NCBI GenBank assembly: GCA_017642425.1
Contig: JAGCPB010000001.1
Span: forward strand, 1-64,000
DNA from: Bacteroidaceae bacterium
GTDB lineage: Bacteria > Bacteroidota > Bacteroidia > Bacteroidales > Bacteroidaceae
Direction of reading: 5' to 3'
DNA length: 64,000 nucleotides
Each line of letters opens with the position of its first letter. Position 1 is the stretch's first letter. The position numbers and the translations under genes were made by a program. Of this stretch, positions 1-64,000 are shown piece after piece. The notes under the pieces were generated by a model that saw nothing but the letters and a program-made list of their open reading frames with translations, had not been told where the DNA came from and did no database searches.

Positions 1-138
1 ATAGTTGGCCTTTGCAAACGCGCGTATAGATTCGGTTTTTCCAATCTGTCTGGCACCTTTTACTATAAGCGGTTTGCGTTCAGGATTGTTTTTCCAGTCT
101 TTGAGATAGTTATCTATCTTTCTTTTAAGGAGTTCCAT
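1..138 (-). CDS. AAA-family ATPase, N-terminal fragment (runs off left edge)
   Basis: Only the first 46 codons are inside the window; the ATG is at 138 on the minus strand. The fragment carries a P-loop (GARQIGKT, about residues 29-36) after a basic N-terminal helix that starts MELLKRKID. This beginning is typical of the DUF4143-type AAA ATPases common in Bacteroidales, which often act as stand-alone accessory genes of unknown role. A -7-like box (TATTTTTG, read on the minus strand, 163-170) lies just upstream. Without the C-terminal part the subfamily cannot be fixed. Confidence 0.7.
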   Translation of the reverse strand, partial: MELLKRKIDNYLKDWKNNPERKPLIVKGARQIGKTESIRAFAKANY

Positions 139-146
139 AAGTAATA

Positions 147-221
147 ATCACAAAATCCGATGCAAAAATACTGAATATATCACATTTTCGGCATAGAATT
201 TGGCTTAAAAATCACATTTTC
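147..221. repeat. Three ATCACA-type direct repeats at 32-bp spacing
   Basis: ATCACATTTTC occurs at 179-189 and 211-221, and a variant ATCACAAAATC at 147-157. The three starts are exactly 32 bp apart. They lie upstream of the minus-strand ATPase gene and bracket its possible -7 box (163-170). They could be protein-binding sites on one face of the helix (about three turns apart), or chance in AT-rich DNA. Confidence 0.35.
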
Positions 222-240
222 CTGGAACGACCCTAATGCG

Positions 241-2595
241 TCATTCGCTCTTGATGACATCGGCCGGATTCTCGCGGGCGGTGCGGAGTACGCTGCATAC
301 TACCACAAGATAGATAAGGGCTGCCATTCCGGCCAGGACTAAGGCATAGATCCACCAGCTTACAACTGCCTGCTGCTGGAACTGTCTGCGCCAATGGTTA
401 ATGAACAGGAATCCCAGTGTGAATGCGGGAACGGAGGCTACAGCCAGAATAATGCCGTACTGCCGCAGGAATATTGAGAATACCTCCCATGTCTTGGCGC
501 CGAATGTCTTGCGGATGGCAATCTCCCTGCGACGTTTACGGCAGGAAAGAATAACCACAGACCATACACCCGATACGGATATGAGTATGCAGACAGCCGA
601 GAATATAAGCATAAGCGGGAACAGTTTGACAGTACTCTCGACTCTTTGTTCCAGGAAAGTATTCTCCGAGAACAACAGCCTGCCGGAAAGCTCCATATTG
701 TCAATCTCCTTTTCCAACAGATCCCGGGTCCCCTCCTTGTATTGAATGTAAAGAGTGGCGTATGTCGATGAGCTGTCAATGAAAAAGAAGGGTAAAGGCT
801 TCTTTAAAGGTCCTGCAAAATACATCTCCTTGAGGACAGCAATCACTTTAAACTCCCTGGGTCTGTAGGTATAACCTGCGTTCCATCTGGTATGGAAATA
901 TAAGGTCTTGCCAACTGCATCCTCAAGCCCCAACAGCCTGGCCACATCGGCCGTAATGACAATCTCATCCCTTGCCAACCTGCGCTGTGGCAGTTCACCC
1001 TGCACTACGGTAAAGCCGTAAATAGGTCTCCATGGTTCAGATAATCCACCGTCAGTGCATGCTGCAACACCCTCGTCTTCTGGATCCAAAGACAGATAGC
1101 CGTCGGACAGACCTACATTTATACCACCCATAAGCAGATTACCGTCTGCAATAACCTCTTCAACCATAGGTAAACCCTTTATCCGGTCTACAAGTCCTGA
1201 GGTATTCAGTGTTCTGTATTCACCATTCTCGTCATAAACATAATTCATCCCTGCCTCAAGCAACGCTCTGTTCCTGATGGCAAGACCCCAATCTTTTTTG
1301 AATATATCACGATACTGATGGCTGATACATACGGTTGAGAATATAAAGAATATACTGAATGCCAGTTGTACTGCAACACTCACCTGTGACAGGACATTTG
1401 ATGACCTCTTGTTTACGACCGATTCATGAAGCAACCTCCTGCTTACCAGGTGTGACAATGCTGTGCAGAGTATCAGTGAGAGCACAAGGATTATGAACAT
1501 GAACAACAGGCTGCCCTTAATGAAATATGATTCCGGCAGGTCAAATCCTGCATAGTCGCAGAACGGCTTGGTCAGGAACTGAACTGCCGCCATGCCTATC
1601 ACATATGCCATTGCCAGTACAACAAGGATATTTACGGACAGCATTGCAGTCAGTTCCCTTGAAGTTGAGCCATGAACCACGCGCAACCCCATCTCATGAC
1701 GTCTGTCCGAAAGACTGTTCAGGAAGAATATCAGATAGTTGATTATTGAGCAGATTATGAGCAACAGGCTTGTCCATGAAATTATGGTTACACTGTCCGT
1801 ACTCATCTCCAGAAGATCGCCTCTAAGGATCTTATGTATTCCGCTGATATTTACAGGAACGTATTCTCTCTTATAATGGCTGTTGTATTCAAGAATCGAA
1901 CTACTCACCTTATCGGCAAGAGCATTAAGGTCAGCCCCGGGTTTTACTTTAACCAGGACATCAATGATATCACCAAAATGACGACTTCCCTGGGATTCCT
2001 CGCACACCAGCATGTCAAACTTAAGGAAAGAATGCTTCCAGTCTTTGATGACCGCTCCTACAAAATGGTTCCCGTTTTCATAAAACCACCTGTTGTTTCC
2101 AATATCATCTATGGCCTTACCAATGGGGTTCTCATCACCAAAACATTCTTTAGCGTATGATTCCGATATTGCTACCAGATTTGGGTCATTAAGAAAGTTC
2201 ATATCCCCACTCACCAGTTCCAGGTTGAACAATCTGGTGAATGATTCATTGATTACGATGATACGTTTTGTTCCGCCTGCGCCGCCCCATCTGTCAAATG
2301 GAACCACCAATTCAACCTCCGGCCATTTGGTCAGATCGTCGAATGACGGAAAATATGCCTCAAAAGGCCTGATGTCACTGGTAAGGCTCTCCGACTTGTT
2401 TGCTTGGCTTAAATCAAAAGACCAGATATTCTGCCAGTCTTTATGGAATGTGTCATACGTATTCTCATAATGAACGCAGATTGAAGTAAGGCAGAAACAA
2501 ACAAATCCTGCCGCAAGACCCAGAATACAGATTGTGTTCTGGAGCGCGTACCTCTTTATGTTACGCAGCGCAATTAAAAAATAATGTATAATCAT
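241..2595 (-). CDS. MacB/FtsX-type ABC transporter permease
   Basis: A 784-residue inner-membrane permease of the large Bacteroidetes FtsX family. The order is TM1 near residues 18-40, a MacB-type periplasmic domain, a first FtsX block of three helices (about 275-400), another TM, a second periplasmic domain, and a second FtsX block at the C-terminus. Family marks are the cytoplasmic basic loop (RRREIAIRKTFGA) and the NPADVIKSE end. It is the last gene of an operon with the adaptor and TolC genes, 1 bp after the adaptor stop. The family normally works with an ABC ATPase that drives periplasmic work or drug/peptide efflux. No ATPase gene is present here, so one must come from elsewhere or the permease has diverged. 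Substrate unknown. Confidence 0.9.
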   Translation of the reverse strand: MIIHYFLIALRNIKRYALQNTICILGLAAGFVCFCLTSICVHYENTYDTFHKDWQNIWSFDLSQANKSESLTSDIRPFEAYFPSFDDLTKWPEVELVVPFDRWGGAGGTKRIIVINESFTRLFNLELVSGDMNFLNDPNLVAISESYAKECFGDENPIGKAIDDIGNNRWFYENGNHFVGAVIKDWKHSFLKFDMLVCEESQGSRHFGDIIDVLVKVKPGADLNALADKVSSSILEYNSHYKREYVPVNISGIHKILRGDLLEMSTDSVTIISWTSLLLIICSIINYLIFFLNSLSDRRHEMGLRVVHGSTSRELTAMLSVNILVVLAMAYVIGMAAVQFLTKPFCDYAGFDLPESYFIKGSLLFMFIILVLSLILCTALSHLVSRRLLHESVVNKRSSNVLSQVSVAVQLAFSIFFIFSTVCISHQYRDIFKKDWGLAIRNRALLEAGMNYVYDENGEYRTLNTSGLVDRIKGLPMVEEVIADGNLLMGGINVGLSDGYLSLDPEDEGVAACTDGGLSEPWRPIYGFTVVQGELPQRRLARDEIVITADVARLLGLEDAVGKTLYFHTRWNAGYTYRPREFKVIAVLKEMYFAGPLKKPLPFFFIDSSSTYATLYIQYKEGTRDLLEKEIDNMELSGRLLFSENTFLEQRVESTVKLFPLMLIFSAVCILISVSGVWSVVILSCRKRRREIAIRKTFGAKTWEVFSIFLRQYGIILAVASVPAFTLGFLFINHWRRQFQQQAVVSWWIYALVLAGMAALIYLVVVCSVLRTARENPADVIKSE

Positions 2596-2596
2596 A

Positions 2597-3847
2597 TCAG
2601 TTGAGCACTACTTCATCGGCATCGGATATGCGGTCGTAGCCGGTTATTATGATTTCGTCGCCGGGGTTGAGGCCTTCAAGTATCTCAAAGTGGCGTGGGT
2701 TCTGACGGCCTATGCTTACCGGTACGCGGACGGCGTGGGTGTGCTGCGCGTTGACCTTGAATACCCAGCTGCCGTGGGTGTAGTTGTAGAAGTTGCCCTT
2801 GGGCACTATTATGGACTGCGCCTGGCCGCCCATCTCTATGCGGGCCTGATAGGACTTTCCGATGCGGGCGTTATCGGGCATGGAGTCCGTGAATACCAGA
2901 TATACATCAAATGACCCTCCCTTGATCTCGGGTACGGTGCTGCTGATGGTCATGGGGTAGCTCTTTTTCTCATAGGTTATGGTGGCGGGCTGGCCCACGG
3001 TGATTTTATCTATGTAGAACTCGTTTATGCTCAGGCGCATGCGGAACTGGTCCATGCGTTTGATGTCGGCAATAGCGGTGCCGGAGCTTATGCGCTGGCT
3101 GGGCTCTAGCGAGAGTCCGCTCAGCTGGCCGTCGGCTGGTGCAGTTACTATAAGGTCATTCAGACGTTCCTCGGTCTTGCGGAGCTGACGCTGGGCTTCG
3201 GCCAGTTCATCCTGCAGGGCCTCCTGGCGGATTGCGTTCAGCACGGAGTCCTGACGGCGGCTCTCCAGCTGCAGACGTACGGTCTCCATCTTGTAGTTGT
3301 ACTCCTCATCGGCCACATCCAGCTGTGCGCGGCTGCGTATTCCCATGCGGAACTCTTCCTGTGCCAGGTTGTGCTCCTTTTCCAGACGCTTGAGTTCATA
3401 TTTGGTCTGCAGTATGCTCTGTGCCAGTGACAGTCGGCGCTGGTCCATCTCAATCATGCTGGTGCGGTAGGTGCGGTTCTGCTTGCGCCAGCTCTCCCGT
3501 GCGGTCTCTATGGTACGCTGCAACTCAGGGTCGCTCAGAATCATGAGCGTATCGCCTTTGTGTATCAGAGCACCGTCCTGAACCAGCACGCTCTCCACAA
3601 ATCCGCCCTCACGGGTATAGACCTTGATGGTCTGAATGGGCTGGAGGGTACCTTCGGCATTAACGTACTCCGAGAACTCGCCGCTCTGGACGGTAGCGGT
3701 CTGCACGCTGTCGGAGTTAATCCTTATTATCTTGGGGCCGGTTGAAACCTTGATGAGCATTCCTATGAGTCCTGCGGCCAGAATGCCGGCTACTATGTGT
3801 ATGCGGTACTTTACATACCATTTCTTGGGTGGTAACTTAACGTCCAT
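2597..3847 (-). CDS. HlyD/MacA-type periplasmic adaptor of efflux pump
   Basis: A 416-residue membrane-fusion protein. One N-terminal TM (about 15-35) anchors it in the inner membrane. A biotinyl-lipoyl-like segment, a long charged alpha-hairpin (about 115-235, rich in Glu/Gln/Arg) and C-terminal beta-barrel/membrane-proximal domains follow. It should bridge the FtsX-type permease and the TolC-type channel encoded on either side. Its start overlaps the end of the TolC gene by 11 bp, so the two are probably translationally coupled. Confidence 0.9.
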   Translation of the reverse strand: MDVKLPPKKWYVKYRIHIVAGILAAGLIGMLIKVSTGPKIIRINSDSVQTATVQSGEFSEYVNAEGTLQPIQTIKVYTREGGFVESVLVQDGALIHKGDTLMILSDPELQRTIETARESWRKQNRTYRTSMIEMDQRRLSLAQSILQTKYELKRLEKEHNLAQEEFRMGIRSRAQLDVADEEYNYKMETVRLQLESRRQDSVLNAIRQEALQDELAEAQRQLRKTEERLNDLIVTAPADGQLSGLSLEPSQRISSGTAIADIKRMDQFRMRLSINEFYIDKITVGQPATITYEKKSYPMTISSTVPEIKGGSFDVYLVFTDSMPDNARIGKSYQARIEMGGQAQSIIVPKGNFYNYTHGSWVFKVNAQHTHAVRVPVSIGRQNPRHFEILEGLNPGDEIIITGYDRISDADEVVLN

Positions 3848-5318
3848 ATTCTACTTGCTGTTCTATAAGTTCATTATTGTCAAAATCATAAGCTGTAAGG
3901 CTGCGGATGGTGTAGTAGAGCTGCCAGTAACGGCTCAGGGCCGATACGTAACCCCTGTAGGCCGAATCCTTGGCGGTTATAGCCGAGTTCAGGTCCAGTA
4001 TGGTGGAGTTGCCGCTTACGTACAGATGGCGCGCCACCTCATAACGGTGAAGGGCTGTCTGCATGGTGCGGCGTGCTATATCCACCTGACGCTCCTGCAT
4101 GTTGAACTGGCTCACTGTGCGGGTGACCATCTTTTCAAAACTCACCTCATTCTGCTCTATGTGCATACGGGTAAGTTCCAGGTTGTTCTGTGCAATCTTT
4201 ACACGGCCGCGTGCACGTCCCCAGTCAAGAATGGGAATGCTGATGGATACACTCACTGACTGCTCGTCGTTAAGGTTACGGAAACTCTCGGGCAGTTCAT
4301 CGGCAGTCTGAGCCAGCCCCAGACGCAGGTAGATGGATGCCTTGAATCCGGCCTGTGACTTGTAGTATGCCAGATTGCTCTCAGAGTTCAGACGGCTCAG
4401 TTCCATGCTCTCTATATCGGGACTGTTCTGACGGGCCAGCTCCATTGCCTGGTCAAGCGGCACCGTAAAATGGGGAATGCTGTCGGTGGTAACAACCTCT
4501 ATCTGTGTGTCCGATGTCAGGTTAAGGAAGTTGCGCAGCTGATCCACGGCGTCATCGAACGACATCTGCGATGACATTATGCTGGTCTCGCTGTTCAGCT
4601 TGTTGAGTTCCAGCTGGAGCAGTTCGTTCTCGGTTATTGTACCTATATTGTATCGGCCCAGTCCGTAGGTGTAAAGTGTGTCGGTAGCGGCGTGGTTGAG
4701 CTGGGCTATCTCCAGCTCCGTCTGGGCCGATACCAGATTGAAGAATACCATTGCAGCCTGCGATGCCACCAGCTCCATGGTCTCGGCATACTGCTTGCGG
4801 GCCCTACGATACTCTATGGGCTCGGTCTTGCGGCTCCACTTGAATGAGTTGTAGCCGTTAAGGCTCTGTGAGAAACTCAGTTGCAGCGGCTGTGAGTAGT
4901 AACTGTGTGTGGGATTGTCGCCCAGCTGGTCCAGACGGCTCAGACTGCCGGACAGAGAAATGGTGCCGCCTGTAAACCACACGTTCTGTGAAAGGTCTAG
5001 CGACAGGTTGTTGCGCATGCTGTTGCTCTGCGCATATTGCTCGGTGCCGTCGGGCAGAGTCACGTAATTGGTGCTGTGATTAAGTGACGGCGATGATGAC
5101 AGTGACAGGGTGGGGAGCATGCTGGCCCTGTAGCTGCGGTAACTGAGCCAGGCCGACTCAAATGTGTTACGTGCCTGCACCGCCTGCGGCGATGACTCCT
5201 GAGCCATTCGGATAACCTGGCTCATGGTTAACCGAACCGTATCGCCACCGGCGGCATTGCCGGCGGCCGATACGTTCAGCAAAACAAGGAGGAGCGATAT
5301 TTTGATTAGCTGTCTCAT
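3837..5318 (-). CDS. TolC-family outer-membrane efflux protein
   Basis: A 493-residue protein with a signal peptide (cut near residue 22) and the two alternating coiled-coil/beta-strand halves of the OEP family. It would form the trimeric outer-membrane channel of the efflux pump. It is the first gene of the operon, with a good promoter at 5342-5374 directly upstream. Start chosen at the ATG that gives the signal peptide. Confidence 0.92.
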   Translation of the reverse strand: MRQLIKISLLLVLLNVSAAGNAAGGDTVRLTMSQVIRMAQESSPQAVQARNTFESAWLSYRSYRASMLPTLSLSSSPSLNHSTNYVTLPDGTEQYAQSNSMRNNLSLDLSQNVWFTGGTISLSGSLSRLDQLGDNPTHSYYSQPLQLSFSQSLNGYNSFKWSRKTEPIEYRRARKQYAETMELVASQAAMVFFNLVSAQTELEIAQLNHAATDTLYTYGLGRYNIGTITENELLQLELNKLNSETSIMSSQMSFDDAVDQLRNFLNLTSDTQIEVVTTDSIPHFTVPLDQAMELARQNSPDIESMELSRLNSESNLAYYKSQAGFKASIYLRLGLAQTADELPESFRNLNDEQSVSVSISIPILDWGRARGRVKIAQNNLELTRMHIEQNEVSFEKMVTRTVSQFNMQERQVDIARRTMQTALHRYEVARHLYVSGNSTILDLNSAITAKDSAYRGYVSALSRYWQLYYTIRSLTAYDFDNNELIEQQVEYGR

Positions 5319-5341
5319 ACTTTTTTGTTTTATTGACAGCC

Positions 5342-5374
5342 CAAAAGTACCGCTCCCCCTTGCCTTACTACAAG
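5342..5374 (-). promoter_or_regulatory. Promoter of the efflux operon
   Basis: On the minus strand there is a -7 box TACTTTTG (5349-5342) preceded, with a 21-bp spacer, by a TTG-type -33 box (CTTG, 5374-5371). This matches the Bacteroidetes consensus TTTG-N19-21-TAnnTTTG. It lies 23 bp upstream of the TolC start. Confidence 0.6.
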
Positions 5375-5433
5375 TTTTTAATGCTGAATCGTCTTTTTTA
5401 CCCTAAAATCGTCCAATTTTTTGACACTCTAAA

Positions 5434-7311
5434 TCAGAATGACAGGTTGACGCCACCCATGAATGCAATACCCGGCATGGGGTATCCTGCGTTGATCTGA
5501 TACTTGGTGTTGAGCAGATTGTCACCGTTTACCCAGAGTTGGAGCATATCGGACAACTGATATGACAGGCGGGCGTTCCAGAGCAGGAAGTCCTCCTTCT
5601 TGTCGGGGCCTACAGCTGAGTAGAGACCGTTTATATACTGCAGACCGGTGCTGGCGTGCCAGCCATTGCTGTTGTATGAACCGCCCAGATAGGCCTTGTG
5701 CTCAGGTGCACCCACAACAGGAGTCTCCATCTTGAGGAAACTGTAGTTGCAGTTGGCGGCGAATGACTTTGAAATCAGGTATGATGCCTCAACCTCAACA
5801 CCTGTATTCTTGAGTTCGCCACTGTTCTGGTTGAGCATTGGAGGCGGAGCGGTGGGATTGGGCAATGTCAGAATAATATTCTTGGCGTCCATGTGGAACA
5901 GATTGATTCCATAATACAGTTTTCCGCTTAGAAGCCTCTGCGAGAATGAGAGTTCATAGTTCCAGAGTGACTCGGCTTTGAGGTCCGGGTTGTGAGGAGG
6001 ATACATGTACATCTCCCTGATTATGGGATAGCGGAATCCCTTGCCTACAGACAGTTTGACCTCGGCATTGGCGGGCAGATGGAATGCGGCGCCGGCCTGA
6101 GGTACCAACTCGGTTCCGGCCTTGGAATGGTGGTCCACACGCAGGCCTGCGTTCAGGGTAAGCAGTGAACCTATCTCCTGACGCATCTCAAGGTAACCGG
6201 CCAACTCGTCTTCACGCTCATCGACCTGAGGTACATCTGTACCGGCGGTAGGACCGTCAACAAAATGGTTGTCGGCCTTGCCTCCATAACGGTAGTAGTC
6301 AAATCCCAGAGTCAGACGGCTGCCCTCAAACAGACTTGTGCTTTGCCAGGCCGATGCTCCCAGCATCTCATCGTAAGAAATGAAACGGAACAGTTTGGGT
6401 GTGGCACCGGGTGCATATGCATATCCGTCATTTATCCAGTGGTCGCCCCAGCTGTAGAACAGGCTTACTGCACCTTGTGTGCGTGCGTAATTATTCTCAA
6501 TGAACAGGGCAGTGGTTCCGCGGGTTATATCCTGGTCGGCATCAATCAGAGGAGCGCTCTCGGAACCCGGCTGTGATGCCTTGAAACGGGTAACATCCAC
6601 GTTGGCCGATGCGTTCCAGTTGTCTGATATGTCATATCCCAGCTTGGCAAAACCGCCAAACTGCTCAAAGTTCATGTTGTCACGGTGTCCGTCGGTGCGG
6701 TTGTAAGAACCTGATGCCACTGCGCTGAACTTACCCTGACGGGTGCTGGCCGTAAGCTCGGTCTCTGCTGTGTTGAATGATCCGTAACCTGCATGCAGGC
6801 GCGCATGTGTACCTTCCTCTTTCTTTGTTACTATATTAATCACGCCGGCCATAGCACCGGATCCGTACAGTATTGATGCAGGACCTCGAAGTACCTCAAC
6901 TCTCTCGGTCATGAGTGACTGATATGAGTCGGCTATGGGGTGCCCGTAAATACCGGCATAGTTGGGATGTCCGTCAATAAGAACTATCATACGAGCTGTG
7001 CCGCCGGTCATACCGCGCATGGATATGTTACCTGCAGCACCGCCCGATACACCGTAGCCGGCATATCCGCGCTGGGTGATGAACAATCCCGGAACCTGCT
7101 CGGTAAGTAGGGGCAGAAGTGATGTGCGGTTGGTCTCCTCAATGGCCGCGCGGTCCAGAACGTTGACCGTCTGTGACAACTGACGTACATCGGTGGCCGT
7201 ACGTGTACCGGTTATTACTACCTCCTGAAGAAGTGTGTCTGAAAGTTCTGTTGCATGTACTGCGCCGATTGATATGGCTGCAGCGCCAAGAATTAAAGCA
7301 ATGCGTTTCAT
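5434..7311 (-). CDS. TonB-dependent outer-membrane receptor
   Basis: A 625-residue receptor starting at the ATG at 7311, which opens a clean signal peptide (MKRIALILGAAA...). It has a TonB box-like stretch (LQEVVITGTRT), a plug domain (about 40-155) and a 22-strand-type barrel ending in Phe (VNLSF). It imports a scarce ligand such as a metal chelate or cobalamin. The overall look is of the smaller BtuB/CirA-like class rather than the 1000-residue SusC class, and no SusD partner is present. A NikR-like gene lies just upstream on the same strand, so nickel or cobalt chelate uptake is plausible but unproven. Confidence 0.9.
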   Translation of the reverse strand: MKRIALILGAAAISIGAVHATELSDTLLQEVVITGTRTATDVRQLSQTVNVLDRAAIEETNRTSLLPLLTEQVPGLFITQRGYAGYGVSGGAAGNISMRGMTGGTARMIVLIDGHPNYAGIYGHPIADSYQSLMTERVEVLRGPASILYGSGAMAGVINIVTKKEEGTHARLHAGYGSFNTAETELTASTRQGKFSAVASGSYNRTDGHRDNMNFEQFGGFAKLGYDISDNWNASANVDVTRFKASQPGSESAPLIDADQDITRGTTALFIENNYARTQGAVSLFYSWGDHWINDGYAYAPGATPKLFRFISYDEMLGASAWQSTSLFEGSRLTLGFDYYRYGGKADNHFVDGPTAGTDVPQVDEREDELAGYLEMRQEIGSLLTLNAGLRVDHHSKAGTELVPQAGAAFHLPANAEVKLSVGKGFRYPIIREMYMYPPHNPDLKAESLWNYELSFSQRLLSGKLYYGINLFHMDAKNIILTLPNPTAPPPMLNQNSGELKNTGVEVEASYLISKSFAANCNYSFLKMETPVVGAPEHKAYLGGSYNSNGWHASTGLQYINGLYSAVGPDKKEDFLLWNARLSYQLSDMLQLWVNGDNLLNTKYQINAGYPMPGIAFMGGVNLSF

Positions 7312-7328
7312 AAGATGGGTTAGTTTGT

Positions 7329-7370
7329 TTCGTGATGCAAATATAGTAAAGTAACACGAATTCAAACAAT
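7329..7370 (-). promoter_or_regulatory. TonB receptor promoter with overlapping inverted repeat (candidate operator)
   Basis: The minus strand shows a -7 box TATATTTG (7345-7338) with a TTTG at 17 bp (7366-7363) or ATTG at 21 bp (7370-7367). The -7 box is enclosed by a perfect inverted repeat: TTCGTG at 7329-7334 and CACGAA at 7355-7360, 20 bp apart. NikR proteins bind widely spaced short inverted half-sites, and a NikR-like gene is next door. The repeat is therefore a reasonable operator candidate, although the spacing is wider than in the E. coli site. Confidence 0.5.
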
Positions 7371-7399
7371 CGTGCTACCGTTATTTCATAAAAAAAACA

Positions 7400-7801
7400 T
7401 CAGTCAGCGCGGCTCATAAGCAGTTTGCCGTGGCGGATACCTTTGATAGAGGTCATCTCATCGGCCAAAGCGGTAAGCAGACGGGCTTCGCCCATGACGG
7501 TGCACACATGCAGGCAGGTGCCCTCGCTTATATAGTGCTGGGATGATGAAAGAACCAGCTTCTGGTGTCGGATCTGTATATCAGAGATTTTGGAGGCAAT
7601 ATCGGTCCGCTGCTGGTCATAAATAATAAATATGGTGCCCGCCACGATATGGTTGCACTGCCACTTCTTCTCTGCCAGATTCTTCTCAATGAGGAAACGT
7701 ATGGCCTGCGAACGGTTAGCATAACTGTCCTCCTTAACAAAAGAATCCAACTGCTCCAGCAGCTCGTCCTCAAGTGAAACTCCAAATCTTTTCAGTGCCA
7801 T
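7400..7801 (-). CDS. nikR: NikR-like metal-responsive ribbon-helix-helix regulator
   Basis: A 133-residue protein starting at the ATG at 7801 (MALKRFGVSLED). Residues 2-45 form a ribbon-helix-helix DNA-binding domain. Residues 50-133 form an ACT-like metal-sensing domain with the family's ending (GIRHGKLL). NikR binds nickel through three His and one Cys. Here one His (H79) and the Cys (C96) remain, but the two His expected 8 and 6 residues before that Cys are Gln88 and Tyr90, with a lone His89 between them. Metal preference may therefore differ from classical NikR. Upstream of and same strand as the TonB receptor gene; likely repressor of it. Confidence 0.85.
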   Translation of the reverse strand: MALKRFGVSLEDELLEQLDSFVKEDSYANRSQAIRFLIEKNLAEKKWQCNHIVAGTIFIIYDQQRTDIASKISDIQIRHQKLVLSSSQHYISEGTCLHVCTVMGEARLLTALADEMTSIKGIRHGKLLMSRAD

Positions 7802-7902
7802 AACATCTGCAAATCTAATCAATTTTTTGACCTGTTGAAAACTTCTCTTTCAGAACGGCCCGGAAGTTATTAACAACCCGTATCACCGTATTGTTTTTAT
7901 AA

Positions 7903-7910
7903 TAACTTTG
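7903..7910 (+). promoter_or_regulatory. Likely -7 box of the nrdDG promoter
   Basis: TAACTTTG matches the Bacteroidetes -7 consensus and sits a few bases upstream of the riboswitch, so transcription would begin near 7917. No good -33 TTTG is visible at the usual distance. Confidence 0.45.
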
Positions 7911-7916
7911 CCTGCG

Positions 7917-8100
7917 TCATTGGTTTCCGAAGGGGCGGCTCCCCAAAGGAATAATTTGGAATCCGGTGCAAAGCCGGGACAGTACCTGCTGCTGTAAATC
8001 CCACATTATAAGTCCGATGCACTCTATGCCACTGGCTTTAAGAGCTGGGAAGGCGCGCCGGACGGGATGAGTCAGAAGACCTGCCGATGACAATTGATTT
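7917..8100 (+). promoter_or_regulatory. Cobalamin (B12) riboswitch
   Basis: The leader contains the conserved core elements in order: GGAAxxxGGTGxAAxxCC-like segment (about 7960-7977), the CTGCTGCTGTAA segment (7986-7997), GCCACTGG and GGGAAGG (8028-8054), and a near-perfect B12 box with AGTCAGAAGACCTGCC (8070-8085). A further short hairpin (CTGCA/TGCAG) and about 45 nt lead to the nrdD start. Such elements usually switch expression off when adenosylcobalamin is abundant. Expected effect: nrdDG is made when B12 is scarce. Together with the promoter region this fills the 343-bp space between nikR and nrdD. Confidence 0.93.
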
Positions 8101-8144
8101 CTGCACCTTGCAGGATTACAGGGACGGGATTACATTTATAGTTT

Positions 8145-10226
8145 ATGGAGACATATATAGTGAAACGTGATGGCAAACACGAGGTGTTTACCATCGACAA
8201 GATTAAGGCTGCCATTGCCAAATCATTCCTGGCATCGGGGTCATTCGCCACAGAAGAGGTGATGACCGGAATTCTGAGCCATCTGTATATCCAGAGCGGT
8301 ATCAGTGTGGAGGAGATCCAGAACCAGGTTGAGGTGGCTCTTATGGCCGAGGGCTATTATCAGGTTGCCAAGACGTACATGCTGTACCGCAACCGTCATG
8401 CTGAGGACCGCGAAACCAAGTCCAAACTGGAATTCCTCATGGGATACTGTCAGGCTGCAAACGCTGCCGAGGGCAGTAAGTTTGATGCCAATGCTAATGT
8501 GGAGAACAAGAACATTGCAACTCTGATCGGTGAGTTGCCTAAAAAGGGCTTTATCCGTCTTAACCGCCGTCTGCTGTGCGACCGCATACGCCAGATGTTC
8601 GGAAAGGAGGTGGCAGACCAGTACATGAGCCTGCTGCACCAGCACTTCATCTACAAGAATGATGAGACCAACCTGGCCAACTACTGTGCAAGTATAACCA
8701 TGTATCCGTGGCTGCTGGGCGGCACCAAGTCAATAGGCGGTAATGCTACACAGCCCACCAACCTCAAGGCTTTCTGCGGCGGTTTCATCAATATGGTCTT
8801 CATGGTGTCATCAATGTTGTCAGGTGCCTGCGCTACCCCTGAGTTCCTTATGTACATGAACTATTTCATTGAGAAGGAGTACGGTGAGGATTACTACAAG
8901 CGTGCCGATGAGGTAGTTGACCTGAGCCTTAAGAAGCGCACTATAGACAAGGTAATCACGGACTGCTTCCAGCAGGTGGTATATTCAATCAACCAGCCTA
9001 CAGGAGCACGTAACTTCCAGTCAGTGTTCTGGAACATCAGTTACTATGACCGCTACTACTTTGAGTCACTGTTTGGCGAGTTCCGCTTCCCTGACGGCGA
9101 GAAGCCTCATTGGGAGTCACTCAGCTGGTTGCAGAAGCGTTTCATGAAGTGGTTCAATCAGGAGCGTCTGCACTGCGTGCTTACATTCCCCGTTGAGACC
9201 ATGGCTCTGCTTACCGAGAACGGTGACGTCAAGGATAAGGAATACGGTGACTTTACCGCTGAGATGTATGCCGAGGGTCACTCATTCTTTACCTACATCA
9301 GCGACAATGCAGATTCATTGTCAAGTTGCTGCCGTTTGAGAAATGCCATTACCGATAACGGATTCTCATACACTCTGGGAGCAGGTGGCGTAAGTACCGG
9401 TTCCAAGAGCGTGCTTACCATCAACCTGAACCGTTGCGTACAGTATGCATCACGCATGGGCATACCTTACCAGAAGTACATAGAGGAGGTGGTAGACCTG
9501 ATGCACAAGGTTCAGCTGGCCTACAACGAGAACCTTAAGGAGTTGCAGAGCAAGGGTATGCTTCCACTGTTTGATTCCGGTTATATCAACATCGGCCGCC
9601 AGTACCTGACCATCGGCGTAAACGGTCTTGTTGAGTCAGCAGAGTTCCTGGGTATCGAGATCACTGACAACCCGCGTTACACCGAGTATGTGCAGACCGT
9701 TCTGGGTATTATTGAGAAACTGAACAAGCAGTATCGCAGCAAGGGCGTGATGTTCAACTGTGAGATGATTCCGGCTGAGAACGTGGGCGTAAAGAACGCC
9801 AAGTGGGACAAGGAGGACGGCTACGTTGTACCGCGTGACTGCTACAACAGCTACTTCTACAAGGTTGAGGATACAACGCTTAATGTGATTGACCGCTTCC
9901 GTCTGCACGGTGTCAAGTACATTGAGCATCTTACCGGCGGATCGGCTCTGCACTGCAATCTTGAGGAGCATCTGTCAAAGGCCCAGTACCGCCAGCTGTT
10001 GCGCGTGGCTGCTCAGGAGGGTTGCAACTACTTCACGTTCAACATCCCCAACACCATCTGCAACGACTGCGGAACTATCGATAAGCGCTATCTCAAGGAG
10101 TGCCCGCACTGCCATTCAACCAATGTGGATTATCTGACCCGCATTATCGGTTACATGAAGCGCGTAAGCAACTTCTCGGCTGCCCGTCAGGTAGAGGCTG
10201 CCAAGCGTTACTACGCTACCATGTAA
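8145..10226 (+). CDS. nrdD: Anaerobic (class III) ribonucleoside-triphosphate reductase
   Basis: A 693-residue glycyl-radical enzyme that reduces NTPs to dNTPs without oxygen. It has an N-terminal ATP-cone (about 1-90, IVKRDGKHEVF), the ten-stranded barrel with active-site Cys regions (CGGF, SSCCRLRN), a C-terminal four-Cys zinc site (CNDC...CPHC) and the radical loop RIIGY with Gly669. The stop codon abuts the nrdG start with no spacer. It is preceded by a cobalamin riboswitch, so the cell would use this B12-independent enzyme when B12 is limiting. That implies a B12-dependent class II reductase elsewhere in the genome. Confidence 0.97.
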   Translation: METYIVKRDGKHEVFTIDKIKAAIAKSFLASGSFATEEVMTGILSHLYIQSGISVEEIQNQVEVALMAEGYYQVAKTYMLYRNRHAEDRETKSKLEFLMGYCQAANAAEGSKFDANANVENKNIATLIGELPKKGFIRLNRRLLCDRIRQMFGKEVADQYMSLLHQHFIYKNDETNLANYCASITMYPWLLGGTKSIGGNATQPTNLKAFCGGFINMVFMVSSMLSGACATPEFLMYMNYFIEKEYGEDYYKRADEVVDLSLKKRTIDKVITDCFQQVVYSINQPTGARNFQSVFWNISYYDRYYFESLFGEFRFPDGEKPHWESLSWLQKRFMKWFNQERLHCVLTFPVETMALLTENGDVKDKEYGDFTAEMYAEGHSFFTYISDNADSLSSCCRLRNAITDNGFSYTLGAGGVSTGSKSVLTINLNRCVQYASRMGIPYQKYIEEVVDLMHKVQLAYNENLKELQSKGMLPLFDSGYINIGRQYLTIGVNGLVESAEFLGIEITDNPRYTEYVQTVLGIIEKLNKQYRSKGVMFNCEMIPAENVGVKNAKWDKEDGYVVPRDCYNSYFYKVEDTTLNVIDRFRLHGVKYIEHLTGGSALHCNLEEHLSKAQYRQLLRVAAQEGCNYFTFNIPNTICNDCGTIDKRYLKECPHCHSTNVDYLTRIIGYMKRVSNFSAARQVEAAKRYYATM

Positions 10227-10682
10227 ATGAAGATTGCGTCTTACGACATAGTTTTCCAGGATGTACCGGGAGAGGTTACGCTATCGCTTAACCTCTCCCA
10301 GTGTCCTAACTGTTGCCATGGCTGTCACAGCCCCCAACTTCAGGAGGATATTGGTTATCCGCTTGATGATGCCATGCTGGACAGCCTGCTGGAGCGTTAT
10401 GGACGTGACGTAACCTGCGTCTGCTTTATGGGCGGTGACCGAGAGCCGGCAGAGGTGATGCGTCTGGCAGACCGTGTACATAATGTCGGACTCAAGACCG
10501 CCTGGTACTCCGGACGTCAGGAACTTCCGGACTGTTTCCGGGCCGAATCATTGGACTTTGTCAAGGTAGGTCCCTACATAGAGAGTAGGGGGCCATTACC
10601 AAATCCTGACACCAACCAACGGATGTACAGGATTGAGAGCGGGCAACTGATCGATATCACAGCAAGCTTCCGAAAGAAATAG
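10227..10682 (+). CDS. nrdG: Anaerobic ribonucleotide reductase activating protein (radical SAM)
   Basis: A 151-residue radical-SAM activase with the CxxxCxxC cluster motif (residues 26-33, CPNCCHGC). It uses SAM and a 4Fe-4S cluster to create the glycyl radical on NrdD. The start codon follows the nrdD stop directly, so the pair is co-translated under the B12 riboswitch. Length is normal for the Bacteroidetes form. Confidence 0.95.
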   Translation: MKIASYDIVFQDVPGEVTLSLNLSQCPNCCHGCHSPQLQEDIGYPLDDAMLDSLLERYGRDVTCVCFMGGDREPAEVMRLADRVHNVGLKTAWYSGRQELPDCFRAESLDFVKVGPYIESRGPLPNPDTNQRMYRIESGQLIDITASFRKK

Positions 10683-10715
10683 GGGCACAAAAAGAACCAT
10701 CCCCTTTGTGCCCCT
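10681..10715 (+). terminator. Hairpin at the nrdG / Spy-like convergent junction
   Basis: A perfect 11-bp stem: AGGGGCACAAA (10681-10691) pairs with TTTGTGCCCCT (10705-10715), with a 13-nt loop. It begins at the nrdG stop codon and lies between two convergent genes, so it could serve both. There is no strong T-tract on the plus side. Confidence 0.7.
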
Positions 10716-10721
10716 GATGCT

Positions 10722-11342
10722 TTACCTGTTTTGACCGCCTGGTCGATTAAACTGAGGCCTCTGTTGTTGAGGCTGCTGGCCGGGTCGTTGTGGTTGCTGG
10801 CCCTGCTGGAACTGGTGGCCGCGGGACTGTTGTATGTCTTTTAGGATCTGGCTGTTGAACTGCTCCTCGGCATTCTGGACCTTAAGGATCTTGGAGGCGG
10901 GGAGTACCTGCTTGAACTTTTGCAGATATTCTTTTTCCAACTCAGCTATCTTGATGTTGGTCTCTGCCTGAGCGTCTATGGCCTTAAGGCTCTGCTCTTC
11001 GGATATCTCGGCGCTGCCCTCCTGACGCATCATGGTGCGGCGTATCTCGCGGTTCAGTTCACGCTTTTTCTGCTGCAAATCATTGTAGAGCGGGAAGAAA
11101 GCGGCAGCCTCATCTTCTGTAAGCCCGGCTTTTTCAATAAAGAACGCTTTCTGCTGATTCCAATACTCAGCTGCCGAGAACTGGCCGATGCGGTTGGGGG
11201 CCTGCTGCTGGCCTGCTCCGTTACGCTGCCATGTACGTGGTTGCGCACCCCAACGCTGTTGACCACCTTGCCCGGGCTGATTCTGGCCGAATACAGGGCA
11301 TAGGGCAATTATTGCTATCAGAAAAACAATAAGCTTTTTCAT
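10722..11342 (-). CDS. Spy/CpxP-like periplasmic protein with Gln/Pro-rich tail
   Basis: A 206-residue secreted protein; ATG at 11342 begins the signal peptide (MKKLIVFLIAIIAL). Residues about 50-150 are a charged helical region resembling the small periplasmic chaperone-like proteins (Spy/CpxP family) often found behind ECF sigma factors in Bacteroidetes. Both ends are rich in Gln, Gly and Pro. It lies 5 bp after the small membrane protein gene and in line with the sigma factor gene, suggesting an envelope-stress unit. Function not established. Confidence 0.6.
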   Translation of the reverse strand: MKKLIVFLIAIIALCPVFGQNQPGQGGQQRWGAQPRTWQRNGAGQQQAPNRIGQFSAAEYWNQQKAFFIEKAGLTEDEAAAFFPLYNDLQQKKRELNREIRRTMMRQEGSAEISEEQSLKAIDAQAETNIKIAELEKEYLQKFKQVLPASKILKVQNAEEQFNSQILKDIQQSRGHQFQQGQQPQRPGQQPQQQRPQFNRPGGQNR

Positions 11343-11347
11343 AGGGG

Positions 11348-11719
11348 TCAATTTGCATCCACAAATGTGTAATACAATGTAAAGTCATCAATCATGGCTG
11401 TCTCAAGGAATGAGTCTATGTACTCATCGGAGTAGATGGTGGTCTCCTCTATCTGGGCCATATCGGCGGCATTGTTGCGGGAACTGATACCTACGGCAGC
11501 CTTGATGCAGAAGAATATGCCGGCAAATGCGGCAGCGGCATACAGGTAAGGCCTGATGCGCATCCACGGAGTGACTGTGATCTTGGTGGAATAGACGGAT
11601 TCCTGCTCAGGCAGCGCAGCCATGATGTTCTGCGTCAGGTTCTCAAAGTAACCTTCCGGAACAGTGAACGGGCGGCGTGGCTCGTGCTCATTAATCTTGT
11701 ATATTCTATCTTTTTCCAT
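11348..11719 (-). CDS. Small single-pass membrane protein, possible anti-sigma factor
   Basis: A 123-residue protein with an N-terminal soluble part (EPRRPFTVPEGYFENL), one TM segment (about 57-76) and a short acidic C-terminus. The position directly downstream of an ECF sigma gene and the VPEGYFENL-type N-terminus fit the small membrane partners of Bacteroidetes ECF factors. No zinc-binding anti-sigma motif is seen, so the role is inferred from context. Confidence 0.55.
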   Translation of the reverse strand: MEKDRIYKINEHEPRRPFTVPEGYFENLTQNIMAALPEQESVYSTKITVTPWMRIRPYLYAAAAFAGIFFCIKAAVGISSRNNAADMAQIEETTIYSDEYIDSFLETAMIDDFTLYYTFVDAN

Positions 11720-11751
11720 CCGTTGTTTAGACTTATTAACAATAAAATGGT

Positions 11752-12315
11752 TTAATCTATATTGTTGAAATACTCTTCAATTTTTTTTACTGCAATATGG
11801 AATGATGCCTTGAGGGCTCCTACGCTGGTTCCCAAAGCCTCGGAAATCTCCTCATATTTCATCTCATTGAAATACTTCATGTTGAATACCATGCGCTGTT
11901 TGTCAGGGAGAGTGGCAATGGCTTCCTGAAGCTGGCGCTCGGTAAGGTCTCCGTCAAAGTATGGGTCACTCTCCAGTCGGTCTGCAATACTCAGTTCGCC
12001 GTCCTCATCGGTCTCTATGGGAACGGTCACTTTCTGGCGGTTCAGGAATGTGAGAGTCTCGTTTATGGCTATTCGATAGAGCCAGGTGGATATCCTGGAG
12101 TAACCCATGAATGAGTCCAGGTTGGTCCAAGCCTTGATGAACGTGTTCTGGAGTATGTCATTGGCATCCTCATGTGACAAGACCATGTGGCGGATCTGCC
12201 AGTAGAGCTGCTCGCTGAAATTGCGCACTATGGCTTCAAAGGCATGGTGACGGGAAAGCTCGTCTTCATGGAGCATCTCCAGTATCCTGCGTTCATCATA
12301 TGCCATCATTGCCAT
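11752..12315 (-). CDS. ECF-type RNA polymerase sigma factor
   Basis: A 187-residue sigma-70 family protein with region 2 (NDILQNTFIKAWTNL, about 68-82; WLYRIAINETL) and region 4 (LPDKQRMVFNMKYF ... YEEISEALGTSVGALKASF) but no regions 1 or 3. This is the extracytoplasmic-function layout. It likely directs transcription of an envelope response that includes the two genes downstream. Start uncertain between two close ATGs (12315 and 12309). It lies 12 bp after rnz. Confidence 0.92.
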   Translation of the reverse strand: MAMMAYDERRILEMLHEDELSRHHAFEAIVRNFSEQLYWQIRHMVLSHEDANDILQNTFIKAWTNLDSFMGYSRISTWLYRIAINETLTFLNRQKVTVPIETDEDGELSIADRLESDPYFDGDLTERQLQEAIATLPDKQRMVFNMKYFNEMKYEEISEALGTSVGALKASFHIAVKKIEEYFNNID

Positions 12316-12327
12316 AGCCTGTCTGTG

Positions 12328-13242
12328 TCAGATTGTTACGGTAAGGTTCTCCTTGGCCAGGATGGTATCCTTGAATATCTGCTGTGCCTCTTCAAGCAGT
12401 ATGTTCTCATCGGGGTATCGTGCCGAGAAATGACCCAGCATAAGTTTGCCTGCACCCGCCTCTACTGCTGTGCGTGCTGCATCGGTGGCGGTGCTGTGGA
12501 AATGCTTCTTGGCGCGGTCTGCGTCCTCTGCGGAGTATGTGCAGTCGTGATAGATCATGTCTGCCCCCTTGATGACTGGAATCATTGAGGGATTGTAGGC
12601 GGTGTCACAGCAATAGGCATAACTGCGGCCCGGATCTGCCGGCTTGGTCAGGCGGTCATGCGGTACTACAGTGCCATCGGCGGTTGTAAAATCACCTCCC
12701 TCCTTGATACGGTTGTAGTCCCACTGGGGTACACCGTAGTAATCAGCCGCGGCACGGTCCAGATGGTCCGATGTGGGTTTCTCTTGGAACAGGAACCCGG
12801 CGCACGGCACACGGTGACGCAGCGGGAAGGCAGTCACCGTGAGTGAACGGTCATCATAGATAACGGCTGTCTCTGCCGTGTCAAAGCCCTGAAACTCTAC
12901 CGTAAATTCCAGGTCACGGCAGTAGAAATCCATCTCCTGACGTAGCATTGGTTCCAGTTCCGCAGGCGCGTGTATATAAAGAGGTGCGGTACGGCCCAGC
13001 AGTCCGAATGACGATATCATGCCCAGCAGCCCAAAGCAGTGGTCTCCGTGCAGATGTGATATGAAAATATGGTTGATACGGGCAAACGCCACACGAGAGC
13101 GGCGCAGCTGTATCTGCGTGCCCTCTCCGCAGTCCACCATGAACAGCTTTCCGCGTATCTCTACTACCTGAGAGGATGTGTAGTGCTTGGGGCTGGGAGT
13201 GGCTGAGCCACATCCCAATATGGTGATTTCAAACTTTTCCAT
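12328..13242 (-). CDS. rnz: Ribonuclease Z
   Basis: A 304-residue metallo-beta-lactamase-fold nuclease that trims tRNA 3' ends. The zinc-binding HLHGDH motif is at residues 63-68. Further metal ligands appear as HDCTYS and GHFSARY. Start set at the ATG at 13242, which gives the standard MEKFEITILGCGSA beginning; an upstream TTG in the same frame adds only seven unlikely residues. A -7-like box (13260-13253) sits very close to the start. Confidence 0.94.
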   Translation of the reverse strand: MEKFEITILGCGSATPSPKHYTSSQVVEIRGKLFMVDCGEGTQIQLRRSRVAFARINHIFISHLHGDHCFGLLGMISSFGLLGRTAPLYIHAPAELEPMLRQEMDFYCRDLEFTVEFQGFDTAETAVIYDDRSLTVTAFPLRHRVPCAGFLFQEKPTSDHLDRAAADYYGVPQWDYNRIKEGGDFTTADGTVVPHDRLTKPADPGRSYAYCCDTAYNPSMIPVIKGADMIYHDCTYSAEDADRAKKHFHSTATDAARTAVEAGAGKLMLGHFSARYPDENILLEEAQQIFKDTILAKENLTVTI

Positions 13243-13262
13243 ATCAACGCTCCAAAAATACA

Positions 13263-13293
13263 AAAAAGGACCGCACGCGCGTGCAGTCCTTTT
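13263..13293 (-). terminator. Intrinsic terminator of rpsA
   Basis: On the minus strand AAAGGACTGCACGC pairs with GCGTGCGGTCCTTT and is followed by a run of T. This is a strong GC-rich stem with a T-tract just after the rpsA stop. Confidence 0.85.
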
Positions 13294-13315
13294 ATTAAAA
13301 AGTAATAATCAGGGA

Positions 13316-15109
13316 TTACTTGTTACCACCTTCCAGCTGCTCCTTGAGAGCTGCAAGAGCGTCGATGTCACCAAGGGTGGTTGAAGCGGCCTGGTTCTGG
13401 ATAACGGGCTCTTCCTTCTCCTTCTTGGCGGTAGCCTTGCGTGCAGCCTTCTTCTCAGCCTTAGCCTCTGCCTTGGCGATATCCTCGAATATGCGGCTGT
13501 GTGAAAGGATGATTCTCTTTGAATCCTTGTTGAACTCTATAACCTTGAACTGGAGAGTCTCGCCCTGCTGAGCCTGTGAGCCGTCCTCCTTTACAAGATG
13601 CTTGGGAGTAGCAAAGCCCTCAACGCCCTCGGCCAGAGAGATGACTGCGCCCTTGTCCATCATTTCGGTGATCTTACCCTCGTGGATTGAATCAACAGTG
13701 TAGATTGACTCGTATGCATCCCAAGGATTCTCCTCAAGCTGCTTGTGGCCAAGGCTGAGACGACGGTTCTCCTTGTCTATCTCAAGAACTACAACATCGA
13801 TAGGAGCACCGATTGATGTGAACTCTGACGGATGCTTAACCTTCTTGGTCCAGCTCAGGTCACTGATGTGGATCAGACCGTCAACACCCTCCTCAATCTC
13901 AACAAAGATACCGAAGTTGGTGAAGTTGCGTACGGTAGCGGTGTGCTTTGAACCAACGGGATACTTCTCATCGATGTTCTCCCACGGATCCTGCTTGAGC
14001 TGCTTGATACCCAGGGACATCTTGCGCTCTGCGCGGTCAAGTGTCAGGATAACAGCCTCAACCTCATCGCCAACCTTGATGAAGTCCTGAGCTGAACGCA
14101 GGTGCTGGCTCCATGACATCTCTGATACGTGGATCAGACCCTCTACGCCCGGAGCAATCTCGATGAATGCGCCGTAATCGGCCATAACGACAACCTTACC
14201 CTTGACAACGTCGCCAACCTTGAGGTTGGGATCCAGTGAATCCCATGGATGCGGAGTGAGCTGCTTGAGACCAAGAGCTATGCGCTTCTTCTCATCATCG
14301 AAGTCAAGAATAACCACGTTTATCTTCTGGTCAAGCTCAACAATCTCCTTAGGATCGCTTACGCGGCCCCAGCTGAGGTCTGTGATATGGATAAGACCGT
14401 CAACACCGCCCAGGTCAATGAATACACCGTAAGAGGTGATGTTCTTGACGGTACCCTCAAGTACCTGACCCTTCTCAAGCTTGCTGATGATCTCTTTCTT
14501 CTGCTGCTCAAGCTCCTCTTCGATAAGAGCCTTGTGTGAAACAACTACGTTGCGGTATTCCTGGTTGATCTTGATAACCTTGAACTCCATGGTCTTGCCA
14601 ACGAATACATCGTAGTCGCGGATGGGCTTTACATCGATCTGTGAACCGGGCAGGAAGGCCTCGATGCCGAATACGTCGACAATCATACCACCCTTTGTGC
14701 GGCACTTGATGTAACCCTTTACGATCTCCTGTGAATCCAGAGCCTCGTTCACGCGGTCCCATGAGCGTGACTCACGAGCCTTCTTATGTGACAGAAGCAG
14801 CTGACCCTTCCTGTCCTCTGTGTTCTCAATGTAAACTTCTACCTCGTCACCTACCTTGAGGTCGGGGTTGTAGCGGAATTCGCTGATGGGGATAATACCA
14901 TCGGACTTGTAACCGATGTTCACGATAACCTCGCGCTTGTTGATGGCTGTGACAGTACCGTTAACCACTTCGTTGTCGGCAACCTTGTTGAGGGTTGTGT
15001 CATAAGCCTGCTCGAGCTGCTCTTTTGACATGCCTTGTGCGGCAGTTCCGTTTTCAAAAGCATCCCAGTCAAATTCCTGAAGGGGAGCTACATTCTTAAA
15101 ATCTTCCAT
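13316..15109 (-). CDS. rpsA: 30S ribosomal protein S1
   Basis: A 597-residue protein with six S1 RNA-binding repeats; the later repeats carry the recurring motif GVDGLIHISDLSW or close variants. A Lys/Ala/Glu-rich C-terminal tail (about 545-597) follows. S1 helps bind and unfold mRNA on the 30S subunit and is especially important where Shine-Dalgarno signals are weak, as in Bacteroidetes. Single-gene unit with its own promoter (15189-15220) and terminator. Confidence 0.97.
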   Translation of the reverse strand: MEDFKNVAPLQEFDWDAFENGTAAQGMSKEQLEQAYDTTLNKVADNEVVNGTVTAINKREVIVNIGYKSDGIIPISEFRYNPDLKVGDEVEVYIENTEDRKGQLLLSHKKARESRSWDRVNEALDSQEIVKGYIKCRTKGGMIVDVFGIEAFLPGSQIDVKPIRDYDVFVGKTMEFKVIKINQEYRNVVVSHKALIEEELEQQKKEIISKLEKGQVLEGTVKNITSYGVFIDLGGVDGLIHITDLSWGRVSDPKEIVELDQKINVVILDFDDEKKRIALGLKQLTPHPWDSLDPNLKVGDVVKGKVVVMADYGAFIEIAPGVEGLIHVSEMSWSQHLRSAQDFIKVGDEVEAVILTLDRAERKMSLGIKQLKQDPWENIDEKYPVGSKHTATVRNFTNFGIFVEIEEGVDGLIHISDLSWTKKVKHPSEFTSIGAPIDVVVLEIDKENRRLSLGHKQLEENPWDAYESIYTVDSIHEGKITEMMDKGAVISLAEGVEGFATPKHLVKEDGSQAQQGETLQFKVIEFNKDSKRIILSHSRIFEDIAKAEAKAEKKAARKATAKKEKEEPVIQNQAASTTLGDIDALAALKEQLEGGNK

Positions 15110-15188
15110 TTAGTAAAATTTGTAACTAAAATAAAGTTGGACAATATGTTGTAAACACGTGCCAAGGCCTTTGCGGCTTTGGCGGGCG

Positions 15189-15220
15189 CAAAGATAGCAC
15201 TTTATTATTTAATAAACAAA
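15189..15220 (-). promoter_or_regulatory. rpsA promoter (consensus Bacteroidetes type)
   Basis: The minus strand carries TTTG (15220-15217), a 20-bp spacer, then TATCTTTG (15196-15189). This is an exact match to the Bacteroidetes housekeeping consensus, leaving a leader of about 70 nt before the rpsA ATG. Confidence 0.8.
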
Positions 15221-15229
15221 TTATATTAT

Positions 15230-17842
15230 TCAGAATCCGGCGTCAAGCGTATAAGGTACGCCCGATGAGGTGATACCTGCGGCCTCCACGTTGAAGTGTC
15301 TGGTTATGGAGCTGTTGTAGAACTCCACCTGTGCCTTTCCGTCCTCATCCGTTATGACGTTGGGGTTCCAGTAGAGGGTGCGGCGGTAGTCCACATCACC
15401 CAGGATAGGACCGTTGGGATACTCGGGCGAATAGAACTGGTATGGTCTGGAGAAACCGTCAACCGTGGTTATGCGTTTGCTTATGTCAAACAGGTCCTCG
15501 CGCCGGCTCAGCTCACCGTCCTCCTTGACCTGAATGTCCACAAGAACCAGTCTGCGGTACAGGTCTTCACCAAATATGGTCTGTATGCTCTTGTTCAGGA
15601 AATCCTGATAGAGGGGACACTGGGCCAGGATGTTCATCAGGAACATGGGTCTGTCAAACACAATTATGCTCTTTATGTCCTTGGAATCTATTGAACCGGG
15701 GTTCTCAAATATTCCCTGATTGAGGAACTTCTTGTTGTTGTGTACGTAGAAGAAGGGTTCCCAACCGTTGATGGAGCCTATGCTTCCGCTGCTGTCCAGT
15801 GTAACTTCATACCCCTTGTCAATGAGGTAACCCATAAGGTCGGTGGTGTAATCACCCTTGTCAAGCTCCAGCTCCACATCCTTTACCACATCAAACGCGT
15901 TGAATGTGAAGTAGTCTATGTACATGCGCTCCTCATCAATATCAACTTCGGGCAGGAGCAGACCTGACTCGATGTTGATTACGGTGGGGAGTCCCTGGTC
16001 TGCTTCATCCTGCACCGCGCCTTTTTTCTTCCCCTTGTTCTGGATGCCGGTAAAGACGAGCTCTCCCGGGGTGTATGCTCTCACTGACGGTATGGTGGGG
16101 CGGTCAATCTGGATTCTGGCACTTGTGCCTATCAGACGCTCCTTGTTGGTGTGGGCGCTGATGCTGAACTTGGCTTTGTCATAGAATTCAGCCCCTATGT
16201 CAAATCCGAAATAGCCCAGGGTGTCAGTGGTGTATGAGTATATTTCGGTCAATGTCTTGTCCTGTGGCACCAATGAGGCGGTCACCTGTACGCCGTCCAT
16301 CTTTTTCTTGCCCGATGGGTTGAGTATCCAGCCGTTCAGGGTGAGACTCTCCTCCATGCGGTGACGTTCTGAGAAGCTTTTCTGTCCGGTCATGATATCC
16401 CAGTTATAACGTTCCCATCCCTGAACCATGCAGAGCAGGTCCATGGCCTGTTCGCGTTCGGGGTCATCGGAATCGAAGTACCAGGTGGGGTTCTCAATGA
16501 ATCCCTTCAGGTCCGATGACAGGAGCATTGAGGTGCGCAGGTCATCGGCAAAAGCGTTGCTCTGGTTTCGTGAGTCACGTACAGACAGGCAGAAACGGTC
16601 GCGGAACGGATTGCCCTTGTTGTCATTCAGGGAGAAATCAAGAGTGATTTTCTCAAACGGCTGATAACTCTGTTTGTCGGATTTTACCTCAAGCAGAGGT
16701 GCTTTTGTCACCTGGCTGCGGTGATAGAGTGATCGGCTGGCATATTTGATTCCGTTCTGGTCAAACAGATACAGGCGGCATACGCCTTCAGGTACGCCGT
16801 GCATGGCAATGATCCTTTCTGCAGGAGTATCTCCGGTCTCTATCGTGCCAAAATCCATGAGTTCACCACGGCAGGTAAGGCTCAAGCCTAATGTCATACC
16901 GGAGAAACCGGGAGTTCCGTCAACCGTAACGCGTATGCTGTCGGAGCCGTATTGATCAACGGTCATGGCAAAACCTGCGGGTTCCGCCTGTGGGAGATTG
17001 AAATTGCGTGTGGTGCCGTCAACGGTAATCTCAACCTGATTGCGCCTGTCTTGCGGGGTGAACGTGAACCAGCCCATGCCGTCATGGACGGTGCTGAACG
17101 TGATATCCTTGCCTTGCAGCTGGCCTGTAGCATCTACGCCGAATCCCGTATCATCGGTTACCTTGAAGGCCACGCGGCACGGCTTACCCAGAATGAGATG
17201 GCCTCCCTCGGGGTAGAATGATGCGTTGATGTTGCGCAGTTTCTCGGTCTTGGGGCGGAACTCGGATGTCTCGGAACGCTTGATTGTTATGACGGGACTG
17301 GATTCATAATAGTTACCCTCTTCCTTGGGAGGGTCATATACGGCCAGTACTCTTGAGAACAGTATCTCGTTGTCAAAGTTGAGCATATAGCTGGTGTAGG
17401 CGCGCACCTCATAGAAACCGCTGGGGTAGCCTACCACGCCACGTTTTTCACGGGCCTGGGCTGTGGAGCCGTCCAGCAGCGGGAACGAGCCGTCGGCCTG
17501 ACCTGCCACGATCTTGAGTTTCTGCTGCTTGAGCAGAACTCCGGTGGGCGAGAGCAGATCCACGTACAGCACCTTGCTCTGAGCCCTGCCCAGAGTTGAT
17601 GCGTTGACTACGAATGCCTTGAACCAGATGGTCTCACCGGTGTAATATGAGGTGTTGTCAAACTGTATGAAAACCTTCTCCTGCGGGAACAGCTCATTGA
17701 ACTGGTGTATGTTACCTGCAAATTTCATGAGTGATTCCACGCTTGTGGACTGGGCTTTGGCCGGGCTTACGGCCAGGATTGTGAACAGCAATGTAAGGAC
17801 TAAAGCGGAAAGGCTTGCTTTTGATGAATGACAAAATCTCAT
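15230..17842 (-). CDS. Secreted MG2-domain protein (macroglobulin-like)
   Basis: An 870-residue exported protein. The start is the ATG at 17842, giving a signal peptide (MRFCHSSKASLSALVLTLLF); a longer in-frame reading adds an implausible 64-residue extension. An N-terminal MG2/bacterial macroglobulin-like domain (VFIQFDNTSYYTGETIWFKA, about residues 50-70) is followed by several beta domains and a C-terminal segment typical of large Bacteroidetes envelope proteins of this type. No thioester motif was seen. The family is common in Bacteroidales and may guard or restructure the envelope; the exact function is unknown. Confidence 0.7.
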   Translation of the reverse strand: MRFCHSSKASLSALVLTLLFTILAVSPAKAQSTSVESLMKFAGNIHQFNELFPQEKVFIQFDNTSYYTGETIWFKAFVVNASTLGRAQSKVLYVDLLSPTGVLLKQQKLKIVAGQADGSFPLLDGSTAQAREKRGVVGYPSGFYEVRAYTSYMLNFDNEILFSRVLAVYDPPKEEGNYYESSPVITIKRSETSEFRPKTEKLRNINASFYPEGGHLILGKPCRVAFKVTDDTGFGVDATGQLQGKDITFSTVHDGMGWFTFTPQDRRNQVEITVDGTTRNFNLPQAEPAGFAMTVDQYGSDSIRVTVDGTPGFSGMTLGLSLTCRGELMDFGTIETGDTPAERIIAMHGVPEGVCRLYLFDQNGIKYASRSLYHRSQVTKAPLLEVKSDKQSYQPFEKITLDFSLNDNKGNPFRDRFCLSVRDSRNQSNAFADDLRTSMLLSSDLKGFIENPTWYFDSDDPEREQAMDLLCMVQGWERYNWDIMTGQKSFSERHRMEESLTLNGWILNPSGKKKMDGVQVTASLVPQDKTLTEIYSYTTDTLGYFGFDIGAEFYDKAKFSISAHTNKERLIGTSARIQIDRPTIPSVRAYTPGELVFTGIQNKGKKKGAVQDEADQGLPTVINIESGLLLPEVDIDEERMYIDYFTFNAFDVVKDVELELDKGDYTTDLMGYLIDKGYEVTLDSSGSIGSINGWEPFFYVHNNKKFLNQGIFENPGSIDSKDIKSIIVFDRPMFLMNILAQCPLYQDFLNKSIQTIFGEDLYRRLVLVDIQVKEDGELSRREDLFDISKRITTVDGFSRPYQFYSPEYPNGPILGDVDYRRTLYWNPNVITDEDGKAQVEFYNSSITRHFNVEAAGITSSGVPYTLDAGF

Positions 17843-17871
17843 AGCAGTGTCAGTTAAACGATTGGTGATGG

Positions 17872-17942
17872 CAAAATTAGTAAAAATGTGGAAAAGTGAT
17901 ATGTTATGATTAATGATAATATGGTGAGATTCACTATATTTG
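17872..17942. promoter_or_regulatory. Divergent promoter region
   Basis: Minus strand: TAATTTTG (17879-17872) upstream of the MG2 protein gene. Plus strand: TATATTTG (17935-17942) upstream of the DUF1846 gene. Both match TAnnTTTG but lack a clear TTTG partner. The plus-strand box would place the start of transcription only a few bases before the ATG at 17952, giving a nearly leaderless mRNA. Confidence 0.4.
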
Positions 17943-17951
17943 CAATCCGTT

Positions 17952-19433
17952 ATGATATACGGATTTGACAACGAAAAGTATCTGCGGATACAGTCCGAAC
18001 ACATTAAGGAGCGCATAGCCCAGTTCGGAGACAAGCTTTATCTGGAGTTCGGAGGCAAACTCTTTGATGACCATCACGCCAGCCGCGTACTCCCCGGTTT
18101 CCAGCCTGACAGCAAGTTGAGAATGCTCAAGCAACTGAGCGATTATGCCGAGATCATAATCGTGATCAGTGCCGTTGACATTGAGAAGAACAAGGTGCGC
18201 AGTGACCTGGGCATCACTTACGATATGGACGTGCTGCGTCTGCGTGAGGAGTTCCAGAGCCGCGGCCTGCTTGTAGGCTCGGTTGTTATAACCCACTATA
18301 ACGGCCAGTCCAGCGCCGATGCATTCCGCGAGCGCCTTAAACGCCTGGGTATAGTAACCTACGTGCATTACATCATTGAGGGTTACCCCAACAATGTGGC
18401 CCTGATAGATTCCGATGAGGGATTCGGTCGCAACGACTATGTGGTGACCAAGCGTCCGCTTGTGGTGGTTACGGCTCCCGGTCCCGGTAGCGGCAAGATG
18501 GCGGTATGCCTGAGCCAGCTGTATCAGGAGCAGAAACACGGAGTCAAGGCCGGCTACGCCAAGTTTGAGACATTCCCAATCTGGAACCTGCCCCTGAAGC
18601 ACCCCATCAACATTGCATATGAGGCCGCAACCGCCGATCTGGATGACGTGAACATGATTGACCCGTTCCATCTTGAGGCATACGGCAAGACCACAGTCAA
18701 TTACAACCGCGATATAGAGATATTCCCGGTGCTGGATGCACTGTTCAAGGGCATTTACGGCGAGAATCCGTATAAGTCACCCACCGATATGGGCGTAAAC
18801 ATGGCCGGTTTCTGCATCAGTGATGATGAGGTCTGCTGCCGTGCCGCCAAGGATGAGGTGATACGCCGTTACTATACAGCTCTGGGCGATATGGCCAGCG
18901 GTAAGAACAGTGAGACAGAGGTGAACAAGATTGCCCTGCTCATGAACAAGGCCGGAATTACCACAGCAACCCGCCGTACCACAGTTGCCGCCAAGCAGCG
19001 ACAGGAGCAGACAGGCGTGCCTGCCGCAGCAATTGAATTGTCTGACGGTACTATCATAACCTCCAAGACCACCGCTCTGCTGGGTCCCAGTGCAGCTGTG
19101 ATACTTAATGCCACCAAGCATCTGGCCGGCATTGACCATGACATCAAGCTCATTCCGCAGAACATGATCGAGCCCATCCAGAAGACCAAGGTGAATTATC
19201 TGCACGGCAACAATCCGCGTCTGCATACTGATGAGGTCCTGGTGGCTCTGTCAATTCTGAGCCAGCAGGATGAGAACTGCCGCCGTGCCCTTGACATGCT
19301 GCCCGAACTGCGCGGATGCCAGGTGCACTGCACCGTGCTGCTCAGTGAGGTGGACCGTAAGATATTCCGTAAACTGGGTGTGGGACTTACCTGTGACCCG
19401 GTCAAGAAGAAATACTTTGCAGGAGGCAAATAA
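17952..19433 (+). CDS. DUF1846 family protein
   Basis: A 493-residue cytosolic protein, full length for the family. The ATG at 17952 gives the usual IGFDxEKYL-type start (MIYGFDNEKYLRIQSEHI). It contains a P-loop-like VTAPGPGSGKM segment (about 176-186). The family is widespread in anaerobes and Firmicutes; structures show a nucleotide-binding-like fold but no reaction is established. The next gene starts 9 bp downstream. Confidence 0.9.
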   Translation: MIYGFDNEKYLRIQSEHIKERIAQFGDKLYLEFGGKLFDDHHASRVLPGFQPDSKLRMLKQLSDYAEIIIVISAVDIEKNKVRSDLGITYDMDVLRLREEFQSRGLLVGSVVITHYNGQSSADAFRERLKRLGIVTYVHYIIEGYPNNVALIDSDEGFGRNDYVVTKRPLVVVTAPGPGSGKMAVCLSQLYQEQKHGVKAGYAKFETFPIWNLPLKHPINIAYEAATADLDDVNMIDPFHLEAYGKTTVNYNRDIEIFPVLDALFKGIYGENPYKSPTDMGVNMAGFCISDDEVCCRAAKDEVIRRYYTALGDMASGKNSETEVNKIALLMNKAGITTATRRTTVAAKQRQEQTGVPAAAIELSDGTIITSKTTALLGPSAAVILNATKHLAGIDHDIKLIPQNMIEPIQKTKVNYLHGNNPRLHTDEVLVALSILSQQDENCRRALDMLPELRGCQVHCTVLLSEVDRKIFRKLGVGLTCDPVKKKYFAGGK

Positions 19434-19442
19434 CTGTTTCTG

Positions 19443-20693
19443 ATGGACAAGGAGAAGGACTATACTCTGGCCGACGTGATGCAGGTGGCTACCGATGCCG
19501 GGCATATCATGCTTGAGAACGGTGCCGAGATTTTCCGTGTTGAGGAGACCATGGAGCGCATCACCCGTCATTACGGCGTGGAGTCCGGCCATTTCTTTGT
19601 ACTTAGCAACGGTATCATAACATCGGGCGGTACAAGCTACTCGAACGTTGAGTTCATCCCTTTCAAGGGAGCCCAGCTGGAGAAGGTTGTCGAGGTTAAC
19701 CGCCTGTCGCGTGAGATTGATGCGGGCCGATGCACGATTGAAGAGGCCCGTTCCCGTATAGCCGCAATCCGTGCCATGAAAGCAAAACCCTTCATGGAAC
19801 AGGTTCTGGCATCCGGTGTGGGCAGCGGAGCTTTCTGCGCCATATTCGGCGGCAGTCCTATGGATTGTCTTGTATCATTCGTGGTGGGATTGCTGCTTTA
19901 TGCGTTTGTGCTTGCGGTATGCAAGTCAGGACTCTCCAAGATTGTAACAAACATTCTGGGCAGTACGCTGGCCACGGCTCTCTGTATCATATTCTATCGT
20001 ATGGGATTTGGTGAGAACCCGGGCAATATGATAATAGGTTCCATAATCCCCCTCATCCCCGGTGTCCCGTTCACCAACGGAATACGTGACCTGGCCAATG
20101 AGGATTACATTGCAGGTTCAACGCGCCTTATTGATGCGCTTACGGTATTCTTCTGCATTGCCGCAGGTGTGGCCCTGACATTTCTGGTGGATGGTCGTAT
20201 TGAGAACGGAATCATTGTGCTGGACGGCATGCGTACAAATGCGCTTACCGCAATATGGCCTGTGCAGCTGGTTGCCGCATTCCTGGGTACTGCAGGATTC
20301 GCGGTGCTGTTCGGTGTTCCCCGTAACCAGTATCTGCCGGTAGGCGTGTGCGGTCTGGCAGGCTGGACAGTCTACCTGCTTATGATACGTCTGGCTGGGG
20401 CATCGGTCATAGAATCCACTTTTGTGGCTACGCTGGCAGTGGTGCTGGTATCAAGGTTCATGGCGGTACGCAGGTGCTGTCCGGTCATAGTGTTCCAGAT
20501 TTGCGGAATCTTTCCGCTCATACCGGGTGCCGGCATATTCTGGACCGCATACTGGGTGGTGGTAAAGGAACTGGGTACTGCCGTTACCACGGGATTCACC
20601 GCTCTGGGTGTGACTATTGCAATAGTGCTGGGAATCATTTTCGTGACCAGTCTGCCCGGGCGTTTGTTCAAGATTGTCCAGAAGAAGGCATGA
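19443..20693 (+). CDS. ThrE-type threonine/serine exporter
   Basis: A 416-residue inner-membrane protein fusing the two halves of the ThrE family (DUF1212 plus DUF3815). An N-terminal soluble part (about 1-120, AGHIMLENGAEIFRVEETM) is followed by about ten TM helices with the conserved PLIPGVPFTNGIRDL loop. It likely exports small amino acids. Its stop overlaps the next gene's start (ATGA). Confidence 0.88.
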   Translation: MDKEKDYTLADVMQVATDAGHIMLENGAEIFRVEETMERITRHYGVESGHFFVLSNGIITSGGTSYSNVEFIPFKGAQLEKVVEVNRLSREIDAGRCTIEEARSRIAAIRAMKAKPFMEQVLASGVGSGAFCAIFGGSPMDCLVSFVVGLLLYAFVLAVCKSGLSKIVTNILGSTLATALCIIFYRMGFGENPGNMIIGSIIPLIPGVPFTNGIRDLANEDYIAGSTRLIDALTVFFCIAAGVALTFLVDGRIENGIIVLDGMRTNALTAIWPVQLVAAFLGTAGFAVLFGVPRNQYLPVGVCGLAGWTVYLLMIRLAGASVIESTFVATLAVVLVSRFMAVRRCCPVIVFQICGIFPLIPGAGIFWTAYWVVVKELGTAVTTGFTALGVTIAIVLGIIFVTSLPGRLFKIVQKKA

Positions 20694-21295
20694 TCCGCGT
20701 CTCTGTTTTTGATGACATGACTCTCTGCACCGATGCTGAGGTGGAGCGTATGCTGCCTTTGGTTCCGGAACCGCGCCGCAGCCAGGCCCTCAGGTTCAAG
20801 CACACATTCGGACGTTTTGCCTGCCTTAAGTCATACCTGATGCTGACAGACCTTTTGGACAGCGGGTTCGGCCTTAAAGAATTCAAGATAGAGGTGGGTG
20901 AGCACGGCAAACCGTATCTGGCCGGACATCCCGATATACATTTTAATTTAAGTCACTGCATGAAAGCCATTGCAGTAGCGGTGAGTAACCGGCCGGTAGG
21001 CATTGACGTGGAGTCATTCCGCAGTTTTGGTGACGGCTTGCTGGGCAAGACCATGAACCCTGCCGAGAAAGCAGATATCTTGTCCTCAGAGGCACCGGAG
21101 GAGATGTTTGCTGCCTACTGGACCCGCAAGGAGGCTGTGTTCAAGCTAAACGGCACAGGCATAACCGATAACCTGCACGGCATACTCACAGACAAAACAA
21201 AGACCGATACCACTGTTAACCGTGAAAAAGGTTATGCGGTATCGGTCGCTATGTACAGCGCTGATTTCAAATCTCAATCAGGCAGGCTGTGGTAA
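20690..21295 (+). CDS. 4'-phosphopantetheinyl transferase
   Basis: A 201-residue Sfp-type enzyme that attaches phosphopantetheine to carrier proteins. The magnesium-binding GIDVE motif is at 104-108 and WTRKEAVFK at 144-152. The start overlaps the ThrE-type stop by 4 bp. The last 22 bp overlap the convergent sugar-kinase gene. Confidence 0.92.
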   Translation: MIRVSVFDDMTLCTDAEVERMLPLVPEPRRSQALRFKHTFGRFACLKSYLMLTDLLDSGFGLKEFKIEVGEHGKPYLAGHPDIHFNLSHCMKAIAVAVSNRPVGIDVESFRSFGDGLLGKTMNPAEKADILSSEAPEEMFAAYWTRKEAVFKLNGTGITDNLHGILTDKTKTDTTVNREKGYAVSVAMYSADFKSQSGRLW

Positions 21296-22125
21296 TCCAC
21301 AAGACCGCTCATGGGGCTTGCCTCAATCTTTCCTATGGTCATGCCCAGAGAATCGGCCGTCTCTTTCAGTTCATCAGAGAAACTGTTGGCCAGTGAGCCA
21401 ATGAAATGTACCGGCAACCATGGTTTGTGGTAGTTGATTACATTGCGGGTAAAGAACTCCGAGAAACATTGAATGAGCATCTTGTGTACCTCGGGGATGG
21501 AGCGCTTGTCTATCAGGAATGGGGCGAAACTTGCAATATACCGGTTGGCCATAGGCTTGCGGTACACGCTCTCAATGATGCTGTCCTTAGTCAGTGAGTA
21601 TTTCTGCATGAACTCGGTGCATACCTGTTCCGGCAGCTGGCGCTTAAGGCAGTCGCCTATCAGACGTCGGCCAAGCGCCGATGCACTGCCTTCATCTCCC
21701 AGGATATAACCCAAAGAGGGTACCTGGTCAATAATGATGCTGCCGTTGTAAAGACATGAGTTTGAACCCGTGCCAAGAACGCATGCTACACCCTCGGATT
21801 TGCCGCACAGGGCACGGGCGGCGCCCAGCATATCGCTGTCTACTATGATGACGGCATTGGGCAGAAACTCTTTCAGTATCCCGGCCATCTGTGCGCAGAT
21901 GGATTCAGTGGCGCATCCTGCACCGTAATAGAATACCTGGCTGACCGCGCCCAGGTCAATATCGGGTATGCCGGTTATGAGTTCGCTGCTGATAATGCTC
22001 CTTATTTCATCTTCTGTCTGGTGGCAGGGATTGATACCTTGGGTCTTGACCACTTTCAGGTCATCCTTGGTATTGAAAAATCCCCAGTCAGTCTTGGTTG
22101 ATCCGCTGTCAACTGTTAGCTTCAT
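21274..22125 (-). CDS. BadF/BadG-type sugar kinase (likely GlcNAc/MurNAc kinase)
   Basis: A 283-residue ASKHA-fold kinase with the N-terminal phosphate loop DSGSTKTDW (6-14), a second phosphate motif GTGSNS (about 113-118) and GDEGSA. Relatives phosphorylate N-acetylglucosamine or N-acetylmuramic acid in cell-wall recycling. The start overlaps the stop of the upstream AmpG-like permease gene by 4 bp, so uptake and phosphorylation are probably coupled. Substrate inferred from context. Confidence 0.8.
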   Translation of the reverse strand: MKLTVDSGSTKTDWGFFNTKDDLKVVKTQGINPCHQTEDEIRSIISSELITGIPDIDLGAVSQVFYYGAGCATESICAQMAGILKEFLPNAVIIVDSDMLGAARALCGKSEGVACVLGTGSNSCLYNGSIIIDQVPSLGYILGDEGSASALGRRLIGDCLKRQLPEQVCTEFMQKYSLTKDSIIESVYRKPMANRYIASFAPFLIDKRSIPEVHKMLIQCFSEFFTRNVINYHKPWLPVHFIGSLANSFSDELKETADSLGMTIGKIEASPMSGLVDYHSLPD

Positions 22126-23387
22126 TGTTTCTTTCCAAAGTCAGGTTCATACTTTATCAATGCCGATACCACGCAGGTCACGGTGCAGCAGGCAATGATC
22201 CAGATAAAGAACCACTGGTAGCCCATCTTCTCCTGCAGCCAACCCGATATCATGCCCGGCAGCATCATTCCCAATGCCATGATTCCTGTGCTGATGGCGT
22301 AGTGCGATGTCTGATGTTCGCCGCGTGCAAAATACATAAGGAACAGCGTGTAGGCGGTGAATCCGAATCCGTAGCCCAACTGCTCCACGAATATGCAGAT
22401 GCTTACCAGCGGCAGGTTCTGAGTGGGGAACCAGCTCAGATATACATAGACCAGGTCCGGTACGGAGATTGCGGCAACCATGAACCATATGCATTTCTTT
22501 AGGCCGAACCGGGATAGTGTTATTCCGCCCAGGATGCCTCCCAACAGCAGGCCTATCACACCCAGTGTACCCTGGGCAAATCCAATCTGCTGTGTGGTAA
22601 GTCCCAGACCTCCGTTAACCACATCATCAATCAGGAACAGCGGGGCGATCTTGCCTATCTGTGCCTCAGGGAACCGGAACAGCAGGATGAACAGCAGTGC
22701 CGGGATAATGTAAGGCTTCTGGAAATAACTGACAAATGTCATTCCGAACTCTTTCATTATGTTCTGCCCTGAGATTCCGGTTGTGCAGTCTGCTACCGGG
22801 TGGGGCAGTATGTATGAGTGGTAAAGCCATAACAGTATCATGAGACCTCCAGCAATTAGGAATCCCAGGCTCCATGCACGTACTGTATTGCCGAACAGTT
22901 TCTCAAACGTTCCAACCAATATGAGCAGACCGCCTTGTCCTGCAATCATTGCTATTCGGTATGCGGTGTTCCTGATACCCACAAACATGGACTGCTCGCC
23001 TTCATCAAGCCCCAGCATGTAGAATCCGTCAATGGATATATCATGCGTAGCCGAACTGAATGCCAGCAGCCACATTATGGCCAGTGACCAACGGAAGAAA
23101 TTGGTGGTGTTCAGAGTCAATGCCATACCGGCCAGACCTGCGCCCAGTATGAGTTGGGTAAGCAGCAGCCACCAGCGCTTGGTCTTGACCAGGTCCACGA
23201 ACGGACTCCAGAAAGGCTTGATTACCCACGGCAGGTAGAGCCAGCTGGTGTACAGGGCAACATCGGTATTGCTTATGCCCAACTGCTTGAACATAACGGC
23301 CGATACGGTGACCACCAGAACGTACGGCAGTCCCTCGGCAAAGTAGAGTGTGGGCACCCAGGCCCACGATGTACGTCTTTTTGCCAT
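22122..23387 (-). CDS. AmpG-like MFS permease (muropeptide/sugar uptake)
   Basis: A 421-residue transporter with about 12 TM helices. The N-terminus (PTLYFAEGLPYVLV) and the loop WVIKPFWSPFVDLVKTKR are typical of the AmpG family, which brings anhydromuropeptides back into the cytoplasm. Same strand and 4-bp overlap with the BadF-type kinase. The flavodoxin gene ends immediately upstream. Confidence 0.85.
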   Translation of the reverse strand: MAKRRTSWAWVPTLYFAEGLPYVLVVTVSAVMFKQLGISNTDVALYTSWLYLPWVIKPFWSPFVDLVKTKRWWLLLTQLILGAGLAGMALTLNTTNFFRWSLAIMWLLAFSSATHDISIDGFYMLGLDEGEQSMFVGIRNTAYRIAMIAGQGGLLILVGTFEKLFGNTVRAWSLGFLIAGGLMILLWLYHSYILPHPVADCTTGISGQNIMKEFGMTFVSYFQKPYIIPALLFILLFRFPEAQIGKIAPLFLIDDVVNGGLGLTTQQIGFAQGTLGVIGLLLGGILGGITLSRFGLKKCIWFMVAAISVPDLVYVYLSWFPTQNLPLVSICIFVEQLGYGFGFTAYTLFLMYFARGEHQTSHYAISTGIMALGMMLPGMISGWLQEKMGYQWFFIWIIACCTVTCVVSALIKYEPDFGKKQ

Positions 23388-23942
23388 TTACTTGGCGGGT
23401 ATGGCAGCCTTGAGTTTGTCAATCACAGCCTGACGAGCCTCAGGGGTGGGGTTGCGCTTAAGTGTGGTGCCCTCAACCCAGTTCAGGTCAGGATACTGCT
23501 GCTTAAGGTAGTTGAAAGAGTTGGTCAGTTCGCTGCTGCCCGATGTGGAGAACGCGATCACGGTTTTGCCCTTAAGGTCATTTTTCTCTATGAAGGTATA
23601 GATGATGTTGGGTGCATAGTTACCCCAGATGGGGAATCCTATATAGACCACATCGTACTGCTTCAGGTTCTTGGGGCTCTCCTTGAGTTCGGGACGCATT
23701 GCCTTGTCGGCCATCTCCTTGAAGGCGCGTGCCTCGCGGTTGCCCAGGTTGACATCCTCGGCGGTATAGGGCTGTGCTCCCTCAATCTCAAACAGGTCAG
23801 CGCCTGTAGCTTTGGCCAGATCCTGTGACAATGACTTTGTTGTGCCTGATGCTGAGAAATAGGTTATCAGCACTTTAGGCTCTTTAGCTGAGCAAACGGT
23901 CATTATCATAACCGTCAATGCTAAAATCAGACTTTTCTTCAT
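23388..23942 (-). CDS. Exported flavodoxin-like protein
   Basis: A 184-residue protein with an N-terminal signal sequence (about 1-19) and a flavodoxin fold. The FMN phosphate loop is SASGTTKSL (30-38); YIGFPIWG and FSTSGSS form the isoalloxazine loops. Export of a flavodoxin implies a redox role at the outer face of the inner membrane. The Cys at the signal end (TVCSA) could be a lipid site but is a poor lipobox. First gene of the minus-strand unit with the permease and kinase. Confidence 0.85.
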   Translation of the reverse strand: MKKSLILALTVMIMTVCSAKEPKVLITYFSASGTTKSLSQDLAKATGADLFEIEGAQPYTAEDVNLGNREARAFKEMADKAMRPELKESPKNLKQYDVVYIGFPIWGNYAPNIIYTFIEKNDLKGKTVIAFSTSGSSELTNSFNYLKQQYPDLNWVEGTTLKRNPTPEARQAVIDKLKAAIPAK

Positions 23943-23967
23943 AATCGTTATTCTTGTTGTTTTTTGC

Positions 23968-23975
23968 TATCTTTG
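23968..23975 (+). promoter_or_regulatory. -7 box of the YbjQ / AmgK-RapZ / MurU-like unit
   Basis: TATCTTTG matches the Bacteroidetes -7 consensus and lies 46 bp before the first start codon of the plus-strand unit. No clear TTTG at -33. Confidence 0.4.
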
Positions 23976-24021
23976 AACTGCGAATATATGAAAATTACTT
24001 CAAACAATAATTGAAACGGTT

Positions 24022-24342
24022 ATGATATTGACTACAACCCCGGCCGTAGAGGGCCGAAACATTGCCGAGTATTGCGGTGTGGTATTTGGTGAGGTAATCA
24101 CCGGTGTGAACTTCATTAAGGATTTTGCTGCCAGCATACGTGATTTTGTGGGTGGCCGCAGCACCTCTTATGAGGATGAACTCATCAATGCCCGCTCACA
24201 AGCCATGAGAGAGATGGAGGATAGGGCTCGCAAACTGGGTGCCGATGCCGTAGTCGGAATAGACATTGACTATGAAGTCCTTGGCCAGAACGGCAGCATG
24301 ATGATGGTGACCGCATCCGGTACTGCTGTAAAGTTTGGTTAA
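24022..24342 (+). CDS. YbjQ-family (DUF74) protein
   Basis: A 106-residue protein of the YbjQ family: [18 protein letters not shown] start, conserved middle ([27 protein letters not shown]) and short beta ending. Members form pentamers and are sometimes called heavy-metal binding, without a proven role. It is 9 bp from the kinase-RapZ gene. Confidence 0.9.
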
Positions 24343-24351
24343 TAATCCGGT

Positions 24352-25797
24352 ATGGATGGTGATCTGAAAGAACAGTTGCTGCGTTACGCGGGGTGTGAGC
24401 CGGAGTCGGTCATAAGGCTGACTGCGGCCGGATCCAACCGTGTCTATTATCGTTTTTGCTTGTCCGATGGACGCACCGTTGTGGGCGTGGAGGGCACAAA
24501 TCCTGATGAGAACAAGGCGTTCATGACAATCGGGCGGCATCTCAGTTCCGTAGGACTGCCTGTGCCGGAGATCCTGGCAGTATCTGACAGCGGCATGTGC
24601 TATCTGCTCCAGGACCTGGGCGATGAGTCTCTGTTCGGACTGATGGAGAGCGCACGTGAGAGCGGTTCTTATGATGCCGGGCAAGTTGCCTTGCTGGAGA
24701 AGGTGATGCGTTTGCTGCCCGACCTTCAGTTCAAAGGAGGCGACGGAATGGATTACAGCGTATGTTTCCCATGTGAGGCATTTGACCGCCGCAGTATATT
24801 CTGGGACCTTAACTACTTTAAATACAGTTTCCTTAAGGCTACGGGACTTGAGTTCCATGAGGCACGTCTGGAGGATGACTTTGAGCGGCTGGCGGATGTG
24901 TTGCTTACAGATGCCCCGTACAACACCTTCATGTACCGTGATTTTCAGGCACGCAATGTGATGGTTCGGGATGGAGAACCTTGGTTCATAGATTTTCAGG
25001 GTGGCCGACGCGGGCCGGTAGAGTATGATGTGGCATCGTTCCTGTGGCAGGCGCGTGCGGCTTATCCCGCCCAGTTGCGTGAGCACCTTATAGATGTATA
25101 TATTGACTCGCTTGGGCGTTACCGCAAGGTTGACGGCAAGGAATTCCGCCACGGACTGATGCACTTTGTGCTGTTCCGCACGCTGCAGGTGCTGGGAGCT
25201 TACGGGTTCCGCGGTTATTTTGAGCGCAAGCAGCACTTTATTCAGAGCATTCCGGCTGCAATAGGCAATCTTAGGGAACTGTTGGATGCCGGAGTAGGGG
25301 AGCGTGATTATCCCTATTTGTACGGCGTGTTGCGTGGGCTTGTGGAACTGCCTCAGTTTACCGTGGCTGCGGTTCCTGCTGACGGGAAGCTTACAGTTCG
25401 CGTAATGAGTTTCAGCTACCGCAAGGGCGGCATCCCCGATGACGGGAGCGGCAACGGCGGCGGCTTTGTGTTTGACTGCCGAGCCATGCATAACCCGGGC
25501 CGCTATGAGCAGTACAAGGGCATAACCGGGGCCGATGCACCCGTAATAGAGTTCCTTGAGGCTCAGGGAGAGGTGCAGCATTATCTTGAGCATGTTTACG
25601 GGCTGGTTGACCCTGCCGTCGAGAGATATGTAGAGCGCGGTTTCCTGAACCTGATGGTGGCGTTTGGCTGTACAGGCGGCCAGCACAGGTCTCTCTATTG
25701 TGCCAACCATCTGGCCGGTCATCTTAAGGAAAAGTTTGGCGATAAGATTCATATTGTGCTTGAGCATCGCGAACAGAACAAACGCATAGAACTATGA
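24352..25797 (+). CDS. AmgK-like sugar kinase fused to RapZ C-terminal domain
   Basis: A 481-residue two-domain protein. Residues about 1-330 are an aminoglycoside-phosphotransferase fold with the catalytic loop YRDFQARNVM (about 196-205) and IDFQGGRRGPVEYD. This is the signature of anomeric kinases such as AmgK, which makes MurNAc/GlcNAc 1-phosphate. Residues about 340-481 match the C-terminal domain of RapZ, including GCTGGQHRS (439-447) and HRE. In E. coli that RapZ domain senses glucosamine-6-phosphate. The next gene, overlapping by 4 bp, is a MurU-like nucleotidyltransferase, which uses the kinase product. The fusion suggests feedback from amino-sugar levels. Confidence 0.88.
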   Translation: MDGDLKEQLLRYAGCEPESVIRLTAAGSNRVYYRFCLSDGRTVVGVEGTNPDENKAFMTIGRHLSSVGLPVPEILAVSDSGMCYLLQDLGDESLFGLMESARESGSYDAGQVALLEKVMRLLPDLQFKGGDGMDYSVCFPCEAFDRRSIFWDLNYFKYSFLKATGLEFHEARLEDDFERLADVLLTDAPYNTFMYRDFQARNVMVRDGEPWFIDFQGGRRGPVEYDVASFLWQARAAYPAQLREHLIDVYIDSLGRYRKVDGKEFRHGLMHFVLFRTLQVLGAYGFRGYFERKQHFIQSIPAAIGNLRELLDAGVGERDYPYLYGVLRGLVELPQFTVAAVPADGKLTVRVMSFSYRKGGIPDDGSGNGGGFVFDCRAMHNPGRYEQYKGITGADAPVIEFLEAQGEVQHYLEHVYGLVDPAVERYVERGFLNLMVAFGCTGGQHRSLYCANHLAGHLKEKFGDKIHIVLEHREQNKRIEL

Positions 25798-26537
25798 ATG
25801 CACTTATCCTTGCGGCAGGATTGGGAACAAGGTTGGGTCAATTCACATCTGACCGGCCAAAGGCGCTTGTGGAGGTTTGCGGGCGCACTATGCTGGAGCA
25901 TCAACTCAGGCATCTTAGTGCCGCAGGTTTTGACCGTTTTGTAATCAATATTCATCATTTTGCCGCTTCTGTACGGGAGTTTCTTTCTGAGCGCAATAAT
26001 TTCGGGCTGGACATAAGGCTATCCGATGAGACCAACCTTCTGCTTGACACAGGCGGAGGCATCCGCAAGGCCATGCGCCTGTTTGACAATGACCTGCCTG
26101 TGCTGGTGCATAATGTGGATATTTTTTCCAGTGTTGACTTGAAGTCGTTGTACTGCGGTCATATTGAGAGTGGTGCAGACTCAACCCTATTGGTGGCCCA
26201 ACGCTCCACATCACGCTATCTGTATTTTGATGCTGAGGGTATGCTCCGCGGCTGGAGCAATGAGAAAACAGGACAGGTCCGTTCTCCATATCCGGACTTT
26301 GACAAGGATGCGTTTACACCTTGCGCATTCCAGGGTATTCATGTGCTTTCCCGTTCGTTGCTGCCGTTGCTTGACGCCATACCTGAACAAAAGTTCTCAA
26401 TAACTGATTTCTATGTTGACAACGCCGCTCGTTTGAGACTGCGTTCGGTTGTATCGGACCCAAAGGATTGGGTGGATGCGGGCAAACCGGAGGCTCTGGA
26501 GCGTGCATCACAAATAATCAAGGCATATTATGAATAA
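25794..26537 (+). CDS. MurU-like nucleotidyltransferase
   Basis: A 247-residue sugar-1-phosphate nucleotidyltransferase with LAAGLGTRL (6-14), the DRPKAL lysine motif (20-25) and LLLDTGGGIRKA. Paired with an AmgK-like kinase, it would make UDP-MurNAc (or UDP-GlcNAc) from the 1-phosphate, bypassing early peptidoglycan synthesis. It overlaps the kinase gene by 4 bp and the AlkD-type gene by 8 bp, so all three are one unit. Confidence 0.85.
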   Translation: MNALILAAGLGTRLGQFTSDRPKALVEVCGRTMLEHQLRHLSAAGFDRFVINIHHFAASVREFLSERNNFGLDIRLSDETNLLLDTGGGIRKAMRLFDNDLPVLVHNVDIFSSVDLKSLYCGHIESGADSTLLVAQRSTSRYLYFDAEGMLRGWSNEKTGQVRSPYPDFDKDAFTPCAFQGIHVLSRSLLPLLDAIPEQKFSITDFYVDNAARLRLRSVVSDPKDWVDAGKPEALERASQIIKAYYE

Positions 26538-27231
26538 GCTGCTAGACAGTATGATGCAGCATGCAGACCCCAACCAGGTGGAGGGTCTGATGCGTTTCTT
26601 CAAGACCGGTCCTGGCCAGTATGGTGAGGGTGACCTGTTCCTGGGCATAAAGGTGCCTGTTACACGCTCTGTAGTCAAGGAGTGCTGGAAGGATGTGGGC
26701 TTTAATGAACTTGAGGAGTGCGTAAGCAGCAAGTATCATGAGGTCCGTCTGGCCGCCTTGCTCACGCTGGTGGAGATATTCAGCCACAATAAGAAAAATG
26801 CTGATCTGCAAAAGCAATGCGTTGAATTCTATTTGTCACACACTGAATATATTAACAACTGGGACCTGGTGGATCTTACGTGCTATCCGCTGCTGGGAAC
26901 CTGGCTGCTTGACAAGGATAGGAGTTTGTTGTATGACCTGGCCCGCAGCGGCAAAACCATCTGGGAGCAGCGCATAGGAATGGTAAGCACCATGCAGTTT
27001 ATACGCCACGGCCAGACGGCCGATACATATGCCATCGCTGATATCCTGATAAATCACAAGCATGACCTGATACACAAGGCCGTGGGCTGGCTTCTGCGTG
27101 AGGCCGGTAAGCGCGATGCCGATGAACTGCGCCGGTGGCTGGAGCCCCGCGCACACATTATGCCACGGACTATGCTCCGGTATGCTATTGAGAAATTCCC
27201 TGAGAGTGAGCGGAAAGCGTGGCTCAGATAA
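26530..27231 (+). CDS. DNA alkylation repair protein (AlkD/AlkC-like HEAT repeat)
   Basis: A 233-residue all-helical protein with HEAT-like repeats. Features typical of AlkD-type DNA glycosylases are FFKTGPGQYGEGD (about 19-31), the NWDLVDL segment (about 114-120) and WLLREAGKRD. It removes alkylated bases. It ends the plus-strand core unit and is followed by a terminator. Confidence 0.9.
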   Translation: MNKLLDSMMQHADPNQVEGLMRFFKTGPGQYGEGDLFLGIKVPVTRSVVKECWKDVGFNELEECVSSKYHEVRLAALLTLVEIFSHNKKNADLQKQCVEFYLSHTEYINNWDLVDLTCYPLLGTWLLDKDRSLLYDLARSGKTIWEQRIGMVSTMQFIRHGQTADTYAIADILINHKHDLIHKAVGWLLREAGKRDADELRRWLEPRAHIMPRTMLRYAIEKFPESERKAWLR

Positions 27232-27268
27232 AAAAAACGGGCCAAGGATGCTCGTTTTTGCGTTTTTT
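27231..27268 (+). terminator. Intrinsic terminator after the AlkD-type gene
   Basis: AAAAACGGGC (27233-27242) pairs with GCTCGTTTTT (27250-27259) around a 7-nt loop, followed by GCGTTTTTT. It closes the core unit and marks the junction with the accessory region. Confidence 0.75.
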
Positions 27269-27539
27269 AGATAAATTTGCAAATGTCATGATAGAAATCG
27301 TTACTGACATTGTCTGCCTGAAAAGGAACTAACCTAACATTGTGGATTAATTTCGGTGAGTGCCTGCGTTTTTTAAGTATCATGATGTACCAATTAATGC
27401 TTAACGCCTTGGGCACGGGTAACTTTGTTGTTTTTACACATTGTCTAATGTGGTAAACCGTGAAGGCGGTTTAAATCCTTCGGGCACGGCTCTAACCTCC
27501 GTTGCTACCCTCTGTAGAAAGGACTATTCAGAAACAGGG
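27269..27539 (+). promoter_or_regulatory. Promoter and structured leader of the accessory operon
   Basis: A -7 box TAACTTTG lies at 27420-27427, putting transcription start near 27434; no clear -33 TTTG is seen. Two perfect small hairpins follow at once: CACATT-GTCT-AATGTG (27437-27452) and TAAACCG-TGAAGG-CGGTTTA (27454-27473). ACATTGT recurs at 27307, 27337 and 27438. Structured 5' leaders fit loading sites for NusG-type antiterminators. An alternative TTG start at 27441 would lie inside the first hairpin. Upstream of 27400 nothing else was recognised. Confidence 0.4.
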
Positions 27540-28115
27540 GTGTCCGTAAGGTATGCATATGATTCTAGCAAGCAATGGTTTGTTTTCAGAGCCACTTATG
27601 GGCGTGAATCCAAGGCACTTTCTTTTCTGGAAACCAAGGGCATAGAAGCATATCTGCCGCAACGTTGGACAGTGCGCCAGGTTGGAAATTCAACAAAGCG
27701 TGTAAAGGAACCGTTGCTGCCAAATCTGTTATTTGCATATTGTAGTCTTGAGCAGGCTGAGGTTCTGATTAAACATACTCCGGAGCTCCAGTATCTCAAC
27801 TATTATTATAATCATCTTCAGTGTGAGCCCGATGGCAAGAATCCGCCCCTGACTGTCAAATATGAGCAGATGATGAATTTCATTGCTGTTACATCGGCCC
27901 CCAATGAACATATTCGTTTGATAGATGCCAGCAGATGCCATTTCAAAAGTGGAGATAAGGTTCGTGTAGTTAACGGATCCTTTACCGGCGTAGAGGGTAA
28001 GGTGGCAAGAATATCCGGACAGCAACGTGTCGTAGTGGAAATAGACGGTCTGTGTGCGGTGGCTACGGCATACATACCCACGGCATTTCTGGAGAAAGAA
28101 GATTTAAAAGTTTGA
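27540..28115 (+). CDS. UpxY-type transcription antiterminator (NusG paralog)
   Basis: A 191-residue protein if started at GTG 27540. Longer readings from TTG 27441 or GTG 27450 add 30-33 non-conserved residues, and there is no in-frame ATG near the start. The NGN domain (QWFVFRATYGRESKA, about 12-110) is followed by a KOW domain (GDKVRVVNGSFTGVEGKV, about 137-154). UpxY proteins in Bacteroides bind elongating polymerase early in long capsule operons and prevent early termination. Here the genes behind it are not capsule genes but a run of over 36 kb of signalling/conflict genes, starting 18 bp downstream. Confidence 0.88.
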   Translation: MSVRYAYDSSKQWFVFRATYGRESKALSFLETKGIEAYLPQRWTVRQVGNSTKRVKEPLLPNLLFAYCSLEQAEVLIKHTPELQYLNYYYNHLQCEPDGKNPPLTVKYEQMMNFIAVTSAPNEHIRLIDASRCHFKSGDKVRVVNGSFTGVEGKVARISGQQRVVVEIDGLCAVATAYIPTAFLEKEDLKV

Positions 28116-28133
28116 TAATTAAAACTTAAAGAT

Positions 28134-28613
28134 ATGGAATTTGATCCCAGTAAGATTGAGGCATTGTGTAAGGAGAGAGAAGAAAAAATCCTGAAAGGAT
28201 ATTTTGGGGACCTTGTAAAAGAGGCTGCTATAGAAAGACCGGAGTTCATAGGCAAAAAATATCAGCCTGATTTGCCTTACAAGATAGAATCAGAATACAA
28301 GGAATATCTGGATTTTCTTGTAAGACAACTGTTCCCCGGAAATGACATTGTCAATGTAAACAGTTTCCTTGATGAAGAGAAGCTGCGCAAACTGATGACA
28401 GATGATGACCGTGAAGGTATTGAGGTAGCCTACAAAAAGGCTACCAGGAGAAATGTTGTTGAGAGGATAGCCAATACTAATCACAAGGATGTGACATTCT
28501 ATAAGGGTCTTCTTGAAGCTCACGCAAAAGACCTCTTGTTTGTTATGCGCACTGATTTCTTGGAGGAGTTGACGGGCAAATTTATTAAGAACAAGACTTT
28601 TGAGAAGGAATGA
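28134..28613 (+). CDS. Hypothetical cytosolic protein, first structural gene of the operon
   Basis: A 159-residue, highly charged, probably all-helical protein with no signal peptide or TM segment. No family recognised. It contains a possible helical hairpin (FLDEEKLRKLMTDDDREGIE, about 83-102). It sits 18 bp after the antiterminator gene and 9 bp before a RyR-domain gene, so it is likely part of the same system, perhaps a small adaptor. Confidence 0.7.
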   Translation: MEFDPSKIEALCKEREEKILKGYFGDLVKEAAIERPEFIGKKYQPDLPYKIESEYKEYLDFLVRQLFPGNDIVNVNSFLDEEKLRKLMTDDDREGIEVAYKKATRRNVVERIANTNHKDVTFYKGLLEAHAKDLLFVMRTDFLEELTGKFIKNKTFEKE

Positions 28614-28622
28614 AAGTCAAAT

Positions 28623-28919
28623 ATGAGCAAAGATAAATATATACCTCAGCCTGTGGATATATCGGATGTAATACTTCCCGATGATATCACAGAGATTGCA
28701 GAACAGATAGCCCGGAATGTTCATGAAGTCTGGGCAAAGTCCCGCATAGACCAAGGCTGGAAATACGGAGAGCAGAGAGATGACGATAAGAAAACGCATC
28801 CATGTCTTGTCCCTTACGATGAACTGCCTGAGAGTGAGAAGGATTATGACCGGGACACTTGTATCAATACTATTAAGATGATGATGAAACTTGGTTTCAG
28901 AATGACAAGAGAATCCTGA
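28623..28919 (+). CDS. Stand-alone RyR-domain protein
   Basis: A 98-residue protein that is essentially one RyR (ryanodine receptor repeat) domain. Seen: YIPQPVDISDVILPDDI, IARNVHEVWAKSRIDQGW, YGEQRDDDKK, HPCLVPYDELPESEK. This is the fold repeated in animal ryanodine receptors, and it also occurs in bacteria and phages. The bacterial role is unknown; ligand or nucleotide binding has been suggested for the fold. A paralog is encoded at 32171-32611. Confidence 0.88.
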   Translation: MSKDKYIPQPVDISDVILPDDITEIAEQIARNVHEVWAKSRIDQGWKYGEQRDDDKKTHPCLVPYDELPESEKDYDRDTCINTIKMMMKLGFRMTRES

Positions 28920-28934
28920 AAAGCAAAGAGCCCG

Positions 28935-30305
28935 ATGAAATATGACGTTTTTTTAAGTTATAGGAGAAAGGGTGGCTTTGAGACAGCAAAGCATCTTTTT
29001 GACCTTCTGACTAAAGATGGGTATAAGGTATGTCTTGACCTTGATACCCTGAGAGAGGGTGATTTTGACAAGGCGCTCCTGGCTCGTATAGATGATTGTC
29101 AGGATTTTATTCTCATTGTGGATTCCCATGCCTTTGAGCGTTCTGTCAATCCTGATTTTGATCCACAAAAAGATTGGCTTAGACAAGAACTGGCATACGC
29201 TCTTGCCAAAGGAAAGAATATTGTCCCGGTATTGCTGGCTGGTGCAGTATTTCCTGATAATCTGCCACCCGATATATGTCAGATTGCACATAAGCATGGG
29301 CCAAGTTACAGTATGGAGTATTTTGATTCATTTTATAATAAACTTAAGAAATTCCTTCATACTAAAAGAGCGTTAATCAGAAAGACCTGGCTATTGTCAG
29401 TATTAGCTATTTTGATAATAGTAGGTGGTGGTTTATTACTGTATCTAACCAAGAATAGACCGGAATCACAGGAGCATGGGGATAGTTCAGCAACTGAACC
29501 AGAAACAACAATTTTTCAAGAACCCCAATCTCCATCGGCTCAAGAATCAGTACAGACACCTGAGTTTACAACTACAGAGAGCAGTGCTGATATATCAAAC
29601 AAGTTGAATAACAGTATTATTAACTCTAATAATGCTAAGAGTATTGTTAATCAAGTTAGTCCTACGACCTCAGTGGCGTATAATCAGGTCATTTCCGGAA
29701 AGGTGGGCCAATATAATTATGTGGATTTAGGTCTATCTGTTATGTGGGCTACTTGTAATTTAGGTTCATCAAAACCAAGCGATTCCGGTCAATTCTTTTC
29801 ATGGGGTGAAGTAACGTCTAAACCAGACTACACATGGATTACTTATACATTGCTAATTGATGGCACCAATAAGGATAATGCCAGATTCAAGAAGTATAAT
29901 ATAGACAACAATAGCGGTATAGTTGACAATCTTTTTAAACTGGAAACAACAGATGATGCTGCTTATGTTATTTGGAGGGACAAGTGGCGTATGCCCACTA
30001 AAGAGGAATTTGATGAACTTGTCATTAACTGCACATGGAAATGGACAAAAGTAGATGGTGTGCCGGGATATGTGATTACTTCAAAGAAAAGAGGATTTGA
30101 AAGCAACAGTATATTTCTGCCTGCTGCCGGATATTATCAGAAAAAAAACGTTCAGAAAAATGGAGAAAGGGGGTGTTATTGGTCATCCTCTTTAGGAAAT
30201 TATAGCCATTCGGCTGTCTATCTTGGCTTCAACTCATCAACAGAAAGAACATATAACGATGAGAGATATATAGGCCGTTCGATCAGACCGGTTTGTGAAA
30301 AATAA
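28935..30305 (+). CDS. Membrane TIR protein with C-terminal FISUMP domain
   Basis: A 456-residue protein. Residues 1-141 are a TIR domain (YDVFLSYRRKGG; DLDTLREGDF) with Glu85 in the DWLRQEL helix at the position of the NADase glutamate. A TM helix at 152-171 is followed by a low-complexity Ser/Thr/Glu linker (175-240). From about 245 to the end is a Fibrobacter-succinogenes-major-paralogous domain (VDLGLSVMWATCN, WRMPTKEEF, IRPVCE). The topology puts TIR inside and FISUMP outside the membrane. TIR domains either scaffold or destroy/cyclise NAD. The outer domain would act as sensor (inference). Confidence 0.9.
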   Translation: MKYDVFLSYRRKGGFETAKHLFDLLTKDGYKVCLDLDTLREGDFDKALLARIDDCQDFILIVDSHAFERSVNPDFDPQKDWLRQELAYALAKGKNIVPVLLAGAVFPDNLPPDICQIAHKHGPSYSMEYFDSFYNKLKKFLHTKRALIRKTWLLSVLAILIIVGGGLLLYLTKNRPESQEHGDSSATEPETTIFQEPQSPSAQESVQTPEFTTTESSADISNKLNNSIINSNNAKSIVNQVSPTTSVAYNQVISGKVGQYNYVDLGLSVMWATCNLGSSKPSDSGQFFSWGEVTSKPDYTWITYTLLIDGTNKDNARFKKYNIDNNSGIVDNLFKLETTDDAAYVIWRDKWRMPTKEEFDELVINCTWKWTKVDGVPGYVITSKKRGFESNSIFLPAAGYYQKKNVQKNGERGCYWSSSLGNYSHSAVYLGFNSSTERTYNDERYIGRSIRPVCEK

Positions 30306-30310
30306 CAGTT

Positions 30311-32128
30311 ATGTGTATGATTGGAAAAAACAGATTCATAATAGTCGTATTATTCCTTTTCTTTCATACTGCGTTATCAATTAACGCACAGATGGGAATA
30401 ACGGATGGAATTAATGGTTTTACGGGTAATGGGACAGGCAGAAATTTGCGTGCAGCCGATAACAATGCCATTCAGGAACTTGTCAAACAGATTGCATACA
30501 AGTACTCATCTGATTTTGAGAGTGTGAAAGACTATTTGTTAGATGATTCGGGTGATGACAAACTTGCAGCCCAAGCTGTCGTCAACACTTATGTCAATTA
30601 TATCCAGAATAGTTCTGAAAGGGAGATACTTAGTCAATCGCCTAGTTATCAAGTCAGAAGATTTATTTCGGAAGATGCTCTTGGGGAGATTTTCTCTGCT
30701 CGTAGATTTAAGATGGAGGATATGCTCAAGAGTGCATCGAAAGCCGAAAAAGCCGGAAAGATTGATGATGCATTGAGATTTTACAATTGGAGCTATTACC
30801 TAATGCAGAGTTTGCCTAATTCTGATACAATCTCAATGGATGGCAGAATACTTGTTAATTGGATTCCAATAAGAATTGAAGAGATTTTAAGTGGTGTGTC
30901 TTTCGTTCAGCACAAAGCAGATGCCAAAAATGCAGTGCTTGATATTACATATAAAGGGGCTCCGGTAACAAGTCTGGACTACATATATTATAATGGGACC
31001 GACTGGAGCAATATCTTCAGCGCTAAGGATGGTATAGGCGTTCTTGAGTTTGATTCATTTGTTCCAGGTGATATACAGGTGAAATGTGAATGTAACTATC
31101 TGAGCGAAGCTCATATTGACAGAGATATCAATATGTTGGTTGATGTGTTGTGTGGGCCGTCTTTTCAGGGTGATATGAAAACGATAGGCTCAGATATTCG
31201 TGCATCTGTTGCTTCAGTAAATAGTCAGTACGAAATTGATGACACTGAAAACACTGATTATGAATTATTGAAACGAAGTACATTGGTATTGTTTTCTGAT
31301 AAGGAGGCATTGCCATTCAGGCGAAGGATTGACAAAGTATTGTCTGCCATAGAGTCCAAAAAATATAATTCAGTTGATGAATTGTTTTCGCTTGATGGGT
31401 TGGATATATTCAACAAACTTATTTCATACGGTGATGCGTATGTAGTTGGAGATTTGGATTCTTTGTTGTTCATGGTATCTAATGATGAGGTAATTTGTCG
31501 TTCAGTTCCTATGAACTTCTCGTTCAAAAACAACAACCGCACATTTGTGGAGAATGTTTGTTTTGTATTCAACAGCGATACTCTAATTGACAATATATCA
31601 TTCGGATTGGGTAGAAAAGCCTCTAAAGATATTCTGTATCATCCTAGTTGGAGCGAATATGCACGCAAAATACTGATAGAGTTCCTTGAGAATTACAAGA
31701 CCGCCTATGCATTGGGACGCATTGATTATCTTAGACAGATATTTGATGACAATGCTGTTATTGTTGTGGGAAAGGTTAGTGAAAGGCCTGCTCAGAGCGT
31801 TGATGTTGAACAAAAATATATTGATAACAAATATGTTCAGTACTACCACAGGTCCAAAGAGGAATACATGGAACAACTGGAACGTTGCTATAAAAGTAAT
31901 GAGTTCATTAATATACGTTTTGCCGAAAATGAAATTGAAAAGGCAGGAAAAGGAGGCGAAGTGTACGGAATATCTATAAAGCAGGATTACTACTCAACCA
32001 ATTATGGAGATACGGGTTATCTGTTTGTAATGGTTGACCTTAATGACCCGAAACAACCCATAATAAAAGTCCGTGTATGGATGCCTGAACGTGATCCTGA
32101 CTTTTGGGGGCTTTCTAATTTTTGGTAA
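30311..32128 (+). CDS. Exported protein with C-terminal NTF2-like domain
   Basis: A 605-residue protein with a signal peptide (about 1-27, SINAQ cut). The N-terminal part (AADNNAIQELVKQIAYKY) resembles LPP20-type envelope proteins. A short TPR-like helical pair comes next, then a central beta region. The C-terminus (about 450-600; LIEFLENYKTAYALGRIDYL, DDNAVIVVG) looks like an NTF2/SnoaL-like fold. Ends in aromatic-rich FWGLSNFW. Probably periplasmic or outer-membrane associated. It starts 5 bp after the TIR-FISUMP gene. A second ATG two codons later is possible. Confidence 0.65.
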   Translation: MCMIGKNRFIIVVLFLFFHTALSINAQMGITDGINGFTGNGTGRNLRAADNNAIQELVKQIAYKYSSDFESVKDYLLDDSGDDKLAAQAVVNTYVNYIQNSSEREILSQSPSYQVRRFISEDALGEIFSARRFKMEDMLKSASKAEKAGKIDDALRFYNWSYYLMQSLPNSDTISMDGRILVNWIPIRIEEILSGVSFVQHKADAKNAVLDITYKGAPVTSLDYIYYNGTDWSNIFSAKDGIGVLEFDSFVPGDIQVKCECNYLSEAHIDRDINMLVDVLCGPSFQGDMKTIGSDIRASVASVNSQYEIDDTENTDYELLKRSTLVLFSDKEALPFRRRIDKVLSAIESKKYNSVDELFSLDGLDIFNKLISYGDAYVVGDLDSLLFMVSNDEVICRSVPMNFSFKNNNRTFVENVCFVFNSDTLIDNISFGLGRKASKDILYHPSWSEYARKILIEFLENYKTAYALGRIDYLRQIFDDNAVIVVGKVSERPAQSVDVEQKYIDNKYVQYYHRSKEEYMEQLERCYKSNEFINIRFAENEIEKAGKGGEVYGISIKQDYYSTNYGDTGYLFVMVDLNDPKQPIIKVRVWMPERDPDFWGLSNFW

Positions 32129-32170
32129 GGATTTTTGTGTTGGCTAATCATTTTGATATTAAACTATAAT

Positions 32171-32611
32171 ATGAATACTTATATCCCTAAACCAATTGAT
32201 TTATCGGACGTAAACCTGTCTGATGATCTGAATGAATTGCAAGAGGCAATTGCAGAGAATGCTCATGAAATATGGTCACAGAACAGGATTGCTGAGGGTT
32301 GGACATACGGTCCAACTCGTGATGACCAGAAGATGCAGAATCCAGATTTGGTTCCTTACAACAAACTATCAGATGGCGAGAAGCAGTATGACCGTGAGAT
32401 GGCAATGAAGACCATCAAACTGGTAAAGAAACTTGGCTATGATATAGTAAAGCGCGAAGAAACAGAACTATACAGAGTTCTTATGAACCGTATCCGAAAC
32501 TCCAGACAGGAGTTTCATTGCCGCAGATGTGATAACGTGATATACCGCTATCAGGTTTTCTGCGATAAATGCGGTGTTCTTCTGGATATCGATTGGAATA
32601 GCTTGAAATAA
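32171..32611 (+). CDS. RyR-domain protein with zinc ribbon
   Basis: A 146-residue protein. Residues 1-92 are a RyR domain clearly related to the 28623 gene product (YIPKPIDLSDVNLSDDL; HEIWSQNRIAEGW; LVPYNKLSDGEKQYD). Residues 114-135 form a zinc ribbon with two CxxC pairs (CRRC and CDKC). The extended upstream in-frame reading (from 32135) lacks a natural start. The zinc ribbon may bind protein or nucleic acid. Directly precedes the SIR2-TIR gene (4-bp gap). Confidence 0.88.
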   Translation: MNTYIPKPIDLSDVNLSDDLNELQEAIAENAHEIWSQNRIAEGWTYGPTRDDQKMQNPDLVPYNKLSDGEKQYDREMAMKTIKLVKKLGYDIVKREETELYRVLMNRIRNSRQEFHCRRCDNVIYRYQVFCDKCGVLLDIDWNSLK

Positions 32612-32615
32612 GAAT

Positions 32616-33971
32616 ATGAAGGCAAAGCGAATAGATAAGGAACGGGTTTATAATGATGGCTTCAGTGCTTTCATTGAAGAGATAAGGAATGGTAATGTCT
32701 TGTTGATGGTGGGGCATTCATTTGAATCTAATCAGGAAGTATTCAGAGGTACCTTTTATGACTATATTCTAAGTAGGCTTAATGCTGTTTCAGGTACTGA
32801 GGGGCTGGATTTCTCAGACTTGAGTTATGATAACCGTTTCCTACTGGATAAAAACAATCCAAATCATATCAGGAATCTTCATGAAGAGATTGTTAGAATA
32901 ATAGACGAGAATGAATATTCTGCTCAAGAAGATGTATCCAAGAATCTTATTAGATTAATAAGCACAGGCTTTTTCAAGTTTGTTTTTACAACATCTTTTG
33001 ATCCATTGGTGGAGATAGCCATGAAGGAGAAGTTTGGGGATGTCAGGGTAATGAATATTTACGATAAGGCCAACAGGGATGTGGCATCTGTCTCAGATTT
33101 GGACATTCCTACCATTTATTATCTGTTTGGTAAAGCAATGCTCCCCAAGGAGAATGAAAAGGCCAAGAAATTTGCTGCTACAGATAATGACGCACTTGAG
33201 GTGATACGCAAGTGGCAGACAGATATGGCCAATTCATCATTATTACGGTATACGTCAGATAAATACATCCTTACATTAGGTTGTACCCAGGATGATTGGC
33301 TTTTCCGTTTTATATGGTATACGCTGAAAGGTGATTCTGGAAATCTGTCAAGAGGAGTAATTGCAGAGCATGCTAAGAGTGAGTCTTTATCTCATTATCT
33401 TAAGATGAATCATATTCTTATTGATAATAATGCAGATGAGGTTATAGAAAAGATCATGAATGCTGTAAACACGTTTAATCAAGATAAATGGAGTGTACCA
33501 GCTAACAATTGCGACGTGTTCATTTCATACTCCAGAGCAGATTCAGAGATTGCCCAGAAACTATATGATAGTCTTACGAAAGTTGGATTATCAGTTTGGT
33601 ATGATAAATACAACCTTGGAGGCAAACATGGTGGCAAGTTTATGGATGCATTGAAGGAGGCAGTTGATACGTCTACCATTTTTATCGCACTATTGAGTCC
33701 ATCAATTACAAAACAGTCTCATGATATTCATATATATCGCAGAGAATGGGAATGGGCCAAGGAGTTAAAGTGGGGACTGTGTGCAGATAGCCGTTGTTAT
33801 GCTGCATATTCAGATGATTATGACATAAACTCCAGAAAGTATCAGGATGCATTAGGATGGTTGGCAGAATCAGATAATTTTGAGTTTGTATCATCAAATC
33901 CTTGTTTTGATGAGTGTGCTCTACAAATACAGAAAAGAATAAATCAAATCAAAGCTCATGCAACAGACTGA
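32616..33971 (+). CDS. SIR2-like/TIR fusion protein, copy 1
   Basis: A 451-residue cytosolic protein. Residues about 15-285 follow the SIR2-like fold of defence proteins: LLMVGHS near the nucleotide loop, FVFTTSFD (122-129), YYLFGKA (168-174), TLGCTQDDW (220-228). The catalytic Asn and His positions hold Ser127 and Phe171, so the SIR2 part may not hydrolyse NAD. Residues 299-440 are TIR (CDVFISYSRADS; VWYDKYNLGG) with Glu377 kept. It overlaps the nSTAND gene by 14 bp. Together they look like an effector and its ATPase switch. A paralog is at 50771. Confidence 0.85.
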   Translation: MKAKRIDKERVYNDGFSAFIEEIRNGNVLLMVGHSFESNQEVFRGTFYDYILSRLNAVSGTEGLDFSDLSYDNRFLLDKNNPNHIRNLHEEIVRIIDENEYSAQEDVSKNLIRLISTGFFKFVFTTSFDPLVEIAMKEKFGDVRVMNIYDKANRDVASVSDLDIPTIYYLFGKAMLPKENEKAKKFAATDNDALEVIRKWQTDMANSSLLRYTSDKYILTLGCTQDDWLFRFIWYTLKGDSGNLSRGVIAEHAKSESLSHYLKMNHILIDNNADEVIEKIMNAVNTFNQDKWSVPANNCDVFISYSRADSEIAQKLYDSLTKVGLSVWYDKYNLGGKHGGKFMDALKEAVDTSTIFIALLSPSITKQSHDIHIYRREWEWAKELKWGLCADSRCYAAYSDDYDINSRKYQDALGWLAESDNFEFVSSNPCFDECALQIQKRINQIKAHATD

Positions 33972-36501
33972 ACAGATAAGAGCCAATGGATGGAATATGC
34001 TTGACTCATATCAGGAGGGTCAAGTACTATATGGTAGAGATGAAGAAATATCATCAATCACTGAGTGTATTGAGTATAATGTTCAAACCTTTCTGTATGG
34101 TAAGTCGGGTATAGGTAAGACTTCACTAATCCAGGCTGGAATATTTCCCAGATTGCGTGAGGCACATTTTTTTCCTGTTGTAATACGTTTGGCTTTCTAC
34201 GGGAATGAACCTTTACGTGAAGTTGTAAAGCGCTTGGTAGAAGAGGAAGCAGAGAGTGAGAATGCATTAATCAATAAGCAAGTTCTGTCTCATTCTCCAA
34301 TAGATGATACTGATTTGACAGAAGCTCATCTTATTGATTATTTCTCAAAAACAAAGTTTGAGGATGAAAATGGAACAGCCTTTATTCCCGTTCTGGTTTT
34401 TGACCAGTTTGAGGAAACTATAAATAATGAAGATAATTGGCAAAGAACTGTTGACTTCTTGAATGATGAACTGTATGATTTGATGGACAACAGCACTGCA
34501 ATTCAAGGTAATAGCCTCCCTTATACCAATTACAGGGTCGTGTTTTCTATGCGTGAAGATTATCTTTATTGTTTAGAAGACATTGTTGATAGATATGGCT
34601 TATGGGAACTCCGAGACAACCGATTCCGTATTAAGGCTCTTACTGATGATAAGGCTGCTGAAGTTATAAGATGTACATGCGGAAATGATGGTCTTGAGAA
34701 AGGGAAGGAGGATAAAATAATAAACGCCATCATCAAGATATCTAGAAACAACACAAAATCCCGGTTTAATGAGATTAATACAGCTTTACTATCTTTAGTT
34801 TGCTCACTCCTTTCAGATAATTCTTCTGATAATTGTATCGTGTATTCTGATTTAAAGAATATTCAAACATATCTGTATTCATATTATGAGGAAATCTGTT
34901 CTACTATTGGTTCTAAAGCCACAAAATATCTTGAGAACAATCTATTAACCAATGATGGCCGTCGTAGTTCAATAGATGAGTTGGAGGCTATCAATTCCAA
35001 TAAGATTACGAAGGATCAACTTGATTATCTGGTTGAAAAAAAATTACTTAGACGAATAAAAACAGACAACACTTCAACGAGGTATGAATACATTCATGAT
35101 TTGTTTGCAAAAATGATTCATAGAAGAGTTGTTGCAGACAGAATCAGATGGTTTAAACCAGATATTATTGGCATTTCTAAAAGAATGGATTTATCTATTT
35201 TCCTAAAAAGATTTTTCTTGACCGTTCTGATAATCACATTTGTGTTATTACTTTTTCTCACTTTGCATGCGAAGGTGTCTCACAATACGTTGAAAGTATG
35301 GGAACTATTTGATATTTATGTTTGCAAAAACATATTTACATATTTCATTTTTGTTGTCTTAATCATATATCTTTTACCTATTCTCATTAGAAGGTTGCAT
35401 GATGTAAATAAAACGGGTTGGTATTTATTGTTAATACCTTCATCTGTTCTTTTTATGAATATCTCTAGGTTCATTCTGCATCTAAAAAGTGTATTTATTA
35501 TCAGTTTATGTAGTAGCATAGGTATAATAATGCTAATGTATTTCTTATATACTCTATTATCCAAATCTTCAATGGTCAAAAGGCAGAAGAATGGAACTAG
35601 TGTTTTGTATGAAATAGTAGCAGCCAAACAACCTATTGATCATGTCGTTTTTAGAAAGCTTATAATAGTGGAGTTTATATGTCTGTTAGTAAGTATAGCT
35701 ATTGTTGATGTTATATATATGGCTTCAACACATTTTGATGTTTGGCGTTTATTCGTAATCAAGACACCATTATTATGGATTCATGAGTTGTTTCCAAAAT
35801 TATTACCGTCTCAAGCACCTGCAATCCTGTCACTATTCCCATATGTTATTATGTTGTCTCCAACATTTAAAGCTAGAATAAAGGGAATTGGCTACGATCC
35901 TATTTTAGTTTTTGTTCCTTATTTTAATGTATTATTATTTGTAGAATGTTTCTTTTCAAATAATTATCTAAAATCACAAAGGTTGGTTGGAAATAAACAA
36001 AATCAAAGTAATAGAGATGTTTTTTCTTTACCTATAGAAGATAATGAATTGTTTAATGATCATAATTCAGATGCGGAAAACAGTCCACTGTTGGAACTGT
36101 TTATGTCTTTAATTCCTTTTTTGGCTCTTTTTTTTATGTTTAATAAACAATATTCTTTGAGGGCGCGTTACAGATCATACTGTTGCTTTTATATAAACTT
36201 TGGCGTTTATTATTTCATACTTGGTTGTTTATTACTTATGCCATCAGACATATTTACAAATAAATCATTCAATTTTCTGTATTCATTTTTTTTATATTTT
36301 ATGGCATTTGAATTCTTTTTGTTGCTACCCATAAATATGCTTTTTGATAAAAAAGTTAAGAAGGAAATAATAGCCATAATAAGGAAGAATCCACATGTTT
36401 CTTCTAAACATTTATCTAAAAAAATTGGATTAAGGAGAAGGTTCATATTTAGAGTGATGAAAAAAGAACGAATGAAGATGAAAGATAGTTTATCTATTTA
36501 A
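33958..36501 (+). CDS. nSTAND NTPase with DUF805-like membrane domain
   Basis: An 847-residue protein. The N-terminal NTPase has Walker A GKSGIGKT (48-55), Walker B VLVFDQFEE (145-153) and a downstream REDYLY sensor region, all typical of nSTAND1. From about 415 the protein becomes membrane-embedded with about ten hydrophobic helices. The first block holds RRLHDVNKTGWYLLL, a signature of DUF805 membrane proteins. A basic helical tail (about 810-847) ends it. STAND ATPases act as ligand-triggered oligomerising switches. The membrane region could be a sensor or pore (inference). Overlaps the SIR2-TIR gene by 14 bp. Confidence 0.87.
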   Translation: MQQTEQIRANGWNMLDSYQEGQVLYGRDEEISSITECIEYNVQTFLYGKSGIGKTSLIQAGIFPRLREAHFFPVVIRLAFYGNEPLREVVKRLVEEEAESENALINKQVLSHSPIDDTDLTEAHLIDYFSKTKFEDENGTAFIPVLVFDQFEETINNEDNWQRTVDFLNDELYDLMDNSTAIQGNSLPYTNYRVVFSMREDYLYCLEDIVDRYGLWELRDNRFRIKALTDDKAAEVIRCTCGNDGLEKGKEDKIINAIIKISRNNTKSRFNEINTALLSLVCSLLSDNSSDNCIVYSDLKNIQTYLYSYYEEICSTIGSKATKYLENNLLTNDGRRSSIDELEAINSNKITKDQLDYLVEKKLLRRIKTDNTSTRYEYIHDLFAKMIHRRVVADRIRWFKPDIIGISKRMDLSIFLKRFFLTVLIITFVLLLFLTLHAKVSHNTLKVWELFDIYVCKNIFTYFIFVVLIIYLLPILIRRLHDVNKTGWYLLLIPSSVLFMNISRFILHLKSVFIISLCSSIGIIMLMYFLYTLLSKSSMVKRQKNGTSVLYEIVAAKQPIDHVVFRKLIIVEFICLLVSIAIVDVIYMASTHFDVWRLFVIKTPLLWIHELFPKLLPSQAPAILSLFPYVIMLSPTFKARIKGIGYDPILVFVPYFNVLLFVECFFSNNYLKSQRLVGNKQNQSNRDVFSLPIEDNELFNDHNSDAENSPLLELFMSLIPFLALFFMFNKQYSLRARYRSYCCFYINFGVYYFILGCLLLMPSDIFTNKSFNFLYSFFLYFMAFEFFLLLPINMLFDKKVKKEIIAIIRKNPHVSSKHLSKKIGLRRRFIFRVMKKERMKMKDSLSI

Positions 36502-36518
36502 TGGAGTGATTATTGTTT

Positions 36519-37196
36519 ATGAAAAAGAAATATCTTAAAACAATCAGTTTATTTATCTTGTTGTGTGTTGTTTTTGTTTTTGAATACAAAAATAACATGA
36601 AACGATATGAGTATGTGGATCTTGGACTTAGCGTAAAATGGGCTACTTGTAATATAGGTGCGGAGAAAGAAACAGATTATGGCAGTTTTTATGCCTGGGG
36701 TGAATTGGTGCCTAAACAAAATTATGACTTAAAACACTATAGGTTTTGGCATGGTTCTGATTCAATTGGTGCTTTTACAAAATACAGACAAGATAGTATT
36801 ACTGGTGAGTATGACAAATACGTACTTGATAGTTGTGATGATATAGCTAGAATAAGATTGGGCAAAGATTGGAGAATGCCTACTCCTGATGAATACCGTG
36901 AATTAATCAATAATTGTCAATGGGTTTGGACTAAAATAGATGACATTCAAGGATGGATGATTACAAGTAAAGTTGAAGGATATCAAGATAACTCTATTTT
37001 TTTACCAGCTGGTGGTTTTATAAGTGGTTCTTACCGAATGGAATCAACCTCTATCTATTGGTCAAACAATGTTTTGGACGGAAATGACAATGGTGCTTTT
37101 TCCTTGGATTTTGATTCTACTGATTATAATTGTCCATATTATAGTGGTAATACACGATTCGTGGGTGCCATGATCAGGCCTGTGTATATTAAATAA
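36519..37196 (+). CDS. Membrane-anchored FISUMP-domain protein
   Basis: A 225-residue protein starting at ATG 36519, with one N-terminal TM/signal anchor (about 5-25) and then a single FISUMP domain (YVDLGLSVKWATCNIGAEK; WRMPTPDEYRELINNC; SIFLPAGG). It is related to the outer domain of the TIR protein at 28935. It precedes a TIR-TM gene by 1 bp, so here the sensor-like and TIR halves are separate genes rather than one fusion. Confidence 0.85.
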   Translation: MKKKYLKTISLFILLCVVFVFEYKNNMKRYEYVDLGLSVKWATCNIGAEKETDYGSFYAWGELVPKQNYDLKHYRFWHGSDSIGAFTKYRQDSITGEYDKYVLDSCDDIARIRLGKDWRMPTPDEYRELINNCQWVWTKIDDIQGWMITSKVEGYQDNSIFLPAGGFISGSYRMESTSIYWSNNVLDGNDNGAFSLDFDSTDYNCPYYSGNTRFVGAMIRPVYIK

Positions 37197-37197
37197 G

Positions 37198-38100
37198 ATG
37201 ATGATTAATAAAGTCATGAAATCAGGCAAATACGACATATTTATCAGTTATTCCAGAAAGGACATAGAAGTAGTATATAGATTCTGCTCTATACTGGATT
37301 CGGTTGGTATTACTTACTGGATAGATAGAGAAGGCATAGGTGCGGATTCTTTTAAGAGTGTTATTGTTGAAGCTATAGAGAACAGCACAATATTTGTTTT
37401 CTTTTCTTCCCGGAATTCCAATCAGTCAAAATGGACAGCCAAGGAAATAGGAATTGCCGTGGATTCTGACAAAACAATAATTCCATTAAGAATAGACGAT
37501 AGTCCATATAACAGCGAAGTCAGATTTGATTTGATTAATCTCAACTATTATGATTTGTTTAATGATTATCAGAAAAGCTTGAGTGCTGTATTGGCATTGA
37601 TAGACGAGAAACTGCCTCATAAAGTTGATTGGCATAACAAGGATTGTGAAGAAAAGATGATTCAACTGGGACTCCTGTTTCCTACACATAGGCGCTCCGT
37701 TAAATGGAAAGTTTGGGTTCTCATTTTTGTTATACTGTCAGGTTCTGTTCTGTCTTTGGTCCTTAATAGAAAATATTCTCATATTGAGGACGATACTGTT
37801 AAAGCAATAGGTATTGAAAGATTTGATTCCTGTCGGAACTTATTGAGAAAATCATTGTTGATTAAAGATAATGCTGCTATTGCTGCTAATATTGACATTC
37901 TATTGAAGGAGGTGTGTAACCGTAAACAGAATTACTCTGATGAGGACAAGAGTGTTGTGTCTTCGTTTCTGGATTCTGTATCTGGTGCTTTAAACGGTAA
38001 TTATGATGATATGATTGTGTCGGGTCGTTCTCGTACTGCTCAATTCTATATGGAGCAATCATTGCGGATAGACTCTCTGAGGATGTTGTTACACGATTGA
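37198..38100 (+). CDS. Membrane TIR protein
   Basis: A 300-residue protein. TIR domain at about 10-140 (YDIFISYSRKDIE; WIDREGIGADSF; SKWTAKEIG with Glu83 at the NADase position), TM helix at 170-190, and a C-terminal periplasmic or cytosolic helical part of 110 residues. The FISUMP gene just upstream may encode its partner. Confidence 0.9.
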   Translation: MMINKVMKSGKYDIFISYSRKDIEVVYRFCSILDSVGITYWIDREGIGADSFKSVIVEAIENSTIFVFFSSRNSNQSKWTAKEIGIAVDSDKTIIPLRIDDSPYNSEVRFDLINLNYYDLFNDYQKSLSAVLALIDEKLPHKVDWHNKDCEEKMIQLGLLFPTHRRSVKWKVWVLIFVILSGSVLSLVLNRKYSHIEDDTVKAIGIERFDSCRNLLRKSLLIKDNAAIAANIDILLKEVCNRKQNYSDEDKSVVSSFLDSVSGALNGNYDDMIVSGRSRTAQFYMEQSLRIDSLRMLLHD

Positions 38101-38107
38101 TTTTATT

Positions 38108-40015
38108 ATGAAACGTTTAATTGCTTTCTTGTACATAGTGCTGTTGACAAATTTGGCGGTTTTTTCACAGACTACCGCTGATGCATTGTGGAGACAGGCA
38201 CAGGCTGAAGAAAAGCAGGAAAACTATTCAAAAGCGATTGAATTGTACAAGCGATGTCGGAACGCTACTACCGACAAACTTTTTAAAGAGGATTGCGATG
38301 ACAGGATAAACGCCCTGGAGTTATTGGTGTCACAACCTTTTATAAATGCTCCTGATACTGTGGTGATTCCATATACCGGAGAGTATCAGAAAATAACGAT
38401 TATGTCTAATCCCCGCAGCTGGTCTTTTAATGTAGTAAAAGGAGTTTTGCGTGAGGTCAAGAAAGACGGGTCACAACTGTTAGTTGTTTCACAACCAAAC
38501 AACACCAAACTGGACACCATCGTAGCGGCAATCAGGATAACTGCGGGTAAGTTGTCAAGAGATATTGTAGTGATACAACAACCATCGCCAGAATTTCTAC
38601 ATAGTTCATCGGAAGAACTGAATGTCCTTGCAGATGGAGAACAATGTCAGGTGGATATAAGTGCCAATTACAAAGAATGGACATTTGAGGTTGATTCCAC
38701 TTGGATAAAGGTCAATAAAACTAATGATAAGTTGATAATAAATGTCAGTCCAAATGATTTGGCCAGAATACGTGAAGGTAAAATTGTACTTCGTGGCAAA
38801 GAAAAAACCCTTACTATTAGGATATTTCAAGGTGCTGGCGATGAAAAGATGATGTTTTCGCATAATAATCTATATTTCCCAGTAGAAGGCGAGACAAGGA
38901 CGATAGCCGTTTATACCAATGCTGATAATTGGTATGTGGGCAATTGTCCGGATTGGTGTACGGTTGACAAGATCGGTTCCGACAGCATCTCCATAACTAC
39001 ATTCCGGAATACATCCGACAACATCCCGCGTGAGGCTAGCGTAAATGTCAATACCGGGTTGCAGACCAAATCAATCAGAATATATCAGGATGCCAGGCCT
39101 TATGTGCCTACTTATGCTCCAACGATTAAGGGGCGCAATGTGTCTTTTGGTTTATCCGTATCTTATTCTAATCCTTTCATTTTAGTTTCATCTGGTGGAG
39201 ATTATACGGGTAGTGTCGTTAATTACGGCTTGTGTAATAAGGATGAGAATGCTTCGTATTATTCGGCGTTAGGCTTTTCTATGGGGATATTGCTGGACAT
39301 TAGGCTTTATCGCAATATTTTTATGAATATAGGTTTGGATTATAACTACACAGAATATCAGAACAGGTTTGACAAGAAGTCAATTTTAACTATACCTGTC
39401 TCTAACACTTCATATATTAAAGGCGAAGTTGAAAATTCATACAACGAAATTTATCGTTTACATTTCCTTAATTTACCTATTATCTCTTCATATAGATTTG
39501 CTGTAAATGATAACAGTCATGTTCAGATTAATCTTGGACCAGTAATCAGTTATGGATTATCGGCCAGATTGAATTTGAATGGCAATACCCATGGAGAGAA
39601 ACTTAAAGAATACAGTAATATGACGGACCAATATTTGGGATATTACCATAAACGAGCTTTCTCTATAAATTCTGATATGGATCTGTTCAATGATAAGGAA
39701 ATTAGTTTTGATCAGGTTTATACTATAGGAAATGATTACCCTGAAACGTTGTACCGGTCATTTGAAGACAGTCCATTTAATAGACTGTCATTTGGAATAA
39801 AGGTGGGAGTCGCATATGAATGGTCAGGATTGTCAATGGGTATCTCCTATTATAGAATGGTGTCAAACATGGCCAATAGCGGTTATTGGGATAATCACAG
39901 ATGGAATATTATGGATGCAGGTGTTGCAAATATGGCCGGATATGAGCATCATATTAATAGCCTTAACATATCGTTGGCATACATTTTCAGGTATTTAAGG
40001 AATAACAATAAATAA
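38108..40015 (+). CDS. Exported BACON-repeat protein with C-terminal beta-barrel
   Basis: A 635-residue protein. The signal peptide (about 1-20) is followed by a short TPR-like helical region (about 24-75). Three BACON-type Ig-like domains follow (about 78-160, 165-245, 250-335; typical WSFNVVKG, WTFEVDSTWIKV, WYVGNCPDWCTV). An outer-membrane barrel of the PorT/OmpA-like b-brl family runs from about 345 to 635. BACON domains often bind carbohydrate or protein at the surface. This would place part of the system in the outer membrane. Confidence 0.82.
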   Translation: MKRLIAFLYIVLLTNLAVFSQTTADALWRQAQAEEKQENYSKAIELYKRCRNATTDKLFKEDCDDRINALELLVSQPFINAPDTVVIPYTGEYQKITIMSNPRSWSFNVVKGVLREVKKDGSQLLVVSQPNNTKLDTIVAAIRITAGKLSRDIVVIQQPSPEFLHSSSEELNVLADGEQCQVDISANYKEWTFEVDSTWIKVNKTNDKLIINVSPNDLARIREGKIVLRGKEKTLTIRIFQGAGDEKMMFSHNNLYFPVEGETRTIAVYTNADNWYVGNCPDWCTVDKIGSDSISITTFRNTSDNIPREASVNVNTGLQTKSIRIYQDARPYVPTYAPTIKGRNVSFGLSVSYSNPFILVSSGGDYTGSVVNYGLCNKDENASYYSALGFSMGILLDIRLYRNIFMNIGLDYNYTEYQNRFDKKSILTIPVSNTSYIKGEVENSYNEIYRLHFLNLPIISSYRFAVNDNSHVQINLGPVISYGLSARLNLNGNTHGEKLKEYSNMTDQYLGYYHKRAFSINSDMDLFNDKEISFDQVYTIGNDYPETLYRSFEDSPFNRLSFGIKVGVAYEWSGLSMGISYYRMVSNMANSGYWDNHRWNIMDAGVANMAGYEHHINSLNISLAYIFRYLRNNNK

Positions 40016-40026
40016 AAGGATTTATT

Positions 40027-41736
40027 ATGAATAAGAACAAGATTTTACAATTGCTGTTTTGTGCGTGTACTATTTGCCTCATATCATGTGGAGATGAGGA
40101 TGGCGAAACAAAAAATGGCATTACAAAGGATTCTTTCAATTTGGTCGGGATATGGTATGACGAGAGTGTTGATGAAGAGGTGGTTTATTATGATGATGGG
40201 ATATATTTTGACACATTCTGTACATATGAATACTCTGGTTGTACAGAAGGGCATTATTCTCTTATTGGCGATAAACTAACCGAAACATACTCATATCTTG
40301 GCGATTCTCGCAGAGTTGATTTTACCGTATCAGACTATTCCGAGTACTCTTTTACCATTTATTCTGATAAATACGGGAAACATACATATAAAAAAGTGGT
40401 TAGTACTATAAGCCTTTCTGTAGGAGATATGGTTGAAATCCCTATGGCATTAAATAAGACGTTTGATATTTTGGATTCCAGATTATTGAAAGTTGAAGGT
40501 GGAAACATTGTTTCACTGAATCAAAAGGGTAAGACATATATCCGCATAAATGAGGGAGAAGATTACTATTACATAAAGGTCTTGTGTGATGTTGATGATT
40601 ATTTCTACGATTACTGGTATGATTATACTAAATTGCTTGGTTCTACTGAATCAGAAATGAAGAGGAAGATAGGTGCTAATCCTGTGATTACTGAAAACAA
40701 GGATGGTTTTATGGTTGCAATTTATTCAAACATGAATGACTTATCTGCTTATGTTTCCAGCGTCAATCTGTTTTTTGACAATAACAAAATAGCTGAAATT
40801 CAGGTTAAGTTGCATGATGATGTCAGTGAGAAGGATATTCAGGATTATCTGTCAAAGAAATTTTTTGCTGTCTCTTTACAGGGCAATCAATACTTTTATC
40901 ATAGCAAGAATAATGTTTCATATAAGGATGAGATAGCAATTATTGTATTTGACAGAGATCGAAAGATGTTAATTATCTATGAGAATAAGGATAATATGAC
41001 AGATTTGTCATATCAGTTAAAGATGAGCAAGGCGGATATTAAAAAAGAAAACAAAAACAATTTGTTGAATGGTGAGGATTACGAGCGACTGATATATGAG
41101 GTAAATGATAATAGCTCAAATATAAGCGATATATATTATTTTTTTGAATCTTCAGAAAGACTATGTACAGCCATAGGGGTTAAATATGTCGAGAGTGCAT
41201 CCCAAGAAGGAATATTCACAACGCTTGAGAACAATTATGAATGGGTAAGAATGGATTTTGATTCTGGTGAGGGATATTACATATTCAGGAATAGAGATAA
41301 AACCATAGAAATTAATTATTATCCAGATGATAACACCCTTATTTATTATGACTTGACGTCCGATATTCTGCCATGGCCGGATTATTCCAAAACGATAGGA
41401 ATGAAATCATCACAAATACTGTCGGAATATTGCCCCAATCCGTATGATAAGTCAAATGAAGAAATAACTTATATTCCTTTCAACTATTTTGTCGGAGCAG
41501 TAATGTTTTATTTGGATGAAAATGGATATGTTTATCGTGTTGGCGTGAAATTGAATGATTCATTATTGTTATCAGATGTTTTGGATTATTACAATTCAAT
41601 ATACACTGTATTTGAAGGAGGAACTGATGAAGAACAACAAAAATACGCCTGGATTAATGCTTCTGCTAGGGAAAACGCAACGGTTGGAATAATATATTAT
41701 GCAGACAGCGGAGTTGTATATTTCTTGCAATTGTAG
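40027..41736 (+). CDS. Lipoprotein with internal repeats
   Basis: A 569-residue protein with a lipoprotein signal (LISCGDED, Cys near residue 21). The rest contains several related segments with the pattern D-Y-x-K-x-x-G-x-x-x-S-x-(I/M), e.g. WYDYTKLLGSTESEM (about 196-210) and WPDYSKTIGMKSSQI (about 450-464). Each is followed by VxLFFDN/VMFYLDE-type strands. No named family recognised. Probably faces the periplasm or outer surface. Confidence 0.65.
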   Translation: MNKNKILQLLFCACTICLISCGDEDGETKNGITKDSFNLVGIWYDESVDEEVVYYDDGIYFDTFCTYEYSGCTEGHYSLIGDKLTETYSYLGDSRRVDFTVSDYSEYSFTIYSDKYGKHTYKKVVSTISLSVGDMVEIPMALNKTFDILDSRLLKVEGGNIVSLNQKGKTYIRINEGEDYYYIKVLCDVDDYFYDYWYDYTKLLGSTESEMKRKIGANPVITENKDGFMVAIYSNMNDLSAYVSSVNLFFDNNKIAEIQVKLHDDVSEKDIQDYLSKKFFAVSLQGNQYFYHSKNNVSYKDEIAIIVFDRDRKMLIIYENKDNMTDLSYQLKMSKADIKKENKNNLLNGEDYERLIYEVNDNSSNISDIYYFFESSERLCTAIGVKYVESASQEGIFTTLENNYEWVRMDFDSGEGYYIFRNRDKTIEINYYPDDNTLIYYDLTSDILPWPDYSKTIGMKSSQILSEYCPNPYDKSNEEITYIPFNYFVGAVMFYLDENGYVYRVGVKLNDSLLLSDVLDYYNSIYTVFEGGTDEEQQKYAWINASARENATVGIIYYADSGVVYFLQL

Positions 41737-41896
41737 TCTCGCTTTTTCGTTGTAGCTCATCACTAACAGGATGTTATTATTTCCTCTTGCGATTGTATCG
41801 GATTGATTGTGTATAATTAAGCAGGGTTACCGAAAACTGTATTATAGAGTAGGTATATAAAAGTTGCACCCGTTACGTATCAGGGTAATTAGTAAT

Positions 41897-42193
41897 ATGG
41901 AAACAAATGTAATTAAGTTCATGGGAACATGTTTTAACTACACTCGGAGTATTAATGGCGATATTATGATTTATTCAGACAGGGTGGAGTTCGTGCCATA
42001 TAAAATGTTCTTGATGGGCAAGCCTAATGATACGATTGTTCAGATTAAAGACATTAAGGAAATCAGATCAAAAAGTGGTGTATTTCCAAGAAGTGAATTG
42101 GTTCTGACAAATAGTAATGTTATATCATTTTATATACCGGATAAGACAGAAAGAAGCACCTTTGTTCAAGCTATTCAAGAGAGAATGGTGTGA
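41897..42193 (+). CDS. Small PH/GRAM-like domain protein
   Basis: A 98-residue protein from ATG 41897; the longer in-frame reading from a TTG at 41864 is less likely. A single beta-rich domain (IYSDRVEFVPYKMF, IKDIKEIRSKSG, LVLTNSNVISFYI, FVQAIQERM) has the strand-plus-C-terminal-helix order of bacterial PH/GRAM domains. There are 160 bp upstream and 83 bp downstream without genes, the widest gaps in this part of the operon. I see no clear promoter or terminator in them. Confidence 0.6.
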   Translation: METNVIKFMGTCFNYTRSINGDIMIYSDRVEFVPYKMFLMGKPNDTIVQIKDIKEIRSKSGVFPRSELVLTNSNVISFYIPDKTERSTFVQAIQERMV

Positions 42194-42276
42194 ATTTTAT
42201 AGTGTTCTCCTAATAGCCTTTATTCCTTAATACTTCGGTTTACGACAGTTGATAATCAGAACAAATAGATAAACAT

Positions 42277-42984
42277 ATGATAATACTTACAGCAGCACTT
42301 CTTCCAGCCATATTGTTATGGATGTACATCTGGAAGAAAGATCCTCAGAAAGAACCAACGTCATTGTTGGTTAAAGCTACGGTGTTGGGTGTGTTGATTA
42401 GCATCCCGGTGTCCTTTGTGGAATTGAATATTAATTCAATGCTGTTTGGTTCTGATGGAGGTCCGACAACATTGATGGGTGCTTCATTCCAGGCATTTTT
42501 TGTGGCTGCAATACCCGAAGAGTCGTTCAAACTGTTAGTTCTTTGGTTGGTGCTTCGTAAGAATCCATTTTTTGATGAGCATTTTGACGGTATTGTATAC
42601 GCTGTCTGCGTTGGGTTAGGATTTGCGGCTATTGAGAATGTTATGTATGTCTTTACTAATGAGGCGTGGCTGTATGTTGCCATTAGCCGTGCTCTGTTGG
42701 CTGTTCCCGGTCATTATGCTTTTGCCGTGATTATGGGTTATTATTACTCAATATATAAATTTGTGGATCATTCATCTAAGGCCGCAACTCGTGTCATATT
42801 GATGCCTGTCCTGGCTCATGGCATTTATGATACATTGGCGATGAGTGCCAATGTCAATCCATATATTGGAGGTCTTTGTTTCTTTGTCCTGATATACTTT
42901 TGTATTAAGTTACATAAGGTGGCAAAGAAAAAGATTGTTGCTTTGACGGCAAGAGATACCGAAGAAATCACTAACGAGATATAA
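42277..42984 (+). CDS. PrsW-family intramembrane metalloprotease
   Basis: A 235-residue protein with about eight TM helices and all PrsW marks: EESFK (81-85), FDGIVYA...GFAAIEN (103-121), PGHYAF (144-149) and HGIYD (181-185). PrsW-type proteases cut membrane proteins such as anti-sigma factors inside or near the bilayer. Located 5 bp upstream of a TrkA-like/RyR gene. It may cut one of the many single-pass proteins of this operon (inference). Confidence 0.9.
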   Translation: MIILTAALLPAILLWMYIWKKDPQKEPTSLLVKATVLGVLISIPVSFVELNINSMLFGSDGGPTTLMGASFQAFFVAAIPEESFKLLVLWLVLRKNPFFDEHFDGIVYAVCVGLGFAAIENVMYVFTNEAWLYVAISRALLAVPGHYAFAVIMGYYYSIYKFVDHSSKAATRVILMPVLAHGIYDTLAMSANVNPYIGGLCFFVLIYFCIKLHKVAKKKIVALTARDTEEITNEI

Positions 42985-42989
42985 ATCTT

Positions 42990-44438
42990 ATGCTTATCAT
43001 AATAAGTTCACAAAAACAAGAACCATTGGCAGTATGTGAAAGCGATGCCGGCGGAACTGTCTATGTGGAGAAAGATGACAATGCGGCGATAAGACGGCTT
43101 AAGGATGAAGCTGTCGCATATGATTTGGCTGCGAATGACGGGCATCGATTGGAGTGCTATCTTATTCTGAATGATTCAACTACATTGTGGCTGTTGCAAA
43201 CAGTTGGATTACCGGAGGAGATAGAGGAAAAAGTTGATGTGTTTGCCACTACTCAAGAGGATTGGCTAGCTAAGACTGTATTTGTTAAAATGCCAAGTAA
43301 CACATCTGTATTTCCTTCATTGGACAGGGTGGCAATATCACGTGACAGCGAAACAACAGTTCATCTTGTCATTTTAGGTTTTTCCGCACAAACAGAAGCT
43401 CTAGCTATAAATGCAGCTCTTGTAGCGCATTACCCCAATTATTGTAGAGACACAAGGCTCAGAACCAGAATCACCATAATTGATGATAATGTGTTTGATG
43501 GCAGAGACCGGCTTATACAGCGATATGTACATTTGTTTGAAAACTCTTATTACCGTACGATTGATCTGTTTGATTCAAACCCCGAGTGCAGTTTAAATAC
43601 TCCCAAATATTTAAAGTCAAGAAAGGATTTTGTTGATATAGAGTGGGAGTTTGTAAACGGTAATGTTAGATGTTCTGCAGTTAGGCAAAAGTTGGTTGAG
43701 TGGAGTTATGACAGTCATCAACAATTGACTGTTATGATATGCCATTCGGACCAGAACCGTAATTATACCGAATCATTAGGTTTACCGCAGGATATTTACG
43801 ATAATAAGATACCTATTCTATGCTATACTGATGATAGTGATGTACTGAGTATGGTTTCAGATAATGGAACTTATACTTCAGTTCATCCATTTGGAAGGGA
43901 TATATGTGAAATAAGAACATTATGTGTACTCAAGAGTCTGGCTCAAAGAGTCAATTATGTTTATAACCATTGTTTTGCTCTTGGACCTGCAGATCCGATA
44001 ACTGCCCCGTCTGAGATAGATGAAGATAAGTTGGAGTATCTGTGGAGGCAAGTGGGTTCATTACCCAAAAAGTATTCCAATATCTTTAATGCCATGACTT
44101 TGGGTACTAAGATGCATTCAGTAGGACATTCATCAGATGATTGGAAGGAGTATTATGCTCTTAATATAGATGAAATAAGTATTCTTGCTGAAGTGGAACA
44201 CAACCGTTGGTGCGTGGAAGAACTTATTTTGGGTTACAGGCCGGTTTCCGATACAGAGCAGGCTCTTGTGGAAAAAGACATATCACAGAAGAAAATCCTG
44301 CGTAAGAATAGGATTCATTATGATCTTCGTGCTTATGATGACCTTAGGGACGACAGTACCGGTAAAAACGTGAATGTGTATGACCTGGCATTGACACAGG
44401 GCATACCTCTAATAATAAAGACATGTATTACAGACTGA
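42990..44438 (+). CDS. TrkA-like/RyR-domain protein (soluble)
   Basis: A 482-residue protein without TM segments. Residues about 120-330 contain Rossmann-like sections (VHLVILGFSAQTEALAINA; TRITIIDDN; LTVMICHSDQN). The C-terminal 80 residues are a RyR domain (VEHNRWCVEELILGYRPV; LRAYDDLRDD). The layout matches bacterial TrkA_N-RyR proteins and the membrane version at 56147. Its 3' end overlaps the FHA-trypsin gene by 16 bp. Likely a ligand sensor (inference). Confidence 0.78.
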   Translation: MLIIISSQKQEPLAVCESDAGGTVYVEKDDNAAIRRLKDEAVAYDLAANDGHRLECYLILNDSTTLWLLQTVGLPEEIEEKVDVFATTQEDWLAKTVFVKMPSNTSVFPSLDRVAISRDSETTVHLVILGFSAQTEALAINAALVAHYPNYCRDTRLRTRITIIDDNVFDGRDRLIQRYVHLFENSYYRTIDLFDSNPECSLNTPKYLKSRKDFVDIEWEFVNGNVRCSAVRQKLVEWSYDSHQQLTVMICHSDQNRNYTESLGLPQDIYDNKIPILCYTDDSDVLSMVSDNGTYTSVHPFGRDICEIRTLCVLKSLAQRVNYVYNHCFALGPADPITAPSEIDEDKLEYLWRQVGSLPKKYSNIFNAMTLGTKMHSVGHSSDDWKEYYALNIDEISILAEVEHNRWCVEELILGYRPVSDTEQALVEKDISQKKILRKNRIHYDLRAYDDLRDDSTGKNVNVYDLALTQGIPLIIKTCITD

Positions 44439-45808
44439 CATATATATCAACTGAAAATAAGGAACGACAGGGTGACTATGTCATTAACGGGATGAGGCCA
44501 TTGGATATCGGCCAAGGCGCCTCATGTGGCGCCCTATTGCCTGAATCTGACATGTATGAGGCTCAATTATTTGCTACAATACTATTTAAGGAGGAGTTCG
44601 ATAAGTGGTTTTTAGTAAGAAAGACAGACTGTTATAAGATATCTGTGAATGGAGCGGAATTAAGCATTGCTCAATTACTGAATAACGGAGATATACTGTA
44701 TTTTGCCGACGGAACGCATGAATCCAGGTTTAAGTTTGAGGTGCTTAATGACGACGATTTTGATCCCAATAGCGGTTATGTTTATAAGAAGCGCAAAAGC
44801 AATGGAATCGTCATGGCAGTCACGATTGCCATTTCGTTGGTTGCTGTATGTGTGGCGGCCTATTCCTTATGGAATAAAGAAGCGGATAAAGATTTGCGCC
44901 GGTATGACCTAAGTTCAGTTACTCAATCTGTTTATCATATAACTACAGATGCGGTTTATTTGCTCTGCGACTCTTTGGTTAATGGAGAAATTAAGCAGGT
45001 TATTGTTGATGCCATAGAGTTGGATAATGTAGCCGCTGGTACGGCATTCCTTACAGATGACAGCCTGTTTGTTACTGCAAGGCATTGCATAGAGCCATGG
45101 ATCAATGATGAGAAATGGGATGGAATATCAAGTAAACTGAAAATGTCTCCCGAACTGAAACTTGCCACTTATGCTGAGACCTGCAACAGAATGTTGGGAG
45201 AGAAGAAATATTCATTACGTTCTCATTGTATTATCAGCAGAGATCATGAAAGGTATGAATTCTATTCAACAGATTTCTTTATGGACCAGACCCGTGACCT
45301 TGTTATCCGTTTAGGCTCTGCAGGAGAAACGATCTATTTGCGTACAATTATTCCTATAGCCCAAAGACGCGATATGGAATTGGGTGACTTTGCCTATGTC
45401 AAAGTCGACACTATGGGATGTCTTTCATTAGCGGGTTGGCAGGATATTTTGTCATTCTCCAAACCGGACTATGACCATAATATTGCTGTTGTAGGATATC
45501 CCCTTACAGATAATAAAACTGAGGGTGTCGCAGTGCCGGTATTTGGTAATCTCATGGGTATGGAGTTTAATAGTGACCGTACGAACCTTTCCGGTTGTAT
45601 ACAGATGTCAGCTCCGATTAACCGGGGTAATTCCGGAGGTCCCATTCTTGCCAGAGTAGGCAATAAGATTAAGGTTGTGGGCATAGTCTCAAAAGCCGAC
45701 GAACGAGCAAATCAAGGCGTGTTCTGGGCCGTACCTGCTACAGAGGTTGTCCGTATGCATGGACACGGGGATAATACAGAGGATGATTCTATGATATTCA
45801 GAAGATAA
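44423..45808 (+). CDS. FHA-domain transmembrane trypsin-like protease
   Basis: A 461-residue protein. Residues about 20-110 resemble an FHA phosphothreonine-binding domain (LDIGQGASC; VNGAEL; LLNNGDILYF), with a weak first loop. A TM helix (128-150) follows. Residues 195-450 form a trypsin-like protease with the complete triad: His221 (TARHC), Asp292 (RDLVIRLG) and Ser404 (GNSGGP). The FHA would be cytosolic and the protease periplasmic. The next gene is a kinase-like protein (1-bp overlap), so the FHA may read its partner's state. Confidence 0.85.
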   Translation: MYYRLTYISTENKERQGDYVINGMRPLDIGQGASCGALLPESDMYEAQLFATILFKEEFDKWFLVRKTDCYKISVNGAELSIAQLLNNGDILYFADGTHESRFKFEVLNDDDFDPNSGYVYKKRKSNGIVMAVTIAISLVAVCVAAYSLWNKEADKDLRRYDLSSVTQSVYHITTDAVYLLCDSLVNGEIKQVIVDAIELDNVAAGTAFLTDDSLFVTARHCIEPWINDEKWDGISSKLKMSPELKLATYAETCNRMLGEKKYSLRSHCIISRDHERYEFYSTDFFMDQTRDLVIRLGSAGETIYLRTIIPIAQRRDMELGDFAYVKVDTMGCLSLAGWQDILSFSKPDYDHNIAVVGYPLTDNKTEGVAVPVFGNLMGMEFNSDRTNLSGCIQMSAPINRGNSGGPILARVGNKIKVVGIVSKADERANQGVFWAVPATEVVRMHGHGDNTEDDSMIFRR

Positions 45809-46986
45809 TGAAGAGGGAAATAACACTAAGGGATATTGCCGGCAATACAACAGAAAGAACAGTTTGGAAGTTGATGCTGGAACTCTCTTGCCATAGTGGC
45901 ATTGAAGCCAGGAATGCCATCAGTCCTGATGATATCTTAATCCATGGCGGAGAAATCATCATTGGTAGTCTGAATAAGACAGAAGGTGACATTAAAACAT
46001 TCTGTGCACCTGAATTGTTTCATGAGAAGGCTGTGGTCGTTAATGACGCATCGGTCGTATGGACAATAGGTGCACTGGCATTTTATACAATCCTAGGTGT
46101 TGAAGTGTTTGAAGGTAAGGGTGGTGAAAGCCAGACCTCAAAGACTGAGATTCCGCGTATCAGTTCAGCTCATGCCAGTCAGACTTTGGGCTCTCTGATT
46201 TACAGGTGTCTTAACTATTCTCCAGCGGATAGACCGTCATTGGATGAAATCTGCGAATCGGCAAAGACTTATCTCGCAAACCCTTCTTGTCCTGGAAAAA
46301 AGGTGGTTGGCCAATCTGGTAAAAGATATTTAAAATCACTGGTAAAGTTCTGGCCGGAGGAAATGGTTCCTATACTATTAGTGCTTGCATTATTGTTGTT
46401 GCCGGGCCGTTTGTACGGGCAGACAGAGACAATTGACATACCGGATGAAATGGCAAGCCTTGTTGAGCGTTGTGTTGATCTTCGTTCCTCACAAAATATC
46501 AGCAAAGTGAGCAAGGCTATGGAACGGGACATGAAATGGACTATGATGGATGAATTGTCAATAGACAGGAATGGTGAGTGTACCGTAAATGATGCTGTTG
46601 ACTCCTTTGGATTAAATGATATAGGTTTTGAGGTGCTCAAGAGACATAGTGGCATAACCAATTCAGGTGGCCGTTTCCGTGACGGGCGTGACCCCAGATA
46701 CAAATATTCATTTATTGAAATAACCGTAAAGAAGGGGTGTAATGTAAAATACCTTATAAGCGGACGTGAGGGATTCCAGCTATTCGCGATAGTCCCGTTT
46801 GAAAAGGACGCGGATTTTGTCGCTTCAATTCCCGATGGAAATGTTTTCTGGGAGGAGGGAGTTTGTTATATACAACTAAGACAGAATCTGACAAGTACAG
46901 ACAGTTTTCAACTGATGATCACTAATAACTCCGGCCGGAACAGCGCGTTTGCCATAGTTAATTACAATTCACGTGATAGTGAATAG
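45808..46986 (+). CDS. Pseudokinase: protein-kinase C-lobe fused to membrane and exported part
   Basis: A 392-residue protein. Residues 20-155 match a Ser/Thr kinase C-lobe: CHSGIEARNAISPDDILI stands where HxxxxHRDxxPxNxLL is expected, CAPELF (66-71) is the APE motif, DASVVWTIGALAFYTILG (80-97) is the DVWSLG helix, and CLNYSPADRPSLDEI (134-148) is the RPS motif. The N-lobe with its glycine loop and lysine is absent, and neither HRD nor DFG is intact, so it cannot be a normal kinase. A TM (187-204) and a beta-rich exported part follow. Between FHA-trypsin and CHAT genes, overlapping both. Confidence 0.75.
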   Translation: MKREITLRDIAGNTTERTVWKLMLELSCHSGIEARNAISPDDILIHGGEIIIGSLNKTEGDIKTFCAPELFHEKAVVVNDASVVWTIGALAFYTILGVEVFEGKGGESQTSKTEIPRISSAHASQTLGSLIYRCLNYSPADRPSLDEICESAKTYLANPSCPGKKVVGQSGKRYLKSLVKFWPEEMVPILLVLALLLLPGRLYGQTETIDIPDEMASLVERCVDLRSSQNISKVSKAMERDMKWTMMDELSIDRNGECTVNDAVDSFGLNDIGFEVLKRHSGITNSGGRFRDGRDPRYKYSFIEITVKKGCNVKYLISGREGFQLFAIVPFEKDADFVASIPDGNVFWEEGVCYIQLRQNLTSTDSFQLMITNNSGRNSAFAIVNYNSRDSE

Positions 46987-49369
46987 AAAGAACCTTTTTA
47001 TAGTGTTTTTTACTTGGTCGTTGGCTATTGGTGTTTATGGCCAGCAGGCTGAAAGTTTGTTTGATGATGTTCTGATAGATAATTACTATAAGGTTATCTC
47101 TTTGAATGAATCCAGGAATTATCTGGAAGCATACCGTGAAATCATGTCGGTGGATCGTGAAATGGATGACTTATTGCATGAGAAAGTTACTGACATAGCC
47201 AATTTGGATGACTATGAGTTTCAAGGCGTCTATTGGCCAATTAAGAAAAGTAGGGCAGAAATAGCGTATATGTTGGGAAACCACCTTGACATGGAAAAGG
47301 TATCTATTGAATTGACGGAATCATTATCCAAGATAACAAGGAAAACAGATAGAGAACCTGAGAGTAAGGCTGTTTTGGAGGGAATGATGGCAGATGTGGC
47401 TAAGATTGATGGATGTCGCTACTATCTGACTGAAAAATATGATTTTGCCGAATCAGCGTTGAAAAGGGCTTTGTCGCTGAAACCATTTGACAATGTATTT
47501 GTCTGCCGTGTTTATGATGATCTGGCACAATTGTACTATAAGCAGGAACTGTATGGACTGGCACTGGTATATATTGATTCTATACTATCAAATCCACTGT
47601 ATAAAGACAATTCACGATACAATGTGCCGGAACAGGATGTCATGGAAGTGCGTTCACAGCGTGCAATATGCCTGGCACGTCTGGCATGTTATGCCGAAGC
47701 TTTGAACCAAATTGAGCCTGTTGTCAATTATTTCAGGAAAGCCGGCAATAAACGTTCATATGCCGAATCATTACGTAAAAAAGCCAAGATTCTGATGCTC
47801 CAGTATGATTGTACCGGCGTATATAATACGGTTGCCAAGACTTGTTATCAGGATTATTTGTCTATATCAAAAGACTATATAGATAAGTATTTTGTGAGCA
47901 TGAACGAGTCTGAACGGGAACAATACTGGATGGCTGAACAGCCGTTCGTTACAGACTGTTTCCGTTTGGAGGATAATGCTCCGGAACTCCTATATGACGT
48001 GGCATTGTACAGTAAAGCTGTTCTTTTGCAAATGGGACGCAGCTTTAAAGACGGAATGACAGAATCTGAGCGTAAGAACGCATTGGCTTCAATTCGTGTC
48101 ACATGGAAACAAGTGAAGGAGAAACTGCCACAATCAAGTTGTGCAATTGAATTTGTCATATATGAAAAGCAGAGTGACAAACACATAGGTGCATTGGTCA
48201 TAGACAAAAAGACTGTTAGACCAATATTCATTGATCTGGCAAGTGTAAATGCTATCAGTGATTACACATTAGCGGATAATTATAAGGTAAAAGACGTTTT
48301 TGCTGATACACAGGATAAGAACGGAATCAATGCTCTGTATAATGACACAATTCTAAGGTCTTTATGTTGGAACAAGGAGTTGGTTGAAGCAATAGGAGAT
48401 AATAGGAATATCTATTTCTCACCCGATGGGATTTTTCATCAGATGGGAATTGAATATATGATACCTCAGTCTCTTGAAAACAAGAATTTTTATAGGTTGA
48501 CTACAACACGGGAACTTATACAACCAAACTATAAGATTCATACGGATAGGATGTTGGTTTGTGGGGATATGGAATATGGATTGTCGGTCGAAGATAATGA
48601 ACCAGGCAATGATGAGTTGGCATACTCGCTTTTGGCCGATATGAGGTTGAGCATGAATCCATTACCAAATTCATCAACGGAAATTGATTCCATTCGGGCA
48701 ATACGAAAGAATCATTCGAAGGACATGGTGCTACGTGCAGATTCAGTTACAGAAAAGGCATTAACAATGTTGTTGGGAAAATACGACATTGTACATATAT
48801 CAACTCATGGTTTTTTTTCGGAAGCTTCAAATATAGGAACTGAGATTCGTCCGTCTTCAACTGATATTCAGCTTTCAAAAAGCTGCCTGTTCCTGTCTGG
48901 TTCAGAAAAGCATCTTAAGCAGACTTCTTTTGATTCATCACTTCACGATGGCATCTTGTCTGCCCGGGAGTTGGCTAAAACGGATATGGATAATGTAGAC
49001 CTGGCTGTCATGTCGGCATGTATGTCCGGTCTGGGTTTTATAACTCCCGATGGCGTGTTTGGTTTGCAGCGCGGACTTAAGACTGCAGGAGCGAAATCAA
49101 TATTATTAACGCTTTGGAGTGTTGATGATGAAGCCACTTGCTATTTCATTGTTCAATTGTATAAAAAACTGGAGATAGGACTATCACTGCATGAGGCATT
49201 CAATATGGCGAGGGAGACGATGAAAGAATACAATAATAATGACCAGAGTGACCAATCGGATATTGGTGGTGCCAATAATTCGTACACTCAGCGTAGGCGT
49301 ATGACAGTTCCCAGGTTTGACGAACCGTATTATTACAATGCTTTTATCTTGATTGATTCTACTTTTTAA
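46973..49369 (+). CDS. TPR-CHAT protease (caspase-like), exported
   Basis: A 798-residue protein starting at GTG (46973 or 46979). An N-terminal signal sequence (about 1-24) is followed by TPR-type repeats (about 30-280) and a C-terminal CHAT domain (about 480-798). The catalytic pair is His612 (HISTHGFF) and Cys683 (VMSACMSG), with the ILLTLWSVDDEAT strand after it. CHAT is a caspase-related peptidase found in bacterial death and defence systems. The signal sequence suggests a periplasmic location, which is unusual for CHAT. Overlaps the pseudokinase gene by 14 bp. Confidence 0.88.
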   Translation: MIVNRKNLFIVFFTWSLAIGVYGQQAESLFDDVLIDNYYKVISLNESRNYLEAYREIMSVDREMDDLLHEKVTDIANLDDYEFQGVYWPIKKSRAEIAYMLGNHLDMEKVSIELTESLSKITRKTDREPESKAVLEGMMADVAKIDGCRYYLTEKYDFAESALKRALSLKPFDNVFVCRVYDDLAQLYYKQELYGLALVYIDSILSNPLYKDNSRYNVPEQDVMEVRSQRAICLARLACYAEALNQIEPVVNYFRKAGNKRSYAESLRKKAKILMLQYDCTGVYNTVAKTCYQDYLSISKDYIDKYFVSMNESEREQYWMAEQPFVTDCFRLEDNAPELLYDVALYSKAVLLQMGRSFKDGMTESERKNALASIRVTWKQVKEKLPQSSCAIEFVIYEKQSDKHIGALVIDKKTVRPIFIDLASVNAISDYTLADNYKVKDVFADTQDKNGINALYNDTILRSLCWNKELVEAIGDNRNIYFSPDGIFHQMGIEYMIPQSLENKNFYRLTTTRELIQPNYKIHTDRMLVCGDMEYGLSVEDNEPGNDELAYSLLADMRLSMNPLPNSSTEIDSIRAIRKNHSKDMVLRADSVTEKALTMLLGKYDIVHISTHGFFSEASNIGTEIRPSSTDIQLSKSCLFLSGSEKHLKQTSFDSSLHDGILSARELAKTDMDNVDLAVMSACMSGLGFITPDGVFGLQRGLKTAGAKSILLTLWSVDDEATCYFIVQLYKKLEIGLSLHEAFNMARETMKEYNNNDQSDQSDIGGANNSYTQRRRMTVPRFDEPYYYNAFILIDSTF

Positions 49370-49387
49370 AACATAAATATCATAAAT

Positions 49388-50743
49388 ATGAAAACAAAAA
49401 ACATCTTTATTGCAATCGCACTGGTATTAGGTGTTAGCATGGCAAATGCCCAGCCATCTTCTTTTCCTTCAAACAGGGAGAAACCGGGCGGTGCTTTATC
49501 TCAGGGCTTGGACATGAAAAGTATGGAAACGTCTTTTGTGCTTAATGTCAATCCTATGGACGCGGAAAAGAAGGATAAACTAAATAAGGTGGCGTCAAAC
49601 TACCGTTCAAGAAGTCGTAGCGTCTTATCTGATTTGGAAATGTCTATGATAGGTGGTGGAGTCGGAGCAATTGTCAATGTCGTGGGAAATGAAATAATAA
49701 GTTTGACGCAGGTCCGATCCAAGCAACGTAAGTTGTGGCAGGAAATGAGACAGAAAGAGTGTACGTTCATAGACAGCATTCAATCTGTAAAAGGTCAGAA
49801 TGATTTTTATGGAAGGCAGTCTGTCTATGGACCGCTTGATCCTTCTGATATGAATTTTGATGGTGTAACCTTATGCGCAAACAGGGGAGGACAGGAGGTG
49901 TTAAGGATGGTTTGCCATATAGACACAACCAAGTTTGATCATCTTTTCCTGCATAGTAAGTTTTATTTGGTGTTGGACAGTCTGGTATTCTATCCTTATC
50001 GTTCTTTCTTGCCTAACCTGAAAGCAAACAGAATTAACAAGCCAAGGAAAAACGCATCTAAAAACGAGATAGAATATTGGAATACAATCAGTCAATTCAG
50101 TTTCAGTGAATATCAGCAACCCACCATAAATATACAGATGGATTTGTTCTCATCATGGATAAATGAACTGGTTCAGGTATATAAAGATGTTAAACTAGGC
50201 TCTTTTTCTGTAAGCATTCCGGTTAATGAAAAAGAATTGAATGATTCAGTATATATTTATTGCCGTGAAACTGCCATTGCCCAGAATCGTCCAACGATTG
50301 ATATCTATGGTGATTGCTTTGTGGTGCCTCGTTCATACATGCCCGTGGCGGCCAATAATCCGTCATGGGGCACAGGTGAATATAAGATGAAAGTTCTTCT
50401 TTCTGAAAAGTGCAGGTATAATCCTGATGATAAGCGTTCCAAGAGATGGCATCGTGACTATAAACAACTTGTACGATTGCAGAACAATGGTAAAGCCAAG
50501 AATGATTATTGGACAGATGTGGTGACAACATTCCGAGACAACAAGAACACCATTCTTAAGGCTACATATACTCCTGCACTAAACAAAGGAGTTGAGTTGT
50601 TGAATATTCCTACTTCCGGTAGCGGTATGTCTGGCGGAGGAATGTCAGGGTCAAAAGGGAGTGCTCAAGGAAATAGTGGAGCCTCAACAACTGGTGCACC
50701 CTCCGGGATGGGAGGAGGTAATCCTCCTATGGGAAGGCCTTGA
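49388..50743 (+). CDS. Hypothetical exported protein with Gly/Ser/Met-rich tail
   Basis: A 451-residue protein with signal peptide (about 1-21, SMANA cut). It has a hydrophobic/glycine stretch (LEMSMIGGGVGAIVNVVG, about 82-99), then a beta-rich body. The tail (about 415-451) is built of Gly, Ser, Met and Pro (GSGMSGGGMSGSKGS) and is probably disordered or surface-exposed. No family recognised. It sits between the CHAT gene and the second SIR2-TIR gene. Confidence 0.6.
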   Translation: MKTKNIFIAIALVLGVSMANAQPSSFPSNREKPGGALSQGLDMKSMETSFVLNVNPMDAEKKDKLNKVASNYRSRSRSVLSDLEMSMIGGGVGAIVNVVGNEIISLTQVRSKQRKLWQEMRQKECTFIDSIQSVKGQNDFYGRQSVYGPLDPSDMNFDGVTLCANRGGQEVLRMVCHIDTTKFDHLFLHSKFYLVLDSLVFYPYRSFLPNLKANRINKPRKNASKNEIEYWNTISQFSFSEYQQPTINIQMDLFSSWINELVQVYKDVKLGSFSVSIPVNEKELNDSVYIYCRETAIAQNRPTIDIYGDCFVVPRSYMPVAANNPSWGTGEYKMKVLLSEKCRYNPDDKRSKRWHRDYKQLVRLQNNGKAKNDYWTDVVTTFRDNKNTILKATYTPALNKGVELLNIPTSGSGMSGGGMSGSKGSAQGNSGASTTGAPSGMGGGNPPMGRP

Positions 50744-50770
50744 TTTTTATAAATAATAAAGGATTGTCAT

Positions 50771-52216
50771 ATGGCAAAAAAACCGACACAAACTAACCGG
50801 AATTCATCTCCAGGCAACTTGTCATTTGATGTACAGTCTTTTGTAGAGAGTGTATATAATGATGATTACCTGTTGGTTGTTGGTACGGGAGTTATATTGA
50901 ACCGCGCTCTTTTTCCTGAAACCGGTGGCGACATAAATCAATATATTATCAATGAGATTAATAATGAACGCAGCAATTCGCAAGTAGGTTTTTCAAATCA
51001 TAACAGTCTTACCGAGGTGTTCTTAGGAACAAAACGCAATGAGGTGGATCCGGTTTATCAGTTGCTTGCTGAGGATTTTGAATACCAACTTGATGAAATT
51101 TCTCCTGAACTTACCGATATGTTGCGTACACGCCTTTTCAGGTTTGTAATGACCACGACAATTGATGGGTATCTGGAAACTTTGATGCGCGATATCTGGG
51201 GCGATGAACTTAGGGTGGTTAACATAGAGGATGTTCAGTCTGTCAACGATTTTAATAACGTTCTCAAGTCTAGGCGTAACAATAAATATACTCAACCTAC
51301 CCTGATTTATGCATTCGGGAAGGTTGTGAGTGGTAGACCCAAACCCCGCCGTTTTGTTGAGACTGATACGGATGCCATCAGGATTATAGAAAAATGGATG
51401 AAACTTGATAATGGTAATGATGGTACCGTTCCTTTCCTGAAAAGCAAACGCATTATAGCTCTGGGTTGTAAATATGATGATTGGTATTTCCGTTTCTTCT
51501 GGTACATACTGACACGCAGTTTCAGTGATGAAGAACGTTCTGCCGAGTTGCCGGCCAGTGACAATCTGGCAATGCTTATTGATTCCGGTAACAACTCTGA
51601 ATTGCAGTTAAAGAAATACATGCAACGTATAGGCGTATGCATACATGAGGATGTTTGGGGCTTCATGAAATATATTACATATATACTTACGTCAACAGAT
51701 AATGACAGCCCCTGTAGGCGTCTTGTATTGGATAAACGGCGTGAAGGAGGAATATTCATCTCATACAAAAGTTGTGATGTTGCTGCTGCCAGCGATCTCT
51801 TTTTCAAGTTGTCCCGTAATGAAAGATTGAGAGTGTGGTTTGACAATGTAAGCCTTAAAGGTGGTGATGATTATAATGCTGTAATTGATGATGCCATCAA
51901 TAAGGCTCTGATTGTAATTACAGTTCTTTCTCCTTCTATCGCTCAAGAACTGGAAAAGAGTGGCGCAGATATTGATACATATTACAGCAAGGAGTGGCGG
52001 ATAGCTGCCAATGACAACGATCGGATCATAATTCCGGTAGCCGTTGGCGGATATGACCTTCGCGGCAGGAGCCAGCAGATATTTGAAAAGATAATAGGTC
52101 GTAGTTTGTCAGGAATAGACTTGACAGGGTCTCCAATATCGGCAAACGATGATGAACTTGCGGGAATAGCAAAATTGATAGAATCAATCAATAATTATCT
52201 AGGTATAGAGTCATAA
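50771..52216 (+). CDS. SIR2-like/TIR fusion protein, copy 2
   Basis: A 481-residue paralog of the protein at 32616. SIR2-like part about 20-315 (LLVVGTGV; FVMTTTID at 125-132; YAFGKV at 180-185; ALGCKYDDW at 230-238), again with the catalytic Asn and His positions changed (Thr130, Phe182). TIR part 327-475 (GIFISYKSCDVAAASD; VWFDNVSLKGGDDY) with Glu408 (SKEW) kept. The nSTAND-WD40 gene starts 5 bp downstream. The repeat of the pairing supports a functional effector-switch unit. Confidence 0.86.
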   Translation: MAKKPTQTNRNSSPGNLSFDVQSFVESVYNDDYLLVVGTGVILNRALFPETGGDINQYIINEINNERSNSQVGFSNHNSLTEVFLGTKRNEVDPVYQLLAEDFEYQLDEISPELTDMLRTRLFRFVMTTTIDGYLETLMRDIWGDELRVVNIEDVQSVNDFNNVLKSRRNNKYTQPTLIYAFGKVVSGRPKPRRFVETDTDAIRIIEKWMKLDNGNDGTVPFLKSKRIIALGCKYDDWYFRFFWYILTRSFSDEERSAELPASDNLAMLIDSGNNSELQLKKYMQRIGVCIHEDVWGFMKYITYILTSTDNDSPCRRLVLDKRREGGIFISYKSCDVAAASDLFFKLSRNERLRVWFDNVSLKGGDDYNAVIDDAINKALIVITVLSPSIAQELEKSGADIDTYYSKEWRIAANDNDRIIIPVAVGGYDLRGRSQQIFEKIIGRSLSGIDLTGSPISANDDELAGIAKLIESINNYLGIES

Positions 52217-52221
52217 CAACA

Positions 52222-55200
52222 ATGGGTGACAATTCTTTTTATTATTCTTGGGGCGTAAAGACATCCAGTAATGATTATAAGCCTATTAATCCATGGGCTG
52301 GCCTGACTCCGTATGAAGACCCAATGGATGGAACTCCTATACATAAGTTTTGTGGTCGTGAGGATGAGATTTTTGATGTGACCCGACTTATTGATGATAA
52401 CTTTTTCGTCACTTTATATGGTAAAAGTGGCATAGGTAAGACATCGTTGCTCAATGCCGGCGTATTTCCTAACCTACGCCGTCAACAGTATGTTCCACTC
52501 AGCATAAGATTGGGCATATTGGATGAGTCTATCGTATATCAAAATGCCATTACAGAAGCGATAGAAGAGAATATCATATCAATTGGTGGAACCATCAGGA
52601 CTGTGGATGTAATACCGTCACAATCTGATTTGGATGCGAATGATTATTTATGGAACTATTTTACACGTCGGGTGTTTTACAACAGCGATGGGCTGGTTGT
52701 ATTCCCTGTAGTGGTTCTTGACCAGTTTGAAGAGCTGCTACGCAAACCTTCGGTCCGAAGCAAAGGAGAGAAACTGCTGAAACAGATCGGTTATCTGATA
52801 GATGAAAACAATGAATTGCAGGACTGCACGGTTGATGGATATGAGTATACATATGACTATAATTTCCGTTTTGTGGTATCCATCCGTGAAGATTATCTGT
52901 ATAGACTTGAAGACAGTATAGACAATTGTTATCTGGCTCCAATGAAACGATGCAGATATCGTTTGCGCAGTATGTCCCGTAAAGGAGCAAAAGATGCGGT
53001 TTTGATACCTGGAAGTGATGTGTTTGTAGAGAGTGAAAAGGAAGCTATTGCAGATGTCATAATTTCAACCTCATTGAATGGTATTGAAGGTAATATCAGT
53101 ACCAATATTCTGTCTCTCGTATGTAGCAGCATTTATTCAAGTCATACAACTACTATATTTGATGCAGAACTAATCTCATTAAATGAAGTTAAGCATTTCA
53201 TTGAAGGTAATCCTTTTGAGAAATTCTATGATGACGCAACACGAAATCTTTCACGGAGAGAACTGGCATATATAGAACGCAATCTTGTTGACAGTGGCGG
53301 TCATCGTGATTCTGTGTCAGAGTCTGATTTTATGCTTAATGTTCATAGCGGTGCAGATTTACTGGAAGGACCTAATAAGATCCTGCAACGCACTTCGACC
53401 GGTAGCGGCGGATACAGAGTTGAACTTATTCATGACTCGTTTTGCGGACCATTGTTGGCTTTTAAGAACAAGCGAGACAAATATATGCGTACCGTAGTGG
53501 CTTTCCTGGCATTTCTGGTTGCGGTTATTTGTGCAGGAACAGCATTGTTCATGAATTATCAGAATGATGAAATAAAAAGGAATCTAACTCGTTTTGTGGC
53601 GGACAAAGCATCAACTCTGGTTAATGACGGAGACTCTTATCTGTCCATGAGGCTTATTTCGGCCTTGATATCCAATAACAACAACTATACGCCTGAGGCT
53701 GAATTCGCTCTCAGAAAAGCGGTAGATGCAAACAATGCGACTTTTTACGGACATACTCAGTGGGTTCTGGGAGCTGATATGAGTCCTGACGGCAAATACA
53801 TTGTCTCTGTTTCACGTGATAAAAGTGTACGATTATGGGATGCAACAAACGGTCTTCAATTGGCATCGCTTGATGGACATACAGATATGGTAAACTACGT
53901 GGAATACAGTCCGGATGGCAAATGGATAGTTACAGCATCAAATGACAGTACTGCCAGGATTTGGGATATGGGCACATTACAGCCTATCGCTGTGTTTGGA
54001 GGTCATAATGCTGGAGTTAAGAAAGCCGCGTTCAGTCCTGACGGTAAATTGGTGGCAACTGCATGTCTGGATGATACTGTCCGATTGTGGCGCATAACTG
54101 ATGGCAATTGCTTAATAAAACTGGCCGGTCATACTGCCGAGGTCAATGGCGTCTCATTCAGCCCTGATGGAGGGAGAGTGGTATCAGTATCTAATGACGG
54201 CACTTTACGTATGTGGAGTGTTCCGGACGGACGTGAAATAATGACAAGAGATGTTCAGGCTAATTGGCTTAATGATGTGTCTTACAGCCCGGATGGAAAA
54301 TACATTGCAGTTGCATGTGATGACAGTACGGCATGTGTCCTGGATGCACGTACCGGGACTACCATAAGTATTAAAGATAAGGTTCACATCAGTTACGTAC
54401 GTACTGCCCGTTTCAGTCATGACGGAAAATATTTGGTTACCACATCAAGTGACAATACTCTTTGCATATGGGATACGGAAACAGACACATGCCGACAGGT
54501 ATTTAAAGGTCATAGTGATTGGGTTAATATGGCTCGCTTTAGTCCTGATGACAGGTTCTTGTACTCAGCATCCAGTGATAATACCGTCCGGATATGGAAT
54601 TTGGTTGATGACAATAGCTTGACAGCCATAAATTGTTGTCCTGATGATGTGGTTATGCATGCATGTTATAGCCCGGACGGAACTACGATCGCAACGGCTT
54701 CATATGACGGTAATGTGTTGTTGATTGATTCATCAGAAGGAACTGTAATATCAAATAGGAATTTTGGTTTGCCGGTTACCGCAATATCATACAATAATAA
54801 AGGTAATGCTTTGTCGATAGCATTGAATAATGGAGAAATAAGGGTAATATGTTTCAATGGACTCAAAGACTCAATTATCATAAATGATAGGACGATCTCT
54901 GTCAATGACATGACATGGTTCTCGGGTGATACATGTGTGGTGTTTGCCTATTCGGATGGTATGGTAACCAAATATGATGTACATAATAAAAAACAGATTC
55001 TTACAATACATGCTCACAATGATGCCATAAATGCAGTCTCAATAAGTCCTAATGGAAAGCTGTTGGCGACTGCATCAGATGATGCGACAGCAATGGTTTG
55101 GGATGCGTTTACAGGTGAATTTTTGTGTGAATACACTAAACACAGCGATCGTGTGGAGGATATAGAATTCAGCCCAGATGGCAAGAACATAGCGACGGCA

Positions 55201-55584
55201 TCAGCAGACAATGATATCCATCTGTGGAATGCCCAAACTGGTGATGGCATTCATATGATGGTAGGTCATACGCGTGGCGCTTATGGCGTCAGTTTCAGTC
55301 CGGATGGCAAGTATCTGGCATCATCATCGTCCGATATGTCATTCCGAGTCTGGCATATTGCTACCGGAAAGGAAACATACCGGGTAATGGCTCACAGGCG
55401 TCGCATCTATTCTGTCCATTTTAATAATGAGGGAAATAAAATAGTTACAGCATCTAAGGATGGAACCTGTAAGATTTGGAATTACATGTCAACTGAGCAG
55501 TTAAAAGAGTATGTGGAACAACGTTTCCATGAGATGCCTCTGACAGAAATAGAGCGTGAACGATACTATATCGGTTATCGATAA
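52222..55584 (+). CDS. nSTAND NTPase with TM and 14 WD40 repeats
   Basis: A 1120-residue protein. The short N-terminal part (NPWAGLTPYEDP) is usual for the family. The NTPase has Walker A GKSGIGKT (67-74), Walker B VVVLDQFEE (163-171) and REDYLY. One TM helix (about 424-446) is followed by 14 WD40 blades (about 505-1100; typical FSPDGKY, VRLWD). The count suits two seven-bladed propellers. The order NTPase-WD40 recalls Apaf-1. The propellers would hold the switch closed until a ligand binds. Paired with the SIR2-TIR gene 5 bp upstream. Confidence 0.93.
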   Translation: MGDNSFYYSWGVKTSSNDYKPINPWAGLTPYEDPMDGTPIHKFCGREDEIFDVTRLIDDNFFVTLYGKSGIGKTSLLNAGVFPNLRRQQYVPLSIRLGILDESIVYQNAITEAIEENIISIGGTIRTVDVIPSQSDLDANDYLWNYFTRRVFYNSDGLVVFPVVVLDQFEELLRKPSVRSKGEKLLKQIGYLIDENNELQDCTVDGYEYTYDYNFRFVVSIREDYLYRLEDSIDNCYLAPMKRCRYRLRSMSRKGAKDAVLIPGSDVFVESEKEAIADVIISTSLNGIEGNISTNILSLVCSSIYSSHTTTIFDAELISLNEVKHFIEGNPFEKFYDDATRNLSRRELAYIERNLVDSGGHRDSVSESDFMLNVHSGADLLEGPNKILQRTSTGSGGYRVELIHDSFCGPLLAFKNKRDKYMRTVVAFLAFLVAVICAGTALFMNYQNDEIKRNLTRFVADKASTLVNDGDSYLSMRLISALISNNNNYTPEAEFALRKAVDANNATFYGHTQWVLGADMSPDGKYIVSVSRDKSVRLWDATNGLQLASLDGHTDMVNYVEYSPDGKWIVTASNDSTARIWDMGTLQPIAVFGGHNAGVKKAAFSPDGKLVATACLDDTVRLWRITDGNCLIKLAGHTAEVNGVSFSPDGGRVVSVSNDGTLRMWSVPDGREIMTRDVQANWLNDVSYSPDGKYIAVACDDSTACVLDARTGTTISIKDKVHISYVRTARFSHDGKYLVTTSSDNTLCIWDTETDTCRQVFKGHSDWVNMARFSPDDRFLYSASSDNTVRIWNLVDDNSLTAINCCPDDVVMHACYSPDGTTIATASYDGNVLLIDSSEGTVISNRNFGLPVTAISYNNKGNALSIALNNGEIRVICFNGLKDSIIINDRTISVNDMTWFSGDTCVVFAYSDGMVTKYDVHNKKQILTIHAHNDAINAVSISPNGKLLATASDDATAMVWDAFTGEFLCEYTKHSDRVEDIEFSPDGKNIATASADNDIHLWNAQTGDGIHMMVGHTRGAYGVSFSPDGKYLASSSSDMSFRVWHIATGKETYRVMAHRRRIYSVHFNNEGNKIVTASKDGTCKIWNYMSTEQLKEYVEQRFHEMPLTEIERERYYIGYR

Positions 55585-55611
55585 ACAGAAACAATTAATT
55601 GCAATTTATTG

Positions 55612-56097
55612 ATGGCAAGATTTAAGCGATTTATTATAGTTTCCGCAATTACTGTATGCGGTTTTTGTTGTGTATCAAATGAGTTAGACGTCAACATAGC
55701 TGTTGGCTTGTTCATTGGTTTATTGTCATTGCCTTTCAGAACCAAAGAAGAAAGAAAACAAATAGAGGCTGATATTAGAGCAAAAGAAGAGGCTCGAAAA
55801 AGAGAAGAAGAGGCCCGCAAGTCTCCTGGTTGCCATTCGATGGATAATGTAGACATTCTTACATTTCGTAGTTCCAACAATCTGTTGACTGCTGGAAATA
55901 ACTGTATAACGATGAAGATACGAAACAGGAATGCATACGATGTTATTGTATCTGTAAGATTTAAGTATTCAGATTCAGAAGGTTGGGATTCTTCTACTAA
56001 ATCATATGAAGTAGGCGGAAATAGGATCAGAACAATAGATACGTTAGGAAGTGCATGGCGCAAGGCCAAAGATGTGACCATTGTTTGTGTACATTAA
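55612..56097 (+). CDS. Small membrane protein with charged helix
   Basis: A 161-residue protein (ATG 55612). Two hydrophobic segments (about 7-20 and 27-42) are followed by a very charged helix (EERKQIEADIRAKEEARKRE, about 47-66) likely to form a coiled coil, and a C-terminal beta domain (about 75-161). No family recognised. Confidence 0.6.
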   Translation: MARFKRFIIVSAITVCGFCCVSNELDVNIAVGLFIGLLSLPFRTKEERKQIEADIRAKEEARKREEEARKSPGCHSMDNVDILTFRSSNNLLTAGNNCITMKIRNRNAYDVIVSVRFKYSDSEGWDSSTKSYEVGGNRIRTIDTLGSAWRKAKDVTIVCVH

Positions 56098-56146
56098 GTC
56101 CTATTTTATATTATCGGTTTGATTATGAAATAACAATAATAAACTT

Positions 56147-58195
56147 ATGAATTCTTTGCAATTTCAAATCTCGTCCTTTGTCATTGGTTTGATAATAGGA
56201 ACTTTATATTACATGATCCTTGCCAGAAACAGCAAGAGCAATAAGCTGTTTTTCAGAACATTGTGCATATGTGCCATAATTATATTCGTGGTTCATTCCT
56301 TTTTGGATGCATATGTTATTTCCGAAATTTCAGTTGGAGACTTGAGTTCGTTCTTTATAATAGCTCTTGCATTTTTTCATTCTCTTGAGCTTTTTGTCTT
56401 TCAGACTCATTTTTTTGATAACGGATATCAGGAGTTTTTTTTCGGAAAAGACGGATGTGAGTTTAGTAGTCATCCATGGTTGGCGTATCTGTTTGTCATA
56501 ACATTTATTCTGGCGGCAATTACATCTGTCGCTTTGGTAATAAAGGCAATTAACCGAAGAAGGGCTGGTCTTATGTGGCTATCAGACAATAAGGATAAGG
56601 CGGGGATGTCTCATGTCTTCTTCTTGGGTGGTAAGATGGCTCTTACATTGGCTGAAGATATAAAAAAACATTTTCCTGACAATCCCAGGATATTTGTTGG
56701 ATATCCGGATCCGGAAGAAATATTTATGGATCTGTCAATCTGGGAGAAAATCAAAAAGCTTTTCAAAAGCAGGACTGAAGATGATCTTGGACCATTTGAT
56801 GCCATTGTGTATTCCCGCATACCTTTAAGTGAGGCTGTGGGAACTGATATTTGTAGCCAGATGAATCTAAAAGACCTTGAGTTGTTCCTTAAGAATCATA
56901 TGTGCAAGGTCTATCTTTTATCTGATGACGAAAAAGAAAATCTTCATTGTGCAGAGATTCTATATAGGGACGGATGTACCGCTGAAATTTTTTGCCGTGC
57001 ATGTCGTGAAGGAGTAAACCGCATGTATGAGGATGCTATGACCAAGACTCCTTCAATAAATGTTCATCTGGTTGATTCCTCATATCTGGCGGTTAGGAAT
57101 ATAAAAAACTGTCAGGAACTGCTTCCTGTTAATTATGTCGAAAAGGGAATAGACAAGAATGGGTATCGTGAAGGATGGGTGGATTCTGCATTTAACTCTA
57201 TGATTCTTGGATTCGGCGAAACAGGCCGCGAGGCTTTGGGATTCCTCTATGAACACGCTGCGTTTGTAGACAGGGATTTTAAACGGAGTCCTTTCTCATG
57301 TGTTGTAATGGACAGGCAAATGGGGAAACTGGAGCAAGCTTATAGAAAAAGTTTCCCTGGAATGAATGAGTCTGTAGGTGTCTTTTTTAAATTATGCGAA
57401 ATAGGGTCAAATGAATTCTGGCTGGATTTAGCGGATAGAATACAAAACCTTAATTACATAGTTATTTGTTTAGGCGATGATAGGCTGAATCTTTATCTTG
57501 CTGTTGAAATGGTGGAGTATGCTTTCAGGCATGGAAAAGACCTTTCCAAGAATTTTGTCATCCTCGTGGCTCAGGAAGATCCTACACATCTGGACAATGT
57601 CACTCTTAATCATTATAATCAGATCGGTCAGTATCATAACTGCATCAGGACCTTTGGAGATAGGAAAGATGTGTGGACGTATGATAATATGACGAATGAA
57701 AGTATAAAAGCCAAAGCTAAGAGTTATTTTGCCGGATACATGCGTGCTCAAGGCGATACAAGAGACCCGGAAGTTTTATGGAATCAACGTGATGAAGAAA
57801 TAGAAACGACATCTGATTATGCAATTCATGCTCAACGTGTCCGTCAGCGTTCGCAAGATTATGCCAACTGTTTCCATGTGTCTACTAAGTTGGCATTGAT
57901 TGGTCCGGAGATTTATGACTGTCGTCGTGACATAGCCAAATGTATTCCCGCAGATTTTAAGAAGAATCCTATTCATTATACCGGGGCGGATGAACATGCG
58001 AAGAAAGTCTTGCACTATCTGGCAGTGCATGAGCATATCCGTTGGGAAGCATCACATGTAGCTATGGGATATACGCCAGGTAAAGTTACAGATGAAGTAT
58101 TGAAGACTCATGTTTGCATTATGAGTTATGACGATTTGACCCCAGAAGTGCAACACTATGATTATCTTGTAGTCAAGACCACATTTGAGATATAG
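56147..58195 (+). CDS. Membrane TrkA-like/RyR-domain protein
   Basis: A 682-residue protein with four TM helices (within about 1-145), two Rossmann-like regions (HVFFLGGKMALTLAEDI, about 170-187; ILGFGETGREALGFL, about 350-364) and a C-terminal RyR domain (VHEHIRWEASHVAMGYTPGK; MSYDDLTPEVQHYDY). This is the known bacterial channel-like layout TM-TrkA_N-RyR. It suggests ion transport or sensing controlled by a nucleotide or other ligand. The soluble paralog is at 42990. Confidence 0.8.
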   Translation: MNSLQFQISSFVIGLIIGTLYYMILARNSKSNKLFFRTLCICAIIIFVVHSFLDAYVISEISVGDLSSFFIIALAFFHSLELFVFQTHFFDNGYQEFFFGKDGCEFSSHPWLAYLFVITFILAAITSVALVIKAINRRRAGLMWLSDNKDKAGMSHVFFLGGKMALTLAEDIKKHFPDNPRIFVGYPDPEEIFMDLSIWEKIKKLFKSRTEDDLGPFDAIVYSRIPLSEAVGTDICSQMNLKDLELFLKNHMCKVYLLSDDEKENLHCAEILYRDGCTAEIFCRACREGVNRMYEDAMTKTPSINVHLVDSSYLAVRNIKNCQELLPVNYVEKGIDKNGYREGWVDSAFNSMILGFGETGREALGFLYEHAAFVDRDFKRSPFSCVVMDRQMGKLEQAYRKSFPGMNESVGVFFKLCEIGSNEFWLDLADRIQNLNYIVICLGDDRLNLYLAVEMVEYAFRHGKDLSKNFVILVAQEDPTHLDNVTLNHYNQIGQYHNCIRTFGDRKDVWTYDNMTNESIKAKAKSYFAGYMRAQGDTRDPEVLWNQRDEEIETTSDYAIHAQRVRQRSQDYANCFHVSTKLALIGPEIYDCRRDIAKCIPADFKKNPIHYTGADEHAKKVLHYLAVHEHIRWEASHVAMGYTPGKVTDEVLKTHVCIMSYDDLTPEVQHYDYLVVKTTFEI

Positions 58196-58209
58196 TTGAA
58201 TTTGATGAA

Positions 58210-58698
58210 ATGAAATTGCTGAATTTCCTGCCGTTCCATATACCTGCCCCTACAGTCAAGATGTTGCGCAAGTATAACAATGAACGATACTGTATCTCTC
58301 ACCTGTATGATGGAAAAACAGGTAACTACATCTGTGATGCAATTGAGGATACAGTTCGTGATGTGAATCATAATGGCCATTTTGATAATGGAGAGGAGAA
58401 AGTGTACGGTAAGACAGCAATACCTTGTGGCCGTTATTATGTGACATTCCGCAAGACTACTCTTAACATTGGAACAAAAGCCAAGGGTGGTTGCATACCA
58501 TTGATTCATGATGTACCTCATTTTTGTTTTATCCGTATTCATAATGGGGTGGATGAGAAAAATTCAGAAGGCTGTATTATTTTGGGACACAATAAAGAGA
58601 AAGGTAAGGTTTTGGATTCAGAGTCAGTATGCCTGGATTTTTACCAGCGCATGAAATACAGACCTTTTTGGCTAGAAATAATAGATGAATTCCTATAA
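58210..58698 (+). CDS. DUF5675-family protein, possible peptidoglycan enzyme
   Basis: A 162-residue protein matching DUF5675 (CDAIEDTVRD; KVYGKTAIPCGRY; IHNGVDEKNSEGCIILG; KGKVLDSE). The family occurs in phages and bacteria. The IHNG...SEGCI pattern resembles the His-Cys arrangement of L,D-transpeptidases, so wall modification is possible. An insert DVNHNGHFDNGE (about 58-69) looks like an EF-hand calcium loop. It follows the TrkA/RyR gene by 14 bp. Confidence 0.82.
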   Translation: MKLLNFLPFHIPAPTVKMLRKYNNERYCISHLYDGKTGNYICDAIEDTVRDVNHNGHFDNGEEKVYGKTAIPCGRYYVTFRKTTLNIGTKAKGGCIPLIHDVPHFCFIRIHNGVDEKNSEGCIILGHNKEKGKVLDSESVCLDFYQRMKYRPFWLEIIDEFL

Positions 58699-58918
58699 TT
58701 ATAACAATATATTAATTAAAATATTGCTAAAATTGCACTATATTAATTCCGGAAACATCCTAATTGCAACTAAATAAAGATATGAATTCAGTAACAATCT
58801 GTTCTCAACTTTATGATTGGGAGGTTGTCAGGACTACCTTAGAATGGTATGCTTCAAATAAACAGTAATATTGAATAGTTTTTTTTCGTTTAAATATGTA
58901 ATTACAACAATGTTAAAT
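58699..58918 (+). other. 220-bp AT-rich gap with a 28-codon ORF
   Basis: The longest gap in the last third of the operon. It contains one small ORF at 58782-58868 (ATG to TAA; starts MNSVTICSQLYDW, ends YASNKQ) preceded by AAATAAAGAT. It is unrelated to any family I know and may be a gene remnant or chance. I see no clear TAnnTTTG promoter or terminator here. Confidence 0.3.
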
Positions 58919-59926
58919 ATGAAAAAGATTGTATTATCTCTTATTCTGGTACTCGCAACTGGAATAAGTATGGCTCAGAGCCAGTTTGTAGCTACACTTG
59001 TACACAATGGTGAGGTATCTACCTATTACGGATTCAATGCTTTTGTAGACGCATATACAGCAGCTGATAATGGTGATATAATAACACTATCCAGTGGTAC
59101 TTTCAGGTCAACCAAAATCAGTAAAGGATTGACTGTAAGAGGTGCTGGATTTGTTGATGACTCTGAATCTCAGACTAACAGTACCGTAGTTACTGGCAAT
59201 TTTTCAATTAACTTAGCGGATTCATTACGTTTAAGTTTTGAGGGAATTCTTTTTAATGATGTTGTATCTCTCACCAACCTTAGTAATTCTCAATTTCTAA
59301 AGTGTTATTTTAATTATTTGTCAAATGTTTCAAGTAGTAAGGCCATAAATAATACTTTTTATCATTGTTATATAAAAGATCCTGATTTATTTGGCGAAAA
59401 TAGTTTCATTTCTTGTGTGGTTAGATTTCGTAATTCATCTCAATCTTGTTCTTATACTTTCGATAACTGCATATTATTAGCTGGCAGTTCTGGTAGTCCT
59501 GTATATTATTCCACTTGTCGCAACTGCATTTTTATTCAACGTTCTGGTTATTATTTCAATAGTTCTTCTTTATCTCCTTCATCCGGAGGACTTGCTTTCA
59601 ATTGTATTTCAAATTATATATCTGGTTATTCTTATATTTTTAGCGCCCAAACTAATAATACAAATCAGATGGTTTCTGTTCCTATAAGTTCAATTTTTAA
59701 GACATATGATGGTGAAGGAATGCCACTTGAAGAAAGGTTTGAACTAACAGATAGCGCTGCAGCAGTATTCTTAGGCTCAGATGGTACTCAGGTGGGCATT
59801 TATGGAGGTCCTTTTCCGTTTTCTCCTACTCCCAGTTATCCGCGTATAACAAAATTCGAGGTTTCAAACAAAACAGACTCTGAAGGTAAACTCCGCATGA
59901 AACTTGAGGTTAAGTCTGGAAACTGA
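58919..59926 (+). CDS. Exported right-handed beta-helix protein
   Basis: A 335-residue protein (ATG 58919, or three codons earlier) with a signal peptide (MKKIVLSLILVLATGISMA). The next part (AADNGDIITLSSGTF ... GLTVRGAG) is the usual opening of Bacteroidales parallel beta-helix (pectate-lyase-like) surface proteins. Asn/Ser/Cys-rich coils follow. Such proteins bind or cut polysaccharide or act as adhesins. The next gene is 21 bp away. Confidence 0.75.
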   Translation: MKKIVLSLILVLATGISMAQSQFVATLVHNGEVSTYYGFNAFVDAYTAADNGDIITLSSGTFRSTKISKGLTVRGAGFVDDSESQTNSTVVTGNFSINLADSLRLSFEGILFNDVVSLTNLSNSQFLKCYFNYLSNVSSSKAINNTFYHCYIKDPDLFGENSFISCVVRFRNSSQSCSYTFDNCILLAGSSGSPVYYSTCRNCIFIQRSGYYFNSSSLSPSSGGLAFNCISNYISGYSYIFSAQTNNTNQMVSVPISSIFKTYDGEGMPLEERFELTDSAAAVFLGSDGTQVGIYGGPFPFSPTPSYPRITKFEVSNKTDSEGKLRMKLEVKSGN

Positions 59927-59947
59927 TCATTTGCTTATAAAAAGCCA

Positions 59948-62900
59948 ATGAAGAAAATACAGCTATTTATAATGCTGTTAATTTTGGCTGTACCACTGCC
60001 AGGTGCTGTCAAGACCAAATATGAATATTGGTTTGACAATGATCGCACAAGCGTGGTTTCCGGTATAGTTGATTCTACATCACTTGATCTTTTGATTGAG
60101 ACTGGTTTACTGGAGTCTGGCATGCACACTATCCATGTTATGCTTACTGATACTAATGGAGCGCCAGTTCCGGTCATAACCAGACATTTCATAAAGGCAT
60201 TCAATGCTGATGAAATGAAAGAGGTCGTATTCTGGATAGATAATGATACAAGCGCCATAAAAAGACAGAACAGTATTGACGGCATTATTGAGATAGGGAC
60301 TGATAAAATGGACTATGGCTTCCACTATGTTCATGCTCAGGTAATAGGCAATTCCGGAACGCCGACTTCAGTCTCTTCTGCATATTTCATCAAGGCTTTT
60401 TATACTACCCAGTTGAAAGAGGTTAGTTACTGGTTTGACAATGACAGATCTGACAATCGCAAATTGGACATCACGGATGATATTATTGAGTTAAACACAG
60501 ATGATATTGATTATGGATTTCATTTTGTCCATATACAGGTTGTTGATAGTACAGGGATAGCTACATCAGTTTCAACAAAATCTTTCATTAAAACGTTTTC
60601 ATCAACCAAGATCAAGGATATTTGCTATTGGTTTGACAATGACGAATCAACAATTCACTCATTGAAAACATATGATGATATTATAGAGATTCCGGCAGAT
60701 TCTCTGTTGAACGGTTTCCATTCAATACATGTTAGGATTACTGACGATTTTGGCAGTCCTACATCTGTAGCTACAAGCTTCTTTATCAAGATGGATACAG
60801 ATATCGATCAGTTTCGCATGTTCTATTCTGTTGATAACGGCAAGAGTATTGAAATTACCAATGATATAACTGATGGGGTATGCTATCTGGATTTGGATAT
60901 GAGTAATCTGACCGATGGGTTGCATAGACTGGTTTATTATCTGGCAAATGAGAATGAAGTAACCACGAGTATCCGTACATGCATATTCTGGAAAAATCCT
61001 ATAGATGAGGCTCCTGTGCTGGAATACAGCTACTGGCTTAATGACGATGGTGACACTACTGTAGTCCAGAATACGGATTATTCTGATCCGTTAATTATGG
61101 ATGTTATGGTTCCTGTGGAGAGCGTGCCTTTCAGGAGTACGTATTTCAGTTTTTTAGTTGAGGATGGCAAACCGGTTGCATATGCCAAAAATGATTTCCA
61201 TATCAACGTTAAGAACTATTTTGGATATACAGATGAAGAGATGGCATCATACACCGATATGAATGTTAGTTATCCGATAGAGAATCTTATTCATCTTGAA
61301 CCAAATGATGTCAAGACTTCAGCAGTACCTGGCGAAAACAAGATCCTATGGTTTAAGTTTGATGTTGCACAGAATGATTCCGTCACTTTGAGGCTTGATG
61401 CCGAAGCTACTATGCAACTTTTCTCTCCCACCGGTCAAGAACTTATAAATGTTAATGATACCAATGCATTGCATTATAATGCCTCCTGGGTACATGAAAA
61501 TGGAACATGTTATGTTGCTGTACATGATGTTACTGCAGCAGTTAACGACATTACTATTGAGTATAACAGGACTGATGCATATGGATTACCTCATGTAATG
61601 AGTTTAACATGTAGTGATTCAATTAATATTGTGCTTGGGAATGTGGTGAATTTGTATGACGTAGTTACACTTTTGCCGTTGGAATCACGTAATAGGCTGC
61701 TGACAGTAAGTTCTGATAATGAACTGATAGCCAAAATTGTAGATGGTGGAGATGGGAAACTCGAGATTGTTGGAGCCAGTGCCGGTATAACAAATATCAC
61801 TGTCAGGTCTAATGATACACCAAGCACCTATAAGAGTATTAAGATTAAGGTATCAGAGCCGGACATAAAGATTAATTATGATGGTCGATTCCTTTCTTTC
61901 GATGCCGTTGATGGTGTAATACATTATACCTTGGATGGAACAGAACCTTCAGCACAATCACCTATGTTTAAGAACAAGATTGATGTTATGGGCCTTTGTG
62001 GAGTTAAGGCAATTGCTGTAAATAACGGATATGAATCTATGCCTGGCCATTATACTGTTGACAGTTATTATGATGGTGCTATAGCTACTACATCCCAAAA
62101 AGGTGTGCTAGCTAAAGCATTTGGATGGTGTGGCACTGATGGGGTGGAGAATCTTAGGATAGAGGGTACGCTTGATAATTCTGATTTTGAAACCATCAGG
62201 ACCCTTGTTAATCTAAGACTGCTTGATTTGAGTAATGCAGTAATTGCGGGGAATGAGCTTACAGACAGCCTGCTATCTGGTTCCGGAGTCTTGAGCGTAA
62301 AATTCCCGTCAACCATAGAGAAGGTAGGTAATGGATTGTTCTACGGATGTGATAATCTGGCATCAATAGTATGGAGCAGCACGACTGTCTTGACTCAGGA
62401 TGTATTCGGTGGTATGGACAACCCCAATTTCCTGCTGTTTGTTAACGATATTAGCCAGGCTGTCCGGACCGGGATTACCAATATTGTGGTTAATGGAATG
62501 GCTCAACGAATCACTCTGTCTGACAATATCCTGCCTGATGGAACTCATGGCCCTGCTAATTTTTATTGTCCCATGAGTTTTAGGGTCCAGAATGAGATTA
62601 CATATACCCATAATTACTCTCAAATCACTCTGATAGGTGACTGTGGCGGATGGGAGACATTGTCTTTGCCATTTGATGTGCAGACGATAACCCATTCTGA
62701 AAAGGGTGAGATAGTTCCATTCAAGTTATCTGCATCAGGTAGAAAACAGTTCTGGTTGTGTGCTCTTACAGATAATGGATTTGTTGATGCAGACAGTATT
62801 CAGGCAAACAAGCCATATCTGATAGCAATGCCTAATAACCCGGAATATTCGCCATTTTATTGTCTTAACGGCGATGTTACATTCTCTTCTAGAAATGTGG

Positions 62901-63271
62901 TAGTTCCTGTTTCACAACCAGATACAAGCTATAATGGTAGTTCCGGCTTTGTTCCGTGTTTTGAGCAAAAAGGGTCATCAGAGTCAATATATGCCTTGAA
63001 TGTGGGTGAAGAACGTTGGAACTTTGCTGCTGGCAGTTTATTTGACCGTAATTATAGGAGTGTTTATCCATTTGAGGCATATCGAATATCAACATCACAT
63101 GCTGTTCAAAGGATGCCTATTGCGAATGATATCAACGGAAACGCCACGAGTGTGTTGATTCCAAGAGCGGATGGTGTTGAAATCTTAAGATATGATTTGA
63201 AAGGAATGCCGGTGGATGACAACCATAAAGGGCTATACATTCAAGACGGTAAGGTATGGTTCAGGAAATGA
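59948..63271 (+). CDS. Large exported repeat protein (six YWFDND repeats, Ig-like and LRR parts)
   Basis: A 1107-residue protein with a signal peptide (about 1-20). Six tandem repeats of about 65 residues cover about 20-430, each opening with a YWFDND-like motif (YWFDNDRT, FWIDNDTS, YWFDNDRS, YWFDNDES, FYSVDNGK, YWLNDDGD) and usually ending FFIKA/FIKTF. Further on come a pre-peptidase-C-like domain (about 435-545), an Ig-like domain, a chitobiase-C-terminal-like domain (HYTLDGTEPSAQSP, about 658-671) and a BspA-like LRR section. The C-terminus (YDLKGMPV...GLYIQDGKVWFRK) resembles the end motif of Bacteroidales secreted proteins. The next gene overlaps by 4 bp. Confidence 0.78.
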   Translation: MKKIQLFIMLLILAVPLPGAVKTKYEYWFDNDRTSVVSGIVDSTSLDLLIETGLLESGMHTIHVMLTDTNGAPVPVITRHFIKAFNADEMKEVVFWIDNDTSAIKRQNSIDGIIEIGTDKMDYGFHYVHAQVIGNSGTPTSVSSAYFIKAFYTTQLKEVSYWFDNDRSDNRKLDITDDIIELNTDDIDYGFHFVHIQVVDSTGIATSVSTKSFIKTFSSTKIKDICYWFDNDESTIHSLKTYDDIIEIPADSLLNGFHSIHVRITDDFGSPTSVATSFFIKMDTDIDQFRMFYSVDNGKSIEITNDITDGVCYLDLDMSNLTDGLHRLVYYLANENEVTTSIRTCIFWKNPIDEAPVLEYSYWLNDDGDTTVVQNTDYSDPLIMDVMVPVESVPFRSTYFSFLVEDGKPVAYAKNDFHINVKNYFGYTDEEMASYTDMNVSYPIENLIHLEPNDVKTSAVPGENKILWFKFDVAQNDSVTLRLDAEATMQLFSPTGQELINVNDTNALHYNASWVHENGTCYVAVHDVTAAVNDITIEYNRTDAYGLPHVMSLTCSDSINIVLGNVVNLYDVVTLLPLESRNRLLTVSSDNELIAKIVDGGDGKLEIVGASAGITNITVRSNDTPSTYKSIKIKVSEPDIKINYDGRFLSFDAVDGVIHYTLDGTEPSAQSPMFKNKIDVMGLCGVKAIAVNNGYESMPGHYTVDSYYDGAIATTSQKGVLAKAFGWCGTDGVENLRIEGTLDNSDFETIRTLVNLRLLDLSNAVIAGNELTDSLLSGSGVLSVKFPSTIEKVGNGLFYGCDNLASIVWSSTTVLTQDVFGGMDNPNFLLFVNDISQAVRTGITNIVVNGMAQRITLSDNILPDGTHGPANFYCPMSFRVQNEITYTHNYSQITLIGDCGGWETLSLPFDVQTITHSEKGEIVPFKLSASGRKQFWLCALTDNGFVDADSIQANKPYLIAMPNNPEYSPFYCLNGDVTFSSRNVVVPVSQPDTSYNGSSGFVPCFEQKGSSESIYALNVGEERWNFAAGSLFDRNYRSVYPFEAYRISTSHAVQRMPIANDINGNATSVLIPRADGVEILRYDLKGMPVDDNHKGLYIQDGKVWFRK

Positions 63272-64000
63272 GAAGACTGCTTATTACACTTATGCTTACA
63301 GGAATGGCTGTGTTGTGTTATGCACAGCAAGGGTTAAGTGTGGAGAGTTTCAGATATTTAGAAAAAGATCTTACTGCTCTTACTCATGAGACAGAACGAG
63401 AGGATCAGAATGGCAACAGAGCTGCTCTAATCAAGATTGTTACGCCAGAACGAGGATTTGTATTTGATGGCGGAATGTTGGGGGTGGTGGATGTTGTAGA
63501 ACAGGAAGGTGAGATATGGCTTTATGTCCCACCGCGTTCACGTCATCTAAGCATTACACATAGATATTTCGGTAAATTGAGTGAATATGAATACCCTGTT
63601 GAGATTGTAGCAGGGCGTACATATGAGATGAGACTGGATATTGGTACTGGCCGCTACGTTAATATTACAACATCTGTCAATGGTGCCAGTGTAGTAGTTG
63701 ATGGCAGAAATGTAGGCGTATCACCTGTATATAATCATTATCTGACATTTGGAAAGCATAGTATAGACGCTGTTTCAGGTAATTATGAGGGTAGTGCTGA
63801 AATTGATGTTACTCAGAACACAGAGAAAGGAGTGGTGCTAATGGTGTCTATGAACGATATTTCCCCATTGTTGGGGGAGGTGGTGGTTGATGTGGATAAT
63901 GGCGCTGACATTATTTATGGTGGACAACGTGTCAGCTCCGGAGTATGGAGAACCCAACTTAAAGAAGGTGAATACGTTGTTTCTACAGCACTTCCTGATT
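63268..64000 (+). CDS. Exported PEGA-domain protein (partial, runs off right edge)
   Basis: 244 codons visible, from an ATG overlapping the previous stop (ATGA). Signal peptide about 1-21 (MRRLLITLMLTGMAVLCYAQ). Then a beta region, a PEGA domain (NGASVVVDGRNVGVSPV, about 140-156), and the start of a second PEGA-like unit (VVVDVDNGADIIYGGQRV, about 210-227). PEGA domains are common in surface proteins next to FISUMP/formylglycine-type proteins in Bacteroidales. It shows that the operon continues beyond the window. Confidence 0.85.
   Translation, partial: MRRLLITLMLTGMAVLCYAQQGLSVESFRYLEKDLTALTHETEREDQNGNRAALIKIVTPERGFVFDGGMLGVVDVVEQEGEIWLYVPPRSRHLSITHRYFGKLSEYEYPVEIVAGRTYEMRLDIGTGRYVNITTSVNGASVVVDGRNVGVSPVYNHYLTFGKHSIDAVSGNYEGSAEIDVTQNTEKGVVLMVSMNDISPLLGEVVVDVDNGADIIYGGQRVSSGVWRTQLKEGEYVVSTALPD

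Follow-up and report, generated by a model that had tools for sequence, protein, structure and literature searches.

A conserved, pseudoknotted RNA element at the start of a UpxY gene heads a long conflict-type gene run in Bacteroidaceae

The window, i.e. the whole 64-kb stretch of DNA analyzed, contains the larger part of a conflict-type run of 31 plus-strand genes (C41:27441-68807, ~41 kb). The original prediction had about 27 tightly packed genes reaching the window edge; 27 do lie inside it, and the run continues until a minus-strand SpoIID/HIT-like gene after C41:68807. Gaps between genes are below 30 bp in 24 of 30 cases, six of them overlaps (from gene coordinates), while the remaining gaps measure, inside the window, 49, 83, 127 and 172 bp and, past position 64000, 46 and 132 bp. 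Automatic ORF choice counts 30 genes instead of 31 because it prefers a minus-strand ORF over u162 (55609-56097). The GC content of the run is ~0.38 (local 0.32-0.42), compared with ~0.50 in both flanks. The features are as follows.

27233..27259, +, terminator-like hairpin closing alkD, just 5′ of the island; similar hairpin in G005
27270..27440, +, presumed promoter and leader, kept at three sister loci
27430..27561, +, structured RNA of four hairpins and a pseudoknot, overlapping the upxY start; GGGGTGTC at 27537
27441..28115, +, UpxY antiterminator (NGN and KOW); the RNA element encodes its N-terminal extension of ~44 aa; uncertain TTG start
28134..28613, +, u159, gene 2, no family; occupies the upxZ position of capsule loci
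28623..28919, +, RyR domain protein (Pfam)
28935..30305, +, TIR protein (Pfam), weak Lcl_C match; TM by eye
30311..32128, +, 605-aa protein, no family; signal-peptide-like N-terminus
32135..32611, +, RyR and zinc-ribbon-like
32616..33971, +, SIR2-like and TIR
33958..36501, +, nSTAND1 NTPase, TM/DUF805-like part
36513..37196, +, protein with weak Lcl_C match
37198..38100, +, TIR protein; TM by eye
38108..40015, +, BACON and outer-membrane beta-barrel
40027..41736, +, lipoprotein-like, no Pfam family over cut-off
41864..42193, +, 109-aa protein, no family
42277..42984, +, PrsW protease (Pfam)
42990..44438, +, 482-aa protein, no family; RyR-like C-terminus by eye
44423..45808, +, trypsin-like peptidase; FHA-like N-terminus by eye
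45808..46986, +, protein-kinase-like part (under Pfam cut-off) and TM
46973..49369, +, CHAT peptidase, TPR-like part
49388..50743, +, 451-aa protein, no family; signal-peptide-like N-terminus
50771..52216, +, TIR protein; SIR2-like N-terminus by eye
52222..55584, +, WD40 repeats and STAND-like NTPase part; G005 relative (27%) matches nSTAND1
55609..56097, +, u162, no family
56147..58195, +, TM, TrkA-like part by eye, RyR
58210..58698, +, DUF5675
58871..59926, +, 351-aa protein, no family over cut-off
59948..63271, +, 1107-aa protein, CHB_HEX_C_1/Fn3_assoc
63256..63999, +, PEGA protein, extends past the window to C41:64803
past the window, to C41:68807, +, last four genes: BACON lipoprotein, ECF-like sigma, RyR-containing protein, WG-repeat protein

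Pfam matches in the run comprise TIR (four proteins), SIR2-like, nSTAND1, CHAT, trypsin, PrsW and RyR. The domain list of the original prediction holds for all of these, but its FHA domain finds no Pfam match among the window proteins and is a reading by eye. The RyR part of the 56147..58195 protein scores 24.5 bits in one search (cut-off 27.4) and 29.6 bits in another. This set overlaps with that of prokaryotic conflict systems (STAND, TIR, trypsin, FHA, caspase parts), for which the available part of PMC8195603 names TIR, trypsin, FHA and nSTAND1, with an ECF sigma in some loci. The present run differs in its head, a UpxY gene with an RNA element. Run protein by protein against the 31 proteins, PADLOC models match 15 families with one to three proteins each, including PDC-S66 (three), TIR models, HEAT-ARM_XIII (2.4e-35) and mad6 (1.6e-6). 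These matches are partial and of single proteins, and do not give the island the name of one PADLOC defence system. The cargo is a putative immunity set.

As predicted, the run opens with a genuine UpxY, which scores 139.1 bits with NCBIfam antiterm_UpxY (NF033644, cut-off 100) and matches Pfam NusG and KOW; with the LoaP family it reaches 35.6 bits against a cut-off of 125. UpxY also opens a long run of same-strand genes at the related loci of G005 and G019, and its N-extended clade stands apart from five ordinary UpxYs in a tree (support 100/100) that, like the codon test described below, omits L087 for its in-frame stop. This stop occurs although the RNA element and cargo of L087 are present, which counts against the mechanism proposed below. 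In the Bacteroides capsule loci, UpxY of the same protein family likewise stands first in a long operon, followed by the small gene upxZ, and prevents termination in the capsule leaders (PMC7819879, as far as its accessible text goes). The window locus departs from these in its non-capsule cargo, the ~44-aa N-terminal extension, the structured RNA within the 5′ end of the gene, and u159, for which family searches found neither UpxZ nor any other family and gave no support for an identity as UpxZ. Among 37 same-genus genomes, u159 occurs in three, the same three that carry a UpxY of 81-100% identity.

The first ~44 codons of the UpxY clade encode a structured RNA of ~130 nt with four hairpins and a pseudoknot. 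It was derived from alignment A2, i.e. 28 of the 31 loci then known; L107, L108 and L109, omitted as divergent, later served as held-out rows. On the same 28 sequences, 96.1% of 700 cells are paired (37-48% for slid structures) and two-sided changes occur at 14 of 25 pairs (0/500 shuffles), with 61 two-sided cells compared with 15.4 for the shuffles (0/500). One of the covariation measures, that of further pair types, is not above shuffles (269/500), and hairpin 4 is almost invariant across the alignment. Single-sequence folding of six elements gives a modest gain over shuffles (z -0.2 to -2.2). A model built without the pseudoknot finds all five held-out loci, each of which can form the pseudoknot by reading, L141 with different letters on both sides. 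The pair types include 19 G-U cells and 4 A-C cells, an excess that fits a sense-strand RNA, though a single pair contributes 11 of the 19. Against Rfam 15, the element has no match: at gathering scores the window yields only a cobalamin riboswitch elsewhere, and at E up to 10 the head regions of L090 and the window give weak, unrelated matches only.

Conservation is also seen at the codon level. GGGGTGTC is invariant and most synonymous codons within the element are nearly fixed, while some vary (e.g. P CCA/CCC/CCT/CCG). Excess codon identity across 30 sequences is 0.66 in the element (23 columns) versus 0.06 in the rest of the gene (84 columns), and in a hand-picked 15-row subset with a median protein identity of 0.51 it is 0.70 (21 columns) versus 0.01 (85). 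No such signal is seen at the 5′ end of 32 ordinary UpxY genes. This test rules out that a conserved N-terminal peptide alone accounts for the conservation. That the conserved stretch acts as DNA, as a site of recombination or cargo exchange, is very improbable. Such a site would suit the repeated change of cargo behind the head (see below) and the reported position of some upxY genes behind invertible promoters (PMC8748976, available in part); covariation, pseudoknot included, and the G-U excess with the caveat just given argue against it, as does the finding that none of the 31 island proteins is a recombinase by Pfam.

Ribosomes would unfold the element where it overlaps coding sequence, and this counts against a function in elongation. 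The element spans the start region as well as the first ~44 codons. Of the 28 clade rows aligned there, 23 share an ATG at one position, and the frame from that position to TGVS is open for 30-32 codons in 28 rows and for 44 and 45 codons in L107 and L109. These features would suit an autoregulatory operator, in which binding of UpxY, or of some other factor, to the folded start of upxY mRNA would set UpxY translation, with read-through a separate matter. This alternative is unlikely, as the nearest analogue, LoaP, uses a leader RNA for antitermination in the portion of PMC12691694 available. The ATG that is usual in the clade is missing from the window UpxY, a further point against the proposed mechanism.

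The element is present at 33 of 33 loci of the clade, five of them outside the model, whereas a search of 17 ordinary UpxY loci did not find it. Across 393 genomes of the order, the seven strong model matches are the seven heads of N-extended UpxY. A weak match in G069 (E 0.003) was taken as chance because the fetched locus has no UpxY-like ORF, and those at L107:5681 (E 0.27) and L067 (E 6.6) were treated likewise. At least one cargo protein was run against Pfam in 24 of the 33 loci, with a class-defining match in 21; L095 gave none, and L082 and L108 fall in no clear class. Cargo was judged by eye in L092, L095 (polysaccharide-type), L096, L097, L101 and L140; L095 belongs to Prevotella sp. 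khp7 (NZ_FOIV01000002), the one entry in a set of 24 records that carries no MAG or uncultured label; L103, L104 and L106, which end too soon, and L141 have no cargo class. Conflict cargo comprises RCK/TIR (L084), trypsin/CHAT/TIR (L087), FHA/caspase/PP2C/kinase (L083), kinase/AAA/PP2C (L100), caspase (L085) and DO-GTPase (L109). SrfB, T6SS (L090 and L105, with TssC present), ketosynthase and polysaccharide genes likewise stand behind heads of this clade, so the proposal of a UpxY dedicated to an immunity operon does not stand. Non-capsule cargo is itself not wholly new, since upxY has been reported to head resistance-gene operons in the accessible part of PMC8748976. Mobile copies of the head were sought and rejected. 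A viral-contig scan with the UpxY alignment found no relative, and nine plasmid records match UpxY only from residue 42 onward. Ten 'Bacteriophage sp.' records match UpxY, and the two chosen as matching furthest into the N-terminus (identity, coverage), L140 and L141, both carry the element among genes that look bacterial by eye.

The island site is an insertion hotspot. Among the 19 of 37 same-genus genomes with both flank genes on one contig, 10 have no gene-sized insert and three have another arrangement. G005 and G019 (81% UpxY) carry the same UpxY and u159 at the same site, with related sigma-like, partner and WG genes at its distal end and mostly different cargo between, such that UpxY, u159 and the RNA element are kept at all three genus loci while cargo changes. 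The predicted pairing of UpxY with conflict genes thus holds for these two and for other Bacteroidales clade loci, whereas RyR clusters mostly lack UpxY. In a 393-genome sample, limited by draft contigs, none of 36 other genomes with RyR (E up to 1e-6) has a UpxY match nearby at E up to 1e-15; in G424 alone do the two share a contig, at a distance of 227 kb. The same site in G021 is occupied by an island that has no UpxY, and the RyR-like/trypsin/kinase block recurs in G281, which has no UpxY match. Such loci would fit a UpxY left over from an old capsule locus, with no role in an island of several independent units. The retention of UpxY, u159 and the element at three loci despite cargo change, together with the same head on other conflict clusters, makes this reading rather improbable, slightly more so than the operator.

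Upstream of the island, the predicted alkD terminator corresponds to the hairpin at 27233-27259, the only plus-strand terminator-like site between genes in a scan to 64000; between the element and the next genes none was found except inside genes. What would be overcome is then Rho-type polarity or stops inside genes. Terminator-like sites number 9 in the first half of the scan against 10.8 expected, and 19 in the second half against 10.7 (sd 3.2), an excess in the latter. Sigma-70-like promoter matches are somewhat commoner than in shuffles (91 vs 73.1, sd 8.5, and 79 vs 61.2, sd 7.8), though they follow a consensus that is not that of Bacteroidota. TAAATTTG at 27272-27279 is presumably a Bacteroidota -7-like promoter motif. 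The gaps of 83-172 bp could hold promoters, which counts against a single unit.

With a probability of roughly 0.58, the island is one, or mostly one, long transcription unit with a built-in elongation head. In this model, RNA polymerase would start soon after 27280 and transcribe the leader and then the element (27430-27561), whose nascent RNA would fold into hairpins and the pseudoknot. UpxY from its own operon would read the element and be loaded onto polymerase at or near GGGGTGTC. The modified polymerase, through probable antitermination, would read past polarity and stops in an AT-rich foreign island of TIR, STAND, RyR, CHAT and trypsin genes, presumably yielding a single transcript. UpxY recruitment is reportedly the subject of Saba et al. 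2024 (Nat Commun).

The proposed loading resembles LoaP and the dfn leader hairpin of Bacillus, where a long operon begins with a structured RNA to which a NusG paralogue is tied, LoaP binding a leader hairpin required for antitermination (PMC12691694, in the part available). Here, by contrast, binding is putative, and several hairpins and a pseudoknot lie inside the antiterminator's own gene, in Bacteroidota. RfaH of Proteobacteria is also a specialised NusG paralogue for long operons; however, its ops site is a short signal in non-template DNA, and the protein itself works in trans, as given in the accessible sections of PMC12691694 and PMC7593976. No description of a UpxY and RNA head of this kind was found in the literature searched on UpxY/NusG paralogs, as far as its available text extends.

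The occurrence of the same protein and RNA head before other long operons suggests a portable switch for very long operons. The chances are about even that it is a portable cassette, in which a NusG paralogue with its own pseudoknotted RNA loading site fronts diverse giant operons as single units. If so, Bacteroidota would possess an RNA-based antitermination system, with antiterminator and RNA site packed into one short cassette. Long immunity-type islands of Bacteroidales would then be silent or expressed en bloc via one elongation factor, and the head would serve as a sequence marker for cryptic giant operons.

The predicted plus-strand gene run headed by a UpxY antiterminator was found, and it continues past the window edge. 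It spans C41:27441-68807 of the source contig (the genome has 114 contigs totalling 2.62 Mb) and comprises 31 genes, the first being upxY. GC content is about 0.50 before the run, 0.32-0.42 within it and higher again after it. TIR domains occur in four cargo proteins of this island, SIR2-like, nSTAND1, WD40, CHAT, trypsin, PrsW and RyR domains are found as well, and several products look secreted. Three genes mark its tail:

ECF-like sigma factor (TIGR02937, 41.1 bits, just below the 42.9 cut-off; no Pfam match)
Partner of the sigma factor, with an RyR domain as well as weak matches to zf-HC2 and BtrH_N
WG-repeat protein

The sigma gene overlaps that of the RyR/weak zf-HC2 protein (C41:66107-67592, or L005:6107-7592 in the fetched locus), and the two perhaps form a sigma/anti-sigma pair. 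Elsewhere in the window, positions 7904-8102 hold a cobalamin riboswitch (Rfam RF00174, 85.7 bits).

Across the genus, the insertion site was located through its two flanking genes. In 19 of 37 genomes, matches to alkD (at E 1e-60 or better) and the SpoIID/HIT-like gene (at E 1e-100 or better) share one contig. The flank matches are 5-355 bp apart in ten of these, bracket 1.8-41.6 kb of inserted DNA in six (G000, G019, G021, G020, G012 and G006) and are arranged differently in three. A further genome, G005, has no alkD match and shares the right flank and the gene left of alkD. G005 carries an island of about 18 kb and G019 one of about 15 kb, and both resemble that of the window at their two ends: UpxY is 82% identical, the second protein (u159, of no family) 71-75%, the 3′-end sigma factor 80-82% and the WG protein 62-63%. 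The sigma partner is less similar in G005 (39%) than in G019 (66%); the G005 protein is shorter, with no RyR match found, and in G019 one extra gene separates the partner from the WG gene. All three islands retain the sigma factor and its partner close to the 3′ end; the genes between the shared ends mostly differ. The 28-kb insert of G021 at the same site carries RyR, partner-like and WG genes and no UpxY; with automatic ORF choice, its median gap is 38 bp, wider than in the three islands that UpxY heads (5.5-11 bp). At the same hotspot, the 9.3-kb insert of G020 (L131, G020:C21:75501-88500) encodes a 1557-aa protein, a short PrsW-like piece and a DUF5675 relative that is 80% identical to the copy in G005; the sole UpxY match of that genome lies on another contig.

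A structured RNA of about 130 nt overlaps the first ~44 codons of upxY in a clade with an N-terminal extension. RNAalifold on 28 sequences yields four hairpins with two-sided changes in 11 of 20 pairs. A pseudoknot, joining the hairpin 2 loop (GAGG) to a downstream CCTC, and one further hairpin 1 pair were added by hand. In this extended structure 96.1% of 700 cells are paired and 14 of 25 pairs show two-sided changes; two-sided cells number 61 against 15.4 in shuffles (0/500), and slid versions pair only 37-48%. Further pair types do not exceed shuffles (269/500). The pseudoknot helix is paired in 28/28 rows, with two-sided changes in three of its four pairs. Hairpin 4 is nearly invariant and hairpin 1 has two-sided variation at one pair, leaving hairpins 2 and 3, with the pseudoknot, as the parts that covariation mainly backs. 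In the extension, many synonymous choices are near-fixed (TTG 28/28, ACA 26/26, CCC 29/29, GAA 26/26, GGG 30/30, GTG 29/29); a few codons vary. Excess codon identity is 0.66 there and falls to 0.06 over the remainder of the gene (P 4e-11, with rows and columns not independent). The 32 ordinary UpxY genes have no such excess (-0.005 in the first 15 conserved columns, 0.04 in the rest).

Thirty-three clade loci were collected, window included. A contig scan with four UpxYs gave 24 (three being G005 and G019 loci), a 393-genome sample of the order gave six outside the genus, and two of ten phage-collection records added two. An RNA model from which the pseudoknot was left out detects the element at 33/33 loci; 28 match by construction, and L107, L108, L109, L140 and L141 were found through the protein. 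By eye, the pseudoknot is possible in all five, with GACAC/GTGTC replacing GAGG/CCTC in L141. Under stricter filters, the seven strong matches in the 393 genomes coincide with the seven N-extended UpxYs. The source genome has one copy. None was found at the 17 ordinary UpxY loci scanned (L010-L020, L110-L115) or at the scanned RyR loci without UpxY, and Rfam 15 gives no credible match. In the tree, 30 clade rows separate from five ordinary UpxYs with support 100/100; cargo types appear intermixed within the clade, although branches are long and details unsure.

The expected pairing of UpxY with conflict genes elsewhere holds for part of the clade. By our judgement from domains, cargo is conflict-type at 9/33 loci (window, L080, L081, L083, L084, L085, L087, L100, L109), but other classes share the same head: polysaccharide at nine (L088, L091, L093, L094 by Pfam; L092, L095, L096, L097, L101 by eye), ketosynthase at five (L089, L098, L099, L102, and L140 by eye), SrfB at two (L086, L107) and T6SS at two (L090, L105). 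Three loci reach contig ends and three are unassigned (L082, L108, L141). Against the proposed role of UpxY in such islands, RyR loci of the order mostly lack it. The RyR-like/trypsin/kinase block is present in G281 with no UpxY match. G147 encodes a weak trypsin relative (32%) and, on a different contig, a UpxY of the clade. At L090:9990-14866, from a yak-rumen Prevotella MAG, and on the minus strand of L105 (G424:C19), from a same-family genome, UpxY and the element directly precede genes for a ClpB-type AAA protein and TssC, alongside more T6SS-like genes by eye. They also lie ahead of SrfB genes (L086:1739-9281, with a phage-type integrase gene upstream; L107:2528-12089), and within or before the ketosynthase clusters, which we take to resemble aryl-polyene loci. 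L087:9990-20651 has the element and a block akin to the window's RyR-like/trypsin/kinase/CHAT/451-aa genes (53-71% identity); its upxY has an in-frame stop, either an assembly error or a real loss, which is a further point against that role of UpxY. In the literature searched, which covers few subscription journals, UpxY is nowhere described together with cargo or an RNA of this kind.

An ATG with an open frame stands at the same position in 23 of 28 rows, so the element is translated at most loci. That ATG is absent in the window, G005, G019, L091 and L099, where translation may start at TTG or elsewhere. UpxY keeps transcription from terminating in capsule leaders (PMC7819879), and a small leader hairpin is required and bound by LoaP (PMC12691694). 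By analogy with both, the element is a putative loading site of the clade UpxY. The 3′-end sigma factor of the three sister loci could, as a guess, initiate the same operon.
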